In this document: piece after piece, positions 1-64,000 of the stretch
How the letters are laid out: the number at the start of each line of letters is the position of its first letter
Numbering within the stretch: position 1 is the first letter of the stretch
From: Lepidurus packardi
Taxonomy: Eukaryota; Arthropoda; Branchiopoda; Notostraca; Triopsidae
Length of the DNA: 64,000 bases
Direction of reading: 5' to 3'
Assembly: GCA_023053545.1 (NCBI GenBank)
Contig: JAKZAN010000086.1
Span: 62,001-126,000, forward strand
Notes under the pieces: generated by a model
What the model saw: only the letters and a program-made list of their open reading frames with translations
The model's database searches: none
Told to the model about the DNA's origin: nothing
Program-made: the position numbers and the translations under genes

Positions 1-1368
1 TTTTAATGCTTTCCGGGATCCCGAAGGTGGACAATATGCGCTCGAGTGGCGGTAGTACGTGTTGGTGGGCCGTGGTACGGATGAATTCCACTACTGGAAA
101 CCGTGTGAAGTTGTCGATCAATACCATCAATTCTTCACTAGATGGCAGTGTTAGGAAATCGAGGCTTACCGTTTGCCAGGGTTTGCTGGGTAGTTCGGAC
201 ATTTTCAGGGGGTCTCGTTCCGGAGCTCGCGTGGATGCTATGCAAGGAACGCATTGTTCTACCATTTCCTGCACTCGTTGATCCATACCCGGAAACCAGA
301 CCTTCGTTCGTAAGAGCTGCTTCATTTTGCTTATGCCCAAGTGTCCTTCGTGTGCTACTTGGACTACGTTCTTTTGAAGGCTCTGGGGCATGCAAATCCT
401 TGCCCCTCGCATGACTACGCCCTCTTTTGTCACCGATAGCTCGTCGAATATTTGCGAGTAAGGTTTTGCGGCCGTTTTCTTTAGCTCGTACTTTTTTCCT
501 TTTTTAACTGCTTGCTGTACAGCTGCCAGCACATTGTCTTTCTGCGTTTCTTCCACAATTTGATCTTTCGAGAGCGGGGCGATTAGTGCTTGGTACACGG
601 CAAAGTTAACATATTGCTCCCCTATGATTACCTGTTTGCACTGGGATAATCTGGACGGATTTCTGGACAAAAAATCAGCGGCGTTTTCATTCCCCGGCTG
701 GTATTCTAGCGTGAAATTGAATGGTTGGCTTCGTAACATCCATCGTTCTAACCTGGCCGATAATTTTGCTGTTGGTTTGTTGAAAATGCTGACCAGTGGT
801 TTATGGTCTGTTGTAACAAAGAAATGTGCCCCGAGCAGATACATTTTGAAGTGCTCGCAGGCCCAAATTATTGCCAGCGCCTCCCTTTCCAGCTGGGAGT
901 ATCTTTGCTCTGTATCCGTCAGAGCTTTGCTTGCGAACGCTATTACGCTCCTTCGCCCCTGTTCAGTGGATTGCGTTAGTATGGCACCTAATCCTATTGG
1001 GCTCGCGTCCACTATAACCTTTGTCTTCCACGTAGGGCTAAAGAATGCTAACTGGTCTGCGTTTGCTAGCGCCGCCTTCAGCTTTACGAATGCTTGCTCG
1101 CACTTTTCAGACCAGGTGAACACCGGAGTTTTCTTTCCGGCTATTAGATTACGTAGTGGTTCGGAAATGTCAGCATGATTCGGTATGAACCGGGAGCACC
1201 ATGTCGTCATTCCCAGAAAGCTTCTTACATCGGCTTTCGTCGTTGGTGTTGCGAATTCTTTGATCGCTTGCACTTTGCTGGGGTCTAGTTCGACGCCGTT
1301 TTCTCCTATTATTAATCCGTAAAATCGCACTTTTGTTTTCGCAAACTTGGTCTTCTTTTCGTTTATCG
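1..1368 (-). pseudogene. Gypsy A RT end, RNase H and integrase start
   Basis: Read on the minus strand this segment shows the RT C-terminus, an RNase H-like domain (roughly 650-1150, with a TDHKPL-type motif), a linker, and towards position 1 the zinc-binding region and start of the integrase core. Plus-strand open frames here are antisense shadows. The element is broken and also cut by the window edge. Confidence 0.7.
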
Positions 1369-3165
1369 TTAGATTCTTCTCCTCAGCCGCTTTAATACTT
1401 CTTGGTACCGTTCGTTGTGTTCTTTGAGGTTTCTCGCATGTACCAAAATGTCATCGGTTGTGTTAATTACTCCTGGTATGCCCTGCAGAAGCTCCCTAAT
1501 GATGTTGTGAAAAATTTCTGCGGCTGACGTCACCCCGAAAAACAGTCGTTTATATCGTCGTAGCCCTACGTGAGTCGAGAAGGTGGTAATATATCGAGAT
1601 TCTTCATGCAATTCTACTTGATGGTACGCTTGATTTAGGTCTAGGACACTGAAAACCTTGGAATTGTTTACATCTGCTAGTAAGTCTTCCAGTGTGGGGA
1701 TTATGTGTCTCTCTCTTTTAATCGCTTGATTTGGTAGTCGCATATCGACACACAGACGTATTTCATCGCTGTCTTTCTTTGGGACGATAACGATTGGTGA
1801 TACCCATGGTGTAGGCCCGTCGACTCTTTCTATGATGTCCTGCCTTTCTAGCCTCTCTAGTTCTTTTTCGACTAGTGCCCTTTGCTGGAATGGTACTCGC
1901 CTGTGAGGTAGAGCGGTTGGTTTTACTGCCTGGTCAATATGCAATTTGACTTTAAGCCCGGTATAGTTTCCTAGCGGTATGTCGCGCTCTGCCGTTGTTT
2001 GTACTGCTCTTATGAATTCCTGCTTTACGTGGGGGGAAAAATAAACTAGTTCCAGAGCCTCGGACGCTTTGCGGCTTAGCAAGCAGTTTGCGCTCCCTTC
2101 CACGACATATATGGTTTCCCGTGTCGTTTGCTTGGAATTTTCTACCGAAATTTGCATCCTGACTTTCCCTCTTATTCCCAGTGGTTGCTTTGATTTGAAA
2201 GGAAAAATCTTCTTTTCTGTTTTCTTCAGTTTCGGACTTCCAATCTTGGCATGTGCCTGTGGGTCTATGATTGTTACCCCTGCTCCGGTGTCTACCAAAA
2301 ACTTGATTTTGCCGTTCCCCACCTTTGCGCATACCATAGGATGTTTGCAACTTTTGTTGGAATTTGTACTTACGAGTTCTGTGACACTGGAGCTGTCCTC
2401 GTCTTCTTCCATCTCGTTGACGTTCTGTACCACTTGCTTCTTGCTTCTGCAAACTCTTTCGAAATGGCCCACCTTTTGACATTTCCGGCATTTTTCTTTT
2501 CGGGCTCTACAGTCTTGTAGCTGCTTGTGCCACGCCTTTCCGCAAAATTTGCATTTCTGATTTTGACGTTTTTGCTTATGTTCCGTTTTGAGTTTGTTGA
2601 CTTGCCCTTCCTCCTCTTCAGTGTTGGTCTTCATTTCCTTTAGCTGCTTGCGCACGAGTTCAAACGCGTTTCCTTTTTCCAATAGTGTAGTCAGCGACCA
2701 TCCTGGATTCGTTAATGCCTCAGACTTCAATTTTCTCGAGTTGCACGCCAGTACGATTTGTGATTTTACTTCTTCTTCTTTGTCGATAAACTGACATCCA
2801 TCTCCCATTTTGTCCAGCCTGGTGTGTAGCTCGTCCAGTGTTTCATCCACCTGTTGCCTCACGTTCCGAAATAGGAATCTGTTGTACATGACGTTCTCTT
2901 GTGGATTGAAATGGGCGGTTAAAACCCGCTTGGCTGTCACATATACGTCCTCGCCCTCGGCAGGTTTGGTGTCGAGCTTGCTGTACACGTCATGCACCTT
3001 TTTTCCAGCGTAATGCAGAAGTGCGGCCAGCTTCCACTGTTTGCCTGATATGTCACAAACCACTAGAAAATTCTCAAGCCTCTTCAGCCAATCTCTCCAC
3101 CTTGTGCCGATGGTAGCTTTTTCACCCTCGTACTGGAATGGCTCCATTGTCGCGTATGCTTCCAT
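1369..3165 (-). pseudogene. Gypsy A gag-protease-RT part
   Basis: This is a 598-codon open stretch. Residues 1-190 are gag-like. Two zinc knuckles follow: CKFCGKAWHKQLQDC near 205-219 and CRKCQKVGHFERVC near 226-239. A retropepsin active-site motif (VDTGAGVTII) lies near 291-300. From about residue 430 comes the N-terminal half of a reverse transcriptase, with the motif A region FSVLDLNQAYHQVEL and a DD box. Gag, protease and RT share one frame here, as in many invertebrate Gypsy elements. The stretch belongs to a broken element and is listed as a fossil part. Confidence 0.8.
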
Positions 3166-3207
3166 GGTTTAATCACTTGAGGAATGCACTGGATAAGAAA
3201 TATTGCC

Positions 3208-3220
3208 CACCTCGTCGCCA
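3208..3220 (-). other. Probable tRNA primer-binding site of Gypsy A
   Basis: Directly inside the LTR the minus strand reads TGGCGACGAGG. It begins with TGG, complementary to the CCA end of a tRNA, at the expected distance from an LTR end. The priming tRNA was not identified. Confidence 0.45.
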
Positions 3221-3221
3221 A

Positions 3222-3319
3222 TGTTGTGTTCTCAAAGAAGGGTTAGTCAAGACTGCTTGTATTGATACCACGGCTTCCCAACCTGGCATCGCCTCAGGTA
3301 CAAAGGACACGATACAACA
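3222..3319 (-). repeat. LTR of Gypsy A (98 bp)
   Basis: The 98-bp segment is bounded by TGTTGT and ACAACA, the inverted-repeat ends (TG...CA) expected of an LTR. It lies just upstream of the gag start and abuts satellite 1 on its outer side. The partner LTR is outside the window, so the boundaries rest on the end motifs alone. The LTR is very short for Ty3/Gypsy, but element B in this window also has a short LTR with TGTT...ACAACA ends. Confidence 0.65.
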
Positions 3320-6300
3320 CTTACGGACTCAAATAATTCCTTGCGGACTGAATTAATTCCTTACGGACTGAATTAATTCCTTATGGACTTAATTAATTCC
3401 TTATGGACTGAATTATTTCCTTACGGACTGAATGAATTCCTTACGTATTTAATTAATTCCTTACGGACTGAATTAATTCCTTACGTATTTAATTAATTCC
3501 TTACGGACTAAATTAATTTCATATGGACTGAATTAATTCATTACGGACTGAATCAATTCCTTACCGACTTAATTAATTCCTTACGGACTGAATTAATTTC
3601 CTACGGACTGAATTAATTCCTTACGGACTGAATTAATTCCTTATGGACTTAATTAATTCCTTATGGACTGAATTATTTCCTTACGGACTGAATGAATTCC
3701 TTACGTATTTAATTAATTCCTTACGGACTGAATTAATTCATTACGGACTTAATTAATTAATTACGGAATTAAATAATTCCTTACGGAATTAAATAATTCC
3801 TTACGGACTGAATTAATTCCTTACTGACTGAATCAATTCCTTATGGACTGAATCAATTCCTTATGGACTGAATCAATTCCTTACGGAATTAATTAATTAC
3901 TTACGGAATGAATTAATTCCTTATGGAATGAATTAATTCCTTACGGACTGAATTAATTCATTACGGACTGAATTAATTTTTTACGGACTGAATTAATTCA
4001 TTACTGACTTCATTAATTTTTTACGTACTCAATTAATTCCTTACGGACTGAATTCATTTCATACGTACTTCATTAATTCCTTATGGAGTGAATTAATTTC
4101 TTACGGACTGAATTAATACATTACGGACTTAATTAATCCATTACGGACTGAATTAATTCCATACGGACTGAATTAATACCTTACGGAATTCATTAATTCC
4201 TTACGGCCTGATTTAATTCCTTACAGACTGAATTAATTCCTTACGGACTTAATTAATTCCTCACGGATTGAATTAATTCCTTACGGACTAAACTAATTCC
4301 TTACGGACTGAATTAATTCCTTACGTATTTAATTAATTCCTTACGGACTGAATTAATTCCTTAGGGACTTAATTATTTACTTACGGAATGAATTAATTCC
4401 TTACGGACTGAATTAATTTTTTACGGACTGAATTAATTCATTACTGACTTAAATAATTCCTTACGGACTTAATTAATTTCTCACGGACTGAATAAGTACA
4501 TTACGTACTGAATTAATTCATTACGAACTGAATTAATTCCTTACGGACTGAATGAATTCCTTACGGACTGAATTAATTCCTAACGGATTTAATTAATTCC
4601 TTACGGACTTAATTAATTCCTTACGGACTGAAATAATTATTTACGGACTGAATTAATTCCTAACGGACTGAATTAATTCCTTACGGACTAAACTAATTCC
4701 TTACGGACTGAATTAATTCCTTACGGACTGAATTAATTCCTTTCTGACTGAATTAATTCCTTATGGACTGAATTAATTCATTACGAACTTAATTAAATCA
4801 TTACAGACTGAAATTATTCCTTACATACTGACTCAATTCCTTACCGACTTAATTAATTAGTTACGGACTGAATTAATTCCTTACGGACTGAATTTATTCC
4901 TTACGGACTAAACTAATTCCTTACGGACTGAATAAATTTCTTACGGACTGAATCAATTCCTTACCGACTGAATTAATTCCTTACGTACTTAATTAACTTA
5001 TTACGGACTGAATTAATTCATTACGGACTGAATTAATTTCTTATGGACTGAATTAATTCATTACGGACTGAATCAATTCCTTACGGACTTAATTAATTCC
5101 TTACGGGCTGAATTCATTCCTTACGGACTGAATTAATTATTTACGGATTGAATTAATTCCTTACGGACTGAATTAATTCATTACGGACTGAATCAATTCC
5201 ATACGGACTTAACTAATTCCTTACGGACTTAATTAATTCCTTACAGACTTAATTAATTCCTTACGGACTGAATTAATTCCTTATGGACTGAATTGAATCC
5301 TTACGAACTTAATTAATTCCTTACGGACTTAATTAATTCTTTCGGACTTGATTGATTCATAACGGACTGAATTAATTCCTTACAGACTGAATTAATTCCT
5401 TTCGGACTGAATTAATTCCTTACGGACTGAATCAATTCCTTACGGACTTAATTAATTCCTTACGGACTGAATTCATTCCTTACGGACTGAATTAATTAAA
5501 TACGGACTGAATTAATTCATTACGGATTGAATTAATTCCTTACGCACTGAATGAATTCCTTACGGACTGAATTATTTCCTAACGGACTTAATTAATTCCT
5601 TACGGACTTAATTAATTCCTTACGGACTGAATTAATTATTTACTTACTGAATTAATTCCTCACGGACTGAATTTATTACTTACGGACTAAACTAATTCCT
5701 TACGGACTGAATTAATTTTTTACGGACTGAATTAATTCATTACTGACTTAAATAATTCCTTACGGACTTAATTAATTCCTTGCGGACTGAATTAATTCCT
5801 TACGGACTGAATTAATTTCTCACGGACTGAATAAGTACATTACGTACTGAATTAATTCATTACGAACTGAATTAATTCCTTACGGACTGAATGAATTCTT
5901 TACGGACTGAATTAATTCCTAACGGACTTAATTAATTCCTTACGGACTTAATTAATTCCTTACGGACTGAAATAATTATTTACGGACTGAATTAATTCCT
6001 AACGGACTGAATTAATTCCTTACGGACTAAACTAATTCCTTACGGACTGAATTAATTCCTTACGGACTGAATTATTCCTTTCGGACTGAATTAATTCCTT
6101 ATGGACTGAATTAATTCATTACGAACTTAATTAAATCATTACAGACTGAAATTATTCCTTACATACTGACTCAATTCCTTACCGACTTAATTAATTAGTT
6201 ACGGACTGAATTAATTCCTTACGGACTGAATTAATTCCTTACGGACTAAACTAATTCCTTACGGACTGAATAAATTTCTTACGGACTGAATCAATTCCTT

Positions 6301-9300
6301 ACCGACTGAATTAATTCCTTACGTACTTAATTAATTCATTACGGACTGAATTAATTCATTACGGACTGAATTAATTTCTTATGGACTGAATTAATTCCTT
6401 ACGGGCTGAATTCATTCCTTACGGACTGAATTAATTATTTACGGATTGAATTAATTCCTTACGGACTGAATTTATTCATTACGGACTGAATCAATTCCAT
6501 ACGGAATTAACTAATTCCTTACGGACTTAATTAATTCCTTACGGACTTAATTAATTCCTTACGGACTGAATTAATTCCTTATGGACTGAATTGAATCCTT
6601 ACGAACTTAATTAATTCCTTACGGACTTAATTAATTCTTTCGGACTTAATTGATTCATAACGGACTGAATTAATTCCTTACAGACTGAATTAATTCCTTT
6701 CGGACTGAATTAATTCCTTACGGACTGAATCAATTCCTTACGGACTTAATTAATTCCTTACGGACTGAATTCATTCCTTACGGACTGAATTAATTAAATA
6801 CGGACTGAATTAATTCATTACGGACTGAATTAATTCCTTACGCACTGAATGAATTCCTTACGGACTGAATTATTTCCTAACGGACTTAATTAATTCCTTA
6901 CGGACTTAATTAATTCCTTACGGACTGAATTAATTATTTACTTACTGAATTAATTCCTCACGGACTGAATTAATTACTAACGGACTAAACTAATTCCTTA
7001 CGGACTGAATTAATTTTTTACGGACTGAATTAATTCATTACTGACTTAAATAATTCCTTACGGACTTAATTAATTCCTTGCGGACTGAATTAATTCCTTA
7101 CGGACTGAATTAATTCCTCACGGACTGAATAAGTACATTACGAACTGAATTAATTCATTACGAACTGAATTAATTCCTTACGGACTGAATGAATTCCTTA
7201 CGGACTGAATTAATTCCTAACGGACTTAATTAATTCCTTACGGACTTAATTAATTCCTTACGGACTGAAATAATTATTTACGGACTGAATTAATTCCTTA
7301 CGGACTAAACTAATTCCTTACGGACTGAATTAATTCCTTACGGACTGAATTAATTCCTTTCGGACTGAATTAATTCCTTATGGACTGAATTAATTCATTA
7401 CGAACTTAATTAAATCATTACAGACTGAAATTATTCCTTACATAATGACTTAATTCCTTACCGACTTAATTAATTAGTTACGGACTGAATTAATTCCTTA
7501 CGGACTGAATTAATTCCTTACGGACTAAACTAATTCCATACGGACTGAATAAATTTCTTACGGACTGAATCAATTCCTTACCGACTGAATTAATTCCTTA
7601 CGTACTTAATTAATTCATTACGGACTGAATTAATTCATTACGGACTGAATTAATTTCTTATGGACTGAATTAATTCATTACGGACTGAATCAATTCCTTA
7701 CGGACTTAATTAATTCCTTACGGGCTGAATTCATTCCTTACGGACTGAATTAATTATTTACGGATTGAATTAATTCCTTACGGACAGAATTAATTCATTA
7801 CGGACTGAATCAATTCCATACGGACTTAACTAATTCCTTACGGACTTAATTAATTCCTTACGGACTTAATTAATTCCTTACGGACTGAATTAATTCCTTA
7901 TGGACTGAATTGAATCCTTACGAACTTAATTAATTCCTTACGGACTTAATTAATTCTTTCGGACTTAATTGATTCATAACGGACTGAATTAATTCCTTAC
8001 AGACTGAATTAATTCCTTTCGGACTGAATTAATTCCTTACGGACTGAATCAATTCCTTACGGACTTAATTAATTCCTTACGGACTGAATTCATTCTTTAC
8101 GGACTGAATTAATTAAATACGGACTGAATTAATTCATTACGGACTGAATTAATTCCTAACGCACTGAATGAATTCCTTACGGACTGAATTATTTCCTAAC
8201 GGACTTAGTTAATTCCTTACGGACTTAATTAATTCCTTACGGACTGAATTAATTATTTACTTACTGAATTAATTCCTCACGGACTGAATTAATTACTTAC
8301 GGACTAAACTAATTCCTTACGGACTGAATTAATTTTTTATGGACTGAATTAATTCATTACGGACTGAATCAATTCCTTACCCACTTAATTAATTCCTTAC
8401 GAACTGAATTAATTCATTACGGACTGAATTCATTCCTTACGTATTTAATTAATTCCTTACGGACTGAATTAATTCCTTACGGACTTAATTAATTACTTAC
8501 GGAATGAATTAATTCCTTACGGACTGAATAAATTCATTACGGACTGAATTAATTTTTTACGGACTGAATTAATTCATTACTGACTTAATTAATTCCTTAC
8601 GGACTTAATTAATTCCTTGCGGACTGAATTAATTCCTTACGGACTGAATTAATTTCTTACGGACTGAATAAGTACATTACGGACTGAATTAATTCATTAC
8701 GGACTGAATTAATTCCTTACGGACTGAATTAATTCCTAACGGACTTAATTAATTCCTTACGGACTGAATTAATTCCTAACGGACTTAATTAATTCCTTAC
8801 GGACTGAATTAATTCCTTACGGACTGAATTAATTATTTACGGACTGAATAATTCTTAACGGACTGAATTAATTCCTTACGGACTAAACTAATTCCTTAGG
8901 GACTGAATTAATTCCTTACGGACTGAATTAATTCCTTACGGATTGAATTAATTCCTTATGGACTGAATTAATTCATTACGAACTTAATTAAAGCATTACA
9001 GACTGAATTAATTCCTTACATACTGACTCAATTCCTTACCGACTTAATTAATTCCTTACGGACTGAATTAATTCCTTACGGACTGAATTAATTACTTACG
9101 GACTAAACTAATTCCTTACGGACTGAATAAATTTCTTACGGACTGAATCAATTCCTTACCGACTGAATTAATTCCTTACGTACTTAATTAATTCATTACG
9201 GACTGAATTAATTCATTACGGACTGAATTAATTTCTTATGGACTGAATTAATTCATTACGGACTGAATCAATTCCTTACGGACTGAATTAATTCCTTACG

Positions 9301-12300
9301 GACTTAATTAATTCCTTACGGACTGAATTAATTATTTACGGACTATTTTAATTCCTCACGGACTGAATTAATTCCTTACGGACTAAAATAATTCCTTACG
9401 GAATTAATTAATTACTTACGGACTGAATTAATTCCTTACGGACTGAATTAATTTCTTACGCACTTAATTAATTCATTACGGACTGAATTAATTCCTTACG
9501 GACTGAATGAATTCCTTACGGACTGAATTAATTCCTAACGGACTTAATTAATTCCTTACGGAATGAATTAATTCCTAACGGACTTAATTAATTCCTCACG
9601 GACTGAATTAATTCCTTACGGACTGAATTAATTATTTACGGACTGAATTAATTCCTTACGGACTGAATTAATTCCTTACGGACTGAATTAATTCCTTACG
9701 GAATGAATTAATTCCTTATTGACTGAATTAATTCATTACGAACTTAATTAAATCATTACAGACTGAATTAATTCCTTACGGACTGAATAAATTTCTTACG
9801 GACTGAATCAATTCCTTACCGACTGAATTAATTCCTTACGGACTTAATTAATTCATTACGGACTGAATTCATTCATTACGGACTGAATTAATTTCTTATG
9901 GACTGAATTAATTTCTTATAGACTGTATTAATTCATTACGGACTGAATCAATTCCTTACATACTTAATTAATTCCTTACGGACTGAATTCATTCCTTACG
10001 GACTGAATTAATTATTTACGGACTGAATTAATTCCTCACGGACTGAATTAATTCCTTACGGACTAAACTAATTCCTTACGGAATAAATTAATTACTTACG
10101 GACTGAATTAATTCACTACTGACTTAATTAATTCCTTACGGGCTTAATTAATTCATTGCGGACTGAATTAATTCCTTACGGACTGAATTAATTCCTTACG
10201 GACTGAACTGAATCCTTACGAACTTAATTAATTCCTTACGGACTTAATTAATTCTTTCGGACTTAATTAATTCATAACGGACTGAATTAATTCCTTACAG
10301 ACTGAATAAATTCCTTTCGGACTGAATTAATTCCTTACGGACTTAATTAATTCCTTACGGACTGAATTCATTCCTTACGGACTGAATTAATTAAATACGG
10401 ACTGAATTAATTCCTTACGTACTTAATTAATTCATTACGGACTGAATTAATTCATTACGGACTGAATTAATTCCTTACGCACTGAATGAATTCCTTACGG
10501 ACTGAATTATTTCCTAACGGACTTAATTAATTCCTTACGGACTTAATTAATTCCTTACGGACTGAATTAATTATTTACTTACTGAATTAATTCCTCACGG
10601 ACTGAATTAATTCCTTACGGACTAAACTAATTCCTTACGGACTGAATTAATTTCTTATGGACTGAATTAATTCATTACGGACTGAATCAATTCCTTACCC
10701 ACTTAATTAATTCCTTACGGACTGAATTAATTTCTCACGGACTGAATAAGTACATTACGGACTAAATTAATTCATTACGGAGTGAATTAATTCCTTACGG
10801 ACTGAATGAATTCCTTACGGACTGAATGAATTCCTTACGGACTGAATTAATTCCTAACGGACTTAATTAATTCCTTACGGACTGAATTAATTCCTTACGG
10901 ACTGAATTAATTTCTTATGGACTGAATTAATTCATTTCGGACTGAATCAATTCCTTTCGGACTGAATTAATTCCTTACGGACTTAATTAATTCCTTACGG
11001 GCTGAATTAATTCCTTACGGACTTAATTAATTCCTTACGGGCTGAATTCATTCCTTACGGACTGAATTAATTATTTACGGATTTAATTAATTCCTTACGG
11101 ACTGAATTAATTCATTACGGACTGAATCAATTCCATACGGACTTAACTAATTCCTTACGGACTTAATTAATTCCTTACGGACTTAATTAATTCCTTACGG
11201 ACTGAATTAATTCCTTACGGACTGAATTGAATCCTTACGAACCTAATTAATTCCTTACGGACTTAATTAATTCTTTCGGACTTAATTGATTCATAACGGA
11301 CTGAATTAATTCCTTACAGACTGAACTAATTCCTTTCGGACTGAATTAATTCCTTACGGACTGAATCAATTCCTTACGGACTTAATTAATTATTTACGGA
11401 CTGAATTCATTCCTTACGGACTGAATTAATTAAATACGGACTGAATTAATTCATTACGGACTGAATTAATTCCTTACGCACTGAATGAATTCCTTACGGA
11501 CTGAATTATTTCCTAACGGACTTAATTAATTCCTTACGGACTTAATTAATTCCTTTCGGACTGAATTAATTATTTACTTACTAAATTAATTCCTCACGGA
11601 CTGAATTAATTACTTACGGAATAAACTAATTCCTTACGAACTGAATTAATTTTTTATGGACTGAATTAATTCATTACGGACTGAATTCATTTCATACGTA
11701 CTTAATTAATTCCTCACGGACTGAATTAATTCCTTACGGACTAAACTAATTCCTTACGGACTGAATTAATTCCTTACGTATTTAATTAATTCCTTACGGA
11801 CTGAATTAATTCCTTACGGACTTAATTAATTACTTACGGAATGAATTAATTCCTTACGGACTGAATAAATTCATTACTGACTTAATTAATTCCTTATGGA
11901 CTGAATTAATTTCTCACGGACTGAATAAGTACATTACGGACTGAATTAATTCCTTACGGACTGAATGAATTCCTTACGGACTGAATTAATTCCTAACGGA
12001 CTTAATTAATTCATTACGGACTGAATTAATTCCTAACGGACTTAATTAATTCCTTACGGACTGAATTAATTCCTTACGGACTGAATTAATTATTTACGGA
12101 CTGAATTAATTCCTAACGGACTGAATTAATTCCTTACGGACTAAACTAATTCCTTACGGAATGAATTAATTCCTTACGGACTGAATTAATTCCTTACGGA
12201 CTGAATTAATTCCTTATGGACTGAATTAATTCCTTACCGACTTAATTAATTCCTTACGGACTGAATTAATTCCTTACGGACTGAATTATTTACTTACGGA

Positions 12301-15300
12301 CTAAACTAATTCCTTAAGGACTGAATAAATTTCTTACGGACTGAATCAATTCCTTACCGACTGAATTAATTCCTTACGTACTTAATTAATTCATTACGGA
12401 CTGAATTAATTCATTACGGACTGAATTAATTTCTTATGGACTGAATTAATTCATTACGGACTTAATTAATTCCTTACGGACTGAATTCATTCCTTACGGA
12501 CTGAATTAATTATTTACGGACTGTTTTAATTCCTCACGGACTGAATTAATTCCTTACGGACTAAAATAATTCCTTACGGAATTAATTAATTCATAACGGA
12601 CTGAATTAATTCCTTACAGACTGAATTAATTCCTTTCGGACTGAATTAATTCCTTACGGACTGAATTAATTCCTTACGGACTTAATTAATTCCTTACGGA
12701 CTGAATTAATTCCTTACGTACTTATTTAATTCATTACGGACTGAATTAATTCATTACGGACTGAATTAATTCCTTAGCGCACTGAATGAATTCCTTACGG
12801 ACTGAATTAATTTTTTACGGACTGAATTATTTCATTACTGACTTAATTAATTCCTTACGGACTTAATTAATTCCTTGCGGACTGAATTAATTCCTTACAG
12901 ACTGAATTAATTATTTACGGATTTAATTAATTCCTTACGGACTGAATTAATTCATTACGGACTGAATCAATTCCATACGGACTTAACTAATTCCTTACGG
13001 ACTTAATTAATTCCTTACGGACTTAATTAATTCCTTACAGACTGAATTAATTCCTTACGGACTGAATTGAATCCTTACGAACTTAATTAATTCCTTACGG
13101 ACTTAATTAATTCTTTCGGACTTAATTGATTCATAACGGACTGAATTAATTCCTTACAGACTGAATTAATTCCTTTCGGACTTAACTAATTCCTTACGGA
13201 CTGAATTAATTCCTAACGGACTTAATTAATTCATTACGGACTGAATTAATTATTTACGGACTGAATTAATTCCTAACGCACTGAATTATTTCCTTACGGA
13301 CTAAACTAATTCCTTACGGACTGAATTAATTCCTTACGGACTGAATTAATTCCTTACGGACTGAATTAATTTCTTATGGACTGAATTAATTCATTACCAA
13401 CTTAATTAAATCATTACAGACTGAATTAATTCCTTACATACTGACTCAATTCCTTACCGACTTAATTAATTCCTTACGGACTGAATTAATTCCTTACGGA
13501 CTGAATTATTTACTTACGGACTAAACTAATTCCTTACGGACTGAATAAATTTCTTACGGACTGAATCAATTCCTTACCGACTGAATTAATTCCTTACGTA
13601 CTTAATTAATTCATTACGGACTGAATTAATTCATTACGGACTGAATTAATTTCTTATGGACTGAATTAATTCATTACGGACTGAATCAATTCCTTACCGA
13701 CTGAATTAATTCCTTACGGACTTAATTAATTCCTTACGGACTGAATTCATTCCTTACGGACTGAATTAATTATTTACGGACTGTTTTAATTCCTCACGGA
13801 CTGAATTAATTCCTTACGGACTGAATTAATTCCTTACGGAATTAATTAATTCCTTACGGACTGAATTAATTCCTTACGGACTGAATTAAATCCTTACGAA
13901 CTTAATTAATTCCTTACGGACTTAATTAATTCATAACGGACTGAATTATTTCATTACTGACTTAATTAATTCCTTACGGACTTAATTAATTCCTTGCGGA
14001 CTGAATTAATTCCTTACAGACTGAATTAATTTCTTACGCACTTAATTAATTCCTTACGGGCTGAATTAATTTCTCACGGACTGAATTAATTCCTTACGGA
14101 CTGAATTAATTCCTTACGGACTGAATGAATTCCTTACGGACTGAATTAATTCCTAACGGACTTAATTAATTGCTTACGGACTGAACTAATTCCTAACGGA
14201 CTTAATTAATTCCTTACGGACTGAATTAATTCCTTACGGACTGAATTAATTATTTACGGACTGAATTAATTCCTAACGGACTGAATTAATTCCTTACGGA
14301 CTAAACTAATTCCTTACGGACTGAATTAATTCCTTACGGACTGAATTAATTCCTTACGGACTGAATTAATTCCTTATTGACTGAATTAATTCATTACGAA
14401 CTTAATTAAATCATTACAGACTGAATTAATTCCTTACGGACTGAATAAATTTCTTACGGACTGAATCAATTCCTTACCGACTGAATTAATTCCTTACGTA
14501 CTTAATTAATTCATAACGGACTGAATTAATTCCTTACGGACTTAATTAATTCATAACGGACTGAATTAATTCCTTACAGACTGAATTAATTCCTTTCGGA
14601 CTGAATTAATTCCTTACGGACTGAATTAATTCCTTACGGACTTAATTAATTCCTTACGGACTGAATTAATTCCTTACAGACTGAATTAATTAAATACGGA
14701 CTGAATTAATTCCTTACGTACTTATTTAATTCATTACGGACTGAATTAATTCATTACGGACTGAATTAATTCCTTAGCGCACTGAATTAATTCCTTACGG
14801 ACTGAATTAATTTTTTACGTACTGAATTAATTCATTACTGACTTAATTAATTCCTTACGGACTTAATTAATTCCTTACGGACTGAATTAATTCCTTACAG
14901 ACTGAATTAATTAAATACGGACTGAATTAATTCCTTACGTACTTATTTAATTCATTACGGACTGAATTAATTCATTACGGACTGAATTAATTCCTTAGCG
15001 CACTGAATTAATTCCTTACGGACTGAATTAATTATTTACGGACTGAATTAATTCCTAACGGACTGAATTAATTCCTTACGGACTAAACTAATTCCTTACG
15101 GACTGAATTAATTCCTTACGGACTGAATTAATTCCTTACGGACTGAATTAATTCCTTATTGACTGAATTAATTCATTACGAACTTAATTAAATCATTACA
15201 GACTGAATTAATTCCTTACGGACTGAATAAATTTCTTACGGACTGAATCAATTCCTTACCGACTGAATTAATTCCTTACGTACTTAATTAATTCATTACG

Positions 15301-16880
15301 GACTGAATTAATTTCTTATGGACTGAATTAATTTCTTATAGACTGAATTAATTCATTACGGACTGAATCAATTCCTTACATACTTATTTAATTCCTTACG
15401 GACTGAATTCATTCCTTACGGACTGAATTAATTATTTACGGACTGAATTAATTCCTCACGGACTGAATCAATTCCTTACGGACTGAATTAATTCCTTACG
15501 GACTTAATTAATTCCTTACGGACTGAATTCATTCCTTACGGACTGAATTAATTATTTACGGACTGTTTTAATTCCTCACGGACTGAATTAATTCCTTACG
15601 GACTAAAATAATTCCTTACGGAATTAATTAATTACTTACGGACTGAATTAATTCCTTACGGACTGAATTAAATCCTTACGAACTTAATTAATTCCTTACG
15701 GACTTAATTAATTCATAACGGACTGAATTAATTCCTTACAGACTGAATTAATTCCTTTCGGACTGAATTAATTCCTTACGGACTGAATTAATTCCTTACG
15801 GACTTAATTAATTCCTTACGGACTGAATTAATTCCTTACAGACTGAATTAATTAAATACGGACTGAATTAATTCCTTACGTACTTATTTAATTCATTACG
15901 GACTGAATTAATTCATTACGGACTGAATTAATTCCTTAGCGCACTGAATTAATTCCTTACGGACTGAATTAATTTTTTACGGACTGAATTAATTCATTAC
16001 TGACTTAATTAATTCCTTACGGACTTAATTAATTCCTTGCGGATTGAATTAATTCCTTACAGACTGAATTAATTTCTTACGCACTTAATTAATTCCTTAC
16101 GGACTGAATTAATTTCTCACGGACTGAATAAGTACATTACGGACTGAATTAATTCCTTACGGACTGAATTAATTCCTTATGGACTGAATTAATTCATTAC
16201 GAACTTAATTAAATCATTACAGACTGAATTAATTCCTTACATACTGACTCAATTCCTTACCGACTTAATTAATTCCTTACGGACTGAATTAATTACTTAC
16301 GGACTAAACTAATTCCTTACGGACTGAATTAATTTCTCACGGACTGAATAAGTAGATTACGGACTGAATTAATTCCTTACGGACTGAATTAATTCCTTAT
16401 GGACTGAATTAATTCATTACGAACTTAATTAAATCATTACAGACTGAATTAATTCCTTACATACTGACTCAATTCCTTACCGACTTAATTAATTCCTTAC
16501 GGACTGAATTAATTCCTTACGGACTGAATTAATTACTTACGGACTAAACTAATTCCTTACGGACTGAAAAAAATTTCTTACGGACTGAATCAATTTCTTA
16601 CCGACTGAATTAATTCCTTACGTACTTAATTAATTCATTACGGACTGAATTAATTCATTACGGACTGAATTAATTTCTTATGGACTGAATTAATTCATTA
16701 CGGACTGAATCAATTCCTTACATACTGAATTAATTCCTTACGGACTTAATTAATTCCTTACGGACTGAATTCATTCCTTACGGACTGAATTAATTATTTA
16801 CGGACTGAATTAATTCCTCACAGACTGAATTAATTCCTTACGGACTAAACTAATTCCTTACAGACTGAATTAATTCCTTA
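3320..16880. repeat. Satellite 1 array, 20-bp unit
   Basis: About 13.6 kb, or roughly 680 copies, of a 20-bp tandem unit with consensus TTACGGACTGAATTAATTCC. Common variants are GGACTT for GGACTG, GGACTAAACT, TTCATTACGG and TTATTTACGG. Each unit holds the 10-bp palindrome GAATTAATTC. Rare 19-nt units (TTCTTTCGGACTT) and occasional extra bases shift the register and serve as landmarks. The array has no open frame longer than about 60 codons and no sign of a gene. Divergence between neighbouring units combined with longer-range repetition indicates higher-order structure. Confidence 0.97.
4480..8340. repeat. ~1.3 kb higher-order repeats in satellite 1
   Basis: Blocks of about 65 monomers recur. 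The 19-nt landmark TCTTTCGG appears at 5338, 6636 and 7955 (steps of 1298 and 1319 bp), and AATAAGTACA at 4491, 5830 and 7128 (steps of 1339 and 1298 bp). Monomer variants keep the same order between landmarks, so these are block duplications. Further diverged copies of the landmarks occur at 8667, 10253, 11272 and 13112 at irregular spacing. Confidence 0.8.
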
Positions 16881-16885
16881 CGGTC

Positions 16886-17509
16886 GTGTCAAAAATGCGA
16901 TATGGTTACCCGGCCTGGTGCAACGCCTCGAGCGCCTGTCTTCGACCCCTGAAGCAAGCATACAGACAAGGTCTGCTAACAGTAACTGGCACCTTAAGGA
17001 CAACTCCAACTACTGCTCTTGAAGTTGAGACAGGCTTACTACCCTTGGACCTTCTCCTGGAATCCGTGTTACTACGACATTTTGGTTCCAGAAGTTGGAA
17101 TTGTTGGCCTACCACACCAATCCAACCAAAGCATAAGTCATATACTTCGTGCCCAGAGAGAGCACGTCAGCTCCTGTCCATTACATGGGCCAATAGACCC
17201 GAAAGCCAAGCCGAAGCCCTCCACTGGATCAAAGAAGCGACGATGAAGAAGTGGTTAAGCCAATGGGAAGAAGTAGAGAGCCCCCTAAAGGATCTTAACG
17301 TTGGACCCTGCAGCCGCAGTATCGTGGACGTAAAACTCCATCATCGGATCATCAGTAAGCTGATCCAGATACGAACAACTCATTTCCCGACGAAGTCCTA
17401 CCTACTGCGCACTGGTAAAGGGACATCGGCCAGGTGTTCTTGCCAAGATCGTTCTTTCCAAAATCTCTCCCACTTGTTATTCCATTGTCGCAATTTGAAC
17501 AGGGAGCAT
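16886..17509 (+). pseudogene. LINE E0 ORF2 C-terminal fragment (inverted piece)
   Basis: The translated piece carries the post-RT region shared with the other LINEs here: GTLRTTPTTALEVETGLLPL near residues 35-55, then a basic linker with IQIRTTHFPTKSYL, and a C-terminal zinc motif CSCQDRSFQNLSHLLFHC (C-x-C-x8-H-x4-C). It lacks an initiator of its own: the frame starts at the satellite boundary. Homology ends near LNREH at about 17509 and the frame then runs into the junction repeat. It is a dead fragment on the strand opposite to the RT half of the same element. Confidence 0.75.
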
Positions 17510-17555
17510 TGGGTCGCCACACGGCTTTGGGTCGCCACAGCTTTGGGTCGCCACA
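17510..17555. repeat. Triplicated 12-bp motif at the E0 inversion junction
   Basis: The motif TGGGTCGCCACA occurs three times, at 17510, 17528 and 17544, separated by short GGCTT/GCTT linkers. It lies exactly where plus-strand and minus-strand LINE coding pieces meet. Short direct repeats like these suggest template switching or microhomology-mediated repair during the rearrangement. Confidence 0.85.
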
Positions 17556-18904
17556 CGGGCTACGTGTGCTTTCCATGACAACTTCGAATCGTACGTCAAC
17601 CCGAGGTACCGAACGGTCTCTTTCGGTTGGATTACCAATGTACCCCAGACTAGGGGAGCAACTTCCGGAGTTCGTTTGCCCGAAAAGTGGATTAGCTCCG
17701 TTTTTTCCTTGGAGAACTCCAACCGTAATCTTTTTCCCCACTTTTCAAGGGCAAACAGGTTCTTAGCGAGAAATTCCACATTCTTTTCGCTTGATGATCC
17801 TGAGGTGTCAAGGAGCAGATCGTCGGCAAAAAGCTTGGATCCAATACGCTTTCGCTTTGTGACGCTAAGCGAGCCGTCGATATAGGTGAGGAAGAGGAAT
17901 GGGGATATAGGGGACCCTTGAAGGACTCCTTTCCGGATGTGATATGTGTCACTCCTGTCGGACCCGTGTGCCACAAACGCTAGTCGATCTTGGAGAAAAC
18001 TTCTGGTCCATTCTAACAGTTTTAATGGGATTTTTAATTTACGTAGTACTTCCACCAGTTTGACGTGATCGACATTATCGAACGCCCCTTTGATATCCAA
18101 AAGTAGAACTGTGTGGACTTTACGTTTGTCGAAGCTTTCTAGTGCTGCGTTTCTGAGGGCTAACAGGGCATCCGTCGTGGATCTCCCTGGTCTAAAACCC
18201 CAACGCGAGTCGGATAGGATATGGTGCTCTTCTAGATAAGCTTGAAATCTTCTGGCGACAGCTTTCTCCAGCAGTTTACCCAGTACATTCGCTGGTTGGC
18301 TATGGGGGTCTTGTCTGAGGGATGAAATTTCCTCCGACAAGGCCTTCACCTGCCGCATCAGCTGTACGTTGGATTCCTTGATTTGCCGGTGCAACTTTTC
18401 TTTTGCTTCCTTCAGTTCAGTTTCTTTTCTTCTACCTTCTTCTGTGGTGGTCTGCATCAAGGAAGGTTTCCCTCGTTCTACTTCCAGGTCTTTACGAAGA
18501 CCAATAACTTCCGCTTTGAGCGCCATGATTTCCTGATTCAGGTGATCATTGCAGTCTTTCAGTGACCTAAGCGTGGTTACGATGAAGTCCATAGTAGACA
18601 TTTGTGTGGGGTCATCGATTGAAAGGGACCTTTTACGGAACGCAAGGTCATCTGAAGGGGAGAGCATAGGGCGTTTCTGTGCTTGGGCTGGGTTCATTTT
18701 TCTTTCTCCACACGATTTGCAGTTTTTAGCAGCAGGCTTGCCTTTTTGAAAAAGGTCACCGCAGGTTAGACATTTCACTTGGGGTTGTGGTGTGACGGTT
18801 GGTATGGGCAAGTCTATTTCAATTTCTACAAGAGCACGGGACGGGCCGGCTTGAGAAAAGCGGATTTCCCCTTTTACGGGCGAGTTTTCTGGTGTTCTTA
18901 GCAT
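17546..18904 (-). pseudogene. LINE E0 ORF1-RT in-frame chimera
   Basis: The frame starts with ATG at 18904; a 475-codon stretch reads through to 17477, but LINE similarity ends near 17546. Residues 45-65 form CxxC-x13-CxxC. Residues 105-198 look like a long coiled coil. Near residues 200-207 the sequence passes without a stop into reverse transcriptase: GKLLEKAVARRF, WGFRPGRSTTDAL, motif A LLLDIKGAFDN (268-277), GVLQGSPIS (326-334, where relatives have GVPQGSP) and the catalytic FADD (359-362). The rest of ORF1 with its CCHC knuckles, the endonuclease and the RT N-terminus are absent, so a large internal deletion fused the two ORFs in frame. The last ~22 codons of the open stretch are antisense to the inverted piece. 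No evidence of function. Confidence 0.8.
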
Positions 18905-19420
18905 TTCGACACTGGGCTAAGCCCTAAACAGTCACTTAGAAGACCTAGTTCATACACAAAGCAGAAACTAAACGATATAAAAACGATCGACAAAGGTGCA
19001 GAAAGCACCGAACTACACTTAGTAACAAGATCAAATCAAACAAACTTGGGTACACTAATTAAACAAGTGAAAAGCAGGAGCGCGCTTCAAAACACGTCCA
19101 AACTTCCCGCCAGCAAAATGGCTCCTCCGCCCCCTTGCTTATTTATTTCCTTTGTTCATTACGCGCATGCTGAGAGACTGGGTGCCTTTTTAAAAATGCT
19201 ACTTTTAATATATTTGAATTCGTTTTTAATTATTTTAATGTCAATGAACAATGAACGATTTTTTCACCGAAGTATTGAATTTTGGAACATGAAGCACGAG
19301 CGTAAGTTCACGAGCGCAAACAACCACTGGGAGACAATTATCCCGTCAACATGTTCATCAGCCACATTTTCAGTTGTTCAGATAAGACTGAAAACTGATT
19401 CAAGAATGGAAGAAATTAAC
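18905..19420. other. E0 5' leader and unassigned flank
   Basis: This non-satellite sequence has no convincing gene. In the minus sense the part next to the ORF1 start is probably the E0 5' leader, with a GGGC-TTA-GCCC stem-loop 10-20 bases upstream of the ATG (18914-18924), similar to the one before E1 ORF1. A plus-strand open frame over 19046-19543 runs into satellite and matches nothing I recognise. The origin of the outer ~300 bases is unknown. Confidence 0.5.
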
Positions 19421-22400
19421 TGTACCACAGAACAAAACAATAATTTGCTATTGAAATCATACCCAAAAACGAACAGTTCGTATTTTCCGAACAGTTCGTA
19501 TTTTCTACGGACTACGGACTTAATTTATGAATTACTGACTTAATTCATAAATTACTGACTTAATTAATGAATTACTGACTTAATTCATGATTTACTGACT
19601 CAATTAATGAATTACTGACTTAAATCATGAACTACGGACTTAATTAATGAAATACTGATTTGATTCATGAACTACTGACTTAATTCATAAATTACTGACT
19701 AAATTAATTAATTACTGACTTAATTCATGAATTACTGACTTAATTAATTAACTACGGACTTAATTAATTAATTACTGACTTAATTCATGGTTTACTGACT
19801 CAATTCTTGAATTACTGACTTAAATCATGAATTACGGACTTAATTAATGAAATACTGATTTAATTCATGAATTACCGACCTAATTAATGAATTACTGACT
19901 AAATCAATGAACTACTGACTTAATTCATGAAATACTGACTAAATTCATGAATTACTGACTTAATTCATGAATTACTGACTTAATTCATGATTTAATGATT
20001 TAATTGATGAATTATTAACTTAATTCATGAAGTACTGACTTAATTAATGAATTACTGACTTTATTCATGAATTACTGACTTAATTAATGAATCACTGACT
20101 TAATTCATGAATTACTGACTTAATTAATTAACTAAGGACTTAATTTATGAATTACTGACTTAATTCATAAATTACTGACTTAATTCATGAATTACTGACT
20201 TAATTCATGAACTATGGACTTAATTAATGAAATACTGATTTAATTCATGAATTACCGACTTAATTCATGATTTAATGACTAAATTGATGAATTATTAACT
20301 TAATTCATGAAGTACTGACTTAATTCATGAATTACTGACTTAATTCATGAATTACTGACTTAATTCATGAATTACTGACTTAATTACTGAATTACTGACT
20401 TAATTACTGAATTACCGACTTAATTCATGAATTATGGACTTAATTAATGAAGTACTGTTTTAAATCATGATTTTCTGACTTAATTCATGAATTACTGACT
20501 GAATTCATGAATTACTGACTTAATTCATGAATTACTGACTTAATTCATGATTTAATGACTTAACTCATGAATTACTGACTAAATTAATGAACTACTAAGT
20601 ATTTCATTATTCATGAATTACTGACTTAATTAATGATTTAATGACGTAATTGATGAATTATTAACTTAATTCATGAAGTACTGACTTAATTCATGAAATA
20701 CTGACTTAATTAATGAATTACTGACTTAATTCATGAATTACTGACTTAATTCATGAATTACTGGCTTAATTCATGATTTAATGACTTAACTCATGAATTA
20801 CTGACTAAATTAATGAACTACTAAGTATTTCATTATTCATGAATTACTGACTTAATTCATGATTTAATGACTTAATTGATGAATTATTAACTTAATTCAT
20901 GAAGTACTGACTTAATTCATGAATTACTGACTTAATTCATGAATTACAGACTTAATTCATGAATTACTGACTTAATTAATGAATTACTGACTTAATTAAT
21001 GAATTACTGACTTAATTAATGAATTACTGACTTATTTCATGAAATACCGACTAATTCATGAATTATGGACTTAAATAATTAACTACGGACTTAATTCATG
21101 AATTACTGACTTAATTCATAAATTACTGACTTAAACTAAAACTGACTACTGACTTAAATTACTGACTAATTCATGAATTATGGACTTAAATAATGAATTA
21201 CTGACTAAATTCATGAATTTCCGACTTATTTCATGAAATACTGTACCACAGAACAAAACAATAATTTGCTATTGAAATCATACCCAAAAACGAACAGTTC
21301 GTATTTTCCGAACAGTTCGTATTTTCTACGGACTACGGACTTAATTTATGAATTACTGACTTAATTCATAAATTACTGACTTAATTAATGAATTACTGAC
21401 TTAATTCATGATTTACTGACTCAATTAATGAATTACTGACTTAAATCATGAACTACGGACTTAATTAATGAAATACTGATTTGATTCATGAACTACTGAC
21501 TTAATTCATAAATTACTGACTAAATTAATTAATTACTGACTTAATTCATGAATTACTGACTTAATTAATTAACTACGGACTTAATTAATTAATTACTGAC
21601 TTAATTCATGGTTTACTGACTCAATTCTTGAATTACTGACTTAAATCATGAATTACGGACTTAATTAATGAAATACTGATTTAATTCATGAATTACCGAC
21701 CTAATTAATGAATTACTGACTAAATCAATGAACTACTGACTTAATTCATGAAATACTGACTAAATTCATGAATTACTGACTTAATTCATGAATTACTGAC
21801 TTAATTCATGATTTAATGATTTAATTGATGAATTATTAACTTAATTCATGAAGTACTGACTTAATTAATGAATTACTGACTTTATTCATGAATTACTGAC
21901 TTAATTAATGAATCACTGACTTAATTCATGAATTACTGACTTAATTAATTAACTAAGGACTTAATTTATGAATTACTGACTTAATTCATAAATTACTGAC
22001 TTAATTCATGAATTACTGACTTAATTCATGAACTATGGACTTAATTAATGAAATACTGATTTAATTCATGAATTACCGACTTAATTCATGATTTAATGAC
22101 TAAATTGATGAATTATTAACTTAATTCATGAAGTACTGACTTAATTCATGAATTACTGACTTAATTCATGAATTACTGACTTAATTCATGAATTACTGAC
22201 TTAATTACTGAATTACTGACTTAATTACTGAATTACCGACTTAATTCATGAATTATGGACTTAATTAATGAAGTACTGTTTTAAATCATGATTTTCTGAC
22301 TTAATTCATGAATTACTGACTGAATTCATGAATTACTGACTTAATTCATGAATTACTGACTTAATTCATGATTTAATGACTTAACTCATGAATTACTGAC

Positions 22401-24692
22401 TAAATTAATGAACTACTAAGTATTTCATTATTCATGAATTACTGACTTAATTAATGATTTAATGACGTAATTGATGAATTATTAACTTAATTCATGAAGT
22501 ACTGACTTAATTCATGAAATACTGACTTAATTAATGAATTACTGACTTAATTCATGAATTACTGACTTAATTCATGAATTACTGGCTTAATTCATGATTT
22601 AATGACTTAACTCATGAATTACTGACTAAATTAATGAACTACTAAGTATTTCATTATTCATGAATTACTGACTTAATTCATGATTTAATGACTTAATTGA
22701 TGAATTATTAACTTAATTCATGAAGTACTGACTTAATTCATGAATTACTGACTTAATTCATGAATTACAGACTTAATTCATGAATTACTGACTTAATTAA
22801 TGAATTACTGACTTAATTAATGAATTACTGACTTAATTAATGAATTACTGACTTATTTCATGAAATACCGACTAATTCATGAATTATGGACTTAAATAAT
22901 TAACTACGGACTTAATTCATGAATTACTGACTTAATTCATAAATTACTGACTTAAACTAAAACTGACTACTGACTTAAATTACTGACTAATTCATGAATT
23001 ATGGACTTAAATAATGAATTACTGACTAAATTCATGAATTTCCGACTTATTTCATGAAATACTGTACCACAGAACAAAACAATAATTTGCTATTGAAATC
23101 ATACCCAAAAACGAACAGTTCGTATTTTCCGAACAGTTCGTATTTTCTACGGACTACGGACTTAATTTATGAATTACTGACTTAATTCATAAATTACTGA
23201 CTTAATTAATGAATTACTGACTTAATTCATGATTTACTGACTCAATTAATGAATTACTGACTTAAATCATGAACTACGGACTTAATTAATGAAATACTGA
23301 TTTGATTCATGAACTACTGACTTAATTCATAAATTACTGACTAAATTAATTAATTACTGACTTAATTCATGAATTACTGACTTAATTAATTAACTACGGA
23401 CTTAATTAATTAATTACTGACTTAATTCATGGTTTACTGACTCAATTCTTGAATTACTGACTTAAATCATGAATTACGGACTTAATTAATGAAATACTGA
23501 TTTAATTCATGAATTACCGACCTAATTAATGAATTACTGACTAAATCAATGAACTACTGACTTAATTCATGAAATACTGACTAAATTCATGAATTACTGA
23601 CTTAATTCATGAATTACTGACTTAATTCATGATTTAATGATTTAATTGATGAATTATTAACTTAATTCATGAAGTACTGACTTAATTAATGAATTACTGA
23701 CTTTATTCATGAATTACTGACTTAATTAATGAATCACTGACTTAATTCATGAATTACTGACTTAATTAATTAACTAAGGACTTAATTTATGAATTACTGA
23801 CTTAATTCATAAATTACTGACTTAATTCATGAATTACTGACTTAATTCATGAACTATGGACTTAATTAATGAAATACTGATTTAATTCATGAATTACCGA
23901 CTTAATTCATGATTTAATGACTAAATTGATGAATTATTAACTTAATTCATGAAGTACTGACTTAATTCATGAATTACTGACTTAATTCATGAATTACTGA
24001 CTTAATTCATGAATTACTGACTTAATTACTGAATTACTGACTTAATTACTGAATTACCGACTTAATTCATGAATTATGGACTTAATTAATGAAGTACTGT
24101 TTTAAATCATGATTTTCTGACTTAATTCATGAATTACTGACTGAATTCATGAATTACTGACTTAATTCATGAATTACTGACTTAATTCATGATTTAATGA
24201 CTTAACTCATGAATTACTGACTAAATTAATGAACTACTAAGTATTTCATTATTCATGAATTACTGACTTAATTAATGATTTAATGACGTAATTGATGAAT
24301 TATTAACTTAATTCATGAAGTACTGACTTAATTCATGAAATACTGACTTAATTAATGAATTACTGACTTAATTCATGAATTACTGACTTAATTCATGAAT
24401 TACTGGCTTAATTCATGATTTAATGACTTAACTCATGAATTACTGACTAAATTAATGAACTACTAAGTATTTCATTATTCATGAATTACTGACTTAATTC
24501 ATGATTTAATGACTTAATTGATGAATTATTAACTTAATTCATGAAGTACTGACTTAATTCATGAATTACTGACTTAATTCATGAATTACAGACTTAATTC
24601 ATGAATTACTGACTTAATTAATGAATTACTGACTTAATTAATGAATTACTGACTTAATTAATGAATTACTGACTTATTTCATGAAATACCGA
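19421..24692. repeat. 1821-bp higher-order tandem repeat (2.9 copies)
   Basis: The segment starting TGTACCACAGAACAAAAC recurs at 19421, 21242 and 23063, exactly 1821 bp apart. Copies 1 and 2 are full and look identical by eye. Copy 3 follows them for about 1630 bp and then departs near 24692. Each copy begins with ~85 bp of non-satellite sequence, including a doubled GAACAGTTCGTATTTT motif, followed by ~1735 bp of satellite 2 monomers in the same variant order. Near identity implies very recent duplication or an assembly duplication. Confidence 0.9.
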
Positions 24693-27130
24693 CTTAATTA
24701 ATGAAGTACTGACTTAAATCATGATTTTCTGACTTAATTCATGAATTACTGACTTAATTCATGAATTACTGACTTAATTTATAATTACTTAATTCAATGA
24801 ATTCATGAATTATGGACTTAATTAATGAATTACTGACTTAATTCATGAATTACTGACTTAATTCATAATTACTTAATTCAATTAATTCATGAATTATGGA
24901 CTTAATTAATGAATTACTGACTTAATTTTAGGAATTACTGACTCAATTCATGAATTTCCGAATTCATGAATTTCCGACTTATTTCATGAATTACTGGATT
25001 TAATTAATGAAGTACTGACTTAAATCACGATTTTCTTTCTTAATCTATGAATTACTGACTTAATTCATGAATTACTGACTTAATTAATAAATTACTGACT
25101 TAATTCATGAATTACTGACTTAATTCATGAATTATGGACTTAAATAATTAACTACGAATTACTGACTTAATTCATGAATTACTGACTTAATTCATAAATT
25201 ACTGACTTAAACTAAAACTGACTACTGACTTAAATTACTGACTAATTCATGAATTATGGACTTAAATAATGAATTACTGACTAAATTCATGAATTTCCGA
25301 CTTATTTCATGAAATACTTAACTTAATTACTTAATTAATGAAGTACTGACTTAAGTCACGATTTTCTTACTTAATTCATGAATTACTGACTTAATTCATG
25401 AATTACTGACTTAATTCATGAACTATGGACTTAATTAATTAACTACGGACTTAATTTATGAATTACTGACTCAATTAATTAACTACGGACTTAATTAATG
25501 AATTACTGACTTAATTCATGAATTACTGACTCAATTCATGAATTACTGACTTAATTCATGAATTACTGACTTAATTCATGAACTATGGACCTAATTAATT
25601 AACTACGGACATAATTAATGAATTACTGACTTAATTAATGAAATACTGAGTTAATTCATGAATTACTGACTTAGTTCATGAATTACTGACTAAATTAATA
25701 AATTCCTGACTTAATTCATGAATTCCTGACTTAATTCCTGAATTACTGACTAAATTAATGAACTACTGACATAATTCATGAAATACTGTCTAAATTCATG
25801 AATTACTGATTTAATTCATGAATTTGTGACTTACTTAATGAATTACTAACTTAATTCATGAATTACTGACCTAATTAATAATTACTGACTTAGTTCATGA
25901 TTTAATGACTTCATTGATGAATTATTAACTTAATTCATGAAGTACTGACTTAATTCATGAATTACTGACTTAATTCATGAAATACTTACTTAATTCATGA
26001 ATTACTGACTTAATTAATGAACTACTGACTAAATTCATGAATTACCGATTTAATTCATGAATTATGGACTTAATTAAAGAAGTACTGACTTAAATCATGA
26101 TTTTCTGACTTAATTCATGAATTACTGACTTAATTCATGAATTATGGACGTAATTTATTAATTACGGACTTGTGTAATTAATTACTGACTAAATTAATCA
26201 ACTACTAACTTAATTCATGATTTACTGACTTAATTCATGAATTACTGACTTAATTCATGAACTACTGACTTAATTCCTGAATTACTACCTTAATTCGTGA
26301 ATTACTGACTTAATTCATGAATAACAACCTTAATTCATGAATTACTGACTTAATTAATGAATTACTGAGTTAATTAATGAATTACTGATATAATTAATAA
26401 ATTACTGACTTAATTACTGAATTCCTGACTTAATTCATGAATTACTAACTTAATTAATGAAATACTGACTTAATTCATGAACTACTGACTTAATTCATGA
26501 ATTACTGACTTAATTCATGAATTACTGGCTTAATTAATGAAATGCTGACTTAATTCATGAATTACTGACTTAATTAATGAAATACTGCCTTAATTCATGA
26601 ATTACTGACTTAAGTAATGAATTACTGACTTAATTAATGAAATTCTGACTTAATTCATGAACTACTGACTTAATTAATGAATTACTGACTTAATTCATGA
26701 ATTACCGACTTAATTCATGAATTATGGACTTAATTAATGAAGTAGTGACTTAAATCATGATTTTCTGACTGAATTCATGAATTACTGACTTAATTAATGA
26801 ATTACTGACTTAATTTATGAATTACTGATTTAATTCATGAATTTCCGACTTATTTAATGAATTATGGACTTATTTAATGAAGTACTGACTTAAATCACGA
26901 TTTTCTTACTTAATCCATGAATTACTGACTTAATTCATGAATTACTGACTTAATTCATGAACTATGGACTTAATTAATTAACTACGGACTTAATTTATGA
27001 ATTACTGACTTAATTAATTAACTACAGACTTAATTAATGAATTACTGACTTAATCCATGAATTACTGACTTAATTCATGAATTACTGACTTAATTCATGA
27101 ACTATGGACCTAATTAATTAACTACGGACT
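19505..27130. repeat. Satellite 2 array, first block
   Basis: Tandem 20-bp units with consensus TTACTGACTTAATTCATGAA; common variants are ...TTAATTAATGAA, ACTACGGACTTAATTAATTA, TGAATTATGGACTT and ATCATGATTTTCTGACTT. Each unit contains the 14-bp palindrome TAATTCATGAATTA when joined to the next. Two short stretches of non-satellite sequence near 21242 and 23063 are the higher-order-repeat heads. No gene is present. Confidence 0.97.
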
Positions 27131-27916
27131 TTTTTTTTTTTTTTTAATAAAAACCGGCGTAGGCTCGTGTCTATTGCCTCGGGCTGTATTATGCGTACGG
27201 TTGTACATTGTCAATTTTTAAAATTGTATAAGTACAAGGGTAGGGTGGGTTGGTATCATGGTACCACCCCATGTGGGGAAGGAGGGGGGGGGGGGGAAAG
27301 GGAAAGGAGGTGGTTACAATGACCACACTATTTGCATAAATCAACTGCCTGTTTGAAGAAGGATACAATTGCAGGGAAGGCTTTTTCTTGGGTCAAGATT
27401 TCATGGGTGTTGAAATGGATCTTTGATTTGCTTAACTGTAGCAGAAGGAGTGCCCTTTCTTTGTTGAGTGTTCGACAGTGGTAGAGGAGATGTGCCAGGT
27501 CTTGTCTGGATTGATCTTGGCACGGGCAGTGGTCGGAATCCGTTTTTGTGATGCGTTTTAGGTAGCTCTTTGTGGGGAAATGCGTAGTCCTCAGTTGTAT
27601 TATTTTTGAGATAATCGTTCTGGGGAGATTTACCTGTATAATTCCTCTGTTTGACGGGCCGTGGATCAGGTCATGTAGGTGGCTAGGGCATGTCTTCCAA
27701 CGATCTTTCATTGTTCCATTAGTGAACTATCGATCATGTTTAGGGCAGCCTTTAACGATTCCGGCGGGGATGGCCAAGCTTGTATTGCTAGCTGTCTTGC
27801 TCTCTCTGTGCACGTGGTGTAACGCTTGTGCTTCGGATTATCGCAAGTGCTTTTCCAATCCCACCAATTTCTTGTGGCGTAGTATTTTAGCAGCGTTTTT
27901 TTCAGAGCCAGGTCAA
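27131..27916 (-). mobile_element. LINE E1' (duplicated 3' end of E1)
   Basis: A minus-strand LINE 3' end starting with a T-run (the poly(A) tail in sense), then the 3' UTR with GGCGTAGGC...TTGCCT at 27156-27179, a G-run, and the end of ORF2. It is almost identical to 31714-32496 and lacks the rest of ORF2. The right edge is a sharp join to satellite 2, not a retrotransposition end. It is a by-product of the 4.6 kb duplication and not a separate insertion. Confidence 0.9.
27328..27711 (-). pseudogene. LINE E1' ORF2 C-terminus
   Basis: The 127-residue reading matches the E1 copy at 31908-32291 along its whole length. It contains IIQLRTTHFPTKSYL and the C-terminal zinc motif CPCQDQSRQDLAHLLYHC, as in the other LINEs here. 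It has no RT or endonuclease of its own. The ATG at its start is internal to the ancestral ORF2. Confidence 0.85.
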
Positions 27917-30900
27917 CTGCTGACTTAATTCATAAATTACTGACTAAATTAATTAATTACTGACTTAATTCATGAATTACTGACTTAATTAATTAACTAC
28001 GGACTTAATTAATTAATTACTGACTTAATTCATGGTTTACTGACTCAATTCATGAATTACTGACTTAAATCATGAATTACGGACTTAATTAATGAAATAC
28101 TGATTTAATTCATGAATTACTGACTTAATTCATGAATTACTGACTTAATTCATGATTTAATGATTTAATTGATGAATTATTAACTTAATTCATGAAGTAC
28201 TGACTTAATTAATGAATTACTGACTTTATTCATGAATTACTGAATTATTAATGAATCACTGACTTAATTCATGAATTACTGACTTAATTAATTAACTAAG
28301 GACTTAATTTATGAATTACTGACTTAATTCATAAATTACTGACTTAATTCATGAATTACTGACTTAATTCATGAACTATGGACTTAATTAATGAAATACT
28401 GATTTAATTCATGAATTACCGACTTAATTCATGATTTAATGACTAAATTGATGAATTATTAACTTAATTCATGAAGTACTGACTTAATTCATGAATTACT
28501 GACTTAATTCATGAATTACTGACTTAATTCATGAATTACTGACTTAATTACTGAATTACTGACTTAATTACTTAATTACCGCCTTAATTCATGAATTATG
28601 GACTTAATTAATGAAGTACTGACTTAAATCATGATTTTCTGACTTAATTCATGAATTACTGACTGAATTCATGAATTACTGACTTAATTCATGAATTACT
28701 GACTTAATTCATGATTTAATGACTTAACTCATGAATTACTGACTAAATTAATGAACTACTAAGTATTTCATTATTCATGAATTACTGACTTAATTAATGA
28801 TTTAATGACTTAATTGATGAATTATTAACTTAATTCATGAAGTACTGACTTAATTCATGAAATACTGACTTAATTAATGAATTACTGACTTAATTCATGA
28901 ATTACTGACTTAATTCATGAATTACTGGCTTAATTCATGATTTAATGACTTAACTCATGAATTACTGACTAAATTAATGAACTACTAAGTATTTCATTAT
29001 TCATGAATTACTGACTTAATTCATGATTTAATGACTTAATTGATGAATTATTAACTTAATTCATGAAGTACTGACTTAATTCATGAATTACTGACTTAAT
29101 TCATGAATTACAGACTTAATTCATGAATTACTGACTTAATTAATGAATTACTGACTTAATTAATGAATTACTGACTTATTTCATGAATTACCGACTTAAT
29201 TAATGAAGTACTGACTTAAATCATGATTTTCTGACTTAATTCATGAATTACTGACTTAATTTATAATTACTTAATTCAATGAATTCATGAATTATGGACT
29301 TAATTAATGAATTACTGACTTAATTCATGAATTACTGACTTAATTCATAATTACTTAATTCAATTAATTCATGAATTATGGACTTAATTAATGAATTACT
29401 GACTTAATTTTAGGAATTACTGACTCAATTCATGAATTTCCGACTTATTTCATGAATTATGGATTTAATTAATGAAGTACTGACTTAAATCACGATTTTC
29501 TTTCTTAATCTATGAATTACTGACTTAATTCATGAATTACTGACTTAATTCATGAATTACTGACTTAATTCATAAATTATTGACTTAATTCATGAATTAC
29601 TGACTTAATTCATGAATTATGGAATTAATTAATTAACTACGGACTTAATTCATGAATTACTGACTTAATTCATAAATTACTGACTTAAACTAAAACTGAC
29701 TACTGACTTAAATTACTGACTAATTCATGAATTATGGACTTAATTAATGAATTACTGACTAAATTCATGAATTTCCGACTTATTTCATGAAATACTTAAC
29801 TTAATTACTTAATTAATGAAGTACTGACTTAAGTCACGATTTTCTTACTTAATCCATGAATTACTGGCTTAATTCATGAATTACTGACTTAAATCATAAA
29901 TTACTGACTTAATCCATGAATTACTGACTTAATTCATGAACTATGGACTTAATTAATTAACTACGGACTTAATTTATGAATTACTGACTCAATTAATTAA
30001 CTACGGACTTAATTAATGAATTACTGACTTAATTCATGAATTACTGACTCAATTCATGAATTACTGACTTAATTCATGAATTACTGACTTAATTCATGAA
30101 CTATGGACCTAATTAATTAACTACGGACATAATTAATGAATTACTGACTTAATTAATGAAATACTGAGTTAATTCATGAATTACTGACTTAGTTCATGAA
30201 TTACTGACTAAATTAATAAATTCCTGACTTAATTCATGAATTCCTGACTTAATTCATGAATTACTGACTAAATTAATGAACTACTGACATAATTCATGAA
30301 ATACTGTCTAAATTCATGAATTACTGATTTAATTCATGAATTTGTGACTTACTTAATGAATTACTAACTTAATTCATGAAATACTGACCTAATTAATAAT
30401 TACTGACTTAGTTCATGATTTAATGACTTCATTGATGAATTATTAACTTAATTCATGAAGTACTGACTTAATTCATGAATTACTGACTTAATTCATGAAT
30501 TACTTACTTAATTCATGAATTACTGACTTAATTAATGAACTACTGACTAAATTCATGAATTACCGACTTAATTCATGAATTATGGACTTAATTAAAGAAG
30601 TACTGACTTAAATCATGATTTTCTGACTTAATTCATGAATTACTGACTTAATTCATGAATTATGGACTTATAAATTATTCATTAATTATGGACGTAATTT
30701 ATTAATTACGGACTTGTGTAATTAATTACTGACTAAATTAATCAACTACTAACTTAACTCATGATTTACTGACTTAATTCATGAATTACTGACTTAATTC
30801 ATGAACTACTGACTTAATTCCTGAATTACTACCTTAATTCGTGAATTACTGACTTAATTCATGAATAACAACCTTAATTCATGAATTACAACCTTAATTC

Positions 30901-31713
30901 ATGAATTACTGACTTAATTAATGAATTACTGAATTAATTAATGAATTACTGATATAATTAATAAATTACTGACTTAATTAATGAATTCCTGACTTAATTC
31001 ATGAATTACTAACTTAATTAATGAAATACTGACTTAATTCATGAACTACTGACTTAAATAATGAATTACTGACTTAATTAATGAAATACTGACTTAATTC
31101 ATGAACTACTGACTTAATTCATGAATTACTGGCTTAATTAATGAAATGCTGACTTAATTCATGAATTACTGACTTAATTAATGAAATACTGCCTTAATTC
31201 ATGAATTACTGACTTAAGTAATGAATTACTGACTTAATTAATGAAATTCTGACTTAATTCATGAACTACTGACTTAACTAATGAATTACTGACTTAATTC
31301 ATGAATTACCGACTTAATTCATGAATTATGGACTTAATTAATGAAGTAGTGACTTAAATCATGATTTTCTGACTGAATTCATGAATTACTGACTTAATTA
31401 ATGAATTACTGACTTAATTTATGAATTACTGATTTAATTCATGAATTTCCGACTTATTTCATGAATTATGGACTTATTTAATGAAGTACTGACTTAAATC
31501 ACGATTTTCTTACTTAATCCATGAATTACTGACTTAATTCATGAATTACTGATTTAATTCATGAACTATGGACTTAATTAATTAACTACGGACTTAATTT
31601 ATGAATTACTGACTTAATTAATTAACTACAGACTTAATTAATGAATTACTGACTTAATTCATGAATTACTGACTTAATTCATGAACTATGGACCTAATTA
31701 ATTAACTACGGAC
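27917..31713. repeat. Satellite 2 array, second block (copy B of the duplication)
   Basis: This is 20-bp satellite 2 that repeats the variant order of 23321-27130, including landmarks such as AACTACTAAGTATTTCATTATTC and GAATAACAACCTT. It contains no open frame and no other element. Confidence 0.95.
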
Positions 31714-31715
31714 TT
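31703..31715. repeat. Target-site duplication, left of E1
   Basis: TAACTACGGACTT lies immediately before the T-run and recurs at 36921-36933 beyond the 5' end of E1. The last two T's cannot be separated from the tail. The sequence is a satellite 2 variant, so some chance identity is possible. Confidence 0.75.
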
Positions 31716-31739
31716 TTTTTTTTTTTTTTAATAAAAACC

Positions 31740-31763
31740 GGCGTAGGCTCGTGTCTATTGCCT
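31740..31763 (-). other. Conserved 3'-end stem-loop of LINE E1
   Basis: The plus strand reads GGCGTAGGC, then TCGTGTCT, then ATTGCCT. The counterpart stems in E2 and E3 are clean; here one pair has decayed (A opposite C in the sense RNA). It lies ~10 bases from the poly(A) tail, where LINE RTs recognise their RNA. Confidence 0.6.
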
Positions 31764-31907
31764 CGGGCTGTATTATGCGTACGGTTGTACATTGTCAATT
31801 TTTAAAATTGTATAAGTACAAGGGTAGGGTGGGGTGGTATCATGGTACCACCCCATGTGGGGAAGGAGGGGGGGGGAAAGGGAAAGGAGGTGGTTACAAT
31901 GACCACA

Positions 31908-33720
31908 CTATTTGCATAAATCAACTGCCTGTTTGAAGAAGGATACAATTGCAGGGAAGGCTTTTTCTTGGGTCAAGATTTCATGGGTGTTGAAATGGAT
32001 CTTTGATTTGCTTAACTGTAGCAGAAGGAGTGCCCTTTCTTTGTTGAGTGTTCGACAGTGGTAGAGGAGATGTGCCAGGTCTTGTCTGGATTGATCTTGG
32101 CACGGGCAGTGGTCGGAATCCGTTTTTGTGATGCGTTTTAGGTAGCTCTTTGTGGGGAAATGCGTAGTCCTCAGTTGTATTATTTTTGAGATAATCGTTC
32201 TGGGGAGATTTACCTGTATAATTCCTCTGTTTGACGGGCCGTGGATCAGGTCATGTAGGTGGCTAGGGCATGTCTTCCAACGATCTTTCATTGTTCCATT
32301 AGTGAACTATCGATCATGTTTAGGGCAGCCTTTAACGATTCCGGCGGGGATGGCCAAGCTTGTATTGCTAGCTGTCTTGCTCTCTCTGTGCACGTGGTGT
32401 AACGCTTGTGCTTCGGATTATCGCAAGTGCTTTTCCAATCCCACCAATTTCTTGTGGCGTAGTATTTTAGCAGCGTTTTTTTCAGAGCCAGGTCAAAGGG
32501 AAATAGATCAGCCTCCACCTCCAAGGCTACGGTAGGACTCGATGGTAGGGCACCTGTTATGGATAACAGGCCCCTTCTATAGGTTTGAGTAAGGGGTTTG
32601 AGCCTGGACGTGGAGATGTTGCTCCATGCGGGGTAAGCATAACGTATTTTTGATAAGACTGAAGCTTGAAAAAGGGAGTAAAGATGTTTGCATTTGATAG
32701 CTTTTGATATTTTGCTCAGTTTAACAATTCTTTGAAGTACTATGTTGGAATGTGATGCTTGGTGTTTGACGTGGTTGTTCCACGTCAGACGACTTCATAG
32801 ATGACCCCCAGGTATCTTACGGCGTCTTTTGGGAAGGTAGTGGTGTTATCCCATGTTAGTGGTATTGCTTCCTCACTATGTTTCCGGGAGAAGTGGATCA
32901 GTTCTGTTTTGTTTCTTGCGAAATTCAGTTGGAGTCTTTTCCCCCATTTCTCGAGGGTATTGAGATTATTGGAGAGCAGCTTGATGTTCTTTTCGCTTGA
33001 GGTGCCGGATGTGTGTATGAGGAGGTCGTCGACAAAGGCTTGCACTTGTATCCGCATCCTTTTAATAATACTCAAGGCGCTATCGATGTATGTCAGGAAT
33101 AATAGCGGTGAAAGGGGGGATCCCTGCGGCACACCTTTTTTGGTTAAAAACATGTCGCTTTGGTCCTCGCCGAAGACTATGAAAAATCTCCGGTGTTTCA
33201 AGAAGCTATTAATCCATGTTGATAGGGTGCGCGGGGCCTTTAGCCTTCGAAGTACCTGTAGAAGCTTGTTGTGGTCTACGTTATCAAAAGCCCCAGTGAT
33301 TTCGAGTAGGAGCGCTGTGTGGACTTTACCCTTGTCAAAGCTGTGAAGAATTGAATTGCTGAAGTTGACGAGGGCGTCGGTCGTGGATCTAGCTGACCTG
33401 CATCCCCATTGTTGGTTAGACAGCGCATTTTTGTCTTCTAGAAAGGATTTTAGGCGATTCGCTATGGCCTTTTCAAGGATTTTCCCTAGAACTGGTAGAA
33501 GGGAGATGGGGCGAAAGCTCTTGATAGACTCATAGTTCGGTTTTCCGGGCTTGGGGATTGGGATAACTTTTGCTGTCTTCCATATTCTAGGGTAAAAACC
33601 GAGGGAAAGCGAAGCGTTGAAAATGTTGACAACATATGACCTAATCGTTTTCCAGATGTATTTTAGAACTATGGCTTGAATGTCGTCTATTCCGGCTGCT
33701 TTTTTGGGGTGAAGGCCATT
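31908..33720 (-). pseudogene. LINE E1 ORF2: RT and C-terminal domain
   Basis: Fragments of one decayed ORF2 half. 33201-32785 holds KKGVPQGSPLSPLLFLTYID, the catalytic FVDD and the NKTELIHFSRK region. 32524-32288 and 32291-31908 hold the post-RT region and the zinc motif CPCQDQSRQDLAHLLYHC. Frame changes separate these pieces, and one short open piece ends in YEVV right after the RT core. Motif A further upstream has Glu for the catalytic Asp. Non-functional. Confidence 0.8.
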
Positions 33721-34090
33721 CAGAATGTCGGTGATTTCATCGGTGGTAAAAGGTTCGTCGTATGACGAGGTTCTAAGTTTCTTGTTCGTTTTATGGGAAC
33801 AAGTTGTATCTTGAGGGTATACCGGTTCTTCATTTGGAGCCCGTTTAGCAAGTGTATGGCTACATAATTTAGTTTTGAGTAGGCATCTAGAAAGAGTTTG
33901 CCGTCGTTTTGTTTCAGTTGGTCTAGTCGGTTGTTGTTGTTGGTTCGCAAGCGGCTATCTGGTATGACTTCTAGTCTTAAATTTGGTACTAAGATTTGGT
34001 GTATTGGATGTGTGGCTCACAAGCTAACGATGGTCACCGTGTTGACGCTCAACTCTTACTACCTCTCTCTCACCTTTCCTAACTGACCTC

Positions 34091-35221
34091 TCACCAGGCA
34101 AAGCTGCCCTCAAGGTTACATACCAATAGAGGGCATGTAGATGACCTCATACCACTATCTAAATTCCATATTGTCCTGTTATTAGTAGAGTCCATTTGTG
34201 TGGACCAGTAACGTTCCTTGCAATCCCTCGTTTTCCGCCTTTTTCTTTTCCAATCTTCCTCTCTTCGTGGACCGCCAAGTGTGCGATACAGTCGAAGTGC
34301 TGCTGATGCTTCCTTGCGTAGTCGATGAAGTTCGCTATTCCACCATGGATTGATCCGGATGTTAGCAGTTTTCTTTGGGATGTGTTTGTTCATGGCTTCC
34401 TGAATGGTCGTGTTAAGCGTTTTTACAGCTGTGTCGATCGCGTGAGGGTTTGAGAGATTCGAGAACAGCGAACGCGCTTTTAGTAAGCTTTCTGACATCT
34501 GGGAGCGTAAGTCACTCCAGTTTGCTCTATTGTAGCACCACGTGGTTTTTTTTGTTGTGCGGTGGGTAGGGGTTGCGAAAGAGAGGACTATTGCTTTGTG
34601 GTCAGACTCGTTGTAATATTCACCTTCGTTCAGAATGGACCACTCAACCTGTGTGTTTATATCCGGAGACACAAACGTGAGGTCTATGGTGGACTTGTGT
34701 CCACGCTCGTTGTGAAAGGTTGGAGTGTTCCATGCGTTTAATAGCGCGAGGTCGTGTTCCATGACAAAATTTTGAAGGCTAGTTCCCGCGGAGTCAGGGG
34801 CTTTATTTTCTCACAGCCAGTGATGTGCATTGAAGTCCCCTGTGATAGCTATAGGTCCGTTTTGTCCATGCTTTTCCCAAATGGCCGTGAGTAGCAACGT
34901 GATCTCTGTGGTGTGTCTCCTATACAGTATAATAGCAGTTATGGGACGGGCGGTAGCATTGGGCAACCTGAGTGCCACATATAATTCCGTTATCTCCAGG
35001 ACGTAGAAGGGACTGTTTTTATTCCGCAAGAGTAATACTCCTTCATATGCGAGGGAGGAGCTAATCACGTCGAAATCCCCGATGCTTGAGCAAGTCAGAC
35101 TCTGCGGTGGTTCAATTGCTACAACCGTGTCGATTCTCCTGTCTGCAGCTTCGCGGGTCAGTTCAGTGAGTTGGTTAAAGCTTTTTCTTATGTTCTGTAC
35201 CACTAGCTGGAGTTTCAACAT
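34091..35221 (-). pseudogene. LINE E1 ORF2: endonuclease part
   Basis: An AP-type endonuclease (EEP fold) in two open pieces. 35221-34811 starts with ATG at 35221, about 14 bases after the ORF1 stop, and carries the IEPP motif and GDFNAHHW. 34762-34091 carries NERGHKSTIDLTF and ESDHKAIVL, then a linker WWNSELHRLRKEA. A stop and frame change lie between the pieces near 34765-34815. The catalytic-type residues (E in IEPP, the GDFN Asp/Asn, SDH) are all still recognisable. Confidence 0.8.
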
Positions 35222-35234
35222 CAACGGGACGAGT

Positions 35235-36686
35235 TCACCAAGTCACGTGTGGTGGCGCGTATATGGCAACTGTAGTGGAAGGCGGGGTGGTCTCCTCACA
35301 ATTTGCGCATTTTTGGGTTGGGTTAGAGCAAGTACGTGTGTCGTGGCACTGCGCGCATTTGGCACAGGTTGATTCTTTCTCTTTGCAATTCGGAGATGAA
35401 TGGCCGTATTTTTGGCACTTGTAGCACTGGGATAGTGGGTTGATCTTTTTTTCTTCTATCTGCACAACGCGGCTGAATGCAAAGAGGCAAGCTTCGCTGA
35501 TAAGCATGTCTTTCTCCTCGGGATTTGAGCAGGAGTATTTGATGGAGCCAAATTTCTTCTCACTACTAGGGTTGAGCCACGCCATTTTTGATGCAAGGAA
35601 GGAAAAGTTGGCAAAAGTGTTTTTGTCGTTGAAATGACTGGCTATTTCGTTGAAACTGACGTCTCTGGGAATTTGATGAATGACTAGATCGCTATTTGGG
35701 TGCCATTGCACTGATGTGGTTGGTCCTAGAGAGGGAAGAATCTTCGTTTTGAGGACTGCTTCTGCTTTCTGCTTTTCTTGAGGGTTCTTAAAAACCAAAG
35801 CAATATTTCCTTGAATGGTTTTTCTGGCCATTAATGGGTTGATGGGTAAAGCAGTTTTTGGTAGTTGCGCTAAGTCCTTGTCTATGGATGCCAAAAGGTC
35901 TGTGCGATCCCATTTGGTTTGACGCTTAGACTCGTCTTGTTGTTGCAAAATTAGGGTGGATTCCATATCTGGGCTTGAGCGAGTTTCTTTTTTGGCAACA
36001 GTGCTAGAGGTGAGTGGAGATTTTTGAGCAGCTTTTGTACGGCGTTTCAAGATTGTGGTCCAGGATGGGGAAGTACGGGTATTGTCAGGCTTAGAGAGAT
36101 CTATACTCTCCAGCTCAGCAATATCAGCGCTGAAGCTGTTCATCTCGTATCGAGTGAATGTTGGCTTGGATTTAGTTTGAGGCTTAGCTGGCATGGATGT
36201 TGTTAGTTCAGAAATATGGGTTCGGAGACTTCTTATTTCTGCGATTAGCAGAGGGACGAGGGTCGTAAGTGGGGCAAGGACTGCCATCAACGCTGGTGTG
36301 TTATTCTCCTTAGCCAGTATCTTGAAGCTCTCGTTTAGTTGAACCAGGGCTTCCTTCATTGTCAGGGATTCCGCATCAATAAAGGATTCATCCGTGAACG
36401 ATTTCTTGATGGGGAGTTCTGATGGGGATAATTGGAGTTTTGAGGAGTGGGCCAGGGGAGAATTAGGCGTCCTGGCAAGTCTGCATTCTTTGCAATTCTT
36501 GGCTGCACGTTGGTCTTTGATGGAGAGCTTTTTGCATGTAGCGCATTCGGTTTTCTTTTGGTTTTCAGAATTTAGGCTATCAGATTCAAAATCCATGGGA
36601 TCTAGGCTTGATTTCAAGTTGGTTTGGTTAGGTGGTAGGTTGGGTATGGGTGTGGACTCAGGCACTGACGCCGGTTGCTCCGCCAT
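35235..36686 (-). pseudogene. LINE E1 ORF1 (gag-like, 483 codons)
   Basis: The ATG is at 36686. Residues 48-68 form CxxC-x13-CxxC. About 105-165 is a Leu-rich coiled-coil-like region. About 265-415 is the RNA-binding gag-like core, with VIHQIPRDVSFNEIASHF. CCHC knuckles follow: CYKCQKYGHSSPNC (421-434) and CAKCAQCHDTRTC (441-453). A third starts at CANC (460-463) but loses its His and last Cys, and the frame ends 20 residues later. ORF1 is otherwise open over its full length although ORF2 is badly broken. The product would bind element RNA. Confidence 0.82.
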
Positions 36687-36693
36687 TGTTTAC

Positions 36694-36710
36694 CCTGGGC
36701 TTAGCCCGGG
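36694..36710 (-). promoter_or_regulatory. Stem-loop just upstream of E1 ORF1 start
   Basis: CCTGGGC-TTA-GCCCGGG on the plus strand forms a 7-pair stem (one T-G pair) with a 3-base loop, 8-24 bases before the ORF1 ATG. A shorter version, GGGC-TAA-GCCC, lies at 18914-18924 before the E0 ORF1 ATG. Such a structure in the leader could affect ORF1 translation; the role is inferred. Confidence 0.45.
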
Positions 36711-36920
36711 CGCTGTAGGGTGGTGAAAAGATTTCTTAATTTTTATGGTTTTGATATTATGGAACGGGGTATTTTGTTCACAATTTGAACCAGGGAGGAG
36801 AAGGGTGGGCTGGGAATGGTTTTTGGGGTGAATAGGTTAAAAGCAAAGTTAAAAATTTTAAAAATTGGCGGCAGGTCACAAAATTCACTTCTGACTCTGG
36901 CGGAAGCGAACCGCGAACCC

Positions 36921-36933
36921 TAACTACGGACTT
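36921..36933. repeat. Target-site duplication, right of E1
   Basis: This is the second copy of TAACTACGGACTT, directly after the 5' end of E1 (...CGCGAACCC on the plus strand). It continues as satellite 2 (AATTAATGA). Confidence 0.75.
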
Positions 36934-36947
36934 AATTAATGACTTTC

Positions 36948-36992
36948 ATTAATTAATGAATTTCATTAATTAAGTCAGTAATTCATTAACTA
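36948..36992. repeat. Inverted satellite patch beside the E1 5' end
   Basis: The sequence around TTCATTAATTAAGTCAGTAA is satellite 2 in reverse-complement orientation, embedded in a forward array. It starts ~15 bases outside the E1 target duplication. Confidence 0.75.
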
Positions 36993-38246
36993 CGGACTTA
37001 ATTAATGAATTACTGACTTAATTAATGAAATACTGATTTAATTCATGAATTACTGACTTAATTCATGAATTACTGACTAAATTAATTAATTCCTGACTAA
37101 ATTCCTGAATTACTGACATAATTCATGAATTACTGACTTATTTTATGACTTACTGACTTATTTAATTAATTACTGACTTAATTCATGAATTACTGACCTA
37201 ATTAATGAATTACTGACTTAGTTCATGATTTAATGACTTAATTGATGAATTATTAACTTAATTCATGAAGTACTGACTTAATTCATGAATTACTGACTTA
37301 ATTCATGAATTACTGACTTAATTCATGAATTACTGACTTAATTCATGAATTATGGACTTAATTAAAGAAGTACTGACTTATATCATGATTTTCTGACTTA
37401 ATTCATGAATTACTGACTTAATTCATGAATTATGGACTTAATTTATTAATTACGGACTTGTGTAATTGATTACTGACTAAATTAATTAACTACTAACTTA
37501 ATTCATGATTTACTGACTTAATTCATGAACTACTGACTTATTCCGTAAGGAATTAAGGAATTAATCATGATTTACTGACTTAATTCATGAATTACTGACT
37601 TAATTCATGAATGACTGACTTAGTTAATGAATTACTGACTTAAATAATGAACTACTGACTTAATTAATGAATTCCTGACTTAATTCATGAATTACAACCT
37701 TAATTCATGAATTACTGACTTCATTCATGAATAACAACCTTAATTCATGAATTACAACCTTAATTCATGAATTACAGATTTAATTCATGAATTACTAACT
37801 TAATTAATGAAATACTGACTTAATTCATGAATTACTGACTTAAGTAATGAATTACTGACTTAATTAATGAAATTCTGACTTAGTTCATGAATTACTGACT
37901 TATTTCAAGAATTATGGACTTAATTAATGAAGTACTGACTTAAATCATGATTTTCTGACTTATTTCATGAACTACTGACTTAAGTAATGAATTACTGACT
38001 TAATTCATGAATTACTGACTTAATTCATGAACTACTGACTTAATTAATGATTTACTGACTTAATTCATGAATTACTGACTTAATTCACGAATTACTGACT
38101 TAATTCATGATTTACTGACTTAATTCATGAATTACTGACTTAATTAATGTATTACTGACTTAATTAATGTATTACTGACTTAATTCATGACTTAATTCAT
38201 GAATTGCTGACTTTATTCATGAATTACTGACTTAATTCATGAATTA

Positions 38247-38251
38247 CTGAC
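38247..38251. repeat. Gypsy B target-site duplication (left)
   Basis: CTGAC just outside the left LTR, repeated at 50404-50408. Removing the element restores a normal satellite 2 unit (ATTACTGACTTAATTC). Confidence 0.88.
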
Positions 38252-38364
38252 TGTTATGGTCGAATCCAAGAATAATCTGTATTCCCCGGGAGGCGGGGCC
38301 ACTCCCTCATAGAGGTCGTCCCCCAAGCACGGTGGCACCGTGCCACGCTACCAAGCCCACAACA
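38252..38364 (-). repeat. LTR of Gypsy B (left, 113 bp)
   Basis: Begins TGTTATGG and ends ACAACA. It contains the stem-loop GCACGGT-GGC-ACCGTGC. It matches 50291-50403 except at two positions. CTGAC precedes it. Confidence 0.93.
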
Positions 38365-38407
38365 TGTCCCCTTGTCAGCTTACATACATTAAGTTTACGA
38401 GATCAAA

Positions 38408-39322
38408 TCAAAATAATATTGCGGGGTTACCATAAGAGAGATTAGATTTCACGTCAAAGATCTTTTTCTGTCTGCACTTTCTCCCCGTTCTCGTAACATG
38501 TTGCCCATCTCCTGCTCCCCCTCCTTCCTCCGCCTTTCTTTCACTCATTGTTTGGGTGCGCTGGTAAATTATTGGTTCCGATGGCACCCTGATAGTGGTT
38601 TGGAACCTCTTGAGGTGGACTCTGTTCCGTCGGAAAATTGCTCCATTAGACATTTTCACCTCATAAGATCTCGGGCCAATTTGTCGAAGGACCGTGCCGT
38701 CTTCTTTCCACAATTTCGTCAGATGGTGCTGGACCAGGACCCTTGTTCCCGGAGCAAGAGGGGGCAACTCCTTCGCTGTCTTGTTGTAATGCTTCTCCGA
38801 TTCACATGCTGCTTTGCGGCTAATAGCATTCTCCTTTTGATGTTGGAATGCAGGTAAGAAGTCTTGGAGTTTTCTTCCCATAAGAAGCTCAGCTGGCGAC
38901 CTTCCCAATTTGAGAGGGGTGTTTCGATAAACCAGTATTCCTTGTTGAAATTCCGTCAGGGACTTCGACTTCTTGAGAATTCTTTTTACAACTTTCACAG
39001 CAGCTTCGGCGAGTCCCTTTGACTTCGGATAGTAGGGACTAGAGGTTACGTGGTCAATGTTCCATTCTTCTAAGAAATCTTGGAACTTGTGACTAGTAAA
39101 CTGCGTGCCGTTATCGGAACGAAGCGTGTCAGGGGCTCCGTGTCTTGCAAAGGCGTCTTCCAATGCGCGTATTACCGCCTCAGGTGTGATTGACTTCAAC
39201 TGATATACTTCCGGATAAAACGAATAATAATCGGTCAGGATAAGATAATTCTTCCCGTCATAATGGAAAAGGTCCGTTGCTAACATCTGCCAAGGTCTCT
39301 TTGGCTTTTCGGTTGACATCAA
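38408..39322 (-). pseudogene. Gypsy B integrase part
   Basis: Catalytic core of a retroviral-type integrase: ATDLF, RSDNGTQF and GLAEAAVK supply the D, D and E of the DDE triad. A C-terminal region follows with GTRVLVQHHLTKLWKEDGTV and a basic tail. It would join element DNA to the target. Part of a broken element. Confidence 0.85.
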
Positions 39323-39411
39323 CGGCTCCTTCTGCTACTGGAAAACTTCAAACAGGTTTCACATCCCACAATCAGCTGACGAATTTGGTTTGAGATTCCC
39401 GGCCAGTAAAC

Positions 39412-40980
39412 TTAATCTCTCGCCCTCTTCAGGCACTTTTCCATATCCTGGTGTCCTACATGGATCTTCTGGAGAATACTCGTACGTAAGGACTTAGGGA
39501 TAAATACTTGTTCGCCTTTCAAGATGGGGTCGTTCACGACTGAAAGTTCCGACTGGACGTTCCAAAAGGGTAAAAGGATTGGGTTCGCGTTCTTCTTTAC
39601 ACCCCAACCTTGCAAAATCGCTTTCTTCAATTCTTGGCAGACCAGGTCCCTTTTTGTCTCCTCGACGATCTCCCTTAGCCTGGTGGGCGTGGCTGGGATT
39701 GCCGCTTGTATGGCCTCTACGTAGGCCGCTACCTGGTCTCCAAGTTCTTCGTCCAAAGGCTCTGCTTCCCTCGTTGTGGCTCTACTCAAAGCATCGGCGA
39801 ACATCTCCTTCCCAGGAACCCACTTAGCCTCGAACCGAAACTGCATAAGCCGCAGACGCATCCTCTGAATTCTTGGTGACATTTCGCTCAGGTCTTTCGA
39901 ATTCAGGATCGGTATTAGAGGTTTATGATCTGTCAGGATCACAAAATCTGCTCCTAGAATGTAGTAACGGAACTTCTGGCAAGCCCAACAGATTGCGAGA
40001 CACTCTTTCTCTATCTGGGCATACCGCTGCTCCGTTGAAGCAAATGCCACCGGTCTCTTGATTCCATCTGGCTGCTCTTGGACTAGGGCGGCTCCCAAAC
40101 CGGATGAACTACTATCTGCTATGACAGTGGTGGGGTATGACGGGTTGTAAAATCCCAACACTCTGTCTGACTGTATCTCCCTTTTGGCATCTTCAAAAGA
40201 CTGTCTCTGAGGTTCTTCCCACACCCACTGGTTCCTAGCCGAAAGTAGATGCGTTAGAGCCCTCTCAGCTTCCGCTAACCGTGGTGAAAACTTGGACATC
40301 TGGTGTGTCAAGCCTAGGAATCTACGCAGCTCAGACGCGTCATTCGGCTCCGGGTAGTTGGCAATGGCTGCGACCTTCTCTGGATCTGCCCTCACTCCGT
40401 CTTTGCTGACCACATGTCCCAGAAACTGGACCTGGTTTACACGAAACTGACATTTCTTCTTGTTCAGCGTTACGTGGCAGTCTTCCAAACGTCGCAGAAC
40501 ATTACCCAGCTGCTCATCGTGAGTCTTCTCTTCTGCTCCAATCAAAATGTCATCCATTTGACATACGACTCCCTCCAACCCAGTGAGGATCTTGGACATT
40601 CTCTTTTGAAAGTGTTCAGGAGCGCTGCTAATTCCATAGGGTAACCTATTGCATTGGTAGCGACCTATCGGTGTAATGAATGTACACAGGCTCTTCGAGC
40701 CCTCTGCCAACGGAATCTGCTAAAACCCGCAGTTGGCGTCCAACTTGGATAAAACCGTACATCCCGAGAGTTTCGCCAAGGACTCATCCGTTGTCGGCAT
40801 AGTATACCTCTCCCTTACAATGTTTTCATTAAGCTTCTTCAGGTCAATGCAGAGCCGGACCGATCCGTCTGACTTCGGCTCGGGAACGCATGGAGCGCAC
40901 CATTCCGTTGGCCCGTCAACTTTTGAGATAACGCCCATCTTCTCCATTCTTTGCAGCTCCTCAATCGTTGGCTTTAACAA
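39412..40980 (-). pseudogene. Gypsy B reverse transcriptase and RNase H region
   Basis: RT motifs are visible (VRLCIDLKKLN, RLPYGISSAPEHFQKRM, and QMDDILI as the catalytic DD box). An RNase H follows, with TVIADSSSSGLGAAL, EKECLAICWACQKF and TDHKPLIPIL, and then the integrase zinc-binding start near 39412-39450. The region is given as one span of a broken element. Confidence 0.85.
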
Positions 40981-41038
40981 CGGGGCCGAAATTCTCCTCG
41001 GAGTATGAAGACAGTAGGGCTGCGCATCAGTCTTGAGT

Positions 41039-42049
41039 TTAATGGCGTACTCTTCTTCCCATTTCCCCAGTCCGTTGAAAAGTTGGGTGATTCACGACGA
41101 CATCTTCGTCCGATCTTACCAAGTCCACTTGCAGTTTAAAAATTTTCAGACTTTCGATTGCCGGCCGCCCTACCAGGGGATGCTTTAGGCCTCGGACAAC
41201 GTAAATTTGTTCTTGCGTGGTAGCCTTTCCCCTGGTCAGCTCTGCTGCAAGGACTACCTTCACCGTTAACTTCTGTTCAACTGGACCGTAGAAATTCTTC
41301 TTCGTGGGGCCCAACTTCGGTTCACCCATCTCCCTCCACGTCTTCTCTGGAAGGACGGTGACATCCGCTCCCGTGTCAATCTTAAAAGATATCTTCTTGC
41401 CATCTACACCCAGCTGGATAACCCACTGTTGGTTTATCGGTGTTGATATTGTACCAAGGAATATAGGACAACATTCCTCGTCATCTTCCAACTCTGGGTC
41501 TTCGGCAACTTCTTGGATATTTTCGTGTCCGCAAAATCTGCTTCCCGCAAAGTGGTTGTTCTTTCCACAGCTCCTGCATCGCCTACCAAACGCTGGGCAT
41601 GATTCTCTCCCTCGTGGGTGTTCCCTACAGCAGTAGTCGCACTTGTCATGGGGTTTGCGAACCGTGTTGCCTCTTCCGGCTTTAACACGCTCAACGCTTA
41701 GCTCATGTTGCTCCGTGCTCTTGCTAATCTCATTTGCCTGCGCTTTTGACGACTCTTGTGCCCTCGCAAGGTCACAGGCTTTCCTGAAGGACAAATCATT
41801 TTCTTCGAGGAGGCGCTGCCTGGTCTGCTTACTTATCACGCCGGCAACCACCCTATCCCGCAAGATGGACGCCTCACAGCTGCTACAATAGTTGCAGTTC
41901 TTGATCTTGTCTTTTAGGTCAGTCACGAAGTCATCTATGGCTTCTCCTGGGCGCTGGCATCGCCGATTAAACGTGTAGCGTTCGAATGTCTCATTGATAG
42001 TTCCCTTGACAAAGATGTAATGCATCCACGATGCCTTGAGCCGACTCAT
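41039..42049 (-). pseudogene. Gypsy B gag and protease part
   Basis: Gag capsid-like sequence (FERYTFNRRCQRPGEAIDDF, DRVVAGVISKQTRQRLLEEN), Cys/His clusters (CDYCCREHPRGRESC, CRSCGKNNHFAGSRFC) and a retropepsin motif FKIDTGADVTVLP. The start of gag (reads MAQGTRSNSQRQG) lies on the other side of the nested array, at about 50076-50206. Confidence 0.8.
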
Positions 42050-42174
42050 CCCCTGCCACCTTCAGACCATTATAAGCCTTTAAAACGTCGTCGCTAAAAC
42101 AGGAACGCAGCACAGCTTTCTGGAAAACACTAGGCTGGGCTTCTAAGTCCGCCAAGATCACGTAATCAGAACAC

Positions 42175-42531
42175 TGTCACGTGTGGCCTGGGGAAAATGC
42201 CTACGGCCCCTGAACTGGGGAATGCCAGCGAGTCCGGAAGTGAATGCGACGATGCTGACTTAAACGACGAACCGGTCGGACACTGCGATGGAAATCCCTC
42301 GTCTTCGCCACCCGTGGTGGATGAAATCCTTAACCCACTGCGTACACGGGTCGGGCGTGTTGTTCGTCGGCCTCGTTATTTAGCGGATTTTACGGAATAA
42401 TCTTTCTTCTTGTTCTTTCGCTTTCTTTTTTTCATATTACCTGATTATGAAAAAAAATGTGATCTCTTTGTGTCATTACCCCTTAGTTCGGGCTCGCGCC
42501 GAGGGCGGCGCTAAAGGGTAGTGTGGCCGAG
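42175..42531 (+). mobile_element. Leading remnant of array C
   Basis: Starts with the first ~46 bp of the LTR and then holds the pol 3' end and the 3' untranslated part also found at 45905-46214 and 49588-49897. It joins directly to the first complete LTR. It reads as a third, mostly lost unit of the array. Confidence 0.85.
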
Positions 42532-42709
42532 TGTCACGTGTGGCCTGGGGAAAATGCCTACGGCCCCTGAACTGGGGAAAGGGCTTGATTTCTGATGTTG
42601 TATGTTTTGCTGTTTTTGTGGAGAGTTCTTTCGCAACCTCGAAGAGAGATACACGTATTGAGATCGAGATCTGTTGAAGTTTACTTTACTTTTTACGGTT
42701 TACGCTACA
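42532..42709 (+). repeat. LTR 1 of array C (178 bp)
   Basis: Begins TGTCACGTG and ends CGCTACA. It is followed by a primer-binding-like site TGGTGGCAGCGG starting at 42713. Same sequence as the LTRs at 46215 and 49898. Confidence 0.93.
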
Positions 42710-43009
42710 ATTTGGTGGCAGCGGTGGGATAGCCGATTGTATTGCTGGCGATTGCCTACAATCTGCATTTCGTGCTGTGTAATTTGGGACTGGTAGGTCA
42801 GTGGCTGGAATCTCTTAGGAGCAATAGGAGTCCTGCGTGTGGTCGCTGTGAGGTCCTTTGAAAAAGTGTACAAAGCGGGTCGCGGAGTACCTTAAATTGC
42901 TTTGGTGACAAGGACACAGTTTGACTTCTCCCTGCCTATTGCATCCACGACGAATTCTTTTTATTCCCCTTGTTGAAGCACCTCCAGGCCTAAACATTCG
43001 AAACCTCGC

Positions 43010-44179
43010 ATGTATGGTGAGGATTCGAAAATAAGTTCCTGTGACGACGTGGCAGCGCGGACTCGTCCCAGGTTAGGAACTTTTTTGCGAAGTGGGAGAG
43101 TCGTTCCCCGTGCTCCACGTGTGCCCCCCGGGAACGTTATTCAGCCTTCCATTATGGCGAAGCCCGCGGAAACCGGGGACAGCGAAGTGGTCCGTGCGTT
43201 GACAACGATGATGCAGCAGATGTGCCATTCGCAGTTACAACTGCAGCAACAGTCCGTAACTCAACAACAGACCACGCAAGAGATGTTCCAGAGGTTTGCT
43301 GACCATACGTCATCGACTGCATATACGGCACCAGCGAATGCTCCCATCGTCCCGGAGTTCAGGGGTGACAGCGACGTTACCGCTTGGCTGAGGGATTTTG
43401 GACAGGTCGCCGGACTTCAGGGATGGGACTCCCCGACGAAGCTAAGGATTGCAGCCTCCAAGCTCAGTGGAGTTGCTCGCACTTGGCATGATATCGAAGG
43501 CGAGAGCTTGCGTGATTGGAGAGAATGGAATCAGAGGTTCGGGACGGTGTTTGGGCGTAATCTGACGTTGGAGGAGTGGCTCCGCCGAGTCCAAGAGCGG
43601 GTCCAACAATCGGGCGAGTCAGTAATCCAATACGCTTTGGAAAAGGCTGATTTATGTCGGCGATGTCCGCATGCAATAGCGGAGAGCGACATAATCCCGT
43701 ACTTGGTCCGTGGACTTGCATGCACTCAATATATTCCAGCCTTGTTGGTTAACTTGCCAACCACAGTTAGTACCTTCATCGACACTATTCAGTGGCTTGA
43801 AAGCGTGATGGGGTCTTTAGACGTTGGCGCTTCTGTAGGACACCCGAAATTTGTGCCCGAGGGTCGACTGCCTTCTGCCATTCCTCAACGCTTAGCGACG
43901 CCGGTGAAAGTCAGTCCGCCTCAGTCTCCAGTACCCGATTCCGTGTCCGAATTGATTTCGGCGATGAGGGAACTGACGCTGCAGCTGAACCGCAGTGTCT
44001 CGGTGAAGAGACGTGAGGGGAACTCCGGAGGGGTGCCACCTGATGAAGAACGGCCCATCGGACCCCGCAGAGCACTGGATCAGATCCAGTGCTATGGCTG
44101 CAAGATGCTCGGGCATCTGCGACGTGATTGTCCAACAAGTCCTCGTAAGCCCTCGGGAAACGGGCAAGCCGCCCCATAG
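43010..44179 (+). pseudogene. Array C unit 1 gag
   Basis: A 389-codon open stretch. A likely internal start is MAKPAETGDSEVV near residue 49. A Gln-rich segment is followed by a Gypsy capsid-like region (VPEFRGDSDVTAWLRDF, KLSGVARTWHDIEG) and a zinc knuckle CYGCKMLGHLRRDC near the C-terminus. Identical to unit 2. Confidence 0.82.
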
Positions 44180-44235
44180 GGGCAGGGTCGGCTGTTGTCT
44201 ATGAAGTCCCTGCTAAAGGTTCGCGGCTTCCCACG

Positions 44236-46083
44236 TTGAGTGCCGTGATCGACGGAGTTGGTTGCGTGGAGGCACTGATAGACAGTGGGGCCATCGGTAG
44301 TTTGGTTCGCCATCGGGATTTGGGCTCTTTGGTCGATTCAATCTCGGACAAGGACCGCTTGGATTTCCGATGCGCGAATGGGCGTCCGTTCACCTCTGTG
44401 GGTTCCGTCTCGTTGACGGTGGAGGTTCTGGGGAGAGTGGTAGAACTCCCCCGCGTCTCAGTCGTAGATAACGCACCGTTTGCGTTGATCTTGGGAAGCG
44501 ATTGGTTTATGAGCGTCAATGCAACCGTCAGGGCTCGTAATGGACGGTTCGAGGTGGAGCTACCAGTATTGGTAGGCAGAGATAGTCGTCGCAGCGACGA
44601 GTTGGTTCCAAGCACGATAGTAGGATCGAATCCTGTAGCCGTGATGGAGACCTCGTGGGATGAAAACTTTCTGGAGAAGATGGAGGTTCTCGAGGTCCCA
44701 TGTGATGGCGTTGAAGCGCTGTCGGGGCAGGAGGTTGGAATCCCTGCAGTATCACTTCGGTTCATCGCAGCAAGTGTGGGAGTCGATCGCGACACGTTGC
44801 ACTTGGAACCGAAGCTGAGCGCCGGACCAGGTCGCGAATGGGCTATTCCGAGTTGCTTACTAACGGCTGAGAACGGGGTCGTGCATGTACCGGTTCTGAA
44901 CTTCGGCGACCAATCCATCAGGCTGTCGAAAGGAGAACCTCTGGGTCGAGGGATCGTCGTTGACCATGCGTTAGAAGAGGTGTCAAGGACTCCTGCTTCC
45001 ATGTCCAACAGTATGTGTGTCGTATCCCCGCAACAGACGACCGAGACGGTAGAGGTAGATCTGCGCGTAGGGGAGGATTTGGCCCCTGAGGAACGAGATC
45101 GGCTTCTAACGATGCTTCATGATTACAGCGACTGTTTCGCGAAGACGAAGTCTGATCTGGGTTTCTGCAATCTATTACCCCATCGGATTGATACTGGGAA
45201 TGCGATTCCAGTCTCAGTTCATCCAAGGCGGGTACCTTATCGCGAGCGGGAACTTATCCGAGAGCAGGTTGGTGCTATGCGGTTGATGGATGTCATCGAG
45301 CCGTCCATCAGTCCTTGGTCTTTCCCCGTCGTTCTGGTACGTAAGAAGGACGGAAGTCCTCGGTTCTGCACAGACTACCGCAGGCTCAACGATGTTACTC
45401 GGAAGGACGCATATCCTCTCCCGAGAATAGACGATGTGTTGGATAGGTTGGCTGGTACAACGTACTTCACCACACTAGATATGTGCCATGGATACTGGCA
45501 GGTGGACTTGGTCGAGGAAGATCGACCCAAGACGGCTTTTTGTACTCCGGAAGAGGCGCCCACTGGCTATCGTAGCTTCCTTCAGCGGGTTCGAAGAATG
45601 TTACGGCTGGCTCGTCGGCGAACGCGGGCAGAACAGCGCAAGCAAATCGGGTACACCAATGCTCGACGGAGCTCCGCTCCTATCTACCCAGTGAATTCAC
45701 TTGTATGGGTATGGCGTCCAAGGAAGAACGGTACCAAAAACCGGAAATTCCAGCCCCGATTCCAGGGCCCATTTCGGGTTATGAAACGGCTCACTCCGGT
45801 CACGTATAGAGTAGAAGACTTGCCTAATCGCCGTTCAAGGAAGATATGGCGCATCTTCCCCGTGCATGTGAGCCAGATGAAACCGTTTAAGGCTGGCTTC
45901 ATTAGTGCCAGCGAGTCCGGAAGTGAATGCGACGATGCTGACTTAAACGACGAACCGGTCGGACACTGCGATGGAAATCCCTCGTCTTCGCCACCCGTGG
46001 TGGATGAAATCCTTAACCCACTGCGTACACGGGTCGGGCGTGTTGTTCGTCGGCCTCGTTATTTAGCGGATTTTACGGAATAA
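44236..46083 (+). pseudogene. Array C unit 1 pol remnant
   Basis: A 615-codon open stretch starting shortly after gag in another frame. It shows a protease-like motif (ALIDSGAIGSLV), the N-terminal part of RT (VRKKDGSPRFCTDYRRLND, FTTLDMCHGYWQVDL) and an integrase C-terminal tail (QGPFRVMKRLTPVTYRVEDL). The RT catalytic centre, RNase H and integrase core are not present, so the unit is not autonomous. Confidence 0.82.
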
Positions 46084-46214
46084 TCTTTCTTCTTGTTCTT
46101 TCGCTTTCTTTTTTTCATATTACCTGATTATGAAAAAAAATGTGATCTCTTTGTGTCATTACCCCTTAGTTCGGGCTCGCGCCGAGGGCGGCGCTAAAGG
46201 GTAGTGTGGCCGAG

Positions 46215-46392
46215 TGTCACGTGTGGCCTGGGGAAAATGCCTACGGCCCCTGAACTGGGGAAAGGGCTTGATTTCTGATGTTGTATGTTTTGCTGTTTTT
46301 GTGGAGAGTTCTTTCGCAACCTCGAAGAGAGATACACGTATTGAGATCGAGATCTGTTGAAGTTTACTTTACTTTTTACGGTTTACGCTACA
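46215..46392 (+). repeat. LTR 2 of array C (178 bp)
   Basis: The middle LTR, shared by the two units: 3' LTR of the first and 5' LTR of the second. No difference from LTR 1 seen by eye. Confidence 0.93.
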
Positions 46393-46692
46393 ATTTGGTG
46401 GCAGCGGTGGGATAGCCGATTGTATTGCTGGCGATTGCCTACAATCTGCATTTCGTGCTGTGTAATTTGGGACTGGTAGGTCAGTGGCTGGAATCTCTTA
46501 GGAGCAATAGGAGTCCTGCGTGTGGTCGCTGTGAGGTCCTTTGAAAAAGTGTACAAAGCGGGTCGCGGAGTACCTTAAATTGCTTTGGTGACAAGGACAC
46601 AGTTTGACTTCTCCCTGCCTATTGCATCCACGACGAATTCTTTTTATTCCCCTTGTTGAAGCACCTCCAGGCCTAAACATTCGAAACCTCGC

Positions 46693-47862
46693 ATGTATGG
46701 TGAGGATTCGAAAATAAGTTCCTGTGACGACGTGGCAGCGCGGACTCGTCCCAGGTTAGGAACTTTTTTGCGAAGTGGGAGAGTCGTTCCCCGTGCTCCA
46801 CGTGTGCCCCCCGGGAACGTTATTCAGCCTTCCATTATGGCGAAGCCCGCGGAAACCGGGGACAGCGAAGTGGTCCGTGCGTTGACAACGATGATGCAGC
46901 AGATGTGCCATTCGCAGTTACAACTGCAGCAACAGTCCGTAACTCAACAACAGACCACGCAAGAGATGTTCCAGAGGTTTGCTGACCATACGTCATCGAC
47001 TGCATATACGGCACCAGCGAATGCTCCCATCGTCCCGGAGTTCAGGGGTGACAGCGACGTTACCGCTTGGCTGAGGGATTTTGGACAGGTCGCCGGACTT
47101 CAGGGATGGGACTCCCCGACGAAGCTAAGGATTGCAGCCTCCAAGCTCAGTGGAGTTGCTCGCACTTGGCATGATATCGAAGGCGAGAGCTTGCGTGATT
47201 GGAGAGAATGGAATCAGAGGTTCGGGACGGTGTTTGGGCGTAATCTGACGTTGGAGGAGTGGCTCCGCCGAGTCCAAGAGCGGGTCCAACAATCGGGCGA
47301 GTCAGTAATCCAATACGCTTTGGAAAAGGCTGATTTATGTCGGCGATGTCCGCATGCAATAGCGGAGAGCGACATAATCCCGTACTTGGTCCGTGGACTT
47401 GCATGCACTCAATATATTCCAGCCTTGTTGGTTAACTTGCCAACCACAGTTAGTACCTTCATCGACACTATTCAGTGGCTTGAAAGCGTGATGGGGTCTT
47501 TAGACGTTGGCGCTTCTGTAGGACACCCGAAATTTGTGCCCGAGGGTCGACTGCCTTCTGCCATTCCTCAACGCTTAGCGACGCCGGTGAAAGTCAGTCC
47601 GCCTCAGTCTCCAGTACCCGATTCCGTGTCCGAATTGATTTCGGCGATGAGGGAACTGACGCTGCAGCTGAACCGCAGTGTCTCGGTGAAGAGACGTGAG
47701 GGGAACTCCGGAGGGGTGCCACCTGATGAAGAACGGCCCATCGGACCCCGCAGAGCACTGGATCAGATCCAGTGCTATGGCTGCAAGATGCTCGGGCATC
47801 TGCGACGTGATTGTCCAACAAGTCCTCGTAAGCCCTCGGGAAACGGGCAAGCCGCCCCATAG
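46693..47862 (+). pseudogene. Array C unit 2 gag
   Basis: A second copy of the gag stretch, 3683 bp downstream of the first and with the same translation. The same capsid-like region and knuckle are present. Confidence 0.82.
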
Positions 47863-47918
47863 GGGCAGGGTCGGCTGTTGTCTATGAAGTCCCTGCTAAA
47901 GGTTCGCGGCTTCCCACG

Positions 47919-49766
47919 TTGAGTGCCGTGATCGACGGAGTTGGTTGCGTGGAGGCACTGATAGACAGTGGGGCCATCGGTAGTTTGGTTCGCCATCGGG
48001 ATTTGGGCTCTTTGGTCGATTCAATCTCGGACAAGGACCGCTTGGATTTCCGATGCGCGAATGGGCGTCCGTTCACCTCTGTGGGTTCCGTCTCGTTGAC
48101 GGTGGAGGTTCTGGGGAGAGTGGTAGAACTCCCCCGCGTCTCAGTCGTAGATAACGCACCGTTTGCGTTGATCTTGGGAAGCGATTGGTTTATGAGCGTC
48201 AATGCAACCGTCAGGGCTCGTAATGGACGGTTCGAGGTGGAGCTACCAGTATTGGTAGGCAGAGATAGTCGTCGCAGCGACGAGTTGGTTCCAAGCACGA
48301 TAGTAGGATCGAATCCTGTAGCCGTGATGGAGACCTCGTGGGATGAAAACTTTCTGGAGAAGATGGAGGTTCTCGAGGTCCCATGTGATGGCGTTGAAGC
48401 GCTGTCGGGGCAGGAGGTTGGAATCCCTGCAGTATCACTTCGGTTCATCGCAGCAAGTGTGGGAGTCGATCGCGACACGTTGCACTTGGAACCGAAGCTG
48501 AGCGCCGGACCAGGTCGCGAATGGGCTATTCCGAGTTGCTTACTAACGGCTGAGAACGGGGTCGTGCATGTACCGGTTCTGAACTTCGGCGACCAATCCA
48601 TCAGGCTGTCGAAAGGAGAACCTCTGGGTCGAGGGATCGTCGTTGACCATGCGTTAGAAGAGGTGTCAAGGACTCCTGCTTCCATGTCCAACAGTATGTG
48701 TGTCGTATCCCCGCAACAGACGACCGAGACGGTAGAGGTAGATCTGCGCGTAGGGGAGGATTTGGCCCCTGAGGAACGAGATCGGCTTCTAACGATGCTT
48801 CATGATTACAGCGACTGTTTCGCGAAGACGAAGTCTGATCTGGGTTTCTGCAATCTATTACCCCATCGGATTGATACTGGGAATGCGATTCCAGTCTCAG
48901 TTCATCCAAGGCGGGTACCTTATCGCGAGCGGGAACTTATCCGAGAGCAGGTTGGTGCTATGCGGTTGATGGATGTCATCGAGCCGTCCATCAGTCCTTG
49001 GTCTTTCCCCGTCGTTCTGGTACGTAAGAAGGACGGAAGTCCTCGGTTCTGCACAGACTACCGCAGGCTCAACGATGTTACTCGGAAGGACGCATATCCT
49101 CTCCCGAGAATAGACGATGTGTTGGATAGGTTGGCTGGTACAACGTACTTCACCACACTAGATATGTGCCATGGATACTGGCAGGTGGACTTGGTCGAGG
49201 AAGATCGACCCAAGACGGCTTTTTGTACTCCGGAAGAGGCGCCCACTGGCTATCGTAGCTTCCTTCAGCGGGTTCGAAGAATGTTACGGCTGGCTCGTCG
49301 GCGAACGCGGGCAGAACAGCGCAAGCAAATCGGGTACACCAATGCTCGACGGAGCTCCGCTCCTATCTACCCAGTGAATTCACTTGTATGGGTATGGCGT
49401 CCAAGGAAGAACGGTACCAAAAACCGGAAATTCCAGCCCCGATTCCAGGGCCCATTTCGGGTTATGAAACGGCTCACTCCGGTCACGTATAGAGTAGAAG
49501 ACTTGCCTAATCGCCGTTCAAGGAAGATATGGCGCATCTTCCCCGTGCATGTGAGCCAGATGAAACCGTTTAAGGCTGGCTTCATTAGTGCCAGCGAGTC
49601 CGGAAGTGAATGCGACGATGCTGACTTAAACGACGAACCGGTCGGACACTGCGATGGAAATCCCTCGTCTTCGCCACCCGTGGTGGATGAAATCCTTAAC
49701 CCACTGCGTACACGGGTCGGGCGTGTTGTTCGTCGGCCTCGTTATTTAGCGGATTTTACGGAATAA
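47919..49766 (+). pseudogene. Array C unit 2 pol remnant
   Basis: A second copy of the pol remnant, with the same translation as unit 1 and the same missing enzyme parts. Both units share one internal structure, so it predates the tandem duplication. Confidence 0.82.
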
Positions 49767-49897
49767 TCTTTCTTCTTGTTCTTTCGCTTTCTTTTTTTCA
49801 TATTACCTGATTATGAAAAAAAATGTGATCTCTTTGTGTCATTACCCCTTAGTTCGGGCTCGCGCCGAGGGCGGCGCTAAAGGGTAGTGTGGCCGAG

Positions 49898-50075
49898 TGT
49901 CACGTGTGGCCTGGGGAAAATGCCTACGGCCCCTGAACTGGGGAAAGGGCTTGATTTCTGATGTTGTATGTTTTGCTGTTTTTGTGGAGAGTTCTTTCGC
50001 AACCTCGAAGAGAGATACACGTATTGAGATCGAGATCTGTTGAAGTTTACTTTACTTTTTACGGTTTACGCTACA
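49898..50075 (+). repeat. LTR 3 of array C (178 bp)
   Basis: The right-hand LTR. After CTACA the sequence changes to CCACTTTTGC, which is Gypsy B gag-region sequence, marking the array edge. Confidence 0.93.
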
Positions 50076-50276
50076 CCACTTTTGCTTCCACAGTTGGAAG
50101 GCCTCAAACCTTTGGTCTGTCGGCAAGTCTAATTTCGGGGGCTTTATACCCGGAACTGGAACACTACCTTGCCTTTGACTGTTCGATCGTGTACCCTGGG
50201 CCATTTTCTTTACCAATAATAACTTTCTGACGATAGATGCTTCCGATATTCGCGAAAATTCACTCTATTTACTTCA

Positions 50277-50290
50277 GGCAGGCTGCGCCA
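50277..50290 (-). other. Primer-binding site of Gypsy B
   Basis: TGGCGCAGCCTGCC follows the 5' LTR directly on the minus strand. TGGCGCAG is a form seen at this position in other animal Gypsy elements. The priming tRNA is not assigned. Confidence 0.6.
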
Positions 50291-50403
50291 TGTTATGGTC
50301 GAATCCAAGAATAATCTGTATTCCCCCGGAGGCGGGGCCACTCCCTCATAGAGGTCGTCCCCAAAGCACGGTGGCACCGTGCCACGCTACCAAGCCCACA
50401 ACA
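50291..50403 (-). repeat. LTR of Gypsy B (right, 113 bp)
   Basis: The partner of 38252-38364, with the same ends and the same internal stem-loop. It is the 5' LTR in the sense of the element, since gag lies beside it. CTGAC follows it at 50404-50408. Confidence 0.93.
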
Positions 50404-50408
50404 CTGAC
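50404..50408. repeat. Gypsy B target-site duplication (right)
   Basis: CTGAC just outside the right LTR, matching 38247-38251. Satellite 2 continues after it. Confidence 0.88.
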
Positions 50409-51234
50409 TTAATTCATGAATTACTGACTTACTTCATGAATTATGGACTTAAATAATGAATTACAGACTTAATTAATGAACTACTGACTTAATTAATGAA
50501 GTGCTGACTTAATTAATGAAATGCTGACTTAATTAATGAATTACTGACTTAAGTAATGAATTACTGACTTAATTCATGAATTACCGACTTAATTCATGAA
50601 TTATGGACTTAATTTATTAACTACAGATTTAATTAATGAATTACTGACTTAATTTTATGAATTACTGACTTAATTCATGAATTTCCGACTTATTTCATGA
50701 ATTATGGACTTAATTAATGAAGTACTGACTTAAATAACAATTTTCTTACTTAATCCATGAATTACTGACTTAATTCATGAATTACTGACTTAATTCATGA
50801 ATTACTGACTTAATTCATAAATTACTGACTAAATTCATGAACTATGGACCTTATTAATTAACTACGGACTTAATTCATGAATTACTGACTAAATTCATGA
50901 ACTATGGACCTTATTAATTAACTACGGACTTAATTCATGAATTACCGACTTAATTCATGAATTATGGACTTAATTAATGAATTACTGACTTAATTAATGA
51001 AATACTGATTTAATTCATGAATTACTGACTTAATTCATGAATTACTGACTTAATTCATGAATTACTGACTTAATTCATGAATTATTGAATTAATTCATGA
51101 TTTACTGACTTAATTCATGAATTACTGACTAAATTAATTAACTACTGACTTAATTCATGAATTACTGACTTAATTAATTAATTACGGACTTAATTAATTA
51201 ATTACGGACTACGGAATTAATTAATTAACTTAAT

Positions 51235-52328
51235 TCATGAAGTACTGACTTAATTCACGAACTAATGACTTAATTCATGAATTACGGACTTAATTAATGA
51301 ATTACTGACTTCAATGAAATGCTGACTTAATTCATGAATTATGGACTTAATTAATGAAGTACTGACTTAAATCATGATTTTGTGAGCAAAAATTCATGAA
51401 ATACTGATTTAATTCATGAATTACTGACTTAATTCATAAATTACTGATTTAATTCATTAATTACTGACTTAATTCAATTAATTCATGAATTATGGACTTA
51501 ATTCATTAATTTCTGACTTAATTCAATTAATTAATTAAATACTGACTTAATTCAATTAATTGATGAATTATGGACTTAATTAATTAACTCCAGACTTAAT
51601 TAATGAATTACTGGCTTATTTTTATGATTTACTGACTTAATTCATGAATTACTGACTAAATTAATAAACTACTTACTAAATTCATGAATTACTGACTTAA
51701 TTCATGAATTACTGACTTAATTCATGAATTATGGACTTAATTAATTAATTACGGACTTAATTAATTAATTACGTACTTAATTCATGAAGTACTGACTTAA
51801 TTCACGAACTAATGACTTAATTCATGAATTACGGACTTAATTAATGAATTACTGACTTCAATGAAATGCTGACTTAATTCATGAATTATGGACTTAATTA
51901 ATGAAGTACTGACTTAAATCATGATTTTGTGAGCAAAAATTCATGAAATACTGATTTAATTCATGAATTACTGACTTAATTCATAAATTACTGATTTAAT
52001 TCATTAATTACTGACTTAATTCAATTAATTCATGAATTATGGACTTAATTCATTAATTTCTGACTTAATTCAATTAATTAATTAAATACTGACTTAATTC
52101 AATTAATTGATGAATTATGGACTTAATTAATTAACTCCAGACTTAATTAATGAATTACTGGCTTATTTTTATGATTTACTGACTTAATTCATGAATTACT
52201 GACTAAATTAATAAACTACTTACTAAATTCATGAATTACTGACTTAATTCATGAATTACTGACTTAATTCATGAATTATGGACTTAATTAATTAATTACG
52301 GACTTAATTAATTAATTACGTACTTAAT
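51235..52328. repeat. 547-bp tandem duplication in satellite 2
   Basis: A block with the unusual landmarks TTCACGAACTAATGAC and GATTTTGTGAGCAAAAATTC occurs twice. AGTACTGACTTAATTCACG starts at 51241 and 51788, 547 bp apart. The copies look nearly identical. Confidence 0.88.
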
Positions 52329-52352
52329 TAATGAAGTACTTACTTAAATCAT

Positions 52353-52363
52353 GATTTTCTGAC

Positions 52364-52365
<2 letters not shown>
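52353..52365. repeat. Target-site duplication, left of E2
   Basis: GATTTTCTGACTT directly before the T-run, repeated at 57323-57335. The TTTTCTGAC variant is a minority satellite 2 form, so the match is more telling than for a consensus unit. Confidence 0.82.
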
Positions 52366-52396
<31 letters not shown>

Positions 52397-52403
52397 GGAT
52401 ATT

Positions 52404-52426
52404 GGCGTGAGCATAGCTCGTTGCCT
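52404..52426 (-). other. Conserved 3'-end stem-loop of LINE E2
   Basis: Plus strand GGCGT-GAGC-ATA-GCTC-GTTGCCT: a 4-pair stem with a 3-base loop, ~14 bases from the tail. The flanking GGCGT and TTGCCT are shared with E1 and E3, while the stem bases differ but still pair. Confidence 0.68.
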
Positions 52427-52564
52427 CCCTCGTCTATTAGCCTTGCTGTCCTACATATGTTACACTCTTTACAATCGTACATTCACGTACACATTATACC
52501 TAAAAGGTAATGAAGAAATAAAAATAAAGAGGGAGAAGAAAAGAAAAGCGTATGGCGGATGGTA

Positions 52565-55500
52565 TTAAGTTTGTAATTTGTTCATTGCCGAGTTAAAAAA
52601 CGTCCCGAGGGGAACAAAGGCTTTTGGCTCTGTGAGGAGAACTTGGGGGCTAAAGTGCAATTTCATTCTTGATAGCTGTCGTAAGAGAATTGCTCTGTTT
52701 TTATTAACTCGTCTACACTTGAAAAATATATGTGGTAAATCTTGGTTCGAGTAATTGTTACAAGCACATGTCATGTCATTAGTCTTCTTTATGCGGAAAA
52801 GATATTTTTTAGTCGGGAAATGTGTAGAACGTAGTCTTATTATCGTCGCAATAGTCTTTCTGTCTATTTTCGATTTACAGATTGATAGCTTTGAGGGGAC
52901 AACACCTAAATCACGGAGAGGAGACGGGGAATCTGACCACCTTTCTCTCCATTTTTCCATTACTTTATTTTTTACTAACTCGGGTGTGTAACTGTTCCCA
53001 TCTGGGAAATTACTGAGTTTCAATGTTCGGATAATGTAGGAACAAGACCTATACCGTCTATGCTCCGGTTCTGAAGCTGTAGTGTCTGGTGGGCAAGTTA
53101 AGCTAAACCTTAAAATGCGTTCTAAGGACATAAGATCCAAGGGGGGTATGCCCGCTTCAACTTCTAGGGTCGCTGTAGGAGTAGTTCTAAGGGTGCCTGT
53201 AATTAGCAGAAGGGCCTGTCTGTGAAGCGTCCGTATAGCTGGTAATTTTGTTAGGTCGACATTACAGAAAGCAGGGATTCGATAGAGAATCTTCGGATAC
53301 AACAAGCTTGTTACCAGGGTTCTTACTTGATATGTTTGGATTGAAGGGATGAATTTGATCAGTTTCCGAAGCCTGTTTAGCACGAGGTTTCCTTCCACTG
53401 CTAGATGGGATGCCTGCTTATTCCAGTTAAGCTTACTGTCGTAGCGCAGTCCCAGATACTTAACTTCCTGTTTGGGTTCTATCATGGTTCCACTCCACTC
53501 TAGTGGAGTTGTATCAGTAACTCTCTTTCTTGTAAAATGAATGAGTTCTGTTTTGTTTTTTGAAAAATTGAGACCTAGTAGTTTACCCCATTTAACAATA
53601 GCTTTGACCGCACTTTTTAATAGTCTCACATTAACTCTGCCTGTCGACCCAGATACAATTAAGATTAAATCGTCTGCGAATGCTAGTATTTTTATACGTT
53701 TTGATTTCACTAGGTTGAGTACACCATCGATGTACATTAGAAATAGTATTGGTGAAAGGGGTGACCCCTGTGGCACCCCTTTTTTAATGGCAAAAGTCTC
53801 ACTAGTTACCGAGCCCTGGCAAAGATATCCAGTCCTGTTTACCAGGAAACTGCTCAACCAATTGGTTATTATGGGTGGTAACTTTTTCTTTCTTGCTTTT
53901 TCTAATAATTTCTTATGGACGACATTATTAAACGCATCTTCAATATCAAGCAATAACGCCGAGGTGACCTTGCGATTGTGAAAATCTTTAAGAACTGAGT
54001 CGGAAAAAGACAAAAGGGCATTAACAGTGGACCTGTGGGGTCTAAACCCCCATTGGTTGTGAGACAGCAAGTTTTTGGACTCAAGGTATGTCCCAATTCT
54101 AACAGCGATGGCTTTCTCTAGTATTTTTCCAATGTGGGAAAGAAGTGCAATGGGTCGAAAGCTCTTACTCGTGGAGTAATCCGTCTTCCCTGGTTTGGGG
54201 ATCGGGAGTATTTTTGACACCTTCCAAATTTTAGGGAAATAGCTTAAGTCAATACTAGCGTTGAAAAGTTTAGTTACGTAATTATCAATAACATGCCATG
54301 TCTTCTTGATTATGATGGGTTGGATGCCATCTTCGCCAGGTGCCTTTAACGGGGGTAATTTATTAACTATTTCTGTAAGTTCCTTAATGGTAAAGAGTGC
54401 CTGTTGTCTTTGTCTAGTCGAGTATGTCTTTCTCTTTATTGTACGTCTTATTTCATTCCTTGAAGTTATAGATTGTTCATCTGTGTTAAACATTTTCTTT
54501 GCTAGAAGATTTAGTTTACCTGTTACAGAGGTCAAAGGATCGTTATTATCGTCTCGTAGAAGATCTAGTGCGTCCTTTTGAGTCGTTATTCGAGTTTTTC
54601 TGTCAAGATTCCATAGTATACGTGAGTCTGGATTGTTTAATTGAGTTGTCCAGTATTTTCCCCTCGCTTGTCGACGCTTTAACGTATATGTATTGCGTAA
54701 GTCTTTCCATACTCTTTCCTTTGTTTTATCCGGGGACGCTTTATAACACTTTAAATTACGAGCCACTTCTTTACGTAGCGTTGATAGTTCCTCGTTCCAC
54801 CATGAGTTTTTGCGACCTGTGAACGACTTCTTTGGGATACACAACTTTATAGATTCGCGCATTGTTTCCGATAGATAGTTGGCTGCAGAGTCTAGCTGCT
54901 CTGTTGACTTGATATCAAAGAGTTTGTCTTCCAGTTGTAGTTTTTCTGAAAGGTAGCTGCTTAGTTGCGACCAATTGGCTCTCCTATAGTTCCACACTTC
55001 CCTGGTTGGTTCTTCTACTGGTGTCGAAATTTCTAGGAGAAGAGCCTTGTGATCGGAGTAATTGTGGAATGTAATATCATCTAAAATTCGCAGCTTTAGA
55101 AGATGTATTATTTCCGGGGAGGCAAACACTAGGTCTAACGTTGAAGTTTGACCTTTCTCATTGTGGAATGTAATTTCGTTTCTGCAGTTCAACAATGTTA
55201 ATCCTTTTTCCGTGACCAATTCGTAGAGTTGTTCTCCTGGTTTGTCAGGAGGCTTGTCTTCCCAGCTCCAATGGTGAGCGTTAAAGTCACCCCATACGAT
55301 AATCGGCAGGTTGGTATCTTTTAAGTCTTTCCATATTTCTTCTAGCAATTTTGTGGTATCTGAGGATTGACTTCTGTACAGAGTTATTAGGAAAATAGGT
55401 ATGTTTCGGGGAGGGCATATCTTAGTTATTGTGTATAGCTCACTGCATCTCACAATTTGCATATGTTGAGTGCGGTGGTGTTTGAAGCAAACCGCGCCAA

Positions 55501-55738
55501 TATAGTTTGTAGTAGGGAGGAAGGGATGAAATCCTTGATTTGGCAGGTTCAGTAGGTTCAGTGGTGGCTCAAGAATAAATGTAGCTAGTGAGTAAAGATT
55601 GTTTGCCTCCCGGAGGGTTTCAGATAGTTGTAGGAAGCTTTTCCGTATGTTATGCAGGAGTACTCTCGTAGGGTGGGGTTTTTGGTAGGACCGGGATGGG
55701 TTACTCAGGGTGTCGAAGGGGTCAAGTTTTTGGTTGAG
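52565..55738 (-). CDS. LINE E2 ORF2: endonuclease-reverse transcriptase
   Basis: The frame is open from 55738 to the stop at 52565 (1057 codons). The first ATG is only at 55462, already inside the endonuclease, so the protein must begin upstream. The upstream part reads LLHNIRKSFLQLSETLREAN and ILEPP, matching the E1 ORF2 start. In coordinates from the ATG: GDFNAHHW 58-65 and YSDHKA 135-140 (endonuclease active site), WWNEELSTLRKEV 221-233, FRPIALLSHIGKILEKAI 435-452, motif A LLLDIEDAFNN 503-513, KKGVPQGSPLSP 560-571, catalytic FADD 595-598, and zinc motif CACNNYSNQDLPHIFFKC 899-916. All key residues appear present. It nicks target DNA and reverse-transcribes element RNA there. The frame overlaps the end of ORF1 by 17 bases in the +1 frame. 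Confidence 0.88.
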   Translation of the reverse strand, partial: LNQKLDPFDTLSNPSRSYQKPHPTRVLLHNIRKSFLQLSETLREANNLYSLATFILEPPLNLLNLPNQGFHPFLPTTNYIGAVCFKHHRTQHMQIVRCSELYTITKICPPRNIPIFLITLYRSQSSDTTKLLEEIWKDLKDTNLPIIVWGDFNAHHWSWEDKPPDKPGEQLYELVTEKGLTLLNCRNEITFHNEKGQTSTLDLVFASPEIIHLLKLRILDDITFHNYSDHKALLLEISTPVEEPTREVWNYRRANWSQLSSYLSEKLQLEDKLFDIKSTEQLDSAANYLSETMRESIKLCIPKKSFTGRKNSWWNEELSTLRKEVARNLKCYKASPDKTKERVWKDLRNTYTLKRRQARGKYWTTQLNNPDSRILWNLDRKTRITTQKDALDLLRDDNNDPLTSVTGKLNLLAKKMFNTDEQSITSRNEIRRTIKRKTYSTRQRQQALFTIKELTEIVNKLPPLKAPGEDGIQPIIIKKTWHVIDNYVTKLFNASIDLSYFPKIWKVSKILPIPKPGKTDYSTSKSFRPIALLSHIGKILEKAIAVRIGTYLESKNLLSHNQWGFRPHRSTVNALLSFSDSVLKDFHNRKVTSALLLDIEDAFNNVVHKKLLEKARKKKLPPIITNWLSSFLVNRTGYLCQGSVTSETFAIKKGVPQGSPLSPILFLMYIDGVLNLVKSKRIKILAFADDLILIVSGSTGRVNVRLLKSAVKAIVKWGKLLGLNFSKNKTELIHFTRKRVTDTTPLEWSGTMIEPKQEVKYLGLRYDSKLNWNKQASHLAVEGNLVLNRLRKLIKFIPSIQTYQVRTLVTSLLYPKILYRIPAFCNVDLTKLPAIRTLHRQALLLITGTLRTTPTATLEVEAGIPPLDLMSLERILRFSLTCPPDTTASEPEHRRYRSCSYIIRTLKLSNFPDGNSYTPELVKNKVMEKWRERWSDSPSPLRDLGVVPSKLSICKSKIDRKTIATIIRLRSTHFPTKKYLFRIKKTNDMTCACNNYSNQDLPHIFFKCRRVNKNRAILLRQLSRMKLHFSPQVLLTEPKAFVPLGTFFNSAMNKLQT

Positions 55739-57020
55739 CTAGGGTTTGGGTTAGCGGGTTGTAGGGGTTGCGTTTCTGTCTTTCGGCGACACGTACTGGG
55801 CAGCTATTGTCGAACGAGAAATGGTTGCCATCGCAGTTACTGCATTTCTTTTGATTGTTAGAACAGTCTCTTGTCGTATGTCTGCCCGCGCATTTTCCAC
55901 AAGATGGTTGAGGTTCTTTGCAGTGGGCTGCCGTGTGGCCATATTTTTGGCAGTTGTAGCACTGAGTGAGGAGCTCTTGACGACGATCTTCCACCTGGAC
56001 GGATCTGCTATAAGCATAAACGTAACCTCGACTGAGTAGCCTTGCTTTAGCTTCCGCCGTCGGACATGTGAATAGAAGTGAACCAAATGTTTTGGTGCTG
56101 TCTGAATTTATCCAACGCAGTGAGTCAGCCGTGAATTCAACTTGTGTTGATGTGTTTTTCTTATTCAGGTGGTTCGCAATTTCTTCGAAGTTGGGCTGCC
56201 TGGGTATTTGGTGGATCACGACCACATTACGGGATTTCGGTCGGATTGCCTTAATTCTGCCAAATGAGTCTAGTGTGGTATCTTGAAGGAGGAGCTCTGT
56301 TTTATTCCTATCTTTTACGCTATCCAGTGTAATTTCAATGTGTTCTTTAGTTTTCCGAGCCAGGATGATATTGGTAGCGTTGGAGCCACATTTTTTTTGT
56401 AGATCCTTGTCCAATTTCTGGAGTAGATCTTCTCTTTTAACAAATTCTTTCCTTTTCTCTTCATCCTGTTGTTGAATGTAGACCGTGAGCTCGTCTTGTC
56501 GTTTTCTTTGTGGGCTTGACTGCCTTTGTTGAATGGGGGTTCCAGAGGGCTTATACGGTAGAGGTCGTTTGCGGTTCACTGTAGACCACGGGCCTTCCAG
56601 TGGAGATGGTGTAGCCGGTGTAGGGTTCAATTAGATACCGTGTTTAGCAACAATTTCCTTTAAGGACTTCATTTCTAACAGTAATTGGGGGACGCTTTCT
56701 GCAATTGGTAGTAAATCATCAATTTTGCAAGTGAGAATGGCCACTTTATTCAATAGCTCTTCATTCTGGTCTTTAAGCATTTCTAGCATTTCAGTTGAAC
56801 TGAACGTGTTCGAGTTGTCTCGCACCCTTTTCTTCGGGCGTTCAATTGGGACTGTATTGGTTAGGTTGTTCTCCGTAAATTTGTGGCGTACACTTGGGAC
56901 TGTATTGGTTGGGTTGTTCTCCGTTAGTTTGGTACACGCATAGCACAATTTGCTGTTGGTTGAAACCGGATCAAAGAAACTGTCGCAGGACTCACAACGG
57001 GTACCTGTTTGTTCTTCCAT
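55722..57020 (-). pseudogene. LINE E2 ORF1 (gag-like), one in-frame stop
   Basis: The frame is open from 57161; the preferred ATG is at 57020 (MEEQTGTRCESC), by likeness to E1 (MAEQ). Near the N-terminus is CxxC-x13-CxxC, then a 16-codon tandem duplication, a coiled coil (MLEMLKDQNEELLNKVAIL), and a single TAA at 56631-56633 in the same frame. The rest follows: a gag-like core with VVVIHQIPRQPNFEEIANHL, then three knuckles (CYNCQKYGHTAAHC, CGKCAGRHTTRDC, CSNCDGNHFSFDNSC). The stop falls between coiled coil and core. It is either a recent mutation or a sequencing error. The end overlaps ORF2. Confidence 0.82.
56848..56945 (-). repeat. 48-bp tandem duplication in E2 ORF1
   Basis: GGGACTGTATTGGTT occurs at 56848 and 56896. 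The 48-bp period adds 16 codons in frame (TENNPTNTVP then TENNLTNTVP), between the zinc module and the coiled coil. Confidence 0.8.
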
Positions 57021-57322
57021 GTTTTCTGTTAGACTTTCCTTGTTTGCTGAGTCACTGTCAACAACACCCCTCCTCTCTCCGGAGGAGGGTTGGGGAGAGC
57101 GTAGCATGTCACCATACAAGGGATAAGTAAAAACTATCAGAGCTTGATTAGTTAGTATCAAAATAAGTCAACTTGTAACTCAATCGATTAGCGAGATTGT
57201 TTGCAATCCAATGAGGTAACTCACAGGTACACTGTACGATTGAACCACTGAAAATATTTGGAAAGCTAGGGAACTAACTGAAAACACGTCTACTTCAGAC
57301 GTTGTCCGCCGAAGGGCCTTCC
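57021..57322 (-). other. LINE E2 5' leader
   Basis: About 300 bases from the element's 5' end to the preferred ORF1 start. It includes the stem-loop at 57068-57089 and an upstream in-frame extension of ORF1 (ATGs at 57161 and 57107) that may be untranslated. An internal promoter is expected for a LINE but no specific motif was identified. Confidence 0.55.
57068..57089 (-). promoter_or_regulatory. Stem-loop upstream of E2 ORF1 start
   Basis: CCCTCCTC-TCTCCG-GAGGAGGG is a perfect 8-pair stem with a 6-base loop, about 48 bases before the preferred ORF1 ATG. E1 and E0 carry GC-rich stem-loops of different sequence at a similar place. A translational role is inferred. Confidence 0.5.
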
Positions 57323-57335
57323 GATTTTCTGACTT
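57323..57335. repeat. Target-site duplication, right of E2
   Basis: GATTTTCTGACTT directly after the E2 5' end (...GGGCCTTCC on the plus strand). Satellite 2 continues with AATTCATGAAG. Confidence 0.82.
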
Positions 57336-58391
57336 AATTCATGAAGTACTGACTTAAATCATGATTTTCTGACTTAATTCATGAATTACTGACTTAATTC
57401 ATGAATTATGGACTTAATTTATTAATTACGGACTTGTGTAGTTAATTACTGACTAAATTAATTAATTACTAACTTAATTAATGAATTACTGACTTAATTA
57501 ATGAATTACTGATTTAATTAATGAATTGCTGACTTAATTAATGAATTCCTGACTGAATCATGAATTACAACCTTAATTCATGAATTACAACCTTAATTCA
57601 TGAATCACTGACTTAATTCATGAATTTCTAACTTAATTAATGAAATACTGACTTAATTCATCAACTACTGACTTAAGTAATGAATTACTGACTTAATTAA
57701 TGAACTACTGACTTAAGTAATGAATTACTGACTTAATTAATGAAATACTGACTTAATTAATGAAATACTGACTTAATTAATGAATTACTGACTTAATTCA
57801 TGAATTATGGACTTAATTATTGAAATACTGACTTAAATCATGATTTTCTGACTAAATTCATGAATTACTGACTTAAATCATGATTTTCTAACTAAATTCA
57901 TGAATTACTGACTTAATTCATGAATTACTGACTTAATTAATAAATTACTGACTTAATTAATTAATTACTGACTTAATTCAATTAATTCATGAATTATGGA
58001 CTTAATTAATTATCTCCGGACTTAATTAATGAATTACTGACTTAATTCATGAATTTCCGACTTATTTCATGAATTATGGACTTAATTAATGAAGTACTGA
58101 CTTGAATCACGATTTTCTTACTTAATCAATGAATTAATGACTTAATTCATGAATTACTGACTTAATTCATGATTTACTGACTCAATTTATGAATTACTGA
58201 CTTAAATCATGAATTACGGACTTGATTAATGAAATACTGATTTAATTCATGAATTACTGACTAAATTCATGAATTACTGACTTAATTCATGAATTACTGA
58301 CTTAATTCTTGAATTAATGATTTAATTCATGAATTACTGACTAAATTAATTAATTAATGACTTAATTAATGAATTACTGACTAAATTAATT
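57336..58391. repeat. Satellite 2 array, fifth block
   Basis: About 1.05 kb of satellite 2 between E2 and E3, with the usual variant mix. No gene. Confidence 0.95.
58381..58391. repeat. Target-site duplication, left of E3
   Basis: CTAAATTAATT before the T-run, repeated at 62426-62436. The low-complexity A/T sequence makes its exact length uncertain. Confidence 0.65.
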
Positions 58392-58410
58392 TTTTTTTAA
58401 TTGAATTGCG

Positions 58411-58435
58411 GGCGTAGGCTGAAAGCCTGTTGCCT
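58411..58435 (-). other. Conserved 3'-end stem-loop of LINE E3
   Basis: Plus strand GGCGT-AGGCT-GAA-AGCCT-GTTGCCT: a perfect 5-pair stem with a GAA loop. Relative to E2 two stem pairs are changed on both sides. Confidence 0.68.
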
Positions 58436-58652
58436 GACTTGTTTATTGTCAAATCATTTACATGATTTAGTCTTAAAAACTTTATAACAAATTAGGGGGG
58501 GGGGATAGGGAAGTGGGTAGCGGTAAGAGTAGGAGGAGCAGTATCAAGTAATATGTTTCCGTGTTATTGGGAGGTTGAGGTGCAGAAAGTCCGTTTGGTC
58601 TCGGAAAGAAAGAGTTTAACAGCAGTGAAAAGTTTTGGGTTGGTGAGAAAGT

Positions 58653-61559
58653 TCAACGGATTGAAGTGCAATTGAGAGAACTGTGAGCTCTAATCAGTTT
58701 TGCTCGATATTTGTTGAGCCATCGGCAATGAATAAAAACATGGTGTAAGTCTTGGACGGCATGATCTGGGCAAGGGCAGGAATTTGTAAGCGAACGTTTG
58801 ATTCTTTGCAAATAGCTCAACGTTGGGTAGTGGGTAGAGCGGACCTGTATAAGAGACGATACAATGTTTCTGGGGTGTTTTGTTTTTATAATTGGTTTTA
58901 AGCCAGGCTTAACTCCAAGGTGCTTCAGATGAGTTGCTGAAGGAAGACTTTCCCATTCTTTTGTCCATTCAGTGATCAGAGTTTTGTGTATAGTTTGGTG
59001 AGAGACTTTGGGGATATAGTCAGTAGTCTCGAAAGTGGTCTTGGTCAAGTCGAAAAGTCTGTTTGAGTTTGTGATGTACCGTTTGGTCTTGTTTCCTGTC
59101 TGTGCCAGTCGTTCCGTTCCTAGTCTGGAAGATACGTAGCGAAGTCCAGATTCTTTGATGAGGAGTTTTAGTGGTAAGATGTCGGTTTCAACTTCTAATG
59201 TTGATGTCGGAGTGGTTTTGAGTGCTCCAGTGATTGCTAATAGGGCTTGCCGATGGATCGAGGAGAGTGGTCGTAAGGATGTTGGAGTAATGTTAAACCA
59301 GGCTGGGGATGCGTACAGTAGCTTGGAGTAAACTGTCGCCGAAATGAGTGTCTTTAGCCGACTACACGAGATAGTTCTGTTTTGCTTAGCAATAGTGCGA
59401 ATACGATGAAGTGACTTGTTTATAGCTGCTGCTAGGGATCTTACATGGGCTGACCAGTCAAGCTTCTTATCTAAAATTAAACCCAAATATCGTACGGAAT
59501 CGCTCGGAAGTATCGTGGTGTTTTGCCAGGTTAACGGGGTAAAGTCGGGTGTCCGTTTCCTGCTGAAATGAATCAGTTCAGTTTTTTCAGTTCTGAATTC
59601 CAACTGGCAGTGGTTGCTCCACAACGTTAGTGCTTTTAGGGAATTTGCTAGCAGTTTAGTGTTAACTTTACCCGAAGAGCCAGACGTGTGCAGGATGAGG
59701 TCGTCTGCAAAGGCAATGATTTTAACTCGTTTTCCTTTGATAATTTGTAGCGCGCCATCGATGTATAATAAGAATAGGAGAGGGGACAGGGGGGATTCTT
59801 GTGGTACTCCTTTTGGAAGAGTGACTAAATCACTCGCAGATCCATTGTGGAAAGTATACGCATCTCTATTGGTCAAGAAACTGCTAATGAGCTTAGTATA
59901 TTGAGATTTGACGTGTTTTTTTCGTACGATTTGTATAAGCTTATTATGATTCACATTGCAAAAGGCTCCTTTTATGTCTAGCAGTAGTGCCGTTGTAACT
60001 TTCCGTTTATCGAAGCCATTGAGGATGGAGTCACTAAGTGATACTAGTGCGTCGGTGGTCGATCGGGAGGGCCTAAAGCTCCATTGGTCGTTGTTTAGAA
60101 GTTTGCCCTTTTCTAAAGAGTCGGAGAGTCTTTTGGAAATATCTTTTTCAAGCATTTTCCCTAGGATAGGAAGTAATGCAATGGAACGAAAACTCTTAAT
60201 AGATGTGTAGTCCTTTTTGTTTGGTTTCGGTATAGGGATGACTTTTGCACGTTTCCAGATAGTTGGAAAGTAACCAATAGTGAGGGATGCATTGTAAATT
60301 CGCAGGATAGTTTTGTCGATTGTGTTCCATATATTTTTGACGACGATGGCTTGAATGTCATCATGGCCGGCTGCTTTTAAAGGTGGGATATGCTCCTGGA
60401 TACCTTGAATTTCGCTCAGGGTAAACGGGGTGGCCGGATTTCTGAGGACTTTGTAAGGTCGTGCAGGAGTGAAGGTAACAGGTATGTGTGGCTGTCCGTT
60501 GATTAAGTCAGTAGCTAAGAAATTTAATTTATCCACTGGTTCGGTAAAAGGGATTCCGTCTTTGTTCTGGAGTTGATCTAGGCATGCTTTCGCTGTTGTT
60601 TGGCGGAGGTTCCTTTCCCAATTCCATAGCACACGATTGTCCGGTGTTAGTAGTTTGTTGTTCCAATATTGTTCTCGAGTCTTTCGAACTTCCGCTCTGT
60701 ACTGGTTTCTTGCTCTTTTCCAGTTTTGCTCGCTGCTTGGAGTTTGCGAGACCTGGTGAAGTCTATGTAAGCTGTCAGTTTGCTTTCGCAAGGATTTTAG
60801 ATTAGAGTTCCACCAAGGGTTCGTCTTGTTCCCGATTTTCCGTTTTGGGATGTTACGCTGCATGGCACGCGTGATTAGTCTGGTTAGGCAGCATGTGGCT
60901 GCGTCAATGTCTTGTGGAGTATGTAAGTCAGAGAGAACTGAGACATTTTTTAAGATGTCTGAAGCCAAGTCTGTGTTCAGTTGCAGCCAGTTAGCTTTGG
61001 GGTAGTTCCAAGCGTGTACAGAAGGTGCTTTACTATGTGAAAGGAAGTCTATGGTTGTTGCGGCGTGGTCCGATTCGTTCACAAAATTGTCGTCGTTTAG
61101 CAGGTGGTGTTTAACTTGTGTGAGAATTTGGGGCGTCGCAAAGGTCAAGTCCAATGTGGAGCAGTGTCCTCTTTCGTTTTTAAAAGTTGGAGTGTCCCAT
61201 TTGTTTAATAAGTCAAAGTTATGTCTGTGTGCGATGTCAGTCAAGTGGTTGCCTGCTTCGTCTGGCGATTTTTTCTCCCACCACCAGTGGTGGGCATTGA
61301 AATCGCCTGTGAGTACTATGTGTGGGCTCAGATGTTTACGTCTCTCCCATATAGTCCGGAGTAAAGTATCGGTGTCTGCCGTGTGTCGCCTGTATATTCC
61401 AATCACCGTAATAGGGAGGGCATGTGGGGAAGTGATTTGGAGGATGGCGTAGAACTCGTCTACCCAGTTGACTGTGACATTGCTGTTCAATTTGTACAGG
61501 ATTATGAGCCCTTTGTATTCGGAGTTGGGCACCGATACGTAGAAACCTTGGTAAGTCAC
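58653..61559 (-). pseudogene. LINE E3 ORF2: endonuclease-RT with altered motifs
   Basis: A 968-codon open stretch with a GTG first codon, internal to the original ORF2. GDFNAHH 85-91 and ESDHAAT 162-168 mark the endonuclease. RT follows: motif A LLLDIKGAFCN (525-535), GVPQESPLSP (584-593) and FADD (617-620), then the C-terminal CPCPDHAVQDLHHVFIHC. Compared with E2, PQGSP has become PQESP, WGFRP has become WSFRP and FRPIA has become FRSIA; such changes in core RT motifs probably impair activity. The endonuclease N-terminus lies upstream (61560-61690) in other frames, with a TGA near 61564, so the true start of the protein is lost. Confidence 0.82.
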
Positions 61560-61690
61560 AGAATCAATCTTTGGGGTGGTTTGTGTATAATAACCGCCTC
61601 GCAGCCTCTGTCGTTTGCTTCTTTGACTGTTTCGAACATTTGGTCCCTTTTTTCTGACATTGTGGACAAGAATGGAAGTGTGTATTGGAT

Positions 61691-62340
61691 TTATTTGTGA
61701 GTTGAGGTCGCAGGGAGTATTGCCTTAGGCCTGGATGGGCAGACTGAATCGAATGCGAAATGGGCTTCCTTACAGTTCGCGCATTTTTTGGTCGAGCTTT
61801 TGCAGGTCCTTGTGTCATGATGCTCTGCACATTTGGCACAGTTGGGTGACTTTTTACAGTTGGCTGGCGTGTGGCCAAACGCCTGACAGTTATAACATTG
61901 AAGTATGTCTGATGAACGCGAATCTTCAACTTGAACAACCCGGTTGAAGGCGAAGAGAGCACCTTCGTTAAGAAGTTTAAGTTTTTCAGCTGATGAAGAG
62001 CATACGTATTGGATTGAGCCGCAGGCTTTGGTACTGCTTGGGTTCAACCATCGAGCATTTGCTGACAGGAAGGTTACGAAAGTGTCCGCGTTCTTTTCTG
62101 TCACATGGGAGCATATTTGGTCTAGGATTTGGTCCCGAGGTAGTTGATGTATTATGAGACGTGTAGCTTGCGATACAGTCTTTACGGGTATTAATTCAGG
62201 CAGAGTAGCCGTTTTTAGGCCTGCTTCCGCTTTGGACTTGTCTTCCTGGCTCTTGAAGGTTAAGGCCAGGTTGCCTTGTCTTGTCTTGCGGGCCAAGACT
62301 GGGTTCGGGATGGAAGGATTAATTTGATGGAGATCCTTTT
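61691..62340 (-). pseudogene. LINE E3 ORF1 C-terminal half
   Basis: Open over 201 codons to a stop at 61691. The gag-like core reads ARKTRQGNLALTFKSQEDKS and LIIHQLPRDQILDQICSHV, followed by three knuckles: CYNCQAFGHTPANC, CAKCAEHHDTRTC, CANCKEAHFAFDSVC. Upstream, 62297-62425 continues ORF1-like sequence (ITQQDIEKRNK) with a frame change, and the element then ends by 5' truncation. This copy keeps the full third knuckle that E1 has lost. Confidence 0.8.
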
Positions 62341-62425
62341 CGACAACTTGTAATAGGTCCCGTTGTGGTATTATTTGTTACGCTTTTCGATGTCTTGCTG
62401 GGTAATAATCAAAGTTATTTCCCGG

Positions 62426-62436
62426 CTAAATTAATT
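62426..62436. repeat. Target-site duplication, right of E3
   Basis: CTAAATTAATT after the truncated 5' end (CCCGG on the plus strand), followed by GAATGACTGAC, a satellite 2 variant. Confidence 0.65.
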
Positions 62437-63950
62437 GAATGACTGACAAAATTAATGAATTACTGATTTAATTAATGAATTACTGACTTAATTAATGAAT
62501 TACTGACTTAATTAATGAATTACTGACTTAATTAATGAATTACTGACTTAATTAATGAATTACTGACTTAATTAATGAATTACTGACTTAATTAATGAAT
62601 TTCTGACTTAATTAATGAATTACTGACTTAATTAATGAATTCCTGACTTAATTCATGAATTACAACCTTAATTCATGAATTACTTACTTAATTAATGAAT
62701 TACTGACTTAATTCATGAATTACTAACTTAATTAATGAAATACTGACTTAATTCATGAAATACTGACTTAAGTAATGAATTACTGACTTAGTTAATGAAA
62801 TGCTGACTTAATTCATGAATTACTGACTTAAGTAATGAACTACTGACTTAATTCATGAATTACCGACTTAACTCATGTATTATGGACTTAATTAATGAAG
62901 TACTGACTTAAATCACGATTTTCTGACTTAATTCATGAATTACTGACTTAATTCATAAATTACTGACTTAATTCATTAATTACTGACTTAATTCAACTAA
63001 TTCATGAATTATGGACTTATTTAATTAACTCCGGACTTAATTAATGAATTACTGACTTAATTTTATGAATTACTGACTTAATTCATGAATTTCCGATTTA
63101 TTTCATGAATTATGGACTTAATTAATGAAGTACTGACTTAAATCACGATTTTCTTACTTAATCAATGAATTACTGACTTAATTCATGAACTATGGACTTA
63201 ATTAATTAATTACGGACTTAATTAATGAATTACTGACTAAATTAATTAATTACTGACTTAAATCATGAATTACTGACTTAATTAATTAATTACGGACTTA
63301 ACTCATGAATTACTAACTAAATTCATGAATAAGTAACTTAATTCATGAATTATGGACTTAATTAATGAATTAGACTTAATTAATGAATTCCTGACTTAAT
63401 TCATGAATTACAACGTTAATTCATGAAATACTAACTTAATTCATGAATTACTGACTGAAGTAATGAATTACTGACTTAATTAATGAAATGCTGACTTAAT
63501 TCATGAATTACTGACTTAATTAATGAACTACTGACTTAATTCATGAATTACCGACTTAATTAATGAACTACTGACTTAATTCATGAATTACCGACTTAAT
63601 TCATGAATTATGGACTTAATTAATGAAGTACTGACTTAAATCACGATTTTCTGACTTAATTCATGAACTACTGACTTAAATCACGATTTTCTGACTTAAT
63701 GAACTACTGACTTAATTCAATTAATTCATGAATTATGGAGTTAATTAATTAACTCCGGACTTAATTAATGAATTACTGACTTAATTTTATGAATTACTGA
63801 CTTAATTCATGAATTACCGACTTATTTCATGAATTATGGACTTAATTAATGAACTATGGACTTAATTAATTAACTACGGACTTTAATTTATGAATTAATG
63901 ACTTAATTCGTGATTTACTGACTCAACTAATGAATTACTGACTGAAATCA
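62437..63950. repeat. Satellite 2 array, sixth block
   Basis: 20-bp satellite 2 to near the window end. 62456-62640 is an unusually uniform run of the TTACTGACTTAATTAATGAA variant. A 40-bp near-duplication with ATCACGATTTTCTGAC lies at 63630-63710. No gene. Confidence 0.95.
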
Positions 63951-64000
63951 TGAATTTATACAAGTTATTTAAAGAACTTGGAACGGGTACGGAACATTAC
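63951..64000. other. Non-satellite sequence at the right edge
   Basis: The repeat register is lost after ATGAATTTATACAAG and the last ~50 bases are not satellite. They are too short to classify: the array edge or the start of another element. Confidence 0.6.

Follow-up and report, generated by a model that had tools for sequence, protein, structure and literature searches.

The 64-kb stretch of DNA analysed here (the window) raises the question of whether a lineage of LINEs is targeted to a short-unit satellite, or whether the satellite gathers LINEs passively. Reading of the sequence reveals that one array, satellite 2, hosts three LINEs named E1, E2 and E3, all on the minus strand. The features involved are the following:

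19507-63954, plus strand: satellite 2, 20-bp unit TACTGACTTAATTCATGAAT, 17298 bp counted, interrupted by the elements and by an LTR nest
31703-31715, plus strand: left target-site duplication of E1, TAACTACGGACTT, 13 bp, nick GACTT^AATT on the plus strand
31716-36920, minus strand: E1 LINE body, T-run at the low end, ORF1 and ORF2
36921-36933, plus strand: right target-site duplication of E1, exact match to the left copy, 13 bp
52353-52365, plus strand: left target-site duplication of E2, GATTTTCTGACTT, 13 bp, nick GACTT^AATT
52366-57322, minus strand: E2 LINE body, ORF1 and ORF2 with endonuclease and reverse transcriptase
57323-57335, plus strand: right target-site duplication of E2, exact match to the left copy, 13 bp
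58381-58391, plus strand: left target-site duplication of E3, CTAAATTAATT, 11 bp, nick TAATT^GAATG
58392-62425, minus strand: E3 LINE body, 5'-truncated inside ORF1
62426-62436, plus strand: right target-site duplication of E3, exact match to the left copy, 11 bp

The duplications were taken as the maximal exact repeats flanking E1, E2 and E3. These repeats bear out the description given by the first-pass annotation, according to which each element lies on the minus strand with a T-run and a duplication of 11-13 bp of satellite sequence. The junctions also agree with its reading that E1 and E2 entered at the same place, GACTT^AATT, and that the nick of E3 is located 8 bases further on. Beyond the duplications, the T-runs are 14, 24 and 7 bases long in E1, E2 and E3, respectively; because they abut T's of the target, the nick positions are uncertain by up to 2 bases leftward. 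A duplication made of satellite sequence is by itself a poor proof of insertion: random pairs of CTT sites in satellite 2 have a common 13-mer in 14% of cases and a common 12-mer in 17%, and random pairs of AATT-ending sites have a common 11-mer in 12%. We accept the three duplications as real because their variants are uncommon in satellite 2 (the E1 12-mer occurs 23 times and the E2 13-mer 14 times, against 601 GACTT; the E3 11-mer occurs 10 times, against 1324 AATT) and because a T-run is present at every junction.

Domain order, A-tail and target-site duplication identify E1, E2 and E3 as APE-type LINEs in all three cases. An Exo_endo_phos endonuclease followed by RVT_1 is encoded by a single ORF in E2 and E3 and found in pieces in E1, where a stop interrupts the endonuclease frame and further frame breaks follow. 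ORF2 is open over 1057 amino acids in E2 and over 1023 in E3, the endonuclease N-terminus of the latter failing to align by eye with that of E2. The best PDB chains labelled LINE-1 ORF2 were matched at 1.1e-16 by E3 ORF2 and at 4.6e-24 by E2 ORF2. E3 ORF2 also matched a chain labelled only RNA-directed DNA polymerase (4.7e-17), and the solved TRAS1 endonuclease was matched at 1.8e-7 by E3 ORF2 and at 1.7e-4 by E2 ORF2. The ORF2 segments of the three elements are 33-56% identical. The elements are related but represent three distinct families, not one.

Jockey-like LINEs are characterized by a CCHC-rich ORF1, by the lack of RNase H and by a tree position with Jockey. A CCHC cluster is visible by eye in ORF1 of E1 and of E2 (where one in-frame stop was also noted by eye), the Pfam zf-CCHC match being weak. 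No RNase H family was listed among the Pfam matches of the E2 and E3 ORF2 at E values up to 5, with filters that drop most of the weak matches. Members of a clade may lose RNase H, so that its absence need not exclude a clade. RNase H is reported from I-group clades such as R1 and Tad1 in a section of PMC4640811. At the 3' end, the three elements display a common frame GGCAAY...CGCC, localized 10-14 nt ahead of the A-tail:

31740-31762, minus strand: 3'-terminal hairpin frame of E1, GGCAAY...CGCC, weak inner stem
52404-52425, minus strand: 3'-terminal hairpin of E2
58411-58434, minus strand: 3'-terminal hairpin of E3

The inner hairpin folds well in E2 and E3, where 25 and 6 of 500 shuffled sequences, respectively, were as good, and is weak in E1 (214/500). 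In the LINEs of the stringent type, a conserved 3'-terminal stem-loop is needed for reverse transcription. No Rfam match at the gathering score and no tRNA were found.

Three further pieces related to these elements were detected in the window:

27132-27916, minus strand: E1', the 3' part of E1 with its left flank, within a segmental duplication
17549-19506, minus strand: E4, an internally deleted relative whose 5' end abuts satellite 2; ends approximate, by eye; 3' junction lost
16884-17524, plus strand: E5, a fragment from the C-terminal part of a relative's ORF2, next to and touching satellite 1; both ends are approximate; 3' junction lost

The junction at 27132 was considered as a fourth independent insertion and rejected: blocks of 24621-27916 are 99.3-100% identical to blocks of 29123-32496, and the junction is a segmental copy of that of E1. 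The sequence passes from E4 to satellite 2 at ACTACGGACTT, which by eye is compatible with the register of E1 and E2. Twin priming, the mechanism that gives a 5' inversion, was also rejected for 16884-19506, which consists of two pieces placed tail to tail. All the LINE pieces recognised in the window resemble one another. Among the LTR elements, one lies inside satellite 2, flanked by the 5-bp duplication CTGAC, and a second one abuts satellite 1 (by eye).

The core TT|AA is generic for LINE endonucleases, and the register of E1 and E2 has to be compared with the supply of such sites. Counted per kb and per strand, TT|AA occurs 60.8 times in satellite 2, 49.7 times in satellite 1, 2.2 times in LTR DNA and 4.8 times in LINE bodies. 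The density in satellite 2 thus exceeds that in the transposon DNA of the window by a factor of about 13-28. From a target count that leaves out E1, E2, E3 and the E1 copy, 3537 site-strands were obtained, of which 2100 belong to satellite 2, 1348 to satellite 1 and 89 to the remainder. The two satellites hold 3448 of them. Within satellite 2, GACTT|AATT is the largest TT|AA context (470 of 2099 sites). Since it is the commonest site of the array, the common register may come from the repeat and not from a dedicated specificity. The satellites almost lack the motif TTTTAA, with 3 and 4 sites. TTGA is scarce in satellite 2, where the plus strand carries 37. As the nick of E3 precedes GA, this element does not conform to a pure TT|AA rule. 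Despite a TT|AA density close to that of satellite 2, satellite 1 extends over 13.5 kb uninterrupted by any LINE.

The pattern was tested against a null model where an unspecific TT|AA endonuclease chooses among the TT|AA site-strands of the window; the probabilities below apply to a pattern that was picked after being seen. Under this model, the probability that all three insertions fall in satellite 2 is 0.21 (0.044 under a uniform null), that all three are on one strand 0.25, and that satellite 2 receives all three while one class is used at least twice 0.095. For two events in satellite 2, P is 0.18 for one site class and 0.095 for one 9-base context. Taken as a whole (three insertions in satellite 2, all on one strand, two of the same class), the pattern has P = 0.039, or 0.024 with the 9-base context, and one strand with a common class, given three in satellite 2, has P = 0.19, or 0.11 with the 9-base context. 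A generic TT|AA endonuclease could produce the array, the strand and the common register, each taken singly. Two of three elements occupy one register and all three one strand, E3 being eight bases off; E1 and E2 speak somewhat for a register preference, and satellite targeting is not established by these tests.

Ordinary LINE insertion into a passively attractive satellite array probably explains E1, E2 and E3. The three elements belong to one related group and would have inserted independently via target-primed reverse transcription. Their RNA would be recognised at its 3' end, as the common hairpin frame and the A-tail suggest. The junctions, with their 2-base ambiguity, point to a first nick in A/T-rich sequence after two T's, and the free 3' end could then pair with the A-tail. 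The first-pass annotation had invoked such pairing of a 3' TT end with poly(A); it is plausible and does not discriminate, being expected whenever a LINE with a poly(A) tail nicks its target behind T's. A second cut 11-13 bases off gave the duplication found at each element. The satellite would gather LINEs passively, since it contains almost every TT|AA site of the region, and relaxed selection together with array amplification may retain and copy the insertions. Amplification of the array is seen in the segmental copy of E1, with one copied junction.

Passive capture agrees with the presence of LTR elements within or beside the arrays, with E3 off the register and with E5, which adjoins satellite 1 in the opposite orientation. 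It fits less well with the joint P of 0.024-0.039, with the P of 0.044 under a uniform null, with the 0.095 for a common 9-base context, with the nick of E3 before GA, with a satellite 1 free of LINE interruption, with the mutual similarity of all LINE pieces and with the edge of E4. A satellite-targeted lineage, whose endonuclease would read several bases of the unit around TGACTT|AATT in one orientation, much like TRAS and SART in telomeric repeats, and from which E3 would have slipped or relaxed, would account for three related families in the same array, on one strand and two of them in one register, as well as for the joint P and the 5' junction of E4. We consider it unlikely, given the positions of E3 and E5 and the P of 0.11-0.19 for strand and common class once three insertions are in satellite 2, the copies counted being those within the window. 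A LINE group adapted to the 20-bp satellite, with several families behaving alike, array amplification multiplying the 3' ends, and satellite and LINE co-evolving, seems equally doubtful.

By analogy with the poplar LINE Celine, insertion might instead be guided by chromatin, heterochromatin or centromere exerting the draw with a loose A/T preference at the nick. LTR and LINE elements are contained in the same arrays, and Celine is centromere-enriched with a weak nick motif according to passages of PMC11288735; but composition alone may be enough here, where the elements are known from sequence context, and such guidance is rather improbable. That satellite amplification spread one or two events into three insertions is true of the junction at 27132; for E1, E2 and E3 it is very improbable. 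They are different families with different duplications, no block of at least 120 bp links their flanks (exact 50-base seeds), and their divergence refutes a copying of one or two events.

Among the known systems, TRAS1 and SART1 of silkworm are, like E1, E2 and E3, LINEs within a short tandem repeat. TRAS and SART are described with one insertion site each, whereas here two of three are alike, the core is the generic TT|AA and the copies are those of the window; SART1 inserts between T and A of TTAGG and has a poly(A) tail, as stated in an excerpt of PMC7265360. Celine also is a LINE gathered in repeat-rich DNA, in its case centromeric. Passages of PMC11288735 report target-site duplications of 10-30 bp, 52 of 58 full-length elements in other transposons and a proposed 'safe haven'; the enrichment of Celine was established there by CENH3 mapping, whereas E1, E2 and E3 are known from satellite context alone. 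Occasional insertion of YURE (sea squirts) in a U2-derived satellite and insertion of Togen (fish) in a (TG)n microsatellite are mentioned in a section of PMC4640811, which discusses both among restriction-like endonuclease lineages, whereas E1, E2 and E3 are of the Exo_endo_phos type. Human L1 displays the same endonuclease-reverse transcriptase order, A-tail and TT|AA core, its nick consensus being TTTTT/AA in the abstract of PMC8565326. Unlike L1, the present elements have an ORF1 with CCHC motifs (by eye) and a common 3'-terminal hairpin frame, in satellites nearly without TTTTAA.

If targeting were true, these elements would represent a LINE lineage with specificity for a satellite of short unit, parallel to the telomere-specific LINEs, and would offer a handle on the coexistence of satellites and transposons. 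Until copies are counted in the whole genome, the finding is probably an ordinary one. Target specificity can be mimicked by a short-unit satellite rich in A and T, in which the core site of the endonuclease recurs many hundreds of times at one fixed position of the unit, and claims of register need to be tested against TT|AA counts.

No LINE specific for a 20-bp satellite appeared among the papers listed, judged by titles and abstract openings, and five satellite strings gave no literature match. The satellite patterns were found in no viral contig (0 and 0). E3 ORF2 had no match in viral contigs, where an alignment of E2 ORF2, E3 ORF2 and one E1 piece gave 68 pattern matches, none of them confirmed. 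No eukaryotic relatives of E1, E2 and E3 were found in viral contigs, genome contigs or plasmids. Of the 236 pattern matches that the alignment gave in genome contigs, 48 were confirmed, all on records with bacterial titles and with 23-34% identity; they probably represent reverse transcriptases of group II introns or of a similar kind. E3 ORF2 matched 131 plasmid records, all below 60% identity, and three of the five matches listed carry an annotation as reverse transcriptase of a group II intron.

Two 20-bp satellites are present in the window, their likeness to each other being judged by eye. Satellite 2 is interrupted by three LINEs (E1, E2 and E3), by a duplicated 3' part of E1 (the E1 copy) and by a nest of LTR elements. 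Two partial LINE relatives, E4 and E5, lie tail to tail at the satellite 1/satellite 2 border, with a short TTGGGTCGCCACACGGCT repeat close to their junction.

3320-16883: satellite 1
Within 16884-19506, minus strand: E4, internally deleted group member, 5' end touching satellite 2
Within 16884-19506, plus strand: E5, C-terminal piece of a group member, touching satellite 1
19507 to 63954: satellite 2, in blocks
27132-27916: E1 copy, interrupts satellite 2
31716-36920, minus strand: E1, interrupts satellite 2
38252-50403 (38247-50408 with its flanking duplication): LTR nest, interrupts satellite 2
52366-57322, minus strand: E2, interrupts satellite 2
58392-62425, minus strand: E3, interrupts satellite 2

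The maximal target-site duplications are of 13 bp for E1, 13 bp for E2 and 11 bp for E3, which bears out the first-pass annotation of minus-strand LINEs in satellite 2 with 11-13 bp duplications. Its claim that E1 and E2 share a register (the nick position in the satellite unit) and that E3 lies elsewhere also holds: the nick sequence is GACTT^AATT twice and TAATT^GAATG for E3, each position being uncertain by at most 2 bases leftward because the T-run merges with the target T's. In-silico removal of E2 with one duplication restores the 20-bp phase, and the same removal for E3 leaves it shifted by one base. The right flank of E1 is locally irregular and contains, directly past the 5' end, a small piece of satellite 2 in inverted orientation (36966-36989, by eye). 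The E1 copy is a segmental duplication within the array: it shares its left flank and junction with E1, and blocks in 24621-27916 match blocks in 29123-32496 at 99.3-100%. On these grounds it was rejected as an additional independent insertion.

Endonuclease and reverse transcriptase are found in ORF2 of all three LINEs: E2 and E3 carry them in a single reading frame (1057 and 1023 aa, respectively), E1 in fragments. A cluster of CCHC motifs was seen by eye at the end of ORF1, with weak Pfam support, and the domain searches of the LINE ORFs listed no RNase H. The ORF2 segments of E1, E2 and E3 display 33-56% identity; the three are therefore separate families within one related group rather than a single family. 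No eukaryotic relatives of them were detected in the viral contigs, genome contigs and plasmids scanned. The frame GGCAAY...CGCC is common to the three, situated 10, 14 and 12 nt from the A-tail in E1, E2 and E3, respectively. It folds as a hairpin in E2 and E3, with different inner stems; shuffles fold as well as the real inner part in 25 of 500 cases (E2) and 6 of 500 (E3). In E1 the inner part folds weakly, being equalled by 214 of 500 shuffles. Five occurrences of the frame were counted across the window, one each in E1, E2, E3 and the E1 copy and a fifth at 39686-39703.

Passive collection by the array, which would supply most of the cuttable sites, is the simplest explanation of the LINE location. 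TT|AA, the generic endonuclease core site, occurs per kb and per strand 60.8 times in satellite 2, 49.7 in satellite 1, 4.8 in LINE bodies and 2.2 in LTR DNA. In the target (the window minus E1, E2, E3 and the E1 copy), satellite 2 holds 2100 of the 3537 site-strands and satellite 1 holds 1348. From this distribution, a generic endonuclease would place all three insertions in satellite 2 with P=0.21 and on one strand with P=0.25, counting E3 as a TT|AA event although its maximal-duplication nick precedes GA. The commonest TT|AA context of satellite 2 is GACTT|AATT itself (470 of 2099), and two satellite-2 events would fall in the same class (strand plus one base either side) with P=0.18, or P=0.095 with the 9-base context. 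P is 0.095 for all three insertions falling in satellite 2 and two or more of them sharing a class.

Targeting to the satellite is favoured by the common register of E1 and E2, by the single strand of the three insertions, by the lack of any LINE inside satellite 1 and by the origin of all the LINEs from one related group. Placement of the three in satellite 2, on one strand and with two in a shared class jointly has P=0.039 (0.024 with the 9-base context), for a pattern chosen post hoc from a largely satellite window; conditional on all three being in satellite 2, the values are 0.19 and 0.11. Under a uniform null, placement of all three in satellite 2 has P=0.044. The whole pattern is thus mildly unusual. 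At the E4 5' junction the satellite resumes at ACTACGGACTT, which fits the E1/E2 register if the duplication was of about 11 bases; this support is weak because the E4 3' junction is gone (it is lost in E5 also). E3 speaks against a strict register and, taken at maximal duplication, against a strict TT|AA rule as well, since its nick precedes GA. TRAS and SART exemplify genuine repeat targeting (PMC7265360), YURE is reported from a satellite and Togen from a microsatellite (PMC4640811), and Celine is centromere-enriched, its nick motif being only a weak one (PMC11288735).

E1, E2 and E3 each show insertion with duplication and A-tail, and in each case the plus strand was nicked first, following T's. 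The nicked end would then pair with the A-tail, and the RNA may be recognised via the common 3' hairpin.

The satellite sequence had no match in the viral contigs scanned. A higher-order repeat (19419-24694; unit of 1821 bp, about 3 copies), whose unit includes the 5' end of E4, shows 100% identity over 3455 bp at lag 1821 and stems either from the assembly or from amplification that was very recent. At its two ends the LTR nest (about 12 kb) has short repeats, about 112 bp long and 98% alike, and it is bordered by a 5-bp duplication, CTGAC, adjoining the E1/E2 register; it probably contains more than one element, because reading frames occur on both strands. Inside it, 42223-50075 comprises just over two tandem copies of a 3683-bp unit that carries gag and pol reading frames (100% identity over 4170 bp), the result of recent duplication or of the assembly. 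An LTR-retrotransposon pol fragment with reverse transcriptase and weak protease matches (1-3320) adjoins satellite 1; the final bases ahead of the array, ACAACA, resemble an LTR end by eye.
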